A stretch of 64,000 bases of DNA from positions 124,001-188,000 of the forward strand of contig JADLSH010000201.1 of NCBI GenBank assembly GCA_016169945.1. Reading direction: 5' to 3'. Positions 1 through 64,000 of the stretch are shown one piece after another; the stretch's first letter is position 1, and each line of letters begins with the position of its first letter. Below the pieces are notes generated by a model. The model searched no databases and was not told where the DNA came from. It saw only the letters and a list, made by a program, of their open reading frames with translations. The stretch comes from Trachythela sp. YZ-2020 (Eukaryota > Cnidaria > Anthozoa > Malacalcyonacea > Clavulariidae). The position numbers and the translations under genes were made by a program.

Positions 1-476
1 ATGTCAAGGGTTGATGTAGGGTCGATGTAGGGTCGATGTAGGATCGATGTAGGGTCGATGTAGGGTCGATGTAGGGTCGATGTTGGATCGACGTAGGGTC
101 GATGTTGGATCGACGTAGGGTCGATGTAGGGTCGACGTAGGGTCGATGTAGGGTCGATGTAGGGTCGATGTAGGGTCGATGTAGGGTCGATGTAGGGTCG
201 ATGTAGGGTCGATGTAGGGTCGATGTAGGGTCGATGTAGGGTCGATGTAGGGTCGATGTAGGGTCGATGTAGGGTCGATGTAGGGTCGATGTAGGGTCGA
301 TGTAGGGTCGATGTAGGGTCGATGTAGGGTCGATGTAGGGTCGATGTAGGGTCGATGTAGGGTCGATGTAGGGTCGATGTAGGGTCGATGTAGGGTCGAT
401 GTAGGGTCGATGTAGGGTCGATGTAGGGTCGATGTAGGGTCGATGTAGGGTCGATGTAGGGTCGATGTAGGGTCGA
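1..476. repeat. Left arm of foldback element: 11-bp minisatellite (GGGTCGATGTA)n
   Basis: About 42 head-to-tail copies of GGGTCGATGTA, almost uniform, with a few variants (GTTGGATCGAC, GTCGACGTA) near positions 80-140. The first bases, ATGTCAAGGGTTGATG, reappear as the reverse complement at 1116-1131. This array is therefore one inverted arm of a larger element and not free satellite DNA. The true left edge may lie outside the window. Confidence 0.93.
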
Positions 477-944
477 GCGGGACTTGTTAAACATGTTGCA
501 AACGGGACGCGTTGGGGACGTCTTGCGGGACATAATTAGGGCGTCCCGGGGTCCCGTTTGACAAAACGCATAGGTATCGCCATGGAACAGTCTTACGGGA
601 CGTCGGGACGCGTTAAGATGCGTCCCGTGGCGACGTCCCGGGGTCCCGTTTGACAAAATGTGTAGGTCTTGCCATGGAACAGTCTTACGGGACGTCGGAA
701 CGCGTTAAGAAGCGTCCCGCTATTTATTTCGATATGCGGGCTCGTACAGCCCGATTGGCCTTTAAAAATTTTTTTAATAAAATCCGAGGGAACCCCAAGG
801 GAACCCCTACAGAACCCCGAAATGTTTACATCCACCAAACCGGACTTGAACCGGTGGTGCCCCACATCCACCTCACATCGACCTCACAGAGAGTTAGTTT
901 TATCTTTTTATTTTACTTCCTTTCCTGCCTGTTTGGCCTTTTTG
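477..944. repeat. Core of the foldback element with a 92-bp tandem duplication
   Basis: This GC-richer core separates the two inverted minisatellite arms. It holds two copies of a unit of about 92 bp (542-633 and 634-719), each starting CGTCCCGGGGTCCCGTTTGA and containing CCATGGAACAGTCTTACGGG. Further GGGACG motifs lie at 478-540. Long open frames run through it, but they continue straight into the repeat arrays, so I do not regard them as genes. Confidence 0.75.
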
Positions 945-1131
945 GCCTCACATCGACCTCACATCGACCTCACATCGACCTCACATCGACCCTACATCGA
1001 CCCTACATCGACCCTACATCGACCCTACTTCGACCCTACATCGACCCAACATCGACCCTATATCGACCCTATATCGACCCAACATCGACCCTACATCAAC
1101 CCTACATCGACCCTACATCAACCCTTGACAT
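945..1131. repeat. Right arm of foldback element: inverted 11-bp array (TACATCGACCC)n
   Basis: About 16 copies of TACATCGACCC/CACATCGACCT, the reverse complement of the unit at 1-476. It ends CATCAACCCTTGACAT, the exact complement of the element's left end. Arm lengths differ (about 475 against 185 bp), as expected if the arrays expand or contract independently. Confidence 0.9.
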
Positions 1132-1357
1132 CATATGGCGGGAAAATGTTGCTGGACGTTAGTTTAAAACGTTAATCCGTGTGTTTAGCACTGTAGTAAG
1201 CTGAAATAAATTGATCTCAGAATGAAATAAACATAACCCTCTACATTTTTACAAATTGTGTTAATGCGCATGCGTATGATGTCGTTACCTACGTCCCACA
1301 AGCATTACTGGATATATACCGAGCGCTACATCATTCCTATTCTTGTATATAATAAAC

Positions 1358-1528
1358 CAGCCTCGTACCCAGGCGCTTTGCTTGCTACACGGTTACGTGA
1401 AGAGCGCGCGGGACAACACGCGTGGGGAGAAACAGAAAAAAATCCCGTCCGTCGTGGCTGCGCACTTCAGTTTCCACGCGCGCGTCACGCAACCGCTTAG
1501 CACGTTAAAGCGCCTGGGTACGAGGCTG
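1358..1528. mobile_element. MITE-like foldback element with 9-bp target duplication
   Basis: Terminal inverted repeats of about 22 bp, CAGCCTCGTACCCAGGCGCT at the left and its complement at the right, enclose a 171-bp GC-rich, non-coding sequence. It is flanked by a perfect 9-bp direct repeat, ATAATAAAC (1349-1357 and 1529-1537). A 9-bp duplication would suit a Mutator-like origin, whereas the CAG start resembles hAT ends; I cannot decide between them. Confidence 0.8.
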
Positions 1529-2962
1529 ATAATAAACTAAAAACTGTAGATAAACGGCGGCAAAGTAGCCAGAAATAAATTTAAAACTGTAGATAAACAA
1601 ACGGCAGCGGTTCAAAAATGTTGAGAAAAGCCATTAGCACTGTAGTAAGCTTAAATAAATTAATATGAGCCTGAATAAATTAAATGACTTAAGAAATGAT
1701 GACGTCATGGGCGGAGCAAGGCGCTCCGCCCGACGTAGAACCCCTCTTCCCCTACTACTCACCTAATATCTCCGTAAATTCATTTACCAAAAAATCAACA
1801 TCAAATAGTTGTGAGGGGACTGAGAAAATAAAGCATCCAATTTATTTCGGAATTCATTTGAATCTATTCGCACAAAATATTTCGGCTTCTTTCCACAAAA
1901 AAGGAAAAGGAAAAAGGAAACACTAGATCCACGCAATTACACATTGATTTGGATTATTTTTGGAGACAAAACCTAGGTAAATGCTAGCCTTATTCAGGAT
2001 GAATAACACTATTATACTATACAAATTAAACGTCTTTTCAGGTCCATAAAGCGCTATTTTTGGTCCAGTATTACTGCAGGAATATACCTTATAAACTAGA
2101 AATACATGCATGCAGAATCCCCTCGCCCATTCGAACCACACAATTTACTCCCCCAAAAGTTATTGTAACATGAAGTACTGAGTCGATCACTGTGACCATG
2201 GTATTTTAATGGTAAAATATTGATAAGATTTGTTAATTTTAACTATAAAATTATCAATTGCCCAACAATATAAAGTAGGTATGTTATTACGTGCTCGTTT
2301 AGCTTTGATTTACTGTAAAATTCAACCTTAGAAGTCTCACAAAACATTTCGAAATGTTCGGCATAAAACTTCAACTGTTTTTTTTAACAGTATTCTTTTA
2401 CTTCTTTTCGCACTTGTTTTTGAGATTTAATATGCTGTTTCTTATTCTATAACATATTTGAATTAATACTAAAATACCTTTTAAGATTAATCAATGTTGT
2501 ATTGACCACACAGGATGAACTACGCATTTTCAAATCCACAAACTATAATATACTGCATGCCAATACGCCAAATACGGCAAAAACAAGTATACAAAATAGA
2601 CACTTACGCGTTTAAAACGCTTTAAAACTTGAAAATCTTGTCTGTCTTCGGTCTTTTGACTGTTTTTTTCCTTCTATTCCTCTAAATAATTTTCATTTAT
2701 CTCGTTTTAGAGACTTTGTTTGTCTGTTTATGCCCCGACTCCCGAGTACAAAACAGTTTTCTCTCGGCCTGAACTCGCGCATGCGCATAAGGTAGAAAAC
2801 CGTCCATTGCATAATGGCGGACAACTTTGCATTCCGCTATGCTGTCACATACCCGGGTGTAAATATCCGAGCGGAATTAGTACCCTCGCACGGCGCTTCG
2901 CGCCGGCTCGGGGATTATATAGTAAATTATATCAAATTTTTAACATTTCGCTCCGTATAACT
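1529..2962. other. Intergenic, no gene recognised
   Basis: AT-rich DNA. A short block containing CACTGTAGTAAGC occurs on both sides of the preceding element (about 1190 and 1640), and an imperfect direct repeat around AAACTGTAGATAAAC lies at 1541-1610. Open frames are short and none shows a recognisable domain. Confidence 0.6.
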
Positions 2963-3210
2963 TAAAGGACATTGGCAACGAAAATTTTTATTGGCTTATT
3001 TAATGTTAGTGGACCACCTAACTAGGAAAATGTTACCCGTTTATTCTGAAACATTTTTGTTTGCGAGTGAAATGCAAGTAAAGTTTTATAAAATTTGCCC
3101 ATCGGCCGCCATCTTGAAAAAAATTATCTTTGGGGTCAATGACCTTTTTGACGTCATTAGCAGGGTTGCGTTCAAAACAACATAGAGATTTATATTGCGC
3201 GAAGGTTATG
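2963..3210. mobile_element. Left inverted repeat of a large, diverged DNA element
   Basis: The sequence starting AAAGGACATTGGCAACGAAA is the complement of the end of 8640-8872. Looser similarity continues inward for about 230 bp, with shared CGCCAT-TTGAAAAAA and TGACGTCATT blocks in the same order. Flanking TA on both sides would fit a TA target site. The LINE at 3728-7600 sits between the arms. Confidence 0.55.
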
Positions 3211-3727
3211 TGTTAACTAAAATATGTTATTTTGAGCGTTATAATGAACAGAAATTCTCATAACCAGGCAAGGGAACTAGGGAAGTGCTATACTATCTGA
3301 TGAGACCATATTAAGCGAGTGGGAAGGAAAGGAGTGGCGGATTTTGCAACGATTCTGCACTACAGCGTGATTTGTCTGACGCGTTTGAGGATGATTGGGT
3401 ATTATTGAAGCTATACTATTTTGTGTAAATTGAAATTTAACGAGAAAGATTAATGGTCATATACTCTGCCAAAAGTTTAAAGAACCATGTGTTGTAGTTA
3501 GAATACACTCTTTAAACGAACACATAAGAAAAGATGGATGAAATGTTATATTAACTCGAGACACTGAGTGACTGAGACAGGTTCAAGCCTTAAAATGTAC
3601 TGAAAAGGAAATCTAGTGCAGAATTGTTGGATAAGATTACTATTATATTGAAATAGATTTATATTTAAGTTCAAGAGTTTATTGAAGAATATTTTTTCAA
3701 ACAATTCATATATGAAATTGTGTTGTT

Positions 3728-4162
3728 TTGACGGCAAATATGAGTGCTTTCGCCTGTCGTACATGTCAATTGGTCGTATATACATTATTTAGTACATATA
3801 ATTTGAATGTAAGGAAATTGCCAAATATTATCGAACGCAAATCCCCACTTCAAGTACCTGGAGTGTCAGTTACTACGAATGAAGTCGACAACAAGGTTGA
3901 CACATATCCCATTATCGATGGTCACAACTACAGTTTGAGGAACGTTAGTTCGTCAACCTTTAATGTTCTTAAAGATGTTCAATTTTTACCCCTAATCAGT
4001 CTCAACGAATCCCATGATACCCCTCGTAACATGAAATCAAAGACGAGTAAGGCAAAGGCCAATTCGACCGAAGCTCAGTTAAATGTCCATAGGAATATGC
4101 ATCGTCATAGTTTTCATAGAAGGAGGAAAAACAGCAGCAAAAATAGATTTAATCGCATGTAA
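3728..4162 (+). CDS. Possible 5' ORF (ORF1-like) of the LINE
   Basis: A 144-codon frame directly upstream of the endonuclease ORF. It ends in a basic tract (HRRRKNSSKNRF) that could bind nucleic acid. No zinc knuckle, coiled coil or esterase motif is visible. The intervening stretch 4163-4290 is partly open in other frames, so this may be a detached piece of the same ORF. I do not recognise its function. Confidence 0.35.
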   Translation: MTANMSAFACRTCQLVVYTLFSTYNLNVRKLPNIIERKSPLQVPGVSVTTNEVDNKVDTYPIIDGHNYSLRNVSSSTFNVLKDVQFLPLISLNESHDTPRNMKSKTSKAKANSTEAQLNVHRNMHRHSFHRRRKNSSKNRFNRM

Positions 4163-4290
4163 AATTTTCATCCTGTTCCCGAGAGGAGACGACCCCCAGA
4201 CTGGCAGAATTACCTGTCACGTGTTCGGCACAAAACAACATATCCACTCACGACATACCCCAAACCACGATCCCCCCAATTCCCTCACCC

Positions 4291-5409
4291 ATGTTCGCTG
4301 AGACCGCTGATGGAGTTCTCTTTAGAATACCCGTTAGAATAACCCCACGTAATCAAGAGCGTTCGATTTCAAACCGGAATTTCAGTAACACCCTCGACCT
4401 AGTTCAAAGGAGAAATACAACAATACATCACGGGCCGAACCATGTAGATGCTAACGTTCATTTTCCTCAACACCCGATCCCTGTACTTATAACAAATCAT
4501 ACCCGGCCATATAACACTGCTAGAAAAAACGGCAATGTGGTCAATAGCAATAATATTGCTGTTAAAATAACCTCCATTGACGAACTTGCAACAACAACTC
4601 CTATAACTCATTCAGGCCTAAAGATTGTTCACTTAAATATTCGCTCATTGAGGAATACAGCCCATTTTGTTCAACTTAGGGATCTAGCCATACCATCAAA
4701 TATCGATGTCCTTACAATCTCCGAAACATGGTTGAACACAACGGTTACCAACTCTGAAGTCGGCGTCGAGGGCTATAAGTTGTTCAGGCTCGATCGCCTT
4801 CATAAAAGGGGTGGCGGCGTTTGCGCCTACATTCGAAAAGAAATAAAAGCCTCCGTATTAAAAGAACTTTCACAAATATCCGAAACTAATTTCCACCAAC
4901 TCTGGATAAAACTTCAATGCAATAAATCCAAATCTCTTTTAATATGTGTTTCGTACCGTCCACCAGACTGTCCTGTGGCCTGTTTTGAGAACTTCTTCAA
5001 ACCTAATTACATGCAAGCTCTTCTATATGGAAAACCGATTTTCATTCTCGGTGATCTGAACTGCAATTTGTTAAAGACTAGCCGTGACCAGAAAGTTCTA
5101 GCTGACGTATCTGCTGAACTAAACCTCACACAAATGATCAATAGTCCAACTAGAATAACACATACTTGCCACTCATTAATTGACGTTATTCTCACCTCGT
5201 CCTCGAAACTTGTGCGCGAAAGCGGCGTGTTAAATACCCCAATCAGCGACCATCTACCTGTTTACGCCATACTGAAGTGGAGACAACCTAAGAAAGCACC
5301 ATGCTTTATTACTGTACGGAGCTACAAGCACATAACCCCTTGTCATTCTCCTCTGATCTCGCTTCGAACTCAAACCGTCTCCTATCTATTTTCTCGGAAC
5401 GCGACGTGA
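4291..5409 (+). pseudogene. LINE ORF2, endonuclease part
   Basis: An apurinic-type endonuclease of the exonuclease-endonuclease-phosphatase fold, which nicks target DNA to prime reverse transcription. Visible motifs in order: LKIVHLNIRSLRN (start of the domain with the catalytic Asn), ISETWLN (catalytic Glu), YRPP, FILGDLNCN (Asp and Asn) and ISDHLPV (C-terminal Asp-His). The useful frame ends near the PKKAP segment; after about 5300 the homologous protein continues in another frame as 5301-5693. Confidence 0.85.
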
Positions 5410-6100
5410 ATTCGAAGTTAAAAACCTTCAACGACATACTTCACTCTGTCCTTGGTGTACATGCACCAATAAAGACCGTGAAAGTTCGTAGCCGACCATG
5501 CCCGTACGTCACGCACGAAATTAAAAACCTTATGAGAGGTAGAGATCGACTTCACCGCCGTTACCTACAGACCCGCGACAATAATGATTGGAATCATTAC
5601 AAAGATTATCGTAACAAAGTCAAATCTACACTAAAAAGTGCTGCCAAGTTCAGAAACATAAGAACAACCCCAGCTCTCTTTGGAAGACAATAAATCGATA
5701 TATTCCAACCAAAGAAAAGGAATCGCAAGTATATGCCAAAGATAAAAAAGTAGTGGCTGATGATTTCAACCAATACTTCACCTCACTGGGAAAGAACACC
5801 GCTGAAGCAGCAAGACGTGTAGCTGAAGACAATAACATTGAATTAATTAGTCCATTATCCACTGTAATTTCTTACCCAACAAGTGAGCTATTTTACTTCG
5901 AATCAGTTACCTGCACCGAGGTGCAACGTATTATCCTCGCTATGCCCACTAACAAGTCCCCTGGACTAGATAAGATAAGCCTTCGTGTTATTAAAGACAG
6001 CCTTCCTGTAATATTAGCCCCCCTCACGGACATAATAAACTGCTCACTCGCTTCATCGACGTTTCCTGATGTTTGGCGATCACGAGTTGGCATCGAATAA
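5301..6100 (+). pseudogene. LINE ORF2, linker and start of RT, broken by frameshifts
   Basis: Two overlapping frames (5301-5693 and 5753-6100) carry the region between endonuclease and RT. The first has a basic segment (MRGRDRLHRRYLQT) and KDYRNKVKSTL typical of LINE linkers. The second has FNQYFTSLG and NKSPGLDKI, the usual block before RT motif 1. The junction at about 6060-6070 lacks the expected residues before the NRPLSLL block, so a short deletion plus frameshift is likely. Confidence 0.75.
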
Positions 6101-7424
6101 TCGACCCCTTTCACTTCTTGTCGTTGCTTCAAAAATCTGTGAAAAAGTTGTCCTTAATCAATTTGGTGCTTACTTATCTAACAATAATCGTTTATCCTCT
6201 CATCAGAGTGGAAACAGAAAATACCATTCCACTGAAACCATCAACATTATGGTAAGCGACTGTGTTCTGGAAGCCATGGACAAGAAGATGGTGACCGCTT
6301 TGACCTTGTTAGATTTATCCAAAGCATTTGACAGCGTCAGCCACTCAATCTTGTTGCATAAACTAAGTTGCGTTGGTGCTTCTCCTGAGGCATTGAAATG
6401 GTTCGACAGTTATCTCTCTGGTAGATCTCAATCTGTACGTATTGGATCACAAATGTCTTCTTCACTCTCCATTACTCATGGCGTACCACAAGGTGCAATC
6501 CTATCACCTCTTTTGTTCTGTATCTACACAAATGACCTACCATCAACCACTCAATCGTGTAACCTTGATTCGTACGTAGATGATTGTAAAGTTTTTCTGT
6601 CGTTCTCCATCAAAGACATAGAACAAGCGACTCATAATTTGGAATCAGATCTCAACAGGGTCGTAAAGTGGTGTTCTGCGAACCAATTGCTTATTAACCC
6701 AGAAAAAACTAAATTCCTCCTTGTTGGAACAAGTCAACTGATGGGAACCATCCCCCCTGATATATCGTTAAACCTCTTGGGAAAAACCATTACGCCAGTC
6801 CCATCCGTCGAAGATCTAGGGGTACTTCTTGACTCACACCTATCATATGACTGTCACATTACTAAACTGGTTTCATCATGTATGTCCAAATTAGTTCAAA
6901 TCTACCGAGTCAAGGACAGCTTCGACAGTGATACGCTCTTGTTAGTTATTGAAGCTCTTGTTATTAGCAAGCTTTTATACTGCTCCTCCGTCTGGTCTAA
7001 TACTTCCTCTGTGAATTTGAAAAAACTACAGGCAGTACAGAACTTTGCGGGTAGAGTCATCACAAATACCAGAAAGTTTGACCATATTACACCAGTTTTA
7101 CAAGAACTTGGATGGCTACCAGTCGAACAACTGTTATTGTTTAGAGATACAGTAATGGCCTATAAGTGCGTTAACAACCTAGCCCCCAATTATTTATGCG
7201 ACAAGTTTAGTAAACGTGCTGAGTTACACGATCATCCAATGCGCTATCAAGATCTGCTCCACATTCCATTTTACAGAACGGCAGCAGGACAGAGAACGTT
7301 TCACTACAGAGGAACGAAAATCTGGAACGATTTAGAAGACAAATTTAAAAACATTCCTACAGTAAGAAGTTTTAAGAACAAACTTAAATCACATATTCTA
7401 GATACGTTTTATTCGAATCCATAA
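6069..7424 (+). pseudogene. LINE ORF2, reverse transcriptase and C-terminal domain
   Basis: RNA-directed DNA polymerase segment. RT blocks include NRPLSLL, LLDLSKAFDSVSH (first catalytic Asp), HGVPQGAILSPLLF and YVDDC (catalytic Asp pair). A thumb-like region follows, with LGVLLDSHLSY and the C-terminal block ELGWLPVEQ ... TKIWNDL ... SFKNKLKSH that ends most CR1/L2-like proteins. A stop at 7422-7424 precedes a UTR of about 150 bp and the CATAT tail. The frame is open throughout, so only the 5' half of ORF2 is damaged. Confidence 0.88.
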
Positions 7425-7604
7425 TTTTTATCCTTTTATCATAAATTGACAATTTAGAAAGTCCTATAGATATATAGTATAAATTATCTTAACATAACAT
7501 TTTAAATTAGCTGTTATATTAATATTTAAATTGTTGTAATTTTATGCTGAAGAGCCCACTTGGGAGCATATCATTAAAGTATCATATCATATCATATCAT
7601 AATT

Positions 7605-8639
7605 AGTTTATAGAAACAAGCCAGATATAACTGTTCTCTGGCAGCAAGTAAAATAGGACGTGCCGTTTATCATACATGTACATATCAGTTACGATTTTAT
7701 ATATATAAGACAATATATTATGTCTTACAAATTAATCATGCATGTTATTTGTAGTTTGTTGTGTAATAGCGCTTCTTTATACTAGACTGTCCAACTGTAT
7801 TGAAAGTATAAAAGGAGTGCTGTAGCTCAAACTATTTAGATTTTTGGGGTTTTATGCATGCTTGTGTATTTTGAATCTATATTGCGCCAGCCAGATATGA
7901 TATATTTAACCATGCATATTGTGATTATTTTCGTTACTGTTGTGTGTCAATAACAATTGGAACTGTTATGTGAACGCACTGTAGAGAAATTTAAGCACAT
8001 GGAAGCCGAATTGATTGTTTTGGAATTTGAGCAATTTTTACGCATTTATCTAGTGAGCCATTCAAGAGATAAAGACAATTATTGATGTAATATTTGTATA
8101 AGAATTTTCTTTGTGGTTTTCCATTTTATGCGTTTATTTCACACGGAGTTGGAAGAGATAATATTAATGGCAGTGGTAGAAACATGTTATACGCTTATTA
8201 AAACGTTTCTGCCATGTATTTTGCTGCAAAGTTTACCATGCGTGGTAATTGACAATTCGTTGCCAATGTCATTTAATGAAAAGCGCTAGTGTAAACTGTA
8301 GTCTATAGTATAGAAACATTTCAATGCAAAGTCTAATGTTACTGTAGGTATCCCCGGTAGTATTTTGTTCGATATTTGTTGTATAAAAATGCGTTTAAAT
8401 AATAATATTTCATAGTGGAGCCTTTTCGCTAATAAGCACAGATTATTTCTGCTACACAACAAGTATGCGGCAGAATATAATACTCGAATGGAATCAAATA
8501 TATTCGTGTATATTTCAAATACTGTCGTAAAAATATCCGCAGACAAGTGGTACTAAATTGTTACACAATTATTTAATATAAGTCGCCATACATCTGTAAT
8601 TTTTTTGACAAAATGTTCTTAGAACGCGTTAAATGCGAT
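7605..8639. other. Intergenic, no gene recognised
   Basis: AT-rich sequence between the LINE tail and the diverged inverted repeat. An extra copy of TTCGTTGCCAATGTCA at about 8254 matches the end of that repeat, so an internal or nested copy may be present. No coding exon recognised. Confidence 0.5.
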
Positions 8640-8872
8640 ATATCTTATATTGTTATATCGGTGGAACCCTACAAATGACGTCACAAAATGTATTCATGCA
8701 TAAATTAGCATATCAGGATTTTTTCAAAATGGCGGACAACTGCCAAACATTTTCATAATTTTCTCAAAAACTAAATGCAGTAGACAAGCGAAAATACGAA
8801 ATTAAGTATTCCGTAGGTAAGCCTGAAAGATATAGGCAATAAAAATTTTCGTTGCCAATGTCCTTTAATGTT
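8640..8872. mobile_element. Right inverted repeat of the large, diverged DNA element
   Basis: Ends CGTTGCCAATGTCCTTT, the complement of the left arm start at 2963. Inward similarity includes TGACGTCA and the complement-matched CAAAATGGCGG block. If both ends belong together, the element spans about 5.9 kb and most of its inside is the LINE. Confidence 0.55.
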
Positions 8873-9324
8873 GAAGGTGCGTGTATGTTTGTGGATGGAA
8901 ATTTCCGATCGGAAATATATACATTTTAAAACCTAACAGGAAGCAGTAGCGAAAACGTGCGTAAATATGGGCTTTGCAGTTGGAATCAAACCTACCCCCT
9001 GTGCGAAAAGGTGCATTGCCAATGACCGAGAGCAACCGACAAGTTCGTATATATTAATATGTGCACGCAGGTTACAACCCCCGCTGTCGATAGAGTCAAA
9101 CTGCAAGTACTCTTCACACATGCATGTGACTGATGCTTATTATAGTCAGACTATTCTGCATACTGAAAGAGTTCAACCTCAAGAGTAAATGTGCTAATCA
9201 CTCTGGAAATAACGCCCCTTTGTTTGAACCGCGTATTTTTAAAATATTTCTCCTTCGTTAAGCAATGTTTGTTCATCTTGGAGTAAAAGTGAACATCACC
9301 GCCCTACCTTATATTATTTAATAG

Positions 9325-11812
9325 GGTCTAATTATCATAAATGACTCAAATCCCGGACAATGTGACCAAAGCAAACATGGTACGCAAGTGTTGGTTCTAG
9401 ATCGAGAAAATAACGAAAAAATTTTGACTTGTATCAAGAATGAAGGCGTGTACCAATGGACAACCGCAGGAGGTTTGTACTACGAAAATATTGTGCATAT
9501 ACATACAAACACACCCCCACATGTGCCACAAAGAAAAATGTAACAGCTACGCAGATTAACAGTAGAGAATTAGTTAGTAGGCAGTTAATTACCAAGGAGG
9601 ATTAGTTAAAATTGACCTCTGCGAGAATACATGTCTTCAAGTATTAAAGCTTATTGCATGAAGCCCATTATTCCAAAAATACAGTATCATCAATTACGAA
9701 TTATTACTAGAGTAGCTAGAAATACAAATATACCCCCACACCACAAAAAAGGCCAGCACCAAACCTCGAAACCCCCAAAACAAAAAGAATATCGTTAAAT
9801 TGGAATGTTAACATACAAATATAGCCTCTCTCCAAACTATTAAATTCCAATAAATTTAGACTTAGTCCAATAAGCAATGCATACAAAAATAGTTTAACAG
9901 TAAGTCTAAGATGCCTTGAAATTTGATAAGCCCACATATGCGTGGAGATAATCAACAAGGTGTTTGCTCACGTGTCTGCATGTTTTTGAGTATAAGAAAA
10001 TGTCAGGAAAAATGGTTTACCGACTTTCCAACATTACACCTGATTCATAATGAATCAAATATATTGTTTATTCTCTTTACTTTGATATATCATATTTTCC
10101 TTTTCTACTTTTTACTGGAAACATGCGCAAAAACATGTGTATACATTGGCTCCAGTTACCAAAAGTTGGACAAGGACCAATTCTAATTAATCATAGGAAA
10201 ATAGTATAGATCAGTTATAGACCCATTAAGAATGAACACATATAGGGAAAAGCCAATATCATCGCCATTGTACAATTATTACGAATATAATGATACCCAT
10301 AAGTCAATTGTTTTCTTACCTCATACAGTGGGATAACGAAGAAAGACGGGATGGCTTAGGGCCCCTGTTTTCATGAGGTTATTGACATTAATTAGTAGCG
10401 GAGGAGCCGGGTGCACCGGGCTCCCTTTGGGGCCCCTATCTGTCGAGGGCCCTTAGGGGCTGATTACATGGAGCGATTTCAGCCCAGGCTGAAAATTTTT
10501 ACGATTACATTGGCGTTTGCAGTCTGATTCAGCCCGGATAAATTTTCCGCAGGCTTTCCGGGAAATACGAAATTAACGCGCGAAATTTGAAAAAATAATA
10601 ATTTTGTTTGTACATGCTTGATACGATACTATAACACATGCGTGTGAAAAGTTTCAGCCCCGGCTGAAGTGATTATATGACGAATTATTCAGCCCGGGCT
10701 CCGTTTCAGCCCGGATAGCTCAAACTCGGCTGAAACTCAGTCCGGTGCTGAAATCGCTCCATGTAATCAGCCCCTTAGTTCATGCCCTAAACTCTATGTT
10801 ATGATTACGGTCTATTCTGAATATCATAAAAAAAGAAAGTATTCCACAGTCCTGCTTGCAAGGCAGTTCATCTCCTTGATACATTCTGGAAAACGTGTAT
10901 CTTAGTAAATCCTCATCGTATGTTGACATGCTATTAGGGTCATTCATAATGAGCAAATAATATATAATATAGTAAGTTTTCATCTTAGGTGACAATCCAA
11001 TTGGTGAGCTTTTTAGCCCTGGCTTTGACTGTTCGAAAATATTGGACTATAATCCTAAGGCAAAGGATGGAATGTATTGGATCCACCTTGGTGGCTATTA
11101 TCCTAAACAAGTAAAAAATAGTATTTTAATTTTTTTGATTTTTCTGATAATATTCCATAATTGCACGTTCCGTGATGGCGTACATGTTGGCAGATTTACA
11201 GAAAAGTATCATTATTTTTCATTGAATTTGGCACCGACAAATCAGCTCACTCGAGAAAAACCATCAAATAGAAGACTTAAATTTAGTGATTTACTCGAAA
11301 TTTGGTGACCAAACGACACCGTTTGTTTTTTAGGTGTATTGTGATATGACCACGGATGGTGGTGGTTATATCTTAGTTGGAAGGAAAAACAGCTCTGTAA
11401 CATGGACAGTACCATCAAATGATATCCCTGTTGAGCCATATGGTGACCCACACTGGGCCAGTAACCTTGGAGACGCTCCAATCCTCGACTTCAGAGTTCA
11501 GATAGCGACAGAAGAAGATATTCAACAGACAAAAGCTGACTGGTTAGTTAAATTTTCAACACCAAGTTTGATTATAGGAGTGAAAAACAAACTGAAAAGT
11601 TGACATTATTTCCTATTTTCAGGTCATTTAGACTGCAATCTGAACGTCCTCTAAAAAGACTGATGGTGGATGACCAAGGATGTTCTCAGAATCAACCAGG
11701 AATTGGAAACATAGCATATGTGAAAGATATACAGACTGAAACTATTGTATCTACAGAATATCGTTGTTCTGTTTTTGGAAAATATCAACACCCATTGACA
11801 GGTTTTGGATGG
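9325..11812 (+). CDS. Gene A exons 1-4: fibrinogen-related domain
   Basis: Four exons encode, in order: a leading segment with QVLVLDRENNEKILTCIK and GVYQW (9325-9472); the domain start GELFSPGFDCSKILD ... DGMYWI (10989-11110); the core VYCDMTTDGGGYILVGRKNS with SVTWTVPSNDIPVEPYGD (11334-11542); and SFRLQSERPL ... GIGNIAYVKDIQ (11623-11812). The CDMTTDGGG signature after a Cys-x-x-(I/V)-L start is the hallmark of fibrinogen-related and intelectin-like lectins. The middle differs from vertebrate FReD, so ligand and calcium use cannot be predicted. A TTA-flanked MITE (10456-10774) lies in the first intron. Confidence 0.8.
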
Positions 11813-14800
11813 GTAGGTGTAAAATATGATATAGATTTTGTTCGGTTGTAAGTAATATATGCAGCATGAGCGGAAGTGTTGTATAAGATACAATAATGAG
11901 TTGAAGGCAATGGGTTATATTATAAGACCTGGGGTATATTATGACTATAATTCAAGGACAAAACGTGTTGCTTAAGCTTGACCTCTGCGAAACGTATTGG
12001 TAACTTTACTCTAACCCTTACAAAGTGGCGTGACTCCTATGGGCTATGACCGGCAGGAGCCGGGGAAGGATGTCCGAAAGGGCTCCTGGAGAGCTCACGT
12101 GCCTTAATATAAGACAGCATGTGTCTTTGGTTGTTTTGTTTAGAAGCCTACGTTACCTTTAATAAGAGAGAAATTGTCTATAGTCCTTTTGGAAACTTTA
12201 CGAAACTTAATTATTCAGATTTAAATAAATACTTTAATGGAAAAATAGCCAAATTTAAATGATGCCAGAGATCCTGGGTACATCTTGTCCGACGTACGCT
12301 GGGCCAGGTGGAGGATCGTTTCTGTTATCTTAAAGTCAAGCCACTCCCCTTACCCCCAGAAGTGCACAAAATATGAAAAAAGCATTATTGAAAACGTTTA
12401 GCGAGTAAATCAGATTCATAGTTGCAGTATTGTGATAATGTACGTTTTAGAACAAGATGAACTCTTGCTTAAGTAAACCGTGTAGAAGTGGATTCGCGTA
12501 TTGGGATCACCCACTAGGGGGGAAAGTCCAAGTGGATTTTCATGGATCGTTCAGGTAAAACGTCTGTCAGTGTAATACATGCATGTTCCTATTGTTTTGA
12601 TTACTTCCTCAAAGAAGTTTAATTATAATATTGCTCGCTCTGTGTTAATAGAAAACGTTTTAGTTTTCTTGAAACTTTTTTTAACACTTGCATGCGTGGA
12701 CAGAGGTTTGCCTAATTTTGAGACGCATAATTTCGTAGACCCAACCTCGACGTGCTAGTTAAAAAATACTCCAGATGGAAATCCAGTCGAATCGAATGTT
12801 TCTTTCTTGGACGTTTTTTAATAAAATACAGTGAATATAGTTCACGAATCATTATTATGCCCTTAGATAGACTGCATGTTGATTTATAGTCCATATCTTT
12901 ACTATAGTTTTAGTGCCTCGGGTAATCATTCAGGAGTAAACCATGATGCTACTGCACTAGTTGGTTGTTCATCAAATCAAGTAAGATCTAGTTTGGGTGG
13001 TAGAGGAATTGCAGACAGGGGGTAAAAAGTGTATCATAATTGAGGAGAGGGGGGCAGACCTTACTTTTTGCGGACAAAATTGGCGTAGTTTTGATGTGGT
13101 TGGGCGTGATCAATGCTGTGTTATCTTGAGAAAATAGGTCAACATAGGTCCTCCAACCCCTTCGCCACGTGTGATTTCTTCAGCAAAATTGACTAGACTA
13201 AATATAACGTAACCACAGGCTGAGAGAGCACCTCAAAATAGTATAGAATTCAAAGTTTAACCATATTTAGATTAAGTGGTTTTAAATACAGAAAGCTTTT
13301 AATAATTGCCAATACTCTCGAAATGTGTAGAGTTTGAAGGAAAATTGGGACGTTCATTGGGTCCTTTCTCCCTATAAGTTCAAAAGAGGTCGTATACTGC
13401 CTATTGCGAGTCAATGGGAAACTATTGTAAACATGTGGATATCAGAGATTGTCGAAGCTTGCAACGAAAGAGTATAGATATATTTCAGATTGATCGGAAC
13501 TAGGCAAATACAATCAGAAAACTGCATATTGCAGGTTTGAACTCTGGTCCCTAAGTACACTGTTAAAGGACTAATCACTGACTGCGTTGCCTCACCGAAT
13601 TTATACTTATGAGTATTCTTATCTTATTTATGAGGTATGTTGCGGATGTTTTGGTCCCGTTGGCGGTACGGGTGATTACTGTAGTCCTGATTGTACTGCA
13701 AAAAATGGCGGAACTGTGAAAAAGCAGACTTACACATGGTTCTGGGTGAGGACATCCCTTCCGAAACGTGTTTGGAGCAGGTGTATGGAATACAAAGTGA
13801 AGAATGAAAATGGCGACATGATCTCGTACAGATTATTGGATGGAAATACAACACCTGAAAAGGTGACAGTTATAGACAACTTTCAAATATGGCTTTTGAG
13901 CTAAAACATATATATAACTTGAAATCATTTCCGAAATATATAGTATTGTATTTTTTTTCCTTAGCAGTATGTGAATAATAGCTTTTGGTTTCCATGCATT
14001 GTGAAATCGAATCCATTCCTCAAAGTATAATTTCTGAAAGTCCCATCCAGAAATCAAACCCAAGGTCTCTATGTATGGTACCCGGACATTTTTGCCGAAA
14101 GACACTTTGCCGAAAGACATTTGGCCGAAAGACACTTTGCCGAACGGATATTTTGCCGACGGACATTTTGCCGATCGGACATTTTGTCGAACGGACAATT
14201 TGACGAACGGACTTTTTACAGAAAAGACATTTTGCCGAACAGACCATTTGCCGAAAATAGCGATACCTTGTGAATTTTTATATTCTTTGAGTTTGACATG
14301 CACATACCAAAAATTGCCATATTAGAATAATACCATTCATAAACGTAAAGGTTTATTTTACACATTTTTTTATTAATGTCGAGCATGCATATACATGTAG
14401 AAATTTTATGAAAAGCATCCCTAGTTTAAAACATTCTTTCTACAAATTATGAGCAATAGCCCGTAAGTACATTATCGTGTTCTCGTAAGTGTCAATTTTA
14501 CTAACAATATCCTTCAATCTTAAATTCACTAACTGATACTTCTTTTTTGGTGGAGGCTGAGGAATGCGGGCAATTCCGTATAGCGGAACAGCCAATAAAA
14601 AGTTAGGACTTTTTACCTAGTCCTGAAAAGTTATATTTGTTGCAAGTTTAAAGACAATGGACAGTGAATGGTCTTCGACATCAGTGGAAAATGGGGTTAA
14701 TGATAAGGTTGTTGTCACTGGAGTCAAGGTCAAAGAGAAATATATTCGTGAGCGAAACATGAGGATGTTACCAAAATTTGTTTCAAAATGAGACAAATTT

Positions 14801-17800
14801 GATTGTTTTGCACATGAGACAATTTGTACACATGCCCTCAGGATATGGTTATAGTATTTAAAGCCGTATATTTTTCATATTTTTGCAGGGTCACTGCCCT
14901 AAGGATGAAGCTTTGTTAAATGAAGGTGTAAGTAGTCTCTTACGATTTCATTGTGCTGTGAAATATTTGTGCCATAAAAAGGGTCATATGTACGTATTGC
15001 GAGCTTGTGTTCTATTTACAGCTTGCAACATACGTCTTTTCAATTTCACATATCCTTTACATCGCGCAATGCTTCTTTAATAGAAAGTTTCAGTCACACG
15101 TACTGCACTCAGAGCTATAAATACGTTTTCTTCCCATTAGGTTGTCGTAGTTCCAGATGCCGAGACAGATAAGAAAGCGCCTGGGGTTCCTGGATTGTTT
15201 AAATATCGTACAGATAACAAAGAACTTTCTATTAGATCAAATGAAACCTGGAAAGTCATCGCACCGGAGAAAAAGGTATTGTAACAGTTGTTTGGAATTC
15301 ATACAGGAATTTTCGTATCATGTTGTTACTATAATTATCTGAGGAATAATCAATAGATGTATAAAAGAGAGAATTTCTAAACATTCAATATCTCAATGAA
15401 CGATCTTTTCGATCCAATAGCAAAGGTTGACAAGAAATAGGGAATGCAATGTTTTCTTAAATCTATTACAATTTGCATGAGTAAAATAGAACAAAAGATG
15501 TGCGGTTGACTGCAAGCAAACATTTTGTTGAACAAGCATGCCCTGGCCTACTGCTGGTCGGGACAAAACCCATAGCGTTAGATCAATCTGCATGTAGATA
15601 AATGCCTGCCACTGATCTTAAAAATTAAGAACTGAATGGAGCATCCTTTTGATCATCCTTTTGATTTTGGGGCCGGAATATTTATAAAGAGAACAGATTA
15701 TCAAAGCTTTCACATAATTCACAAATAAAATTGTCAGATGTTTGACTTTCTTTTACTATCAAACAAATGCCTGTTCCTTTGTTACATGGAAGATATAGCA
15801 CCCCACAATAATTCTTTTGTCGCTCGATAATGAGACTTGAGGAGGGCCATATTGGTGTGGCCTCATTAGCTATTTACTGGAAAATTGAAAAAGGAGAAGC
15901 CACTGATGAAAGTATCTATCTAGACAACGTGTCTCGTTTCTTACCAACATGCAAAAAGCTGCACCTCTTCAAACATGTCAGCAATACCACAGTATATTTG
16001 TGATGGTCATACCAATATGACCGCCATTGCCTTCATTTATGCATAGCAGATGCACCATCCAGTTATACTTTTCAGATCAGTTTAGCATGCAGACAGCTAT
16101 ATGTTACCAGCAGGATGCTTGGAACATGTACTCTTATCGAGACTATTTTACTTTACTCCACAATTTTACTCTTTGCCATAATCTTATTTTGCCCTATAAT
16201 TCTACTTTGCTACAATATTTAGATCCTTGAAGAAACGTCGAAGATGTTTAGTCGAAAGTTAAAAGATATTGAGAGAAAACTTACAAACAAAACCAAACGG
16301 TAGGTCAGCCATATAAAACATGTAAATATTTCAGGTAAACAAACGAATACATGCTATAGAATAAAATGATATGTGTAAGAAACAACTAGACGGCTTGCAC
16401 TAAGATGTCACGTGACCTTAATCTGCTTAAAATAGTAGATATGGATTAATAACATGAGAAAAAGCATACTTAGTGGTGTATTTTAAAATTAGAAATTTTG
16501 GATTTCAAAACATACATTTACTAAAAGAAAATGGCGGTATTATAACTGGTCACGTGACTAACATGAAAGTGTTATGCATGTACGAAATCTTTTTAAAATG
16601 CAATATTTTACACTAAAACATCACGAAATATAGCAAATGGCATGGTATTGTTCGCGCCGAGTTTTAGGGAAAAAGGTGACTTTTCACCGCATTAAAATGC
16701 ATTTTGTTTTTCGCCGCCATGTATTTTGGATGACAAATTGGAGTCATCCAACATGGCGGCCAAAAACAAAAATGTGTATTTGACGTGGTAAAAGTATTCG
16801 TTTCTGCTAAAACTTGGCAGACGCAATATTGAAACGACCTCTTACAAGTTTCTTGAGCGGGTTAGGATGATAAAATTTACTTCGAAGACGTTTTTCACAT
16901 ACATTTACAAAATTTAGTTTGGTCACGTGACCCGATACATGTCGCCGTTTTCTCCAAGACATTTGAATCATTAAACATCAAAAGTCTGAAATGTTACTTA
17001 AAACATCACCCTGTATCCATTTTACAAATTATAAATTCCATATCTCCTGTTTTAAGAGAATTTAGATCACGTGATCTCTTAGTACAAGTCGCCTATTGGC
17101 ATATAGTCGCCTACTCGTTCATTAAATCAATTAAGTAAAATTTAGTTATAGAATGATATACGTACTGCATATATACCAGAGTAAAAACTTTAACTGCCAT
17201 ACCTGAAAGCTACCCTTTGTAGCGTTTGAAATTTCTCATATTCTTGTATATTTTTCACACATTCATTTATATGTCTTCTTTACTGCAGTCCACAATAAAC
17301 ATAAATATCTCCTTCTGTGCCCTTCTGCTTTGTCTGAAACTTCCGAAATCAACCGCCATTTTTTCCTATTTTGTTCCGTATTACATACTTCATGTAAAAC
17401 TATTATAGTTTCGAACCGGTAAATACAAACAAATATATCCCAAAACGCATCTCTAGTATCCCGTTTTGATGACGTCAGTAATCGCGGGCATGGTAATAAT
17501 AGAGAGCTTTAGATTTAACTACGAGTAACAGGTGGGAAAATTGTTTGAGCATGCGCGAAACTCCCACGACTCAAGAAATGTTTATTTCACGCAAAACCAA
17601 AACAATGTTGTCGATTCTGAAAGACAAATTTGTAGCTGTTGTTTAGGGCAACAAACCAAGAGAAAATTTGGATTTTCCGAAAACAATGTTGTATTATAAC
17701 TTCATTTCTCTCTAATGTTCACAATATTTATAATGTAAACTATTAAATATCGGTTATTCAGTACAATACAAAACAGAGTCTCATTTCGCTTCTCCCAAGG

Positions 17801-20800
17801 ATCAAATTCAAACCAAAAATACCAACATTTCTCGATTTATTACAAGGCCAGCACTTCTACTACGACTCGAAATACTATGAAATTTATTTTAAAAGTGCAA
17901 AATTTTGGTCGCACAACCTGTAACATCACAAAATTTTGTCCGAAAAGTATAAAGTTTAGGCTTCGAAATGAGAATCGTAGAAAAATCTGATTACTAAGTT
18001 TATCTGATTTTAGAATACTTTGAAAACCTCAATATAAGGCAAAAAGTGTATTTTTATGCCCATTTTTTGGGTAGCCTTCATCGTACAAATTACACTCGCA
18101 CATGAAACCTGCTAAAATTCGGCCTTTTCTCGATTTTTTTGGCGAGTTTTCATTATATTGGTAGAAACTTAAAAGAAGAGCATGTTTTCTGACCTAATAA
18201 TATTTTGGTGGCAAAGCATGTGTCTAAGAGAAAATTTAGGTCAAACATAAGCAATTTTAGCTGAATACCTTACATACTGAAGTTTTACGACCATCGTTTG
18301 GCCACAATCCCACTCAAAAACCAAACATTTATAACTTATTCTAGACAATAAACATGTGTATTACACAATTCATCTAATTTTCCGTCAATATTGCGTTGCT
18401 GGTCGAGTTTATTTGCCATCAAAAACACACACTTGAGCACAAACTCCATTTTATGGCATGTTTCAGCGATGAATTATTTGTTGTTATTTTCCCGATTACG
18501 ACAAGTAATTATGATCTTGGATGATTTTTCGTTAGCGTTTAAGTTTACCATCCTATTTTTTGTTTTATTCCACAGCAGTAAGAGAAAAAGTTCAGCGAAA
18601 TATGAGTTTTGATTCTTTTCAACATGACATGATTGTCGAACAAGAAAGCTCCCGCGATATTTTGGTCAGTTAGGACAATTTTGCCACCTGTTACTACGAG
18701 TACGACTACGACTACGAGATTCGTTGTTCGCATACGCCATCTTCTTACGCTTGCATGTAGTGGCGCCATAATCTCGTAGCGGTGGCGAAATTGACAACGG
18801 GATTTTTGAAAAATCTCATAGTTAAACAAGCATCTACTACGAGATTATGGCGTCAGTACATGATGGCGTAAGACGATGGCGTGTGCAAACAACGAATCTC
18901 GTAGTCGTAGAGGTACAGCTCGTAGTCAAATAATCTAAAACTCTCTAATATCCAATCGGAGATGACACCCTTATCCGGTAAGAAGTCTTATAGACTTTAC
19001 GCAAATTTAAGTGCCTATGATTCGAAATATAGATTATTCTCAGCACTGATTAGCAACCTAAAAATATATATATTCTCAATTCAAAAGGATATGAAAGTAG
19101 AATCCGAGCTGAAAGATGTCAAAGAAAGGTTCTATAAACAAAATCAAACGGTAAGTGTGCACGTGATAAACTTTATAGTAGAAAAAATAATGCAGGAATA
19201 TAGAAATCTAGCATTTTTATGGAATAAAGTAGTAACAATGTTGAAAATAGCCTTAGGGGGACCACTAGATTTTTGATGGGGGGAGGGGGGCGGGGCGTAA
19301 ATACCAAAATAAATATCGAGCAAGCATTTCTGATTTTAAAATAATATGATAATGACCAAAATAACTATGATTAAAATATATATCAAGCAGGCATGAAAGT
19401 TCCCATACCTATATAGCTGTCATGTAACTTACTAAATTCTGCTGAATTCTACCCCGCCCTAATAACTTATCAAATTCACATCTCACTTTTTTGACTGTGT
19501 AAGTGCAAATTCATTCTATGTAAATACATTTATTAATTAAGTTCTATTAATGTCCAATTTGACTCTAAACTTTGTACAAAAAATCCTGCAAGGATACAGA
19601 GATGAAAACAAAAATCCTCAACACAGTTAAAGGGCTACAAAAAATGCAGAGCATTCACGCACCCCCCCCCCCCCCCTCCTCCTACTTGAATTAAAGTGTG
19701 TATCATTAAAAATGGATTGTTTCTGCAGCACGGTTAAATATTCCAATTGCTGGTTTATGCAATTTGTTTTATGTTAAATATAGAATGTATCTATATATCT
19801 AGACAAATCCGACAAAACAATACTAATGTCGGAAATATGATCAATGCATGCAAGGTGAAATTTATTTTCCATTGGCGGAGAGTATATTCCTGTAATCCAG
19901 GTAAAACTACACTTTCTAATAAATGGTTTATTCAAATCTGAAAATTTTTAGATTTTCCAAGAGGGATTAAAAGTAGATTCCAAACTGAAAGAAGTCGATC
20001 AAAAACTATATAAACAAAATCAAACGGTAAGTGTGCATGATAGATTTGATAGTAGAAAAAATACAGGCTATATACTTATGTTATCCAAACACCGCACGTC
20101 GTATGAAATGGCAAAGGTACTGATTGAAATGCTCTTGAAAATATCGGGTATAGTCCTGACTGAAAAATCGCAGTGTTGCATCATATGAATCTTAAAATTT
20201 TCCCTTCTTACCGTCGTAACGCGTATGTGTTCCAAGTCAATTGATGCCGGGATCTGCGTTGAGAATGAATCCTTTCGGTGTTCTTGTTTCATTCGAAAGC
20301 TATTATATTGCACCAGCCTTTACAAACTCAGTTCACTATCATAAAAAAATTCAGAAGTATAAACAAAAAGAACATTTTTCCACATTTGAAGAAAATTACA
20401 ACTCATAGCTGATATAAATACTCCAACTTCTTGTACAATAGTTAGCAAAAGTAGAGCTGTCTTTGTAGAGTACCAAAAATGAAATGCCCAAAACTGACGT
20501 CTTAAACGTAGCCATAACCACATAAAAATATATTAATTATATTTCAATATCAAGATATTATATTTTAATGTTAAGTGTTAATAACTATTTTTGTAAATGA
20601 TTAGTATAAAAACATTGCCAATTGCATTTTCTGTCTGCTTATATCGCTTGAGCTCATTAGTAGTAAATGTAAATATGTACACTATCATATCGGAAGTACG
20701 TTATATTGTCATTTCTACCATGCATTTATGTGGCAATTAAATAGTGTTGTTATATTTCAGATGGATCTAAAATTTATGGAATTTGAAAAAAAGATGATCA

Positions 20801-21326
20801 AGTTACTGCGTAAGCGAGTATAGCTATATTTTTCACTAATTTTGGTCTATAAACAAAAAAAAACAATGATGGCATTCTACTGTGCATCATGCATTATTGT
20901 ATATCTCAATTTATTCTTATATATTACACATTTACAGAACCGCAAGAATGCAGCAGTTATACATCGCTTGATAACAAAGATCGGAACGTAAATTATGGCG
21001 GCAGTTCAAGATTGTGTGATAATGGTATTTCAACGGGATGGTACAGATTTGTTGGTGATGCTGGAACTCAGATCTCGACGACATGTGTTCCAAGAGATGG
21101 TAACGGAAACAATCTAATATGTTCCACTCATGGTGTTTCGTGGTTGAAAAAAGCTCCTCCTTCTGTCAGTGAGGGGAAAGTCACACGCGCGGTGTGCTTC
21201 AGTTGGGCCGGGGATTGTTGTAATCATCAGAAAGATATTGAAGTGATCAACTGTAGATTCTTCTATATCTACAAACTGGTATCTACAGGTTCTTGCTATT
21301 ATCGATACTGTGGAACTGATGTGTGA
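9325..21326 (+). CDS. Gene A: secreted-type fibrinogen-related / trimerization / coiled-coil / D8C protein (spliced, 5' end not found)
   Basis: Exons with GT-AG borders: 9325-9472, 10989-11110, 11334-11542, 11623-11812, 12451-12554, 12908-12980, 13635-13862, 14889-14927, 15141-15275, 16223-16299, 19088-19150, 19964-20026, 20761-20809 and 20938-21326. Each matches an exon of gene B in order, length and phase, except the 16223-16299 exon and the extra coil at 19964. The product is a fibrinogen-like domain, Cys-rich block, collagen XVIII-like trimerization motif, coiled coil and C-terminal D8C domain. Role is inferred: an extracellular, oligomeric recognition or matrix protein. No signal-peptide exon was found upstream; it may lie before the window or have been lost. 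The exon at 16223 ends out of phase with the next, so the gene may be damaged. Confidence 0.78.
10456..10774. mobile_element. MITE, PIF/Harbinger-like (TTA target duplication)
   Basis: A 319-bp non-coding element with TIRs GGGGCTGATTACATGGAGCG and its complement, flanked by TTA at 10453-10455 and 10775-10777. A 3-bp TWA target duplication is typical of PIF/Harbinger. The interior repeats CAGCCCGG-type motifs. It sits in the first intron of gene A. Confidence 0.82.
11813..12450. other. Gene A intron, nothing recognised
   Basis: Contains GGCAGGAGCCGGGGAAGG with a partly complementary GGCTCCTGGAGAGC nearby (about 12050-12095), perhaps a decayed small element. No exon or known repeat identified. 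Confidence 0.5.
12451..13862 (+). CDS. Gene A exons 5-7: Cys-rich continuation
   Basis: Exon 12451-12554 reads NKMNSCLSKPCRSGFAYW and ends in phase 2. Exon 12908-12980 (73 nt, same as in gene B) reads GVNHDATALVGC. Exon 13635-13862 begins VCCGCFGPVGGTGDYC and contains TYTWFWVRTSLPKRVW. All Cys positions agree with gene B. The segment probably completes the lectin-like fold, but I do not recognise a named domain. Confidence 0.75.
14085..14265. repeat. Tandem repeat, about 16-bp unit (TTGCCGAAAGACAT-like)
   Basis: Roughly eleven diverged copies of a unit around CATTTTGCCGAACGGA in a gene A intron. Frames on both strands stay open here only because the unit lacks stops; the repetitive peptides (GKMSVGK-like) are artefacts. 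Confidence 0.85.
14889..15275 (+). CDS. Gene A exons 8-9: collagen XV/XVIII-like trimerization motif
   Basis: A 39-nt exon (GHCPKDEALLNEG) is followed by a 135-nt exon: VVVVPDAETDKKAPGVPG, then LFKYRTDNKELSIRSNETW. The pattern G-x-L-x-(Y/F)-R-x-(D/K)-x-x-E-L-x-(I/V)-R ... W/F-x-x-V is that of the small trimerization domain in collagens XV and XVIII, placed as there beside elongated regions. No Gly-X-Y repeat is present. The protein is therefore probably a trimer held by this motif and the following coils (inference). Confidence 0.65.
15276..16222. other. Gene A intron, nothing recognised
   Basis: No coding exon seen. It contains ATATTGGTGTGGCC at about 15849 and the related complementary-type GTCATACCAATATGACC at about 16005, possibly the remains of a short inverted-repeat element. 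Confidence 0.4.
16223..20809 (+). CDS. Gene A exons 10-13: coiled-coil linker
   Basis: Exon 16223-16299 (KMFSRKLKDIERKL), two similar 63-nt exons at 19088-19150 (SELKDVKERFYKQNQT) and 19964-20026 (SKLKEVDQKLYKQNQT), and 20761-20809 (MDLKFMEFEKKMIKLL). Leu/Val/Met heptad spacing and high charge indicate short helices. The two 21-codon exons are a duplicated cassette, each in phase 0. The first exon is odd: its last bases AAACG|GTAGGT give 77 nt (phase 2) while the next exon needs phase 0. Gene B has one more G at this junction and stays in frame. A one-base loss or an unseen exon would explain this. Confidence 0.65.
16500..17501. repeat. Segmental duplication in intron, copy A (matches 56095-56816)
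   Basis: This intron sequence recurs in gene B, with shared strings such as GGTCACGTGACTAACAT, AAACTTGGCAGACGCAATAT and CAAAACGCATCTCTAGTATC. Copy B lacks several internal pieces. The match shows that the tandem duplication included introns. Confidence 0.85.
17502..18945. mobile_element. TIR element at the duplicated site, long version
   Basis: Ends GAGAGCTTTAGATTTAACTA and complement-type AATAATCTAAAACTCTC, flanked by TAATA on both sides. An inner inverted repeat (about 18700-18790 against 18835-18925) contains ACGAATCTCGTAGTCGTAG. The exact same host position in gene B holds a related 219-bp element (56817-57035). No transposase is visible; frames inside are short. Confidence 0.7.
19668..19683 (+). 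repeat. Poly-C tract and low-complexity CT
   Basis: An uninterrupted run of C followed by TCCTCCT between the two coiled-coil cassette exons of gene A. Such runs are prone to assembly length errors. Confidence 0.8.
20938..21326 (+). CDS. Gene A last exon: D8C (uromodulin/GP2-type) domain
   Basis: The 389-nt terminal exon encodes about 128 residues of the extracellular D8C domain known from uromodulin, GP2 and many cnidarian secreted proteins. Landmarks: ECSSYTSLDNKDRNVN, LCDNGISTGWYRFVGDAG, TTCVPR, CSTHGVSWL, EGKVTRAVCFSW, CC, EVINC and the terminal YRYCGT. All cysteines match gene B. The domain ends the protein; no transmembrane segment or GPI signal follows, so the product should be secreted. 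A UTR highly similar to gene B's follows the TGA. Confidence 0.88.
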
Positions 21327-23404
21327 AATTCGAAGTGAACCGAAGTTTCGAATCCTTTTTAAAATTAATTTGTTGTTGTAATATTGAGTTGCTGTGATAT
21401 GATTTTTGTGTAAATGGATTAAGGGATGTATTTTGAATAAGATATGCTGTCAAGTTATCGTGAAGACTCAAGTTATAATTGCTTTTTTCAGTGAACTATC
21501 GTGATAAAAACATTGTATAGCATATCGATTTAGATAGTATTTGTAAGAAAATAATATACTGTAAGGTTGATCGTTATAGTAGAATTTCACAATAGTTTAC
21601 CGTAGTTGTGATTTAAGTTTTGTCATATATTTCTAACTAGATATAAAGTAGTTCTAAACAGATGTGTTACACTTTCTCAAAACGTTTAGTTTTTTAGTTA
21701 GTAATTTATTTGATGTCGATTGTATAGGATATGGTTACCCAGCGTAAACTGAATGGGGCAGGGCATTTTTTAATACCGTAGCGTGGTGGGGCATGCATTT
21801 GTTCCAACGAGCCCTTTCTGGGACTTGCTGCCCCAGTTGACTGGGCCCTTTGACCAGGAGTTATGAACTTTCAAAGGCGATAACAAATCAACAAGTCAAT
21901 AGTTTTGTTTTTATTTAGTGAACTGAGTGCAAAATGCGAACAAAAATATCTTTGTTAATTCGGCTTCTAATTCCTTCCCCACCACACCCCCGTCATTTGG
22001 CGACAATTGTACGAAATTTGTTAGTGTGCGTAGCAGGCGGTGAATGGCAACCGAATTTTAGCTACAGCTAAATAACGTTTACTGTAATAATGATATACAC
22101 TGGAATGGAAAAAACGGAGCTCGATATAACATGCTGCGCGGAGGGGCAGGGGTGATCTCCCCTAAATTGGTTAAGTCCGTTCCTAATTCATTAACAATTA
22201 TACTTAACAAAGTTGGGACAAGCAAGTACACACATGCATCCCACCAAGCAATTTAATCCACTAAACCCAATTATAAAACATAAATTTTGTAATATTCTTG
22301 CTATCCAAATTATTTTATTCGGCACAAGAAACTGCAGCAAATAGCTTTTATGGGCGTCAATTTCTCGAATTTTCTTGTTGGAGCATGTCCCCGTAATCCC
22401 CAGCGCATATGTTTGATTGAAAACTCCGTTAATTTTGATCGAATTGAATTCTTAGTAATAATTATAAATCATATAATTTATTGTCTTACGTCAAACGGTT
22501 TATTTATTCAGGAAAGCTTTTGATTCTCAAGAAAGCAATATCTATTATCGCCATGCAAACCTACAAAGAACTAAGTAGAAGTCCTGTCATTATACCTAAG
22601 AAAGTGGCGGGGCCATGGGCCCTTTTGCACGTTTTTCCCCACCACCGAAGAATTCTTAAAAGATGCACTGGAAGTCTGTAGTGCGGCATGGCCGCGGCCC
22701 CTTTACAGTATTCACAACACTTATGATGTGATGTAAAGTAAACTGAATAATGCGTAAATTGTCATACTAGTCAGAAAGACTAGTCAGAAAGGAAATGACT
22801 CACCCGCCCCCGGCACCCGCTTGATTTACGTGCGTCGTAAAAGCTCCGCCACCACTATAAGCCATGCTTTTCAAGCTTGGTTTACACGGATGGTCACTAT
22901 TGATCCCATCTTTAATTTGACTGAGCATGCAGATTATAAGGATTGTGAAAGCTATAAAATACGATTTCAGATCAATTGACAGTGTATTAAAAGTACCTAT
23001 GTTATTACAGAGTACAAAATAGAAACATAAAAATTTCAACCGTTTAATAAGACCTTCCATGTGTAAGCCGACATCAAGCGCTCGCAGCTGACCAATATAA
23101 AGCCTTAAAGGCCAAATCGCCACGGCCAACCGCTTATATAATTGAAGTTTTGCGATGCTCTCTCAAGGGCTGTTTTGCCGGTTTACGTCCGTGGACGGAA
23201 TGGAAGGTGGATGATTTTGATGTGTTGAAATAATATCTCATTAGCAATTAGTTATTTATGTATAAACGAAAAGTTAAGATGTTTAACGAACTGAGATGCT
23301 GTTTGTCTGACCATGTATACTATTAGAAAACTCATTATCTGATCCTGTAATTAACATTTACAAACTCATTAGGGCTGCAGTTTAACTGTCATCATCAATT
23401 ATAT
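21327..23404. repeat. 3' flank of gene A, near-identical to 58578-60652
   Basis: The sequence after the gene A stop matches that after gene B almost base for base, with scattered substitutions and small indels. The match extends through a GC-rich GGCGGGGCCATGG block and into the minus-strand exon below. It ends abruptly at ATCAATTATAT (about 23404), where copy B jumps to the TIR sequence at 60653. Confidence 0.9.
22804..23129 (-). CDS. Candidate first exon of a convergent secreted-protein gene (copy A)
   Basis: On the minus strand this frame has a hydrophobic stretch (FIAFTILIICMLSQIKDG) then DHPCKP and AYSGGGAFTTHVNQAGAGG, ending at a strong donor GG|GTGAGT. The YSGGGAFTTHV-type pattern resembles the start of the C-terminal domain of short-chain collagen C4-like proteins of sponges and cnidarians, which usually continues with a CLP motif. 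I could not find that continuing exon downstream. The exact start codon is unclear: ATG at about 23061 in this copy is ACG in copy B. Family assignment is tentative. Confidence 0.4.
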
Positions 23405-24811
23405 AGGAAAACTAAATTTGTACAATATTTCCAATTATAAACGGTAACTTATTCCCATCCAACCTGCTTAGCCAGCGGACAGTCCTATGATCGACACCGC
23501 CAAACGGGTTACCACTTCATGCGAGGATCAAATATGCTAGCTGTTATATGGTATGTCATGTAGTTATTCTAACCCCTAACCTAACTTTATAACCCTATTT
23601 CTAACATCATCTAATTATTTTGACCTATACTTTTACTTAACTCAAACTATTATGTGTTCTTAACATGAACAGTAAGGGCCAAACGATACAGGCTAGCCTG
23701 TTACCTCATCCCGACAAAACGGGACCATATAAACGGGTTGTAAGTAATATTATAACTCAGTGTTGGTCTAAATTTGTCCCTTGTAGATACCGTCCTGTAG
23801 ACTTGCTACAAGTCGACTCAAATGATTTAGACGCGTGGTAAAACCCAGACGCGTAGTTGAATCCAATTTTCTTACAGCGCGAGTCGGAAATTGGCTACTT
23901 GATAGGGGCCGCGGAATGTGACTCGAATCGTAGTCGGTGCGTGTTAGCCAATCAGATTTTAGAATTGGCCACACGTTACATGTAGGCGTACCTGTCATCA
24001 CCCAAGTATCGATGGCTTTTCCTATTCCCGTGTCTGTTTATCCACAGGTTTATCTCAACTGCATTAGCGAACATTCAAGCTATAAATTTTAGATATTTTG
24101 TAAGATTTGTGAAATTTGGGTCTCGGAAACGGCATTTCCAGCGTTCTGAGAACATATTTGGGAGTTATTTTTGGTTCTCAAAAACAAGATTTTAGAGGTA
24201 CATTGAGTAATAGCCTCGCCTACTAAGTACGTCAAACTTTAAGCCGTATAATTGATAGCTTGATGCAATAGCGATTAACAAATGCGCTCAGGTTACATAA
24301 TCCTGAAGTAGTGTGTTGATTGCAATGTCAGTGATAACATTCTTAAATACACAAGGACACACGAGTTTTACAGTCTGATGTTTATTGATAGCTTATACCA
24401 AAAGAAATTAGAAAAGAAAACATTTTCACCATTATTTCTCTACATTTTAGCTTCTCAGCTAACTTTCTGCTTATGCGTGAGATAATCAAACTGAAGCGTG
24501 TGAGCATGAGAAATGATGCTGAGGCGTGTGTCACACGCTTAATGCGTGAGACTTGGCATCTATGTTAATATACAGACTAAGGGCGAGCTTGAGCTCCCGA
24601 GCGAAGCGAGGGAGCGAGAGCGAGACGACTTGTCGCGCTTGCAGGAAATCGCATCTCCTTGGCGCGAAAAATTACAGCGGGCGGAGCCAAATGGGTTTCC
24701 CTGCAAAACTTGAGTGTTGTTTTGACAGAATGAACTGACAGGTTTGTCACACGAGATAAGACTCGTGTTACAAACTTGCTACACTTTTCATGCTATGCGA
24801 CAAATATGTGA

Positions 24812-25024
24812 ATGGCAACGCCAACTAAAATTGTCTCAAGAACGAACGTTTCTCCCAAAACCAAGGAATTTAATTGTCTGATTTGCTTTCAAAAAGTGGA
24901 AAGAGCTGATTACAGAAGAAAGTTGTTTACGTCAAAGGGGAAAACAAACGTGTGTCAGGAGGACCTTGAGCTTGTGTTGGGAGAGGAAATATTTACAGAC
25001 AACAGTGGGAGTATGGGACGATGA
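24812..25024 (+). pseudogene. N-terminal fragment of a zinc-binding transposon protein
   Basis: The ORF starts MATPTKIVSRTNVSP and contains FNCLICFQKVERADYRRKLF then TNVCQEDLELVLGEE. This is a CxxC-type start resembling the first half of the Cys-rich finger at the N-terminus of transposon proteins in cnidarian genomes. The second CxxC half is missing because the frame runs into the end of the opposing helicase fragment at about 25010. The same start occurs in reverse at 61075-61130. Confidence 0.5.
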
Positions 25025-25256
25025 CAAGACATATCGAATAGATCTGTTCTTGTTCACCACGCTTCAAATAGTCGTAAACAAACGGAGCAATGTGAAAAGT
25101 AAGGCTTTTGCCAGACCCAGTTGGCGAGACCATCAAAACATCACGGACGGTCGGGCCGGAGAGATATGCTTCTACAACTTGCCGTTGATTTTCTCTTATT
25201 TGTTCGAATCCAACCTTCCTAAGGCCATAACTTATAGCATCTTTGATTGAATACAT
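24993..25256 (-). pseudogene. RecQ-like helicase, N-terminal fragment
   Basis: Superfamily II DNA helicase start. The frame reads SIKDAISYGLRKVGFEQIRE, then QRQVVEAYLSG (Q-motif-like region), DVLMVSPTGSGKSLTF (Walker A, motif I) and ICLVIVP (motif Ia). About 80 residues remain of a protein that normally exceeds 400; everything after motif Ia is gone at the junction near 25015. It begins just inside the right TIR. The copy at 60905 shows it is element-borne and not a host RecQ gene. Confidence 0.7.
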
Positions 25257-25323
25257 GATGCGACGAATAAAAAACTCACAAAATATCTAAAAGTTATAGC
25301 TTGAATGTTCACCAATGCAGTAG

Positions 25324-26676
25324 ATGGATGGCTTTAACCAATTTTTTACGTCAGTCTTCACCTCCGACACAAGTTCTTCACCCCTTTTCACTCCCTCTAG
25401 TTCAGCTTCTAACTCTCTTGACTCACTAAATGTATCTGAATCCGATGTTCAGTCTTTGTTGTCCAATTTGTCACCCTCTAAGGCTACTGGTCCTGATGGT
25501 ATTCCAGCTTACCTTCTAAAGCGATGTTCTGAGGTAATTGCCCCTTCTTTGACTGCTCTCTTTAAGTTATCTCTTCAGCAGGGTGTTTTTCCTTCTGAAT
25601 GGAAAGTTGCTAATGTTGTGCCTATACCCAAAAAGGGTGACACTCATGAGGTCACTAACTACAGACCAGTTTCCTTACTCTCTCAAGTCTCAAAAGTTCT
25701 TGAACGTTTAATTTTCAATCAGGTTTCTTCTTTTGTTGAAAACTCCTTGTACGATCTTCAACACGGCTTTCGTTGCAAAAGGTCGTGTGTTACTCAACTT
25801 TTGAGTGTACTTCACGACCTTGGTCGTACTCTTGACTCTGGAATGGAAACAGACCTGATTTATCTCGACTTTGCTAAAGCGTTTGACTCGGTGTCCCATA
25901 GCAAACTTTTGTTCAAACTTAAATCGTTTGGAATCTCAGGTCCACTTCTTAACTGGTTTGCTGATTACCTTCGTGATCGCAAACAGTGTGTTGTCGTTGA
26001 AGGAGCTTCCTCATCTTATCTTAATGTTACCTCTGGGGTGCCACAAGGTAGTGTAATAGGTCCTCTCTTATTCATTCTTTATGTTAATGACCTTCCAGAG
26101 GTAACCAATAATAGTACCGTTGCACTTTTTGCTGATGACAGCAAGTGTTATCGTGCTATACGATCACCAGTTGATCGTGATCTCCTTCAGCTTGACCTGG
26201 ACGCTATGTCCAACTGGTCACTTAACTGGAAAATGAAATTTAATGTCTCGAAGACGCTCCTACTTAGGATATCCCGCAAACGTAACCCTCCAACTCATTG
26301 CTACTTTCTTAACAACGATCCAGTTAAGAGCATAGCTAACCAAGTAGACTTGGGTGTTGTTATCAGTAATGACCTAAAGTGGTCCCCTCACATCGCCAGC
26401 TGCACTGCAAAAGCCAATCGTATGCTTGGTTTTCTTCGTAGGAATTGTACGCAAATGTCTGATATTCGCTGCCGTAGGCTTCTTTATCTCTCATCCGATC
26501 TCATCTGTCATATGGTAGTGAGATCTGGGCACCCCAAGGATCGTCACGTGATCTTGCGATCATCGAGGGTGTTCAAAGACGAGCTAGTAAATTTATCCTT
26601 CAGGATTATGAGCTGCCATATCCTGAACGCCTTAAGAAGCTTAATCTATTACCAATATCCTACTGGTTGGAACTAA
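25324..26676 (+). pseudogene. LINE reverse transcriptase (long frame)
   Basis: A 450-codon frame covering fingers, palm and part of the thumb of a LINE RT, with both catalytic sites intact (DFAKAFD and FADD). The last 55 or so codons are out of frame: the homologous protein continues as SEIWAPQGSSRDLAIIEGVQ in another frame. The apparent C-terminus is thus an artefact of a frameshift near 26505. Confidence 0.82.
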
Positions 26677-26758
26677 AGGATATCGTCTTCTTTTTAAATG
26701 TAAGCATGGTCTCTTCGACCTAGATATCTCCTCTTTCGTCACTTTTTCTTCAAACAGC

Positions 26759-27025
26759 TTGTCTCACACCCGTTCGGACAACTTGCTTCATGTTAATCAT
26801 TGCAGGACTTCTCTCTTTAGGAACTCTTTTTTCAACCGAATTGTCTTTCTCTGGAATAATCTCTCTCCCACCATTCGTAATAGTTCATCCGTTTCCTCCT
26901 TTAAAAACAGACTAACTGTCCATTACTCTTCTCTACTTCATTCATCTTTCGATGTAAACAGAATGCGCACTTGGAAAACATTCTGTTCTAAGTGCCGCTC
27001 TTTCAACTTAAGCTGTTGTTCGTAA
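26759..27025 (+). pseudogene. LINE ORF2 C-terminal remnant
   Basis: This frame encodes the end of the same LINE protein: LSHTRSDNLLHVNHCRTSLF, FFNRIVFLWNNLSP and the terminal FCSKCRSFNLSCC. It rejoins the RT after two frameshifts. The C-x-x-C tail is a common ending of this LINE group. Confidence 0.75.
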
Positions 27026-27516
27026 TTCGTCATGTTTTCTGTAAATATTATATTTGTTCTCGTCTTTGATTTATGTTTGTTATAGTTTGTTTTCATAAAG
27101 GTTGATCTTCACATGGGGCTATTCATGTCCTGTTGACCATACCTTCAACCATATTATGTAGTGGTTTAATCTATTTTATGTATGGTTGTAAAGTTAATAA
27201 ATTAAATTAAAATTAGAGATAAACCTTTGGATAAACAAACACGGGAATAGGAAAAACCATCGATACTTGAGTGTTGACAGGTACACGTACGTATGGCCAA
27301 TTCTCAAATCTGATTGGCTAACATGCACCGACTAGGATTCGAGTCGGTAAAATTTGGCGCGCTGCAAGAGCGACAAGTCGACTCCTCGGCCCTTATCAAG
27401 TGGCCAATTTCCGACTCGCGCTTTCGTTGAATTGGGCTTAACTGCGCGTCTGGGCTTTACCGCGCGTCAATGGAGTCGACTTGTAGCAAGTCTAAGGTCG
27501 ACTTGGAGCAAGTCTA

Positions 27517-27634
27517 TGAAATGGCTAGACTTTCTCAAAGTCCCTCGTCTTTAGGGTCGTCTTTATAACGAAGGAATTTTCAAGGAAGTATCTGCGAAAG
27601 AGTAAGGAATTTGCGGAAGTCAATTGTTTATGCA
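27517..27634. repeat. Right flank of the TIR element, duplicated at 61263-61382
   Basis: TGAAATGGCTAGACTTTCTC onward matches 61265-61382 closely and ends at GTTTATGC in both. It marks the right limit of the segmental duplication. Confidence 0.85.
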
Positions 27635-27637
27635 ATG

Positions 27638-27810
27638 GCCTGCGTAGCTGGCGGTTTTAAGGGGTTGGGGTTTGAGGCGAGGGCTGTTGAGGCGCGTGCC
27701 ACGAAAAATTAGGGAGGCAAGGCGCGGTTTTTCACGCTAATTTTTCGCTGCTCGCGCCTCAACTGCCTCGCCTCAACACCCAACCCCTTGAAACCGCCAG
27801 CTACGCAGGC
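27638..27810. mobile_element. Foldback MITE
   Basis: A near-perfect hairpin: GCCTGCGTAGCTGGCGGTTT at the left and its complement at the right, each arm about 75 bp, around a GC-rich loop. It is non-coding, and the frames within are complementary shadows. It starts only a few bases after the end of the segmental duplication and is absent from copy B, so it inserted later or sits at the breakpoint. Confidence 0.8.
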
Positions 27811-27986
27811 TACCATGAAAGGGCTAAAGCATGTTTCGATCTGCCGATTCTCCCAGCTTCGCCCAGTCTTCTGAAAAGCATAAAAGTCAGTTGCGTAAAC
27901 ATTGAAAATGTTATTTTTTTCTAAGGTGTCCACAGATACTGTAGCTGCAATCGATCGTACAGCTGAGTGTTGTTTTCTGAAAGGTC

Positions 27987-28530
27987 ATGTTAAAAACAAT
28001 GGTTTTAGGTCAGAAGGTCAGATTCGAGCTGAAACAAGTCTTAATTACAATTGCTTTGCTAATAATGCTCTTGGAGAATGGCCAGCAATCATACCGTACA
28101 ACATCCTGTTATTGTGATATCCGAGGTCATATGTTTCGGTCAGAATTGATCAGAATCTCGTGGAGTCTTTGTGCAATTTGGAATCATTCCCTTGAATATA
28201 AGGTAATTCATTTGATTTATATTTTTATATTAAAATTGGATCTTTGTTTTTTGTATCTTTACTGTTACTGCCAGATTATTTTTGTAATCGACATGTGATA
28301 TATCAATCAGTGTTATAATTTTTCGTAAGAAGTTACAAGTTCGACTTAAATTTTCTTTGTTCCGCTGCATTTGGTTTTGAAACAAATTATACGACATATA
28401 AGTGAAGTATTATTTTGTGGTTGTTTTGTTTAACTATGCCAGTTTATATACTACACATACTTCAGCTTCCGGACAAAACGTGCTTTGCGCAAAATATTCA
28501 TTATTCGTTTTACACTGAATAAGCCCAGTG
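27987..28530 (+). CDS. Possible two-exon small secreted protein
   Basis: An ATG frame has a hydrophobic stretch (VLITIALLIMLLENGQQ) then SCYCDIRGHMFRSELIR, and ends at the donor TATAAG|GTAATT (about 28201). A phase-0 acceptor at 28465 would add LPDKTCFAQNIHYSFYTE and a stop. The product would carry four cysteines after a signal-like segment. I do not recognise it, the basic residues before the hydrophobic run are not ideal, and no paralogue supports it. Confidence 0.25.
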
Positions 28531-28858
28531 AGCCAGTTCGTTCTAAAATACCGAAGCTTAACGATTCAAAAGAGCGAAAAGTTCGAAGCGGTCCGAAAAT
28601 AGTGCCAACATTGATACACGGAATGATCATGAATAATCTTAATGACATAATAGGCTTGGGAAATTCTATGAACTCAAGCTACGTTTTATACATGGGACCC
28701 GATGAATTTGAGTCCGCACTCAAATGTGCGCCATTTTGCCTATTGCGTTGGACATGGGACGCAAGAAACTAGAGGAATTCGAGCGCAACTAACCGTACGA
28801 ATGAACCTTGTGAATAAGTGGAAACGGGCGAATTTGTGTAGGGTTCGGAATTCATCCA

Positions 28859-29440
28859 GTGTCGTATGAACGTTGTCTCAATGTCTTAAACAATCGAGTC
28901 ATTGACCTTACAGCAAGACGGATGCGCAAAAATTTGATATCTTATTCTTATAACGTCAAAGAAGAAGAACTAGAAAACACAACAGAGAGCATACCCAGTT
29001 CAATGGAGAGTCATTTTGGTATTCAAATTGCCAAATCAACCAAACTAGACCGTTCCCGTAGAATGACTGGAAGAGAACGGCGAGGGGCAAAACCACGGCT
29101 AAATTAGATTACTTCGCAGACAAAGAGACGCAGTGGCGGAAATTTCGGTGCGGTGGGGGGAGGGGAAAGGACTAAAAACAGCCTATTTTGAGTGTAAATA
29201 GGGGGTTTGTCGGAAATTTAGGAGGCTTTGCCCCCGCACCGGAAAAAGTGAATTTCTTCCACTGAAAGAGTGCATATTGAAAATGCTAGGAAGCTGAAGG
29301 GTATGGGAATAGCAGTATCAGAACAGTTTCCAAAAGTAGTTGTAAAAGTACGCAAACGGCTTTACCTAGAACAGAAAACAGCGAGAGAAGCAGGGAAGAG
29401 AATTAAGTTTGTATGGCGCAGCTACTCTGGGAATCAAGTT
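28859..29440 (+). pseudogene. Relic of a LINE ORF1-type (Transposase_22-like) protein
   Basis: The frame 28859-29107 contains RKNLISYSYNVKEEELENTT, a short helix-rich stretch and KLDRSRRMTGRERRGAKPRL, the pattern linking the RNA-binding region of L1/Tx1-type ORF1 proteins (usually R-x-H-R-x-G-R ... K-x-R-P). After a broken stretch, 29276-29440 reads ENARKLKGMGIAVSEQFPK, KRLYLEQKTAREAGKRIKFV, which is the C-terminal domain pattern of that family. The middle has stops and an apparent insertion rich in G and C. Confidence 0.6.
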
Positions 29441-29647
29441 TAACAACCTAAGGTTAAGGGATCCTATTTAATTTAAAACACTATTTATAGAATGTCTATA
29501 TACTAGTATGCTAGTTTTTTTAAATAAGTTGTTATGACACAACAACAACATACAGTAGATATTTGTTGTATTGTAGTGTTAGAACTCAGGTAAATCAATT
29601 TTAGATTATACTATTCTGAGTGGCCTACACCAGGCAAGCTGAAAATT

Positions 29648-29692
29648 TGCTTGATTGATTGATTGATTTAATTGATTGATTTAATTGATTGG
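29648..29692. repeat. (TTGA)n-type microsatellite
   Basis: Imperfect TTGATTGATTGATT repeats with TTTAA interruptions. Confidence 0.85.
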
Positions 29693-29938
29693 CCGTCTCA
29701 AATATTTTTTTGAAAATTATTTCAAAAATTTGTCGGACGTGATCAGCAGCAGTCGGAAAATAATCGAATACCAAACAGTGGGTGCAATGATGCGCTGTCC
29801 TTCTTGGTGTTTTAGAGCAAATACCGGGAATTGGAAAATCCGGCCGCCCCAATTATTTTCCAAATAAGTGATGAAAAACAGATATATTATTTTAATAGGT
29901 CTTATTTTCTCTTTAATAATCATGCTAATACTCACTAG

Positions 29939-30022
29939 GTTCTTGAAAACAGATTAAGCCAAGGTGATGTGGATAGACTAAGCCAATTAAGATTTAATCC
30001 TTTTGAAGCAAACCAAATATAA
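29939..30022 (+). CDS. Candidate last exon, copy 1 (VLENRLSQGDVDRLSQLRFN...)
   Basis: After an acceptor-like CTCACTAG, 27 codons read VLENRLSQGDVDRLSQLRFN followed by PFEANQI and a stop. A second copy at 33722-33802 keeps the peptide with a synonymous change in the Ala codon (GCA to GCC). Conservation of frame and stop hints at coding, but two copies are weak support. I do not recognise a family. Confidence 0.3.
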   Translation, partial: VLENRLSQGDVDRLSQLRFNPFEANQI

Positions 30023-30139
30023 CAATTTCCGGTAATAATACATACCTCTTACATCTTTCAATACAACAAATTAAATATATTGTGAGAATTACATACCAAA
30101 GGATTTCAGTATACCAAAGGATTTCAGTATACTGCTTTA

Positions 30140-31168
30140 GGTCGCGGTCACACTAGCGCTAGAATCGTGCTTGCTTGAACTAAATCCACTTGAATCTGTC
30201 AACACATCACCTTCCAAGCGCGCTTGCTAGTGTGACCGCGCAAAACGCAAAACTCAAGCACGCTTGAAATCTGATACGATTTGCTTGAAATTTCAAAGGC
30301 ACCGAACCACAGTCCAAGCACACTACAGGGTATGTTTGAATCGTGCTAGAATGTGCATTTCAAGTGGATTAAATATTTTAACCAATAGAGTTTTCAGTTT
30401 TAAGAGGAAAATAGACAGGCAATTTGGACATGTCATTTTAATTAATATAGTTCGAGATAGAAGCGGTAGTTTAGAAATATTTTGTTTATCTTCGCAATAT
30501 TAACGCGCCAACACTGCAAATCGAGTAGGAAAAAATGACGCAGACGCCAAGTAGTTCAGATGGATTCGATGATCGAAACGATGCTGCTTTCTTGTATTCC
30601 AACCCTTTTGGTATAAACGAAAGCATACGAAAATGCTGCTTCCAGTAGCCAGATTGACGATCGTCTCAATATATAACCTCGAACAACCCCAGTCGTGGTC
30701 TTGGAATCTCCCAGTACTGAGGTTGATTCATTTGACCAACCATTCTAGCAATAGCCATTATGGCTAATGTTATGGTTCGGACGTATTGAAAATACATCAT
30801 GTTTTGGTTGATTTTTGCAATGTAAGAAATAACTTTCTCCTTCTTCTTACAAGCGATCTGCGTCTGGCAGAAACGCGCGTTCTTATATATTATTGGTAAT
30901 AAAGCAATAGCAAAGAAGCGTTCTCCATCTTGCGCGCCAAATATTTCAAACTGAAACTCTAGACGAAATCCCCCCAAAAATATTTTTAATGGACTTTTAG
31001 ATTATTAGATAAGTTATCTGTCAACAACAGCGAACAAGCAAGCAGTACTTTTCTAGTGTGACCGCGACGTGCTTGGCTTACATTCTAGCACGAGCTTGGT
31101 ATGGTGTTCACGCAAGCACGCTAATCCGGTGGTAATCTCCAAGCACAAGCGCTAGTGTGACCGCGACC
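30140..31168. mobile_element. PIF/Harbinger-like DNA element, TTA target duplication, empty site in window
   Basis: TIRs GGTCGCGGTCACACTAGCG and complement bound a 1029-bp element flanked by TTA (30137-30139, 31169-31171). The related unoccupied sequence at about 36331-36352 reads GACTGCTTTAGTACCACTA, with one TTA and no insert, which confirms the boundaries. A minus-strand frame (30666-30977) and its continuation contain PQYWEIPRPRLGLFEVIY and YWKQHF-like residues, reminiscent of the start of Harbinger transposases; it has stops, so this copy is non-autonomous. Confidence 0.85.
30666..30977 (-). pseudogene. Possible Harbinger transposase N-terminal remnant
   Basis: Within the TTA-flanked element, the minus frame has a basic/hydrophobic region and ends QMNQPQYWEIPRPRLGLFEV. 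After the stop, the frame resumes toward 30610 with residues like YWKQHFRML. Harbinger nucleases often begin with an aromatic-rich segment followed by W-x-x-x-F-R-M. Only this weak pattern supports the call; no DDE residues are present. Confidence 0.3.
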
Positions 31169-31699
31169 TTAGTATACCACTATAAGTACTTCAAGACCGG
31201 ATATATTGAGTTTGAATTACGCGTATTCCTGAATATTTATCACTATATAAATGCAACTCCTTTCAGACCACACTGCCAGGTTAAAACGTCAAAAGTAGGA
31301 CCGCTTTTAGTTCTACACTAAAACAACTTTTGTTGTTCCCAGTAAGATATTATAAAGATTTTTAAGAAATTAAGAGATTACAAAGGTTTGTGACAATGTT
31401 AAATTACAACTTTTCAGAATTCTCCATAGCTTAATAAAACATAAACCTTAGCTAAACCTTATTCTTAATGCAGCAATTAGTTCAGGTGTTACCGTACTTA
31501 AGTTTGAACAAGTCGAAATCAAGCCATGTAGTTGGGACGGGTTGAGAAATGGATGACGGGCACACACACATATTGGGTTGAGGTGGTAATATCGATTCTG
31601 TTCCCGTCCGAGCTTCCAGAACTTCTCTCCGTTGGGTTGTGTAAACGAAACATAATATAGAAAGATTCCAAAATTCCAGATTCCATGTTTTACAGTTTA

Positions 31700-33424
31700 C
31701 CAGTACTATGCCTAGACAAATAAACGCCAAGTATACATGTATGACTCCAATGCTAGTGCGGCGTAATAGGTTTATAGCCAAGTACAATTAGTACATATGT
31801 TCGGTTAATAAATCCAGATAAATCTAAATACATTACAAAGATAATATTGTCACATGTATGTCGGTCGTCGATGAAATTGTAAACCGAGACTTTCCGGATG
31901 ACTTTTGAAATATTTTGTTAAAATTGAAAACTCGAGAGTCGAGAAATAGGAAATTAACAATCTCTTTATTATTTAATTAATTAGGAAAATAATATACCAT
32001 CATATTTAGGATGAAGTCCAGAGTACGAAACGATGTATTAAAAATCCTAGTATTGTAAAGCAACTCACTGGACGAAAATTAAATGTATATTCGCACCCAT
32101 AGACATTAAATTCCTTTTTTCCGCATTTTTCTGTTAATCTCAATTTTCTAAACTCTGCTTGTCGCCCATCATACTACCTAATTATAAATATTGCAAGATA
32201 TAATATTCAAGTATTTATTCAATTACATATATATCGCGAAATCTTTCTGGAAGTAATCTTAGAACAATTTACAAATTCAGTAATCAAAAATAATTGTTAA
32301 TTTCCTATTTCTCAAGTTTTCAATTTTAATATGCCTTGATGCAATTATTTACAAATTAGAAAACCACAGCGTTGAAATACACAAGGAACAATCAAAATTG
32401 TCGCCAAAATTTCGCGTACGCGGCAGGAGTTTGAATACAGCCAGCTTAGCAACCACGTTTAACTAGGGTCACCCTATCCAGGCCATTTTGCCCTATCTGT
32501 AGGGTGACCCTATCTCATGTAAACACTCGCTATTTTTGACCTCCTGGTGGGGTGACCCTAGTGGTAGGGTCACAATACCTCCATGTATTTATAAACAGAC
32601 CCTTAATTCTTGAATGCAAACGAGCTTGTTCCCTATGCCGGCGCCTGTATAGAAATTGGTTTCCTGCCGCAAAGCGAAGGTGTTAGAAAGTGCTTCAAGG
32701 AAAAATAAACCTAAGGAAATAGCCGATAATCTTGCGAAAATATCTTATATATAACGCATAGAATATAACGCATTCTGTATCAAAAATAATAAATAATAGA
32801 AATAAATATATTAGCGAGAGATACAATTTGGTGTAATATAGAAAGATTCCAAGACTCCATGATTCCAAGATTCCATGATTTAAAGATTCCAGATTCCATG
32901 TTTTACAGTTTACCCATGAAAACACGGTAAACTGTAAAACATGGAATCTTGGAATCTTGGAATCATGGAATCTTTCTTCCAGAAAGATTTCGCGATATAT
33001 ATGTAATGGAATAAATACTTGAATATTATATCTTGCAATATTTATAATTAGCTAGTATGATGGGCGGTAAGCAGAGTTTAGTAAATTGAGATTAACAGAA
33101 AAATGCGGCAAAAATGATTTAACCTATGTGTGCGAGTATACATTTAATTTTCGTCCAGTGAGTTGCTTTACAATACTAGGATTTTTAATACATCGTTTCG
33201 TACTCTGGACATTACAACTTCTAATTAAGTCATCCGGAAAGTCTCGGTTTACAGTTACATCGACGACCGACATACATGTGACAATATTTTCTTCGTAATG
33301 TATTTAGATTTATCTGGATTTATTAACCGAACATATGTACTAATTGTACTTGGCTATAAACCTATACGGCCACATTAGCATTGGAGTCGTACATTATCGT
33401 TTATCTGTCTAGGCATAGTACTGC
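31700..33424. repeat. Large inverted duplication (arms about 31700-32252 and 32980-33424)
   Basis: The two arms are complementary over several hundred bases; shared blocks include GCCAAGTACAATTAGTACAT, TGTCGGTCGTCGATG and ATATATCGCGAAATCTTTCT. The left arm carries extra AT-rich insertions. The spacer (32253-32979) contains AGGGTGACCCTA palindromes and part of the direct repeat below. No transposase found, so a foldback element or an inverted segmental duplication are both possible. Confidence 0.75.
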
Positions 33425-33727
33425 TGTTAATTCTTGAATGCAAACGAGATTGTTCCCTATGCCTGCGCCTGTATATAAATTGGTTTCCTGCCGCAAAGCA
33501 AAGATGTTAGAAAGTGCTTCAAGGAAAAATAAACCTAAGGAAATAGCCAATAATCTTGCGAAAACATCTTATATATAACGCATAGAATATAACGCATTCT
33601 GTATCAAAAATAATAAATAATAGAAATTAATATATTAGCGAGAGATACATTTTGTGTAACATGGAAAGATTCCAAGATTCCAAGATTCCAAAATTCTAGA
33701 TTCCATGTTTTACAGTTTACCCTTGAA
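32606..33727. repeat. Direct repeat pair of about 300 bp (32606-32922 and 33425-33727)
   Basis: Both copies begin TTAATTCTTGAATGCAAACG and run through ATAACGCATAGAATATAACG to a tail of GATTCCAAGATTCCATG units ending TTTTACAGTTTACCC. Differences are scattered single bases. The second copy abuts the duplicated exon-like sequence at 33722. Confidence 0.8.
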
Positions 33728-33818
33728 AACAGATTAAGCCAAGGTGATGTGGATAGACTAAGCCAATTAAGATTTAATCCTTTTGAAGCCAACCAAATAT
33801 AACAATTTCCGGTAATTG
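33722..33818. repeat. Second copy of the 29941-30035 segment
   Basis: About 96 bp almost identical to the first copy, including the exon-like frame, ending TTTCCGGTAA. Sequence that follows directly in copy 1 (TACATACCTC...) resumes here only at about 36175. About 2.35 kb has therefore been inserted in between. Confidence 0.8.
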
Positions 33819-33916
33819 CTGCTGGCCTCAGCGAGGCAGCACACTATTCTTTACCTGCTAAGGTTTCTCCAGAGTTCACTTGCCCCAGTCTCTTCCCCGA
33901 CCTATATATAAGATAG

Positions 33917-34092
33917 ATGTTTATCGTAATTCCGGGGGAAAACATCGAGCTTCAAGTCATTTTTAAAATTAGGGGGGGTGAACAAGATATTGTAACTGTA
34001 TGCACGCGCGAATATTCCTTCCATAGTGTGCTCAAAATATTTAATACAAACTTTTACTGTACGAAATTGCGGGTGCAAAAGATTGAAAATTC
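33917..34092 (+). CDS. Possible first exon of an unknown small protein
   Basis: The ATG frame (MFIVIPGENIELQVIFKIRG...) ends at a strong donor AATTCAG|GTAAGT. A phase-matched acceptor near 35458 would add a short tail and a stop. It lies inside the 2.35-kb insertion. I do not recognise the protein; the clean donor is the main support. Confidence 0.25.
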
Positions 34093-34437
34093 AGGTAAGT
34101 GTGGCTATATTTCTTTCGACCTACTGATATACATCATCCTGTTTAGCTGTTTACTAAAAATATTCAGTTCGTTGGAAAGCTCTCATAACTCCCAAACCAC
34201 GTGAAAGCAAAGCATACACAACTATTGAGCAACTGTCTCAATTTGTTGCTTTCTTATATATTTTTATAAGGCCTGGTTTCCATTTGGTCATAAATGTAGT
34301 GAATAAGTCATATTCGACTATGGGATTTATTTTCATATCTTGTCTTTTGTGTGCTGTAAATTGGTCTTAACTGACTGTAGAGATATATCAACACTTTTAA
34401 TATTATATTGGTCACCGCGATATGTTCATGACAGTTA

Positions 34438-34833
34438 GGGAGTGTTCATTATTTATGGTTAGGGGGGGGGCGGTGAAATCATAGGGGGGGCAAAAAAGTT
34501 TGGGGTCCGTTATTGGGGGGCTTGCCAGGGTTTGACTGTAGTTTGGGGGGGTCATAATAGTTTTATAATTTCACTCATATGTATACGTAAAGATGGCTGT
34601 TAATTTTGTCAATTAAAATGGATCCACAGAGCCTCTTCTTTTGGAGGAAAATCACTACAGGTTTAATATTCATATCTAACGGGCTGGACCCTCTCATTGG
34701 CCAACAAGAATCGTGCTTTTCTCTTGATCTTCGAAGACTAGTTGTGGACACAAACGTTTTCAACTTTTTTTGGGGGGGGGGTCATGTCAGTTTTGCTGTT
34801 CCTTGATGGGGGGGTCATATAATGAACACTCCC
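34438..34833. mobile_element. MITE with TTA target duplication
   Basis: TIRs GGGAGTGTTCATTAT and complement, then G-rich GGGGGGG tracts on both sides, bound a 396-bp non-coding element. TTA flanks it at 34435-34437 and 34834-34836, as in PIF/Harbinger. Confidence 0.82.
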
Positions 34834-34842
34834 TTATGCGCC

Positions 34843-35356
34843 TATCAATCTCAGCCCGGCGGGGGAAGGCAGGATAAGGGGCGGGATTTGACGAGAAGGT
34901 AGGTCCCTTGGGTGGGGAATTTGACAATTGGTACAATCCCGGGGGCTGAAGTATTTGACATTGTTAAAAAATTCAATTCTCGGTCATTGAGGTCCTGGGT
35001 ACGAGTTTACATCAGACTTACATCAAGTTTCATACAGTTTCATTCCTTGTTGAGCCTGCATTCCATTTTGCTTCCAAGTGACAAATGACAATGTGGTTTC
35101 AATTTCTACAGTACGAAGTTGAATTTTGTTCCGTTTTATATTGAACCTTTCATAAAGATTCAAATTAAACACAATTTGTTTCAAAATATAAATTGTATCG
35201 TTGTTTGCGTCACTTGAAAATAGTTTTAATTGTCCCTGGGTAACATAGATTTGACCAGCACGTGAATCCCTGGTGGTGGGAATTTGGCACAAAATTTTAA
35301 TTGAATGTCAAATCCTACCCCTTTGCCCCGCCTCCCCACTGCCAGCCTAACATTGA
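34843..35356. mobile_element. Probable MITE adjoining the previous one
   Basis: Imperfect inverted ends: CTATCAATCTCAGCCCGGCG at the left against the complement of GCCAGCCTAACATTGATGG at the right, followed by matching AGGGGC-GGATTTGAC blocks. No clear target duplication. The inside is non-coding. Confidence 0.55.
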
Positions 35357-35714
35357 TGGGTGCATTACTACTTAATGGAACCAGGCTTAACAAATTCTGC
35401 TTAGTACTTTCAAATAATACAATCTTTGTGATTGCATGTTAGTTTGTTTTATATAGGTGTCTCCAGGATGCTCAATGTGAATGTTACAACATACCAGTAT
35501 AGTTTAACACTGTATATGGTAGTGACAAAATAACTCAAGTAGATGAAAAACTTGTCTACAGAGGTGAAATGATGGGTCATTGCCATAAATAGGTGCGCTT
35601 TAATCTTGACCTGTGGGACTGCATTTGTTTCCTATATGCAACAGCTATTATCTGTGATGAATTTGAAAGATAATTTGACTGTGATACTCAGACGATCATG
35701 CACCCTACTTTACT

Positions 35715-35747
<33 letters not shown>

Positions 35748-36544
35748 GATCAGTGGTAGGGTACTGAACAGTTAATGGGTTGACAAAACTATCTGCCAGT
35801 GTCTCTTGTTAACCCATTAGCTGGGAATGCGCCCAGATGCATCCTATAGTTTAGTATAACTACAGAAGTTGGGGAGCCATTCAACAAAATTATGCCATTT
35901 AGTTTGGACATTTTTCAGAGTAGCCAGGCCTCTGGGCTATACAAGAGTTAGCTATCTAAAGCTGAAGGTACTGGCTAACAACTCCAGAAATAATGTGGAA
36001 CTATTTGTCTTGCTGGAGTTGCTGGCTCTACCGGCATAGCCTAACTCCATTCGAAGAGTGGCACCTCCACAAAAAAAGAATCCACAGCAATGCCATACTA
36101 ATTGTCGTTTCCCTATTGCATTGATGCCGGTTTTCGGCAGCACTTTCGTTCCTTGCGGTAGTAACTTCTAGTAATATACATACCTCGTTACATCTTTCAA
36201 TACAACAAATTAAATATATTGTAAGAATTACATACCAAAGGATTTCAAAACGCAGGCTGAAAATATGAATATAGAAGCAACATTTCGATCGCTATACATT
36301 TAAACGTAAGGAATATATATAAAATAAGTTTGACTGCTTTAGTACCACTATAAGTATTTAAAAAAATACAAAACAATGGAAGATCCGAACAATTTCATTC
36401 ATTTCTTTAATATCGACCGCGGTTGTATAGAACTCTTAACTACTTATTAATTACCCGTTTTGTAGTTGAATAGTAGTTAAGCCTAAGATAAGCGATTGTT
36501 ATTGGTAAATTTTAGCACTAACTATATATAGTTTAATAACTTTC

Positions 36545-37005
36545 AATATTTTTCTCGCCATCTCCTTCGATAGGATTAATAGTAGAAGGTGCTATTAGTT
36601 GGAATACTCGAAAGGAAGTTTATATACATTTTTTAGATCTGCGAAAAATGCAACTTAGGCCCTCTGGCAGGAATTGAATCTGCGGCCCTGCTATTCCGGT
36701 GCAGCGCTCTAACCAACTGAGCTACAGAGTCCAGTTGCTGAGCATTAACCACAAGTTCGATATATAAGATTCCCTTCGAGTATTCCATCTACTAACACCT
36801 TCTACTATTAATCCTATCGAACGAGATGCCGAGAAAAATATTGATATTTACCCATACACCATATACCGGCATCACTCCCATCTTATATACCGAACTTGCG
36901 GTTAATGCTCAGCAACTGGACTCTGTAGCTTAGTTGGTTAGAGTGCTGCACCGGAATCGCTGGGCCACAGGTTCAATTCCTGCCAGAGGGTCTAAGTTGC
37001 ATTTT
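36545..37005. repeat. Nested inverted repeat with two tRNA-derived SINE-like units
   Basis: Minus-strand 36660-36735 and plus-strand 36915-36990 each contain a tRNA-like sequence with an A box (TAGCTCAGTTGG / TAGCTTAGTTGG), GCACCGGAAT and a B box (GGTTCAATTCC in the right copy), then CCTGCCAGAGG and AGTTGCATTTTT. The flanking TTAATAGTAGAAGGTG blocks are also inverted. The acceptor stem pairs poorly and the anticodon stem is mismatched, so these are tRNA-derived repeats and not working tRNA genes. Confidence 0.75.
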
Positions 37006-37278
37006 TATTTCATAACTTTAACTACTTTGTTACACAACCTGCCGCAGATACTAATTACTGCTAAGAAAAAATATGAAAGTTATATGGGTATTAAAAACAG
37101 GTGTTATATATATAGATCTGTCCACACAACATTAATTAAAAATATAATGAAGTTCCTTCGACGGAGTAGTATCGTGATTAAATATAAAGGTTTACGTCTA
37201 TGAATGTAAAATTCTCTGTTATTCCCAAAGACAAAATGGATTAATGATATAATTTTGTTCCTTATAGACTGACTAAAA

Positions 37279-37344
37279 ATGAAGTTTCTTTGGATCTTAC
37301 ATCTGCTTTGCTGCGGCTTTACTCTCAGTTTGGGCTTTAAGCAG
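37279..37344 (+). CDS. Gene B exon 1: signal peptide
   Basis: The 22-codon exon reads MKFLWILHLLCCGFTLSLGF then KQ, followed by the donor CAG|GTTTGT. It has a Lys near the start, a hydrophobic core and small residues near the likely cleavage site: a classical eukaryotic signal peptide. It ends in phase 0, as the 41417 exon requires. Confidence 0.75.
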
Positions 37345-40300
37345 GTTTGTCTTAATATTTAAACCTTTAATGACCCGAGCTGTTGATATAAAACCATATT
37401 TATAAATACACAATTCAAACAAAACACATTCGTGGGAGAAGGGGTTCTGGGGTGTGAAAACTCATATTATGACAAACATCATCCCTACTCACGTCACCCT
37501 TAAGCTGAACTGATTGACTGAACTGAATGCTCTGACCATAAACCAGAGCCTTGCCAAGGGTAGCCATTCCCTGACGACCCTGAACCAAGAAACACTTGGA
37601 CAGTCCTTAACCTGACCAAGGGGAATGAAACCCCTATGGACAGTCCTTAATAACCTGACCCAGGCCGCTAGACCCATTTGGGCAGTCCTTAACCTGACCA
37701 TGCAAGGGGCGATAAACCCCTATATGGACAGTCCTTAAAAATATGGTATATGTGTGACGTATATTGAGTCTATGGAGCTGAAGTTGACATTTTGGAGACT
37801 TCAACCCCACAAATACACAGAATGTGTATTCCCCATAGACGAAAGGACCCTCTCCCCAATTTTTTTTAAATTAAGAATTGTTATGTATTTAGCCGTATTG
37901 TTAAGATTCTTTTCCACTCGTCGCAAAAACCAACTCGCAAGCTCGCTGCGAGTACTTTCATCCAATCACAATGCTCGACAGTTTATTTTAATTGCATGCA
38001 AGATCTCGCAGCGAGTTTGCGAGTTGGTTTTGCGATGAGTGGAAAAGAGCCTTTACAGTGGCTGATTTGAGCATTACCATCACTCATATTACAGCTGGAA
38101 TGTCAGGGAGGCCAGGAAAAACGTATCTACGATCCAGGAAACCTGGATGTGGCCAAGACAATTAACCAGCAGCTTCCCCACAAAGCTTCTATCTTACAAG
38201 CTTCTATCTTGGAGTGTTGATAACACGACAAACAGAGCTGACTATCAAGGCATACGTCTTTTTACATATTTGTTTATTTGAGTATTCTATAAATTGTTTT
38301 GCTTTCTTGTTTTGATTGTTCACTCGATAAAAACCAAAATTATAGCATGATGTTGTATGCATGCAGGCATTGACATTGCAAAATAGCTTGAGCCTCAGCT
38401 TTAGATATTTGGTTTCATGCAAACCAAGCAAATATAATGCGGATCATGCATAAAATGTGCAAACAAATTTTGTAGGCATAGAACTCTATCTATATCTGAA
38501 ACAATATATTATAGAAATGTATCCACATTCAGGCAACATCAGATCATACAGAATGTGATTCAATATTATGTTATAAGCACAAACAACATGCTTTCGAAGG
38601 ATGAACTATTGTTATCAATTGGGTTTTTAATTACTGACTAAAATTGAATTGGCGTAGCACAATATATTGCCTTGATGGTATTGGTCATGTATACTCCATT
38701 TAATTTAAATTATGTGCTATGTTCCAAGCCAAATAAGGTCGAAACTGAATACAAATCAAATCAATGCCAATTTCCCACTGCAGGAAGTAATAATAATAAA
38801 TTAATTAATTAATATATATATAGTTAAAACCTGAAGGCAATCAGTGAAACAGATCGAGACTTGCGCAAGCTCATTTCGTGAATGCAAGTTTTGGAATGAT
38901 ATATAGTTGATGAATCACAATAATTATAGAAATATATACACTGCCAATCTATATCTATCTATAACTTGGGGCTTAAGATTAGCTCCATTTCAGTGAAAAC
39001 GAATAATATATTAACAGAATTATATATCATTCACGAGTAAAATATGTAGACAGAAGGCAAACCCTCCAGACTATTCCTCAAATTAACGTTTGTGGCACAA
39101 ACGTTCAAGACACTTAGCCTACGTATACTGTACATGCACAAACTTTGTGCATGTACAGTACTCTGTAAACTAATAATTGAGCTATATACTAATATAGCAC
39201 CAAAAAATAAAAATATCCTTTCCTATAACTTATCTATTTTGTCAGTATACGTAGGCTAAGTGTCTTGAATGCTAATATAGCATAGCAAATAAAAATATCC
39301 TTTCCTATAACTTATCTGTTGTCTTTTGTCAGGGTATGTTTAATTTTCGATATATACTGATATGTGAACTATGCCTATGGATACATCTTACAAATAGATT
39401 GAAATTTGAATTAAGTAGCTAACTAACTTTATCATCATTATAATTCATGCAACAAGATAGGTGCATCCAATTTAGCGATCATGGATGGATGATATTCTTT
39501 TCTATAATCATAAGATTATAGGGTGTATATAGTGATCATTGATCAAGCTGCCGAGCTTTTCCGGCCTCAAAACAATGATCGAACTTTGGACTCAAATACG
39601 TCAATCAAATATATTACCAGCTGCATGCGCATTAACAAAACGAGACATACTAAATATATCTAGACATATACAGTCAACTCTCGTTATAGCGGACATGAAT
39701 TTTTATGTTGGTTTAAAACGAAATATAACGCAATCAATTGAATTCGCCTGTATACTTACAATACCCAAGCTAAGCGATGGCAAATCCCTCCTTAACTAAC
39801 CATTTTGTATCAACTGATCAGTGGTATAATCCAGCATGCGATTCTTTGTTAATCCCAGTGTTATATGATATCCACGTCTGGTCGTAGCGTTTCTTTCTGT
39901 TATAATGCTGCAGCGGCCACTCCGTTGGGTAGGACCAACTTTATACGTATTTAAAACTGATATATTTCTTTGTTCATGAGAGGAATAGATGCCCGGCGAT
40001 ACTTGCTCCGCGTTGCGTTGAGTTCTGTTTGACTAACTGCGTCATCGCTCGCCATACTGCCTGTTGTTGTATATATATATACGGTAATATGTGCATCCTT
40101 AGATCGCGCACCGCCGCAACATAGGCCTACCATCTGAAATCGCTGTCCAAAGCAGTTCGCGTGCATAAACGGTAGACTTTCATGCTTGAAAATTATTTTC
40201 GTAACTTAGCATTTCTTTCTGTTATAATGTCGCCGCAGCTGCTCCGTTGCGTAGGACTAACTTATACGTATTCAAACTGATATCTTTCTTTGTCCATGAG

Positions 40301-43300
40301 AGGAATAGATGCCTGTACTTCCTTCGCGTTGCCGTTGAGTTCTGTTTGACTAACTGCGCTGTCGCTGTCCACACTGCCTGTGTTGTATATACACGATAAT
40401 ATGTCCACCGTTAGATCGCGCACAGCCGCATCATACCATCTGAAATCGCCGTCCAAAGCAGTTCGCGTGCATAAACGGTAAACTTTCATCTTGAAAATAC
40501 TTTCAATAACTTGAATACGCGAAGCGCTCAGTATAAATGATATGATCTTGTTAGCATCCTGCAAGTTAATATGCGCTAATTAACTTGTATTGTATTGCGC
40601 GTTATGATTGGTCAATTTGTTAGTAGGAAGCGTTACCATGAACTACCAAGGGCTGCCCCCGTGAAAGCATGCCCAATGATGAAAATGATCTTTAAACTAT
40701 CTGTCAATAAGTAAAACTAAACAATGCGTTCCTTGAGGCCTGGACGGAAGGAATCACCGCTTTTGAAACAGAAACTTATCTGATATCTTGCTTAACATAC
40801 TAGCTTCAGCGCGTTGTCTCATTAACTTAAATTTATATTGTCTATAAATTTGCTAACAAATTGATATATAAATTAATGATAGCTGTCGCACTTTTCTGTC
40901 TGGGGACTATCCGACTATGCTTACCTGATTATCGAAAAGGATATTTCGTATTTGTTATTCAAAAGGCATTGTTACAAAATTTAAAATTTCGAGCTGTGTT
41001 TCACACTCATGCATAGCTTCCTAATACTAGCACTTTGACATTTGATACCTTGTCCTATGTTATATGTTAAACTAAACAGAAGAAGAAGATTTAAGAAGAA
41101 CACAACCTATTATTTGTACGTAGTTGTTACGAATGAGCTTTTAGTTGAAGTTTCCAAAACACACTAAATTAAAAATAATTATGCCCATTTACAAAGTATT
41201 CTGCCGAAAAAGGCTGGTGATTTTTAATAGCATGCAATGTCTATTTACATACATAATAATATGTATTATTATTATTTCGAACGTAATGCATGACTGTACC
41301 CCCACCCGAACAAAGGGCCTTGCGTGCTCATGTTTATTGTATGTTCAAGGTAATTGTGTAGTTTATGTGCCTCTATTAAATAATCAATATTATCTAATAT
41401 TTCTAATTCATTTTAGCGTATTCCCGTGGTGAATGGTTATGATCCAGGCCTTTGTAAAAACGAAACTCATGGTAAAGAAGTATTGGTGATGAATAGAGAT
41501 GATGAAGAGAAAATCATTATTTGTGTGAAGGATAAGGGTGTTTACCAATGGCGGTCTACGGATGGTAAGCTCATGGAATCGTTTGTTAAAATGCATTAAC
41601 AAACTTTATGCTGACTTAAGATAGGAGATAAAACGTCTGCGGGCATTAAAACTTCATTTGCGTAATATTCCAGATCAGGTTGTTGGGAATTGCCGTAGTT
41701 TTTTATACTCACAGTAGTTTTATGCTATATTTTAATCACCTATGAATCACAGAATCACAACCCCAAATCACAGTCTCGCCAGTCACGCTATCACTATCAC
41801 GATCACTCACAACTGACTTGGCACATCCTACTATAGCTACATATTATGCATATCCTATGACGCACGCATTGATTGACACTGATTAACTAAATAGATTATA
41901 TACTATTAACTAATATTAACACAATTCTCTACAAGGTGATGAGGACTGAACCGGACTACCAATCCGCAGATCTAATTTTAGTCAAAATGCAGTGATATAA
42001 ACAATTAGTCCACTGATAAAGTGAAAATGTGCAATGATAATAAGTAAAAATGTGCAGTAATGTGCTGTGACAAATTCTTAACCAATCGAACCCGCTAAAA
42101 ATTTAGAAATAAATTTACACCACTTATCTAAATGTCTTATCCAGCTTTAATCCCAAACTGAGTTTAAAGACTTACGTTTATACGGATTCACTCTTGTATA
42201 TTTGATTAAAAAATTCTTGTCATGAATTGTTTTATAGTGGCAGACATGGTCCTATGTTTTGTCAATCTGAAGAGCGTCGTCACTAAAATTTTGCTTTGGG
42301 GGTGAGGTAACCAGTAGTCTCCGGACTGGCAGATCCCCTATTGCTTTTGGGATGTGCAGTGATAGTATTTTCATAAGATTAAGTATGCCAATCGGAGAAC
42401 TTTCTTCTAGTCCGAGCTAACTACCAGAACGTGAAATCTGGCCCAGTCCAAATTTTAAGCTTTTCAATGATGTCTCATACTCCAAAATATTTAATAGAAA
42501 TGTAATAGGTGTAGGCCCTGTTAGGGTACGTTTAGGATTAATTTATATATATATATATATTCTTTTATAGAAAGATAAGTGAATAAAGTTATTTTATAAT
42601 TAAAAAAATAAAAATGTAATGACTTAATTTTGATCCAGCGCTCTGAATTATTTTTGATCCAGTCCTTGGAGAGAATCAAACATGTTTCACCAGGTATCCA
42701 TGCAGTATTATCACGTGATCCAAACAACGCAATATGTTGGGCTAATTCCCCCATTAATTCTTAATCTCTATGAGAAATGAAGTTATTTTATGGCAGGCAT
42801 TTTACGCTTCAATGATAAGTACATCAAGTTAATCTGTGTGTATAGTAAGTTCTTTTTTTATTCAACAGGTTCGCAAAATACAGTTGGTGAATTTTTTAAC
42901 CCTGGTTATGATTGTTCTGATGTTTTGAACAAACGTCAAGACGCCAAAGATGGTTTTTACTGGATAACTTTGAGACTTTCAAATCCGATAAAGGTAGGAA
43001 TTTTTGCCTTTACCGGCCTATTCTGGGTACTACCTCTAAGATTATGAGAGTGAAATTGCGAGGTAGGTGCAAAAATAGTATTGAGCTCACTGGGATATAA
43101 GTTATTCACTGCTTTATAAACACTAGTTGCGAGCTGTTTGGTACAGCGTTGGTCAAGAGTATCCCAACCAAGGACACGTAGAATATCAGCAGACCTTACG
43201 TCATAATCGGAAAATGTTATTATCCTACTTGTTCTGTTTTGAAGTTTTTGGAGTTTGTCGGAAAGAGTTTTACCTAGGCAACCCCAAACCTCACTACAAT

Positions 43301-46300
43301 AGTCTAGGTAAGGCAACACTAAGGCCTTATACATCAGGATCAATATGCCTTGGGGCACAAAGTTGCGTATCCGCTTTAAGACCACAAGACTTGCACTTAT
43401 TTTTTAACTAATGGTTTCAACATGTACATGCCAATTTAAATATTCGTCAATTTCGAGTCCCAACTATCTATAAGAATGCATTCTATCAATAGATTGACCA
43501 TCAACTTGGATGTTAAAGTGATGATTCAGGTTATTTAATCTCACTTGCAGGCTTCCCAGGATTAAGAATTTTGTCTTTTTTACATTCAAAGTAAATTTAT
43601 TAGCTCGTAGCCACGTTTGCACTTTACTAAGTTCGATATTTAGTTTAATAATTCAATTGGATCTTTAGAACTGACAGTTAAACATGTATCATCGGCATAC
43701 ATCATAAGGGACGACGAAGATAGGCAGGCTTGAAGATCATTGATATAAATTAGAAACACTAATGGCCCAAGCACTGACCCTTGAGGGACCCCACATGTAA
43801 CAGGTAACATGCTTGACTGAGTGCCATTAATGCTTGTACATTGTTTGCGACCTGATAAATACGATCTAAACCAATTGATGGAGTTAGAATCAACGCCATA
43901 CAACTCTAGCTTCTTTAGTAAAATTGGGTGGTTCACGGTATCAAAAGCCTTTTTTAAGTCTAATAGTAGAACTCCATTAACTAACCCTTTATCAATATTC
44001 TGGTACCAATTATTGGTGGATATTATAGAAGAGTTTTAAGTGTCGAGTGTAGAGGTGTAAATCCATGTTGGGAGTTAGCCAGTAGATTATTATCAATTAG
44101 GTATCCGTAAAACTGGGAGAGACGATCTTTTCAATTATTTTACTGACAATCGGTAAAACAGATATTGGCCTATAATTATCGGGATTAGATTTGGTATCTT
44201 CTTTATAAATTGGCATTACCCTAGCTACTTTCCAATCAATGGGAAAAATCCCACTTCTAATGGATAAATTAAAAATATGAATTAAGGAAGAAGAAACAAT
44301 TGGCGAAGCTTCCTTTAATAGTCTACAAGATATACCATCCCTCTGTCATTATAAAAGGATACGCTAATATTGGATAATAAATAAAATAATGCGCTAGATG
44401 GTAATAAACAAAACGCCGATATCGAGTATGATAACCGCGGGAGGCAAAGGGTGAGGAAAGAAAATAAATAAAGCCTCTGCCAGATTTCACACCCAACATG
44501 GCGTCAAAACGGGGGGGGCGGCATATTATATTACACATTGACCGAATAGTAAATACAAAACAATGTAGGCAATCCGAAAACGGTTAACGCTTTTATGCCA
44601 CGTTTTGACTATCTTGCAGTCATAATTTTGCAGCCAATAGTGGACATTAACTTTGTGTTGTATGCGGCTTGCGTTCTCAAAGAGAATATTTGATAGCGTT
44701 TCAGAATGGCAATATATGTTGGCTAATATTGCCCTCATTGCGACCGTAACAATCTCGCTTGTTTTTTCTCGAGGACTACTACAGCATTAGAACTGTGTAC
44801 AAGCAAGTTAAATTTAATGATAAAATTGTTAAGGAAGGCGCTTTGTTGTTGCGCACACGTATACCGCATCAGAAACATTGTCTGAAGAGCGAAGGAAAAT
44901 CACTTGCCAAACTGGCCACTATATTTAATTTATATTTTCCAACGAAATCACGACCAGCAGATAATAACTATAAAACAAAAATCTCTTTTTATTTAAATTT
45001 AAAGTCACTTGAAGTATCATAAGTGAATAAAACTTTCGGATTGCCAAGATATTTTGGGATGTACACCTTTACGAAGATTTGAGCGAGAAAGCGTAGGAAA
45101 TCTGGCAGAGGCTTTCCCACTTTTCCCTCCCTCTTAGTTTCCTTCCTCCGCCCGCGCTCCGATTTTCAGCGGTTTCCTCATTATATTACCATTTAAACCA
45201 GTAGATTTATTTGCAGGAATCGATTGAATCCAGTTATATACAATTGTATTATTAGTCTCTGTAATGGAGAAATGATTATCGGTAGGTGTAATGCATTCCT
45301 CAAAATGAGAGCTAGAGGCGGGAACATCGTTAACTAATTTGTGTCCAATTTGAGTAATTAAAATGATTATTAAGGGCATTGCTAATCTCACTTGGAGAAG
45401 TGTAATTGCAGTCACCAACTTTAATGCTACTTATTACATTGGTGTTAGAATTTTTATCCACGATTTCATTCACACCCTTCCAAGTGTTTTAATGTCACCA
45501 AAATGGTCTCTAAAGTAGTTGTGATAATATGAAACTTTAGCATCTTGTATACATCTATTAACCTTATTACGTGCACTTCTATACTTGGAATAGTTATCTT
45601 CGGTTTTATGCTTACTTGCAATTCTTTTCAACCTGTCCCTCTCACACATCAATTTCTTAAGTTTTGAGGTTAACCAAGGAGAGTACTTATTCCGAATTTT
45701 CCTACTCCGTTCAGGGGCATGAATTATCAGAAATTTTTAGGAATAAAGTTTTCCAAGCATCCCAAGCAAGACTTGGATCATTTTCATATTCCTCAATGAT
45801 ATGCTATGGGGCTAAACTGAGATCATTTCTAAATAAATTAGCGTTGAAATCTCTATATTGTCTGCTATTAATCAATCTAGGAGCCTTTTTAGGGACACTA
45901 AGTTTACGAGTTACATATACAAGTGAATGGTCACTAATGCCAAACACCAGATTTTACAAACATTGTTGGATTGTTAGTAACATAGATCAATTGTAGTAGA
46001 AGAGCGTTCAGTTATCCGAGTAGGCTCTTTAATAAGTTGATGATACTGATATAAGTTGCAAAGAGTGCTTTGTATGTGTACTATATAGAGAAGCACTTAC
46101 ATCACAGTTAAAATCACCTATAATATTAACTTCAATGTCCAACACTTCTAGCCTCTTAATTAATAACTCAAATTTATTCATAATGTCAGTTGTTGCAGAT
46201 GGAGGTCTGTACCAAGTACCAACGATAAATGGTTTGGACTTTGGTTTTTGGACCTTGATACATAGACACTCAAGTGGATCTTGTTTCTCCCCCATTTCTG

Positions 46301-49300
46301 TTTCTATCATTTCTTTCTAGAGTGTAGCCTGGTATGGATACTAAATTATTTGTAAATGATTGATCTAAACGGGTTTCATTAAGTGCAAGAATATCTATAC
46401 ACCCAGAGCTCATATAAGCCTTTAATTCATCAATATGTGCTGGTAAACTATTGATGTTCAGTGCGGCAATTTTAAAACCTCTAGTGTTAGAAATTTCATT
46501 CAGTAACCCTTGACCCTTATTGGTCACACCTTCCAGACTCAGAGAGGAAGCGTCGACGGCCACCGTGGGCAGTCTTTTATTAATGGAAGGATCTTCTGAT
46601 AAGTTCATGCTGTTAACACTTAAATTATACGTATTTGTTGTATTTAGATTATTCAAATTTATAGAATCTGATATATTATCACTATTTAATCTATTTATAA
46701 AATCTGATACAACTATATCTACCTTATCTCTGATTATGACTAGATTGTATGACATCATTAGTTATTGACTGGAAAATTTTAGGAAAAAGAGAGAATTTCT
46801 ATCTAGAATCTGTATTTCCTGTCCCACCAATAATAACCAGACCTGTAAGAACCTTCCCTAACATGTCAGCAACAAACACAGACATTTGTGGTGGTCACAC
46901 CAATATGCATGGCAGATTTGTGAGATCAGTACCTATACGTGTAACCTTGTATTTCCATACCCTAATTCCCGTATATCTTTTAAGTGACGATGTTTCGTTT
47001 TTAATTTCCTAAGAGTGAGAGATTCATCTATAGGCTCACCTTACATGAACATTAATAAAACATCGAGAGAGAAATGCATGAAAAACTAATAATTCATATA
47101 GAAAAGTATGATGATAGCTCTTAGATTCTAATATGTTGCGAATATTTTAGTATTACCTTTAATGAACCAAAAACAAATAAACTCACTTTTTGCGATTCTG
47201 ACAAAAGACACTGGGTATCTCCATAAACTTGTGCGGTAGCCAAGAGTAAGGTTTACCTCCGAGCAGCATAACGTGGGCATTTCAACAAGTGATGAGTCAC
47301 AGCCTGCACCACAAACACAAATTGGTGATAAACTACAACTTGTCTTTAAAAACATCATATATAATTAATATGATGTTATTAATAAGATTTTTTTGCACTT
47401 CACTTGGTTGAACTAGAATACTGGGTTTGGTGGATAATCCAATGAGTAGATATATACACAACAATATTATATATAACAATTAAGCATGCGCCGCGGATCT
47501 CGCATTAAATATGTCAGACGTTCAATTTTCATATTCTGCATGCCTCTCTGAGAAGAGACTGGGAAATGAACAAAATATATAAGCAAGAAAGTGATGGAGG
47601 TAGACAGATGGACTGCATAATCAATAGAATTTCTCAACATGGTGACCGAAGTACATTATGCTTCTAAGTTTCTATAATATCTTTAAGGTGTGGTGTGACA
47701 TGACCACCGATGGCGGGGGATTTACATTGATTGGTAGAACAAACAACTCGATCACGTGGTCAGTTCCATCCAATGACATTCCAGTTGAGCCATACGGTAA
47801 ACCTCATTGGTCAAGCTCCCTTGGAAATGCACCAATTTTGGACTTCAGGGTACAGATGGCTACGAAGGAAGATTTTAAATCCACTATAGCACACTGGTGG
47901 GTATCCGGTTGTTTTTTGTCTACCGCTCGAAACTGTTTTGGACAGTTTGTTAAAAGTAGTCGTTTCTTTACTTTCGAAATACACTCTTTTTTCAATAAGC
48001 AAAAACTAGCTACATCTTCTTCTCCCTCCCTTATAAGAAATTCAGTGTTCTATATATTTGGTATTTTTCGGTCATAAGTGCAGTGTGTTTTGATTCACGC
48101 GGACGAGTTACTGAGAGTGCTCGATACAATATAGGCCGTGGGATGAGGGTCGAAAATGTTCAATTCCGTAGCACCCCTCGTGTAACTACATAATTTTTAC
48201 ATGAATCCATAGATTATAACTTACTTAGTTAGAATCCACTTCCCCCCAAGCAAAATAGTTGCACAAATTGAAGTACAACCTCTCCAAAGTTCGGGCTTTC
48301 TCGTGTTTCGAAATCCACGAACGGCCATTGTTGTGTTGCAACTACGCATGCGCTTGACCACAAAACACTTAATGCGCACGCGCAGATAGGAAAATCTCAA
48401 CGCAGGACTGGACAAGAAAAAAATTATGAAATGTGCGAAAGCAGGGCTGAAGTAAAACAAGATGACATCGGAGTGTTTTAAAAATATATGATATTTTTAT
48501 GTTCTGTGCATTTTAATGGCGTTCGCCAAACATTCTGAGCAATGTACCGTGTCAAGCACTCGCCAGGAACACTTCCAAGCCAACATTACAATAATAACTT
48601 ATTAAAAATATGGTGTTATTTTATACTACAGTAATTGCATGACGTTTTTGCAAGCAAATCTGTTTTTCAGGCTTTAAATATTATCACAATCCTAAACATT
48701 ATAGAACACGCATACCGTAATTTCTCTATTAATTTCGGGGAGGGGGGGGCTTATTTCTAATATATACAAAGAGTCTGTTTGCACGTTTGATTCTCTTTAA
48801 TATAAATATGCAACATCGGGTACAGTGATGTTACGTACCAAAGTATCAGTAAAATATCATAATTATCTTCAAAATACAATACTTTCACGCTTCACGATTT
48901 TATAAATTAATTGCTTATAGGAGGGGGGGGGGTGCTTAATAGATAAATTACGATATACCATAAATAAATATTACTCGGTGTTCACAATCTTATTTATTTT
49001 CTAACTCTCTTCCCATCAATTTTATTAGTCCAGGTTCCTTGTTTATTTATGCAGTTGCCTTCATCAAATTCTTCATCACTATTTTCAGCTTTACTCAACA
49101 TATGTTCCTCAACTAAATCAGAAGTATCCAAGTTCTCAGCATACACAATTTCACTAACATTTCTAGATTTAGGCAAATAGAATACCAGCTAGGGATAACT
49201 GTTAATTAGCCGTTGCTTGAGCTCGGAAGACCTGTATTTCGATGCATCCACATTCTCAGTTTCCTTAGCAATGACAACAAATTTCTCAAGTAAGTCCATC

Positions 49301-52300
49301 ATGTACTTTATTGATTTTCCCTTGATGATTTCAGTTTCGATGACTTCTTTACAGAATAAGTTGCAAGATATTTCATACACTGGTGCACATGTTGTGGTCG
49401 TCTTTGCCTCCCTTGCAAGGAATATGGTATAGTTGCTATAGCAAACTTTGTGGTAGCGGACCTCCAATGCAACACAGTCTTTATCTCCAATCTGCACAAG
49501 TATCCGCTCATCATTTTTCCTCTCAGCAGCTGTACATAATAAGCCAGCATCAATTGTACTTGCCAACACTAGTGGTGTTCCTCTTCTCTTTTGTGTTTTC
49601 TACACAAAACATACAAGTTTAGAATGCCTGTTTAAAAATGGCATTTACCAACTAAGGACCTGTTTATCTGGAACCCGGGCTGGCTCGCTGACCGGACCAG
49701 CCCGCTTAGCTAGATCTCGCCATGTAATTGATTTTGTAGTAAAAACTACTGTGTGTTTATATGGACAAGCGGGCTGGTCCGGTTCCAGAGATCTCGCTTG
49801 AAAAAGCCGAGATCTCGCTTACCAGGATGAAAATTTCCCCATATAAACATTCACTAACCGGGTCAGCCCGGTTGCCGGGATGAAAGTTGAAAGACGGACG
49901 CCACCACCAATTTGTCTGCGCGCTATTTTAAGAACTGTCAAAACAATGTCAAAGGTCAAAACAACAAAATCATCCCGCCTGCCGGGATGAAATTTTCTCA
50001 TATAAACACAAGCTGGGCTGGCCCGGTCAGCGAGCCAGCCCAGGTTTCAAATAAACAGCCCCTAAAGCAGGGTGAATTTGACAAATTAACCAGGTATTAA
50101 AATAAAGCTACTCTGGTTTGTAAAGTTTATGAACATTGTGTTCATAAACTTTACAATCCAGAGTAGCATATATTATGCCTGTTTAAATAGACTTATTATC
50201 TGGATAATTGACCCATTAAGATCCAACGCATCCAATAGGTACTCTAAAATATCATATAGCCATATAGGTATATGCACAAGACAGTATTTACCTGTAAGGC
50301 ACAACATGACAACTTTTCCACCAAAGGGTGGTCCATAGAATATAAAGATACTGTACACAAGAAATTGTACATAATCATACCTTGTCTCTTGAAAACCAAG
50401 ACGAATCTCTTCCACAAATAATGCAGCATTCTGGTAGTACATGCTTGTTTCTTTGAGGCAAGGTCTTACTTGGATCCACTGAATTGCGTGTAATCTTTCT
50501 TCTGGGTTCCATGTGGCATGTGTGGTCTACGGTATTAGCGACCTTTTCCGTGCTTGTACTAGCTCCGTTTTCCTCTTTTCTCTGTTGTCTACGGATCTTT
50601 TCTTCATCGCTAAATTTCTTGTAGCATTTCATGTGGTGGTACCATTCTAAATCAAAACTTTCGTTTGTGTTCTCTGCCAAGTATGAATAGTGACGAATTC
50701 GTCATCAAACTTACCATACGAATCCTTCGCTATCTCAGCTTGCAGGCAATTAAGTTTCGCCCATTTATTCCTGCAATCGACAAATTTCTTAAGCCTTTGA
50801 CGAGTAACTTTAGAAAGTTGCTCGGTTACGCCTTCAAAATGCATAAAACATGAGGATATTCGAATTTTCGACATATCGTCATTAGTAGCCATCTTGAATA
50901 TGTTTTATTGAGATCAGTTTTCCTATCTGCGCGTGCGCATTAAGTGTTTTGTGGTCAAGCGCATGCGTAGTTGCAACACAACAATGGCCGTTCATGGATT
51001 TCGAAACACGAGGAAGCCCGAACTTTGGAGATGTTGTACTTCAATTTGTGCAACTATTTCGCTTGGGGGGAAGTGGATTCTAACTAAGTACGTTCTAATC
51101 TATGGATTCATGTAAAAATTATGTAGTTACACGAGGGGTGCTACGGAATCTGTTTTCTAAGCATATTTTCGACCCTCATCCTACGGCCTAATAATGATCC
51201 AGCAAATATAGTAAAGGACTGGTTGACCTACCTCAAAGTCTTCAACCCCGTCGGTTCACGCGCACCTTATATAGGATCTTCATATAAGAAGCTACCGTGG
51301 ATTGCATTAGCACCTAGACAATAATTAAACATGAATATTTAATGTTTACACAAAACCTTATAATGTTTTCAAGGGCATTAGTTAGCCCTTCACGTTCACC
51401 TGGTCTCTCTCTGATTGGCTCACCTAATCGAAACAATTCAACAGACATGTCTTGAAACACTTTAAAACTTTGCGTTAGCATTAAATATATACTTGTGAAT
51501 GATGTTCATTGGTATATAGATAAAATCTGCAGTATCTCACGTGGTTAAATCTGGCTATAGGTCCTTTAGATTACAATCTACACGCCTATTGAAGAACTTA
51601 TTGACAACGACGGACGGATGTGATCAAAGATCAGCTGGAATAGGAAATATTGCCTATGTTAAAGATCTACAAGCAGAGCGTATTGTTACAACTACATTGC
51701 GATGTTCTAAATTTGGCTTTGCTCATCGTCCTTCGTCGCCTTTTGGTTGGGTACGTATGGATATCTTTGATATACTGCCTTAAAAGTTTAAAAAATGACT
51801 TTGACATATATGGCTCCAACTTAATGCCCAAATTTTGGTAATTGTACCTTATAAAAAGTTTCCTTTTTGGCAAAACTGTAATGTTTATGACATAGGTTGC
51901 GTTTTTTAATATAGAGAGCTTGCGTGCATGCATGCTTTTTCTGTTTCTTACGTGCAACTCTCCGGTATTTTCTGCAATGTAAATAATATAGTTAATAATA
52001 AGGCTAATGAATGTTCTCTATTCTTCAGCCGAAGATGAATTTATGTTTGGCAAAGTCATGTCCATGGGGCTTTGCTTATCTTGTGGCCGGCAATTACAAA
52101 CATCACATAGATCATTATGGGGCTTTCAGGTATACAATCACTTTATCTACATACAGCTGCGGCTAAAACTGCTCGGAAAAAATTTGATCAAAATGAAATT
52201 TGATCAAATATTTTCAAGTTTTATAAGACATATTTTCTATTTCAGTTTGATTGCCAACAAAGGTTGCATGGGTAAATCACGTCAACAAATATTACATTAT

Positions 52301-55300
52301 GCCAAAAGACTAGACAGTGTAAAAGTTTGTTTTTTCACATTTTACAACTTCGTGTTCTATGTGGAATGTCATTCAGACTTCGAGACACAACGAGTTCAAC
52401 GTAGTATATTTCAATACCTACCAATAAATAAATAAATAAATTGTTTTTTCTCATCAGTTACCGCACAACCAGAAGCATATCAGGAATGGAATATAACGCA
52501 ACCGCTTTTGTTGGTTGTGATAATCAAGTTGTAAGTGATCATTAATATATCCTTTCCAGCCGACAACTTTTATTAGGAATATATAAAACAAAACAAAACA
52601 TGTTCTAATATATAGAAACATATATTGTCAGCGCTCTATGGATTTATGTTTCAACAAGAAAACACTATATACGTTAAAATTGCCATAAAATTGCTATTTC
52701 AAAGTCTTTATCAAACGTACTGTAATTACAAAAATGAGCTGCTATAATCGGTCAAGGAACGATGACGTCATCAAAATATTACCGTATAGTAGCTACAGTC
52801 TCGTATACCTTTCAAATAGTTCGTACCATGTATTTTAATCATACAAAGTTGTCATAGATTTTCTGTAAACTGTATTTCAGTGCTGTGCTTGTTACGGACC
52901 TGTGGGAGGTACGAAAGAATACTGCGCCGAAAATTGTAAATCCATTAATGGTGGTACAATAACAAAGAATGTGTTCACGTGGTTCTGGGTGCGATCCAGT
53001 CTTCCCAAGAGAATCTGGAAGAAATGTATGGATTATGAAGTGAAGAAAGCTAATGGAAAGTTGATCTGGTACAAGCTGGTTGGCCATAGTGTTATTCCTG
53101 TTGAGGTAATTATTTCTCCCTTTATTTTTGACATCGCTTGCTATATGAAAACACAATTAAACCATGCATCAAAAGAACGTCCAGGATAATTCATTTTGTG
53201 TCCGAATTCAACTTTGCATGGCTGTTCACTTTTTATGGCACAGTGGTTAGTACATTACATCTTCCACTTGGGTTCAATTCCTGCCGCACACAGTTTCCTG
53301 ATTACAATTTTGCCTCACATGTTAATTGTGCGGAGGTGCCTCCAATCGTTTTGCACCAAGGTTTTCTCCTGTTGTTGCACTGGAGTTACAGGGCGTACGT
53401 AGTAAAGAACAGAACTTCCAAAAAGTATTCTAACACTAACTCTGGCTGGATTTTCTAATCAGGGGAAGGGATTTTCAAAAAGATTTTGTCGCTCTTTGAG
53501 TGTGTTTTATTTCAAAGTGTCTTTTAGCTGTACAGTTGAAACAATGGTCAAATATATTTCTTGCCTTCTCATCGGATTTGGAAGAATCTAAAATCACACA
53601 ATGAAAATCGATCACCTATCCCTTCCCCTCATTGTATTAAAGTATTGGATATTGGATTTTGCTACTGTATTGCATATTCTTGCTCTGTCTGTGATTATAG
53701 TGTAAATGTTGTATGTCAGAACTAGTAATTTCTTATTGAAATAGAAACGTTTCTGACAAAATCTGTTTAAAATTTTAATCAAAGGGCCGCTGTAGCAAGG
53801 ATGCAGTACTTCTTCATGATGGGGTAAGTATTTGAGCAATTTGTTTTGAAATATCTATTGATCTATATATATAAACCATGCGCTGTACGTAAAACTGTAT
53901 ATGAAGCAATCACAACCAAGTATGTCTTCTAAATCCTGAATAATGTATGCCAAAGAATGCCCTATACGGCTATGCATCATCTTATTATAAGTTAATAATA
54001 ATAATTATTATTATTTTATTATTTTATATAGCTCACTCTACATAACGAGATGATCGCTTTACAAGTATAAATAATCAACATTAAAACTAATTACAACAAT
54101 TTACTACAGCTACAATGGTTAAGAATATGCTAATTTAAAAAGATGGGTCTTTAACTGTTTCTCAAAAGAGTCAATTGTCCTGACAAGTCTAATATGTTGA
54201 GGTAGAGCATCCATAACTTTGGAGCTTCTATGCTAAAAGAACGATCACCAAGTGTTTTATACGATCGAATACGCGGGATCTCTAAGAGACATTGGTTACT
54301 CGATCTGAGATTATATTTACAACTATACTCTCAGACTTAACAGTGACAATATTAATGTAATATTAATGCTGTGAGAATACGCTGACTTCTGGTTTCTGCG
54401 CCCTGCGCGGCAGACGCTTTTAAATTTTTGGTTATTACGGACGTCTGCGCAGCAGAGCGTTATATCGTGTTCCGAATTATTATTTTTTTATAGTACTTGA
54501 AGAAATGAAATTAGTTCTGAGTTGTAATTCCAGATTTTTTGTCATTGTGTAAGTGATGAACGATGTCTAATCTTTCTGTGTAAAACTGACAGATATAGTT
54601 ATCTAAAAGAAAAATAACTGATTAAGTGGTTAATAAACCTTGTCGTTTGCGTTTGAAAACTTTTATTTCGATATATCTTTCAAATTGTGTGGCTAATTGC
54701 GTACTTTTGGCATAGATAACGGACAGCGACATGCTGGGAGCAAGCAAACTAACTAATCTGCACAGACGGTAATAACCAAAGAACTACCGTCTATGCTCGT
54801 AATCTATTCCTATAGTCCGATTATTTGGTGACAGCATAATTCTTACTTGTCATGCAAATTATGGCAATTAGGTCAAATTCAATTGTACTGCTGTCCTTAT
54901 ATAGATTGTGGTCGTACCAGACTCCACAACCGCGCAAGAAGTACCAGGTATCGATGGTTTACTGGAATTCCGCAAAGACAAGCAAGAACTTTATGTAAGA
55001 ACAAACAAAACATGGAATGAAGTGGCACAGAAGAGGGAGGTAGGTCAACATTCATAGCAAGTTGAAACTGTAAGTAACTCTCAAATTGTACATTAGTATT
55101 ATGCAGAGGTGGAAAGAATTGAACCTGAATGAGGAAGGACATAATCTTAAGCTTCAAAATATATGATCTAAATCCTAGAATAGTATGCCTATAAGATTGA
55201 TACAAAAGAAAAAATAGAAACAACTGTATTCAATTTTCAAAAAAATAGAGATGAATGGAATAACTTTTAATGATTTTTTAGTCGATAACTGAACATACAT

Positions 55301-58300
55301 ACTGCTGCATATCTCATGAAGCAGATCCATTCTTCGACTTTCGCCATTAAAGGCATTCCATGCATAGGTTTGCCATTCCGTACAAATTCCCCAATCCGAA
55401 ATAAATGGACTAAATTAAATAAATTTAATTCTATATTTGTTGTTCTAAATCCCATAAAATGTGACCGATTTTGAATTGGATATAGGTCGGATTTGCACAG
55501 AATGCTTCTGAATTATATTTAAATGACAACATCTTAATTGCCATTAAATATACCAACCATGAATACTTCTCCAACCTCTTGTGTGTAGATTATGAAAGAA
55601 ACGAACGGAAAAATTAATTTTAATCTGGGTGAAATAGAGAAACTTCAGAAAACACTGGATAACCAAACAAAGCGGGTAAGTTTTCCTTTTCTTATATTGA
55701 TCTCAATTTTGTGTTAATTTTCGAGTGTAATATTTTACCATCTCATTTTGTTTCCTGAAGATTTTAAAACAAATTGACGCGAACCAGAAGTTCTACTTGG
55801 TTCAAATTAAGAATCTTGAAAGAGCATCAGTTCTTGTTCAAAACTGATTTGTACTCTCGTTTATTATTACCCTGACTTACATTGTTTAGGTGCATGCAAG
55901 AGGACAATTTGCTATCGCGGCACACACCTGGCCGACGTCCACTCTAGTAAACTCAAATCTCTACCTAAATCTTTAGCATTCCATTATGCATAACTAAATA
56001 GAGCTTATATAGATACGGTATCGCGCGTCTTTAAGCTGAAATAAGAATATATTTAATTAAATTATCATTCACACGAATAATAAAAACTGGATGCCTTAGA
56101 GAAAATGACAGTAATGTAACTGGTCACGTGACTAACATAAAAGTGTTATGCATGTACGAAATATTTTTCAAATTCAATATTTCACACTAAAACATCACGA
56201 AATACGTAAGCAAGGGGTATGGGTATGTTCACACCGAGTTTTAGGAAATATGGTGACTTTTCACCGCATTTAAATGCATTTTGTTTTTCGCAGCTATATG
56301 TTGGTTCATCCAACATAACGGCCAAAAACAAAAATGTGTATTTGACGTGTTAAAAGTGTTTGTTTCCTCTAAAACTTGGCAGACGCAATATTGAAACGAC
56401 TTCTTACATATTTGTTGAGGTTAGGATAATAAAATCTACTTTGAAGAAGTGCTAGTCGCCTATTGGCATATGAACGCATGCCTAAAATCAAGTAAATTGT
56501 AGTTAGAATGATACACTGCCTATATACCAGAGTAAAACTTTAACTGGCATATGTAGCGTTTGAACATTCTCATATTTTTGTATATTTTTTACACATTCAA
56601 TTATATGTCTTCTTTACTGCAGTACACAATAAACTTAAATATCCCCTTCTGCTTTGTCTGAAACTTCCGAAATCAGCCGTTCTGTTTATATACTTTATGT
56701 AAAACTATTGTAGTTTCGAACCAGTAAATATTAACAAATATATCCCAAAACGCATCTCTAGTATCCCGTTTTGATGACGTCAGTGATCGCGTGCATGGTA
56801 ATAATAGGGAACTATGGATTTGACGACGGCTACGCGAACGACTACGGCTACGAGATTTTTCCGTTAAATATCTGCTAATACAAACTCAAAGTTGTACTCG
56901 CTTTGGCTCAACTGTTGTTATAAAGCTGTGCTGTGCCAAAGAGAGGATGATGACAAGTTTGTATTAGCAGATATTTAACGGGAAAATCTCGTAGTCGAAG
57001 TCGTTCTCGTAGCCGTCGTCAAATTTAAAGTTCCCTAATATCCAATTGGAGATGACCACCCTTACCCGGTAAGAAGTTTTGTAGACTTTGCGCAAATTGA
57101 AGTGCCTATCATCCAAAGTACATTATTCTCAGCATTGGTTAGCAAATTTGAAACACACTTTCTAGTATAAACACCCTATTGCAACCTAAAATATCTATAT
57201 TCTTTAAAAGGATTTGAATGTGCATTCCGAGCTGAAAGATGTCAAAGAAAGGCTCTATAAACAAAATGAAACGGTAAGTGTGATAGACTTTATAGTATAG
57301 AAAAATACTGCAGGAATATGGAAATCTAGCATTTTTAAGGAATAAAGTATAGTAACAATGTTGAAAAATACCAAAATCTATGAACAAAATCAAACGGTAG
57401 GTCTGCATGGTACATTTGATAGCCCGTCGCACGTCTTATAAAATGGCGAAGGCGCTGATTGAAATCATCTTAACCAGATGAGTCCTGATTGAAAATCCCG
57501 GTGTTTCATCATATGAATGTTAAAGTTTTCCATTCTTATCCGTCGTAACGCGTAGATGTAGCTACCTAATTTGTTTGGAGTCAATTGATGCCGGGATCTA
57601 CGTTGAGAATGAATCGATATTCTTGATTCGAGTGCTATTATTGCGGCAGCCTTTACAACCTCAGTTCACTGTCATGAAAAGATGGAAGAATATTTTCCAC
57701 ATTTGAAGAAACCGGTACAACTCATAGCTGGTATATACTCCAGCTTCTTGCACGAAAGTTGCAGAGTAGCAAAAATGAAATGTCCAAAAACTGACGTCTT
57801 ACACGTAGAGTATAACCGCATAATTTCAATGTCAAGATTATATTTTAATGTTAACTAGTGTAAACACATTGCCAATTGCATTTTCTGTCTGCTTATATCG
57901 CTTCAGCTCATTAGTAGTAAATCTAAATATGTACACCATCATATCGGAAGTACGTTATATTGTCATTTCTACCATGCATTTATGTGGCAATTAAATAGTG
58001 TTGTTATATTTCAGATGGATCTAAAGTTTATGGAATTTGAAAAAAAGATGATCAAGTTACTGGGTAAGTGAGTATAGCTATATTTTTTACTAATTTTGGT
58101 CTATAAACAAAAAAGAACAATGATGGCATTCTACTGTGCATCATGCATGATTGTATATCTCAATTTATTCTTATATATTGCACATTTACAGCACCGCAAG
58201 AATGCAGCAGTTATACATCGCTTGATAACAAAGATCGGAACGTAAATTATGGCGGCAGTTCAACATTGTGTGACAGAGGTATTTCAACGGGATGGTACAG

Positions 58301-58577
58301 ATTTGTTGGTGATGCTGGAACTCAGATCTCGACGACATGTGTTCCGAGAGTTAAAACAAACATTCGAAAATGTTCCACTCATGGTGTTTCGTGGTTGAAT
58401 GGAGCTCATCCTTCTTTCAGTGAAGGGAAAGCCACACGCAGGGTGTGCTTCAGTTGGATCGGCAATTGTTGTTGGAGACAGAAAGATATTGAAGTGATAA
58501 ACTGTGGATTATTTTATATCTACAAACTGGGTCCTTCGCCAGCTTGCTTCTCTCGATACTGTGGAACTGATGAGTGA
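37279..58577 (+). CDS. Gene B: secreted fibrinogen-related / trimerization / coiled-coil / D8C protein (spliced)
   Basis: Exons: 37279-37344 (signal peptide), probably 38095-about 38213, then 41417-41564, 42869-42993, 47688-47896, 51561-51750, 52029-52129, 52458-52530, 52881-53105, 53785-53823, 54905-55039, 55589-55675, 57211-57273, 58015-58063 and 58192-58577. From 41417 on, phases join without a stop. The product of roughly 600-680 residues is a signal peptide, fibrinogen-related domain, Cys-rich block, collagen XVIII-like trimerization motif, coiled coil and D8C domain, with no membrane anchor. It is the intact-looking paralogue of gene A. The exon at 38095 does not join the next one in phase, so a further small exon or a different boundary is needed there. 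Confidence 0.82.
37590..37740. repeat. Short tandem repeat around GGACAGTCCTTAA
   Basis: Four copies of (G)GACAGTCCTTAA spaced by 30-55 bp, alternating with CCTGACC and AAACCCCTAT. It lies in the first intron of gene B. Confidence 0.75.
37909..38051. mobile_element. Foldback MITE in gene B intron
   Basis: Inverted arms CTTTTCCACTCGTCGCAAAA and the complement of CAAAACCAACTCGCAAACTC-type sequence, about 45 bp each, around an AT-rich loop. No clear target duplication. Confidence 0.7.
38095..38213 (+). CDS. Gene B possible exon 2
   Basis: After the acceptor ATATTACAG the frame reads LECQGGQEKRIYDPGNLDVA and KTINQQLPHKASIL, in phase with exon 1, before a stop at 38218. The peptide is plausible for an extracellular N-terminal segment. 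No consensus donor gives phase 0, and gene A lacks a visible counterpart, so its membership is uncertain. Confidence 0.4.
39106..39267. repeat. 25-bp perfect inverted repeat enclosing a 31-bp palindrome
   Basis: CAAGACACTTAGCCTACGTA at 39106 is matched by its complement ending at 39267. Between them, 39128-39158 is a perfect palindrome (CTGTACATGCACAAA-C-complement). A direct repeat of AAAATATCCTTTCCTATAAC lies at about 39212 and 39290. Confidence 0.8.
39886..40515. repeat. Two-copy tandem duplication, unit about 310 bp
   Basis: Both units run from TTTCTTTCTGTTATAATG through ATGAGAGGAATAGATGCC and TTCTGTTTGACTAACTGCG to AAGCAGTTCGCGTGCATAAA, about 85-90 percent alike by eye. Minus-strand frames in both keep the peptide AVSQTELN...SIPLM, but a coding role is unproven. 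Confidence 0.8.
41417..42993 (+). CDS. Gene B fibrinogen-related domain, first two exons
   Basis: Exon 41417-41564 reads RIPVVNGYDPGLC, then KEVLVMNRDDEEKIIICVKD and GVYQW. Exon 42869-42993 reads TVGEFFNPGYDCSDVLNKRQ and DAKDGFYWITLRLSNPIK. Lengths (148 and 125 nt) and phases match gene A, allowing one extra codon. A minus-strand LINE begins about 20 bp past the second donor. Confidence 0.82.
42957..43385 (-). pseudogene. LINE C-terminal domain remnant
   Basis: Minus frame: KALVLPYLDYCSEVWG, LQKLQNRTSRIITFSDYDVR, LGWDTLDQRCTKQLATSVYK and FHSHNLRGSTQNR. These are the post-RT blocks of CR1-like ORF2. Residues after about 43016 are intronic and exonic host sequence, not LINE. Confidence 0.75.
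43640..43936 (-). pseudogene. LINE reverse transcriptase palm remnant
   Basis: Minus frame with LELYGVDSNSINWFRSYLSG, CGVPQGSVLGPLVFLIYIND and MMYADDTCL, i.e. the RT motifs around the catalytic Asp pair. The upstream DFKKAFD-type block lies in a broken frame near 43940-43990. Confidence 0.82.
44345..45130. mobile_element. Non-coding insertion inside the LINE
   Basis: It interrupts the RT exactly between the NKSTGLNG and CRLLKEAS-type blocks. TACCAT repeats at both junctions. Inside, AAAGCCTCTGCCAGATTTC (about 44474) and its complement (about 45095-45113) form an inverted repeat. No coding capacity recognised. Confidence 0.6.
46029..46758 (-). pseudogene. LINE endonuclease remnant
   Basis: Minus-strand frames 46758-46270 and 46310-46029. 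Motifs: FKIAALNINSLPAHIDEL, ILALNETRLDQS, YTLERNDRNRNGG, TWYRPPSATTD and NIIGDFNCDVSA, the ordered blocks of an APE-type LINE endonuclease. A frameshift separates the two parts. Confidence 0.8.
46760..47687. other. Gene B intron, no confident feature
   Basis: Contains the likely 5' remains of the LINE and a minus-strand frame (47128-47358) rich in Cys (SPICVCGAGCDSS) that I cannot assign. Otherwise AT-rich. Confidence 0.4.
47688..51750 (+). CDS. Gene B fibrinogen-related domain, exons 3-4
   Basis: Exon 47688-47896 (209 nt, as in gene A) reads VWCDMTTDGGGFTLIGRTNN, SITWSVPSNDIPVEPYGK and ILDFRVQMATKEDFKSTIAH, ending within a Trp codon. Exon 51561-51750 (190 nt, as in gene A) completes the Trp and reads SFRLQSTRLLKNLLTTTDGC and GIGNIAYVKDLQAERIVTTT. 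The intron between has been enlarged by the transposon at 48132-51190. Confidence 0.85.
49656..50062. mobile_element. PIF/Harbinger-like MITE (TAA target duplication) nested in the transposon
   Basis: TIRs GGACCTGTTTATCTGGAACC and complement-matched GGGGCTGTTTATTTGAAACC, continuing into GGGCTGGCTCGCTGACCGG. Length 407 bp, with TAA at 49653-49655 and 50063-50065. The interior repeats CCGGGATGAAA. The GGGGCTG-TTA tip resembles the MITE at 10456-10774, so the two may be related families. Confidence 0.85.
50103..50164. repeat. 60-bp near-perfect palindrome
   Basis: GCTACTCTGG-TTGTAAAGTTTATGAACA, a 3-base centre, then the complement. It could form a long hairpin. It lies in the intron of the orphan transposon gene. 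Confidence 0.85.
52029..53105 (+). CDS. Gene B Cys-rich exons
   Basis: Exons 52029-52129 (PKMNLCLAKSCPWGFAYLVA), 52458-52530 (SISGMEYNATAFVGCDNQV) and 52881-53105 (CCACYGPVGGTKEYC, FTWFWVRSSLPKRIWKKCMD). Phases (2, 0, 0) and most lengths match gene A. All cysteines are shared with gene A. One large longer frame at 52007-52435 is a shadow of the first exon in the wrong frame. Confidence 0.78.
53232..53292 (+). repeat. tRNA-derived SINE relic
   Basis: TGGCACAGTGGTTAGTAC (A-box-like) and, about 32 bp later, GGGTTCAATTCC (B-box-like). The stem pairing of a working tRNA is not apparent. Located in a gene B intron. Confidence 0.6.
53785..55039 (+). CDS. Gene B trimerization-motif exons
   Basis: Exon 53785-53823 (GRCSKDAVLLHDG) and exon 54905-55039: IVVVVPDSTTAQEVPGIDG then LLEFRKDKQELYVRTNKTWN and EVAQKRE. 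The run G-x-L-x-F-R-x-x-x-x-E-L-Y-V-R ... W-x-x-V closely follows the collagen XV/XVIII trimerization domain. Both exons have the same lengths as in gene A (39 and 135 nt). Confidence 0.7.
54005..54312 (-). mobile_element. 5'-truncated LINE 3' end
   Basis: On the minus strand, LRSSNQCLLEIPRIRSYKTL then GDRSFSIEAPKLW and, after a one-base frameshift, RLVRTIDSFEKQLKTHLFKL and a stop at 54119. This is the C-terminal block of a CR1-like ORF2. An AAT/ATT-rich stretch at 53990-54020 is the 3' tail. No ORF longer than 60 codons remains. Confidence 0.75.
54313..54904. other. Gene B intron, inverted AT/GC motifs only
   Basis: CGTCTGCGCAGCAGAGCG (about 54440) and CTGCACAGACGGTAATAACC (about 54756) lie near GGTTATTACGGACG, suggesting a decayed inverted-repeat element (about 54430-54800). 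No exon. Confidence 0.45.
55589..58063 (+). CDS. Gene B coiled-coil exons
   Basis: Exons 55589-55675 (IMKETNGKINFNLGEIEKLQ, KTLDNQTKR; 87 nt, phase 0), 57211-57273 (LNVHSELKDVKERLYKQNET) and 58015-58063 (MDLKFMEFEKKMIKLL). Gene B has one 21-codon cassette where gene A has two. Hydrophobic heptads predict a short parallel coil following the trimerization motif. Confidence 0.75.
56095..56816. repeat. Segmental duplication in intron, copy B
   Basis: Matches 16500-17501 with several deletions. Shared strings include GTGTTATGCATGTACGAAAT and CCCGTTTTGATGACGTCAGT. It ends at the TIR element insertion site common to both genes. Confidence 0.85.
56817..57035. mobile_element. TIR element at the duplicated site, short version
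   Basis: A 219-bp foldback with ends GGGAACTATGGATTTGACGA and the complement of CCGTCGTCAAATTTAAAGTT-type sequence, flanked by TAATA as in gene A. The inner arms CGAGATTTTTCCGTTAAATA are also inverted. It is related at the tips to 17502-18945, but much shorter. Confidence 0.72.
57372..57396 (+). pseudogene. Remnant of the second coiled-coil cassette exon
   Basis: AAAATCTATGAACAAAATCA then AACG|GTAGGT matches the last third of gene A's exon 19964-20026 with its donor, and the following intron also matches. The acceptor and first two thirds are gone, so gene B has lost this exon. Confidence 0.7.
58192..58577 (+). CDS. Gene B last exon: D8C domain
   Basis: Same domain as gene A's last exon, one codon shorter. 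Landmarks: ECSSYTSLDNKDRNVN, LCDRGISTGWYRFVGDAG, CSTHGVSWLNGAHPSF, RRVCFSWIGNCC, EVINC and CFSRYCGT. The first 23 full codons are identical in DNA to gene A; later parts carry dense amino-acid changes with cysteines kept. It ends in TGA with no membrane anchor. Confidence 0.88.
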
Positions 58578-60652
58578 AATTCGAAGTGAACCGAAGTTTT
58601 GAATCTTTTTTATAAATCAATTTGTTGTTGTAATATTGAGTTGCTGTGATATGATTTTTGTGTAAATGGATTAAGGGAAGTATTTTGAATAAGATATGCT
58701 GTTCAAGTTACCTTGAAGACTCTAATTGCTTTTTTGAACTATCGTGACAAAAACATTGTATAGCATATCGATTTAGATAGCATTTGTAAGAAAATAATAT
58801 TCTGTAAGGTTGATCGTTATAGAAGACTTTCACAATAGTTTACCGTATACGTAGTTGTTGATTTAAGTTTTGTCACATATTTCTAACTAGATATAAAGTA
58901 GTTCCAAACAGATGTGTTAAACTTTCTCAAAACGTTTAGTTTTTTAGTTAGTAATTTATTTTATTTCGATTGTATAGGATATGCTTACCCAGCGTAAACT
59001 GAATGGGGCAGGGCATTTTTAATACCGTAGCGTGGTGGGGCATTTGCTCCGACGAGCTCTTTCTGGGACTTGCTGCACCAGTTGACTGCGCCCTTTGACC
59101 AGAAGTTATGAACTTTCAAAGGCGATAACAAAACAACAATTCAATAGTTTTGTTTTATTTAGTGAACTGAGTGTAAAATGCGAACAAAAATATCTTTGTT
59201 AATTCGGCTTCTACTTCTTTCCCCACCACACCCCCGTCATTTGGCGACAATTGTACGAAATTTGTTAGTGTGCGTAGCAGGCGGTGAATGGCAACCGAAT
59301 TTTAGCTACAGCTAAATAACGTTTACTGTAATAATCAGATATACACTGGCATGGAAAAAACGGAGCTCGATCTAACATGCTGCGCGGAGGGGCAGGGGTG
59401 ATCTCCCCTAAATTGGTTAAGTCCGTTCCTAATTCATTAACAATTATACTCAACAAAGTTGGGACAAGCAACTACACACATGCATCCCACCAAGCAATTT
59501 AATCCACTAAACCCAATTATAAAACATAAATTTTTGTAATATTCTTGCTATCCAAATTATTTTATTCGGCACAAGAAACTGCAGCAAATAGCTTTTATGG
59601 GCGTAAATTTCTCGAATTTTCTTGCAGGAGCATGTCCCCGTAATCCCCAGCGCATATGTTTGATTGAAAACTCCGTTAATTTTGATCGAATTTAATTCTT
59701 AGTAATAATTATAAATCATATAATTTATTGTCTTACGCCAAACGGTTTATTTATTCAGAAAAGCTTTTGATTCTCAAGAAAGCAATATCTATTATCGCCA
59801 TGCAAACCTACAAAGAACTAAGTAGACGTCCTGTCATTATACCTAATAAAGTGGCGGGGCCATGGACCCTTTTGCACGTTTTTCCCCACCACCGAAGAAT
59901 TCTTAAAAGATGCACTGGAAGTCTGTAGTGCGGCATGGCCGCGGCCCCTTTACAGTATTCACAACACTTATGATGAGATGTAAAGTAAGCTGAATAATGC
60001 GTAAATTGTCATACTAGTCAGAAAGACTAGTCAGAAAGGAAAATGACTCACCCGCCCCCGGCACCCGCTTGATTTACGTGCGTCGTAAAAGCTCCGCCAC
60101 CACTATAAGCCATGCTTTTCAAGCTTGGTTTACACGTATGGTCACTATTGATCCCATCTTTAATTTGACTGAGCATGCAGATTATAAGGATTGTGAAAGC
60201 TATAAAATACGATTTCAGATCAATTGACAGTGTATTAAAAGTACCTATGTTATTACAGAGTACAAAATAGAAACATAAAAATTTCAACCGTTTAATAAGA
60301 CCTTCCGTGTGTAAGCCGACATCAAGCGCTCGCAGCTGACCAATATAAAGCCTTAAAGGCCAAATCGCCACGGCCAACCGCTTATATAATTGAAGTTTTG
60401 CGATGCTCTCTCAAGGGCTGTTTTGCCGGTTTACGTCCGTGGACGGAATGGAAGGTGGATGATTTTGATGTATTGAAATAATATCTCATTAGCAATTAGT
60501 TATTTATGTATAAACGAATAGTTAAGATGTTTAACGAACTGAGATGCTGTTTGTCTGACCATGTATACTATTAGAAAACTCATTATCTGATCCTGTAATT
60601 AACATTTACAAACTCATTAGGGCTGCAGTTTAACTGTCCTCATCAATTATAT
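58578..60652. repeat. 3' flank of gene B, near-identical to 21327-23404
   Basis: Long near-identity with the gene A flank, including the GGCGGGGCCATGG block and minus-strand exon. Small indels are scattered throughout. The match ends at ATCAATTATAT, where copy B lacks about 466 bp present in copy A. Confidence 0.9.
60052..60377 (-). CDS. Candidate first exon of convergent secreted-protein gene (copy B)
   Basis: Differs from the 22804-23129 copy at only two residues (a Met to Thr near the proposed start and a Pro to Thr after DH). The hydrophobic segment FIAFTILIICML, the AYSGGGAFTTHVNQAGAGG motif and the GTGAGT donor are intact. Which ATG is used is unclear. Confidence 0.4.
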
Positions 60653-61262
60653 TCTTACAGTGCGAGTCATAAATTGGCTACTTGATAGGGGCCGCGGAGT
60701 GTGACTCGAATCGTAGTCGGTGCGTGTTAGCCAATCAGATTTTAGAATTGGCCACACGTTACATGTAGGCGTACCTGTCATCACCCAAGTATCGATGGCT
60801 TTTCCTATTCCCGTGTCTGTTTATCCACAGGTTTATCTCAACTGCATTAGCGAACATTCAAGCTATAAATTTTAGATATTTTGTAAGATTTTTATCGTAG
60901 CATCATGTATTCAATCAAAGATGCTATAAGTTATAGCCTTAGGAAGCTTGGATTAGAAGAAATAAGAGAAAATCAACGGCAAGTGGCAGAAGCGTATCTC
61001 TCCAGCCATGATGTTTTGATGGTCTGACCAACTGGGCCAGGCAAAAGCCTTACTTTCACATTGCTCCATTTATTTGCTTGGTTTGGGGAGAAACGTTCAC
61101 TCTTGAGACGATTTTAGTTTGCGTTGCCATTCACATTGTCGCAAAGCGTGAAAAGTGTAGCAAGTTTGTAACCCGAGTCCTATCTCATATAGCAAACCTG
61201 TCAGTTCATGCTGTCAAAACAACACTCGCGTTTTGAGTGGGAAAACAAATTCGGCTCCGCTA
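60653..61262. mobile_element. Rearranged copy of the RecQ-bearing TIR element
   Basis: Starts inside the left TIR (GCGAGTC... to TTTATCTCAACTGCATTAGC). The RecQ-like start follows on the plus strand (60905), then at about 61060 the inverted start of the zinc-binding ORF. The right TIR is missing: sequence passes directly into the host flank at about 61263. The inner genes are reversed relative to the copy at 23798-27516 although the outer host flanks have the same order. Confidence 0.75.
60905..61058 (+). pseudogene. RecQ-like helicase fragment (copy 2)
   Basis: Reads MYSIKDAISYSLRKLGLEEI, then QRQVAEAYLSSHDVLMV, a TGA stop where copy 1 has Ser, and PTGPGKSLTF (Walker A). The fragment ends just after this, earlier than in copy 1, and joins the reversed zinc-binding ORF start (61130 down to about 61075). 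Non-functional. Confidence 0.7.
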
Positions 61263-61382
61263 TGAAATGGCTAGACTTTCTCAAAGTCCCTCGTCTTTAG
61301 GATCGTCTTTATAACGAAGGAATTTTCAAGGAAGTATCTGCGAAAGAGTAAGGAATTTGCGGAAGTCAATTGTTTATGCGCG
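61263..61382. repeat. Right end of the segmental duplication, copy B
   Basis: Matches 27515-27634 closely and diverges after GTTTATGC. Confidence 0.85.
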
Positions 61383-62100
61383 GTGTGAGACGAGGGACTT
61401 TTCCAACTTTTCCATCTAGCTAGCTAGATCGACCCAAAAACTGGTCAGTAACGCTGAGCTATATATAATATGAACATGCTGTGTTGATGATCCCTTCAAC
61501 CAATCAGAGAGAACGTGAAAAGGAACATGAAAAAAATAGAGTTAGGATAATTTCCATGTAATACGATTGATGGGACTGGGTAGGGAAAGGTATTTTGTCA
61601 ACTAAATTTGGTCCAATGCCTGAAAAATACTTACAAAAATGATTTGCAATCAACAGTGGATCAGAAATGTCCTGATTATTAATAGAGAATGTTTCAGTAA
61701 GCGTGTGTTTTTTTCCTATTCTTCATTAAGTACACGCCATGCTTTCTTTATATGAGATTTTACACATTCAAACTTAGTCTCGTAATAATAAAATCGTTTA
61801 GCATTTTTTAATAATTTAGTTAATTTATTCTTATATGCCTTATAAAGTGTTTCATTTGTGAAGTAGGAAATGAAAGATATTTCCTATAGAGTTTATTTTT
61901 TCTTTGAATAGATTTAAGGAGACCATTAGTGACCGAAGGTTTTCTTGAATTAAGTTTTGATGACTTTATTTTCTTCACTTGGAAAGAAGAATCGTAAATA
62001 GAAGTAAATTCATTAAAGAAGCTATTATAAGCCATTTTGGGATCATTATAGCCCGGAAAATTTCCCCAAACAGTCTCATTTAACTGATTCTGAAATTTTA

Positions 62101-62349
62101 TCAAGTTAGTTTTGCTTTTATCTCGAGACGATATACTGTATACTTATTTTTTGTTTCTTTAAAATAATCGTGATAACTAACGCAAAATACAGGCAGATGA
62201 TCAGAAATATCTGTAAATAATAAACCAGTAAATAAGTGGTGATCAATATGATTTGTAAATATGTTGTCGATTAGTGTAGCTGTGTGAGAAGTTATTCTTG
62301 TTGGGCGAGTGATTAAAGGAAAAAAAATGTTAGAATACATAATATCCAA
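62101..62349 (-). pseudogene. LINE endonuclease C-terminal remnant
   Basis: LITRPTRITSHTATLIDNIF and DISDHLPVFCVS are the closing blocks of the APE-type endonuclease, including the Asp-His pair. Confidence 0.8.
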
Positions 62350-62464
62350 AAATTCACTGATCTAATTGTGAGATTGATAATGTAATAAATTCAGGTTGAA
62401 GTCACCCATTAAGTAGCAAGACTTGTTTTCCTTAGAGATTTTTTCAATTAACGTATTAACTGCT

Positions 62465-63219
62465 CTACCTCCTCCTCAGGCCCTTTTTCCCGCGGGCGGG
62501 TGATATTTTGCTTCAGGGAAAGAGTAGACGAAGGGCCTACCAATTAATGGTCGAAAATCAGGCATAAATGTCGACAATCGGGAATCCAAAAAAATTTGCC
62601 TGAAATATTGCCCATCACAGCGTAAAACGATATATTTTCGTGTTTTCCATCTTAGATGGGTATATTTTAAAAGTTATTGCTGAAATATGATCCATATTAA
62701 TCGAAATATGAAACGTTGAATCAAAGTGTTTTTGTCCTCAGTCTCGATGGGCGACAACACCGAAAAATGCACTCAAAATGCGAAGGGTTCAATTGACTTC
62801 AGTGATAGTGATGTCGACATCATTAATGTGTCATTCAGTATGTAGTATGAGTATGTATTTGACTACGAATATGTATAACTTGAAAGGAAAATTATATGCA
62901 AAATAATAACAAATATGTATAACAAATCTAAAAGTATATATGCGCATTTATTTTGCCATCAGAAGCGTGACAGTTAGGGCAAAGTACTTTCCCACCTTCC
63001 TTAGCCTTTTTGTAAGAGCCTACGTTCATAAGAATCATTAACAAGCACTTTCTCCGGACGATTATAGTCAAATAAGTGGTGAATAGCTTCTGCCATCTTG
63101 AGAACATTAGTCAGCAGACGCTTCCCTTCGCCTTACCCGCATTTTTTATGCCGCCCGTGCGTCCCTTCCCTAATTTTCCAAGCCCGCTCCAATTAATAAA
63201 GCGCCTGTGAAGGAGGTAG
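62465..63219. mobile_element. hAT-like element inside the LINE
   Basis: It splits the LINE endonuclease between FIQAVNYL and the following residues. Short TIRs CTACCTCCTCCTCAGGC and complement of GCGCCTGTGAAGGAGGTAG, flanked by TTAACTGCT on both sides (about 62456-62464 and 63220-63228). An 8-9 bp duplication suits hAT. No transposase recognised. Confidence 0.75.
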
Positions 63220-63328
63220 TTAACTGCTTGAATAAAATCATCAACACTTTGTGAAGGTGGTCTATAAATTATTCCGACAATAATACCTTTCCCTTTATTT
63301 CTACATATTTCAACGAACAAAGATTCCA

Positions 63329-63496
63329 CGTGTTCAAGACCACAAGAGAGAGGTCATCCCGCATTTTAAACACCATGCCATTGTCCAAATAAAGTCCCAC
63401 ACCACCCCACACCGTGTTCAAGACCACAAGAGAGAGGTCATCCCGCATTTTAAACACCATGCCATTGTCCAAATAAAGTCCCACACCACCCCTGAC
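63329..63496. repeat. 84-bp tandem duplication in the LINE
   Basis: Two nearly identical units starting CGTGTTCAAGACCACAAGAG at 63329 and 63413. The 84-bp unit is a multiple of three, so the peptide GLYLDNGMVFKMRDDLSLVV is doubled without a frame change. Confidence 0.9.
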
Positions 63497-64000
63497 GAAC
63501 GACAGTTTTGAATAAAAGTATAACCATCAAGATCAACATTAGTGTATCAATCAGATAACCAAGTTTCCGAAATACCATTTACAATCTATACTAGCCAAAA
63601 GGTTTTTTAGCTCATCAGTATGAGCGGGAAGACTACGGATATTGAAATGTAAAAGTAAAAATCGGTTGAATTAATATGAGGTATTTTGATTAATTTATCA
63701 TTCAAAGCACACTCGCTATAGAAATCGCAACTACACAAATCTGCATATAATTTGCTATCGGGATCAAGGTCATTTTGTAGTGTTAAACTTTTATTAAACC
63801 TTGGTAAAAAAGGATTAAACACTAAAGTAGAGAGTCTATCATGCACGTTCAAAGCTTGGTCCACGCGTGTGTGGTAAGCATAAGGGGAAGAAAAAGGCTA
63901 AACAAAGAAATGCGGTGAAGCATGCGACATAAGACGAATAAGCAGCGAAAGAGCACAAAAGCTGAACAAAAGACGGCACAAAAGAATTTACTATTTACTG

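Follow-up and report, generated by a model that had tools for sequence, protein, structure and literature searches.

Variable loops and exchange of a terminal D10C exon in a family of octocoral genes

In a family of octocoral genes, the residues of a D10C domain that lie in loops adjoining the disulfide cysteines bear a signature of strong diversifying selection. Conversion-like recombination has also moved the terminal exon that encodes this domain, together with its flank, from one ancient paralogous frame to another, and single loops are mosaic as well. Two members of the family, genes A and B, lie in the window, a 64-kb stretch corresponding to bases 124001-188000 of contig C202 of Trachythela sp. 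YZ-2020. The reading that best accounts for these observations is that the exons encode positively selected recognition heads, exchanged by gene conversion, within a recognition protein, and we place its probability at roughly 0.72.

Genes A and B and the fold of their terminal domain

Gene A (9325..21326, forward strand) is made up of a FReD-like N-terminal frame, a Cys-rich exon (13635-13862), an exon carrying the motif VPGLFKYR (15141..15275), coil exons, a short exon 2 and the terminal D10C exon. Its exons lie at 9325-9474, 10989-11110, 11334-11542, 11623-11812, 12451-12554, 12908-12980, 13635-13862, 14886-14930, 15141-15275, 19088-19150, 19952-20026, 20761-20809 and 20938-21326. Splice sites and phases join eleven of these into one open frame; those at 9325 and 14886 (weak, E 0.16) were placed by tblastn with the Dendronephthya protein P0040 and lie outside the joined model. 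A first exon bearing a start codon was not found for gene A. Gene B (41426..58577, forward strand) has the same exon order, with exons at 41426-41566, 42862-42996, 47688-47896, 51561-51750, 52029-52129, 52458-52530, 52881-53105 (Cys-rich), 53782-53832, 54905-55039 (VPGLFKYR), 57211-57273, 58015-58063 and 58192-58577. Here nine exons give one open frame by the same evidence and those at 41426, 42862 and 53782 were placed by tblastn. The VPGLFKYR exon, which may resemble the trimerisation domain of collagen XV/XVIII, has no match in Pfam. None of five upstream open reading frames exceeds a Pfam cut-off, the best match being Fibrinogen_C at 19 bits against 22, and gene A reaches 20.4 bits for Fibrinogen_C, just under that cut-off. 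The D10C domain forms the last exon of a protein with several domains that is probably secreted.

The terminal exon of gene A (exon A, 20938..21326, forward strand, whole codons from 20940) encodes 128 residues with ten cysteines and ends in a stop codon, and that of gene B (exon B, 58192..58577, forward strand, whole codons from 58194) encodes 127 residues, also with ten cysteines. Both are matched by the Pfam profile PF23283 (D8C_UMOD), at 38.2 bits for exon A and 42.2 bits for exon B, the cut-off being 27. A phmmer search of the PDB with exon A identified human GP2 and UMOD (E 6e-18), the match extending over residues 3-125 of 128 with the cysteines in register. An AF2 model built from 32 sequences reached a pLDDT of 73 and a pTM of 0.72, with residues 40-51 modelled poorly. 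The best 12 Foldseek matches to this model are all decoy modules of GP2 or UMOD, from E 1.6e-7, with a query TM of 0.66-0.68 and an rmsd of 4.7-6.8. The domain has the D10C ('decoy module') fold.

Site models and the divergence profile together delimit four hypervariable loops, all read on the forward strand. Loop 1 (residues 21-28; exon A 21000..21023, exon B 58254-58277) surrounds Cys2. Loop 2 (residues 53-60; 21096..21119 and 58350-58370) lies between Cys3 and Cys4 and includes an indel. Loop 3 (residues 90-96; 21207..21227 and 58458-58478) surrounds the Cys6-Cys7 pair, and loop 4 (residues 114-121; 21279..21302 and 58530-58553) surrounds Cys9. Most of the 18 residues picked out by the site models adjoin cysteines 2, 3-4, 6-7 and 9, and in the AF2 model 13 of them fall in non-strand segments, the other five (8, 60, 96, 98 and 121) being in a strand or bridge. 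Loop 3 is placed by the model between strands 80-88 and 96-104, and appears to match the betaE-loop-betaF region, named the Bence Jones epitope of uromodulin (PMC8930769, in part). The disulfide pairing of exons A and B was carried over from GP2, for which C1-C8, C2-C9, C3-C6, C4-C10 and C5-C7 have been described (PMC8930769, in part). With this pairing the four loops would lie together at one, disulfide-rich, end of the head, because the cysteines that they flank (C2, C3/C4, C6/C7 and C9) are tied by the C2-C9, C3-C6, C4-C10 and C5-C7 bonds; the placement is derived from these bonds and not from coordinates.

Exchange of terminal exons and loops between paralogues

A search of the genome (578 Mb, 396 contigs) with the PF23283 profile gave 65 places, with several D10C exons per contig. 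The close family consists of 29 exons (L009-L037), of which twelve are on C202, seven on C118, four on C242 and six on C131. Twelve further loci (L001 and L038-L048, with L002-L008 repeating seven of these) were left out of the tests, as were 24 of the 65 places, including C5:513168 and C179:3605114, which may belong to the close family (62 and 59% match to P0040). The family divides into five subfamilies, I (five loci, including A and B), II (seven), III (six), IV (eight) and V (three). Subfamily II is decaying, with a stop or frameshift in six of its seven loci and loss of Cys4 in the seventh. The 22 loci outside it all have a head free of stops and frameshifts, and the ten cysteines are kept in 21 of these 22 intact exons, L023 having lost Cys7. 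One locus with a frameshift, L025, entered no pairwise dN/dS, flank comparison, loop pN/pS or cysteine count. Two loci, L010 and L018, are 99.6% identical across 6.5 kb of one contig, and a number of loci may represent alleles or duplications introduced by the assembly. Among named sequences, those closest to the exon are Paramuricea clavata proteins, and in a full-length search at E <=1e-20 all matches with a named organism were octocoral (Paramuricea, Dendronephthya, Xenia). A scan of viral contigs found no relative.

The first-pass annotation of this DNA had described A and B as two tandem genes, and this proved too simple, since the duplication that separates them is ancient, their 3' ends having been homogenised recently, and since they are two of 29 close relatives on four contigs. 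Its count of differences between the two terminal exons was reproduced exactly, codon by codon, with six codons showing silent changes only (27, 51, 78, 91, 103 and 108), 28 showing replacements and one codon indel (codon 54). It had also recorded that the cysteines are kept, and all ten are indeed common to both exons, and that the first 23 codons hardly differ; codons 1-23 are identical and the split codon preceding codon 1 differs. The greater divergence of the exon than of its flank, on which the suspicion of selection had been founded, holds for this pair (48/381 or 12.6% against 54/1390 or 3.9%, Fisher P 3e-9), the flank being the aligned 450 bases upstream and 1000 bases downstream of the exon. 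Replacement sites exceed the flank (about 37/298, P 1e-7) and, a point that had been missed, so do silent sites (about 10/83 against 54/1390, P 0.002). Windows of 40 bases reveal separate divergence peaks, located before Cys2, between Cys3 and Cys4, and around both the Cys6-Cys7 pair and Cys9; some of the intervening stretches change little or not at all.

Gene conversion of the flanks had been offered as another possibility, and this is borne out by the presence of ancient upstream exons beside a near-identical 3' tract, by discordance between exons and by mosaic loops. In the frame exons, compared over 309 codons, A and B differ with a pS of 0.77 and a pN of 0.26, which indicates an old split and a conserved protein. 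The 3' tract of gene A (20093..23404, forward strand) pairs with 57428..60652 of gene B. Measured in 150-base steps, identity is 84.7-90.7% up to about 20643 and 94-100% from there to 23362, apart from the island formed by the exon, where it is 83.3 and 86.7%; the homogenised stretch spans 2.7 kb around and after the exon. The discordance is seen in the VPGLFKYR exon, at which gene B differs from A at 52/135 bases and from L014 at 19/135, whereas the D10C exon of gene B groups with that of A (48/381) and not with that of L014, a member of another subfamily with about 75% identity over the exon region. Among single loops, loop 2 of exon B differs from subfamily V (L022/L034) at 1/33 bases, columns 107-118 of exon B differ from L014 at 1/36, and columns 23-33 of L009 match three loci of subfamily II with 0/27 differences. 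L022 and L034 themselves match at 98% over one stretch of 608 bases surrounding the exon, and beyond it over a single 74-base piece. Taken together, the tract, the discordance between stalk and D10C and the mosaic loops indicate that heads have moved from frame to frame and loops from head to head. The nearest frame exons found upstream of subfamily III heads are P0040-like both on C118 (at 30 kb) and on C131 (at 11 kb), as are those of subfamily I on C202, a pattern that is at most suggestive.

Had conversion acted alone, the exon island would consist of pieces of older paralogues set in homogenised surroundings, with no positive selection. The mosaic pieces would fit such a history, as would the excess of silent change in the island over the flanks and the A-B dN/dS. 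This last, the check that the first-pass annotation had put forward, gives a whole-exon NG86 ratio of 0.99 (dN 0.138, dS 0.139). By the standard of that annotation, under which a value at or below 1 would refute its reading, the pair on its own speaks against selection. The ratio does not rise above 1 because silent divergence within the island is elevated as well, and it is uninformative because conversion has imported older silent changes; it was dropped as a decisive test for the pair, and selection must therefore be shown from the paralogues. Between A and B, pN/pS is 1.05 in the loops and 1.10 in the rest of the exon, and pS is 0.29 in the loops against 0.06 elsewhere. The raised silent divergence of loops, which is found also in subfamily IV (0.12 against 0.03), indicates that the island is partly older sequence brought in.

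Signal of selection at the loop residues

The codon site models M0, M1a, M2a, M7, M8a and M8 were fitted with an in-house implementation, uncalibrated against PAML, to 21 of the 29 exons; subfamily II (seven loci) and L018, which is near-identical to L010, were left out, and subfamily V (three loci) was included only within the all-exon set. The PHI test for recombination gave P values of 0.17 for subfamily I, 0.63 for III (no recombination), 0.001 for IV, 0.001 for I, V and II together and 0.01 for all. Recombination can inflate site models, and PHI is positive in IV, in the I, V and II set and in all; partitioning reduces this inflation and leaves some of it. On comparison of M7 with M8, 2dl was 24.8 for subfamily I, 38.4 for III, 41.7 for IV and 126.5 for all 21 intact, distinct exons, with M8 assigning 10, 10, 18 and 10% of codons respectively to a positive class with omega_s of 6.8, 11.7, 7.5 and 6.2. 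When each third of the exon was given a separate tree the values were 19.9, 28.9 and 29.1 for I, III and IV. The comparison of M1a with M2a gave 2dl spanning 24.3-42.0 over the subfamilies (36.5 for III, 42.0 for IV), and the maximum among 28 bootstraps of the M1a null (14 for IV and 14 for III), simulated without recombination, was 2.27. In subfamilies I, III and IV, each taken separately, a site class with omega of about 7-12 is thus favoured over nearly neutral models. The diversifying selection that had been suspected is therefore upheld by the site models of the paralogues, in three subfamilies, and not by the A-B pair or by family-wide flank counts.

It is on these results that conversion acting alone becomes improbable as an explanation. 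The classes of high omega appear in each of three subfamilies, and subfamily III, with no recombination by PHI (P 0.63), yet gives a 2dl of 38.4. Furthermore pN/pS is higher in the loops than outside them, at 1.73 against 0.55 in III, 1.70 against 0.70 in IV and 1.18 against 0.67 in the core of I, where the loop set consists of AF2 segments beside cysteines that were picked after the variable sites had been seen and so not blind.

Local hypermutation of the loop codons, without selection for change, would be expected to raise silent divergence in the loops, and loop pS is indeed raised in the core of I (0.19 against 0.07 elsewhere) and in IV. It is hardly raised in III, however (0.063 against 0.055), and in the six of seven subfamily II loci that were compared the loop excess is absent (pN 0.021 in loops and 0.018 elsewhere, pS 0 and 0.010), although there are few changes overall. 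The retention of the ten loop-adjoining cysteines in 21 of the 22 intact exons also speaks against it, and we regard hypermutation as very improbable. A relaxation of constraint on the D10C exons, or their decay, would be in keeping with the state of subfamily II and with a whole-exon M0 omega near 1 (0.80 for I, 1.05 for III, 1.41 for IV and 0.85 for all, none of which differs from 1; 2dl 0.02-1.93). Against this, M8a, in which the extra class is held at omega 1, is rejected in favour of M8 in I, III and IV (2dl 24.1, 37.4 and 41.7), pN/pS outside the loops is 0.55-0.70 in the core of I, III and IV, and A and B retain open frames and all ten cysteines. It is the least probable of the explanations considered here.

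The position of the variable residues recurs between subfamilies. Window profiles were drawn from 4/5 loci of I, 5/6 of III, 5/8 of IV and 5/7 of II. For I, III and IV the loops are where divergence reaches its maxima; in II the top exon window (5.3%) lies near loop 3 and is barely above the flank maximum of 5.0%. Subfamilies I and III have 14 and 9 variable columns, of which six are shared (P 1e-4), while III and IV share three (P 0.02) and I and IV also three (P 0.09, weak). The correlation of columns between subfamilies was matched by 0, 2 and 4 of 123 circular shifts. The same residues vary in sequences from other sources: in 17 external proteins the 18 site-model residues have a median entropy of 2.35 against 0.54 at the other 109 (P 5e-8), and the rank correlation of column entropy between the external proteins and the genome of the window is 0.72 over 127 columns. 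The external set comprises 17 of 18 aligned proteins (P0034 being out), the 18 having been chosen from 39, and two of the 17 are labelled Paramuricea.

The comparison of exon with flank, which holds for A and B, gave a mixed result when carried over to further paralogues. The exon is more divergent than the upstream 450 bases in 6/6 pairs of subfamily I, 15/15 of III, 7/21 of IV and 10/10 of II, and more divergent than the downstream 300 bases in 7/10, 11/15, 21/28 and 11/15 pairs respectively; flanks more than 25% divergent were left out as unalignable (upstream four pairs in I, none in III, seven in IV and five in II, downstream none). Median divergence of exon, upstream and downstream flank is 0.118, 0.040 and 0.053 in I, 0.042, 0.027 and 0.040 in III, 0.067, 0.067 and 0.020 in IV, and 0.018, 0.000 and 0.020 in II. 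Windows in the flanks peak as well, at 14-16% in III (+460 to +480) and at 14-15% in I (+640 to +660). With counts so mixed, and with even the decaying subfamily II exceeding its upstream flank in 10/10 pairs, this comparison was dropped as a family-wide test of selection. The flank argument is good for A and B only, and the case for selection therefore rests on the site models and the shared sites.

Possible function and comparison with known systems

Loop tips that seem driven to change, together with the swapping of heads, suggest recognition proteins in an arms race. On the preferred reading, exons A and B encode the D10C heads of recognition proteins that octocorals would secrete, probably as oligomers, and whose frame (hydrophobic start, fibrinogen/intelectin-like region, Cys-rich part and coil) would carry the head outside the cell. 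The tip formed by the four loops would bind fast-changing partners, for which microbial surface molecules are our best guess; conversion would spread heads among frames and selection would keep the loops different. If the heads do bind, they are likely to do so through the protein surface that the loops present. The roles of uromodulin, GP2 and zebrafish omc5 make microbial ligands the favoured choice, and we would put a microbial partner in particular at a little short of an even chance. The same selection and exchange could have self as the partner, in allorecognition or gamete recognition, a reading that overlaps with the preferred one and differs only in the ligand. Octocorals are colonial, and hypervariable arrays would by this reasoning fit self/non-self loci equally well. 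Against self as the partner, the genes encode no membrane anchor beyond the head and the nearest characterised D10C proteins (UMOD, GP2 and omc5) act on bacteria (PMC8930769 and PMC11415648, both in part), and we consider it rather unlikely.

To our knowledge, little is known of the immune and self-recognition genes of octocorals. It can be proposed, tentatively and with some doubt, that these animals possess a combinatorial recognition repertoire, in which ancient secreted frames in large arrays trade a 3'-terminal cassette, the hypervariable, disulfide-stapled D10C exon. If so, conversion and diversifying selection would jointly generate new specificities, and antigen- or self-recognition would have arisen on the uromodulin fold, with direct recognition by a protein surface replacing the glycan decoy. 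The 22 of 29 heads that are free of stops and frameshifts, of which 21 retain every one of the ten cysteines, provide a testable set, and the presence of a decaying subfamily beside active ones makes this a case in which selection and gene conversion can be separated. The D10C domain itself is known; its mode of diversification and its use as a hypervariable surface were not found described in our literature search. That search, which covered titles and the openings of abstracts, with subscription journals mostly and bioRxiv wholly outside it, returned no paper that deals with selection on the D8C/D10C genes of octocorals or with exchange among them.

In human uromodulin and GP2 the D10C domain is the part that presents a glycan bait to bacteria, FimH being caught via a high-mannose glycan in the groove between the beta-hairpin and D10C (PMC8930769, in part). 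The human decoy module has ten cysteines in the same order as exons A and B. The glycan sites that FimH binds (UMOD N275 and GP2 N65) lack an equivalent in exons A and B: the N-L-T before Cys9 of UMOD (N275) aligns with K112-L-V, and N-X-S/T is absent from both exons, so that a glycan-decoy mechanism was rejected for A and B. Some other members of the family do have N-X-S/T, elsewhere in the head. In this cnidarian the D10C fold seems to provide a binding surface that varies. GP2 and UMOD also have a C-terminal ZP module, whereas exons A and B end in a stop with no ZP or EGF after the head, and P0040 likewise ends after D10C. The omcins of teleosts, a clustered, lineage-specific expansion of D10C genes, resemble the arrays described here (PMC11415648, in part). 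Loss of zebrafish omc5, from a D10C-ZP cluster, renders fish sensitive to bacteria, and omc5 differs from genes A and B in having five D10C domains and a C-terminal ZP module (PMC11415648, in part). The parts of the omcin study considered here report no selection test and no cassette exchange (PMC11415648). In Nematostella a uromodulin-like gene is induced at wounds (PMC4229989, in part).

Closer to genes A and B, and with the same order, the full-length Dendronephthya gigantea protein P0040 (LOC114520857, 603 aa) has a hydrophobic start, a fibrinogen/intelectin-like region, a Cys-rich part, the motif VPGLLKYR, a coil-like stretch and a C-terminal D10C head. This order is found also in D. gigantea LOC114526893 (P0043) and in Xenia LOC124437433 (P0048), the hydrophobic start being judged by eye in all three. 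These octocoral relatives are named 'uncharacterized', 'hypothetical' or 'D8C domain-containing', and their loops differ from those of A and B. In other octocoral proteins this frame is joined to a head of another kind (precomputed PF07534 and others), which indicates that the frame is modular. There is also a likeness to FREPs and intelectins, in that the N-terminal region of P0040 matches the XEEL lectin (E 5e-5) and, weakly, Fibrinogen_C, and P0043 has a precomputed match to PF00147. The difference from FREPs is that Fibrinogen_C stays under its cut-off of 22 bits here, at 17.7 bits in P0040 as in gene A (20.4), and that the variable part is the D10C head.

Tracts and possible duplications among the D10C exons

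Comparison of the copies belonging to the two tandem genes, A and B, showed that identity climbs to 98.7-100% on the 3' side of the gene (window 22763-23362), a pattern that would fit a homogenised tract centred beyond the gene itself. A much shorter stretch is held in common by two other D10C exon loci, L022 and L034, with positions 3821-4428 of L022 matching the reverse strand of L034 at 98% identity over 608 bases around the exon. Beyond this the surroundings of the two exons have only a single 74-base piece in common, and the 608-base stretch is either an exon-sized conversion tract or what is left between insertions on both sides. Two further loci, L010 and L018, lie 336 kb apart on a single contig (C202, at 58 kb and 395 kb) and are 99.6% identical over 6.5 kb. 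Either the segment was duplicated recently, or the assembly has placed two haplotypes on one contig.

By eye, open frames at window 4153-7424, 25324-27025, 42957-44035 and 46029-46761 (the last two on the reverse strand) resemble the endonuclease and reverse transcriptase of non-LTR retrotransposons, and two of these stretches fall within gene B. A short-period tandem repeat with 11-base offsets, together with an inverted copy approximately 0.5 kb from it, was seen at window 1-486 and 950-1132.

The N-terminal frame with and without D10C heads

In precomputed Pfam annotations the N-terminal frame is paired with a PF07534 head instead of D10C in eight octocoral proteins (P0051-P0054, P0056, P0060, P0063 and P0067) from Xenia, Dendronephthya and, for P0067, one unnamed source. 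Head swapping on this frame therefore extends past D10C. Frame exons related to P0040, a D10C-headed Dendronephthya protein, form additional arrays on contigs C105, C255, C277 and C357 of the source genome, many with stops within the matched stretch, and a search of the genome with the D10C-locating profile PF23283 found no D10C exon on these four contigs.

Decay and residue-level variation in D10C exons

The D10C exons of subfamily II (L011, L015, L019, L020, L025, L026 and L037) are decaying. A stop or frameshift is present in six of the seven, and four of these six carry an identical stop after FYI. Single-residue departures were also seen, with Cys7 replaced by His in the otherwise intact exon L023 and Tyr at the Cys7 position in protein P0026. 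An N-G-T sequon within WLNGTHPS is present in 7/8 subfamily IV exons (L010, L018, L024, L029, L030, L035 and L036) and missing from exons A and B; uromodulin has the same motif at the same place.
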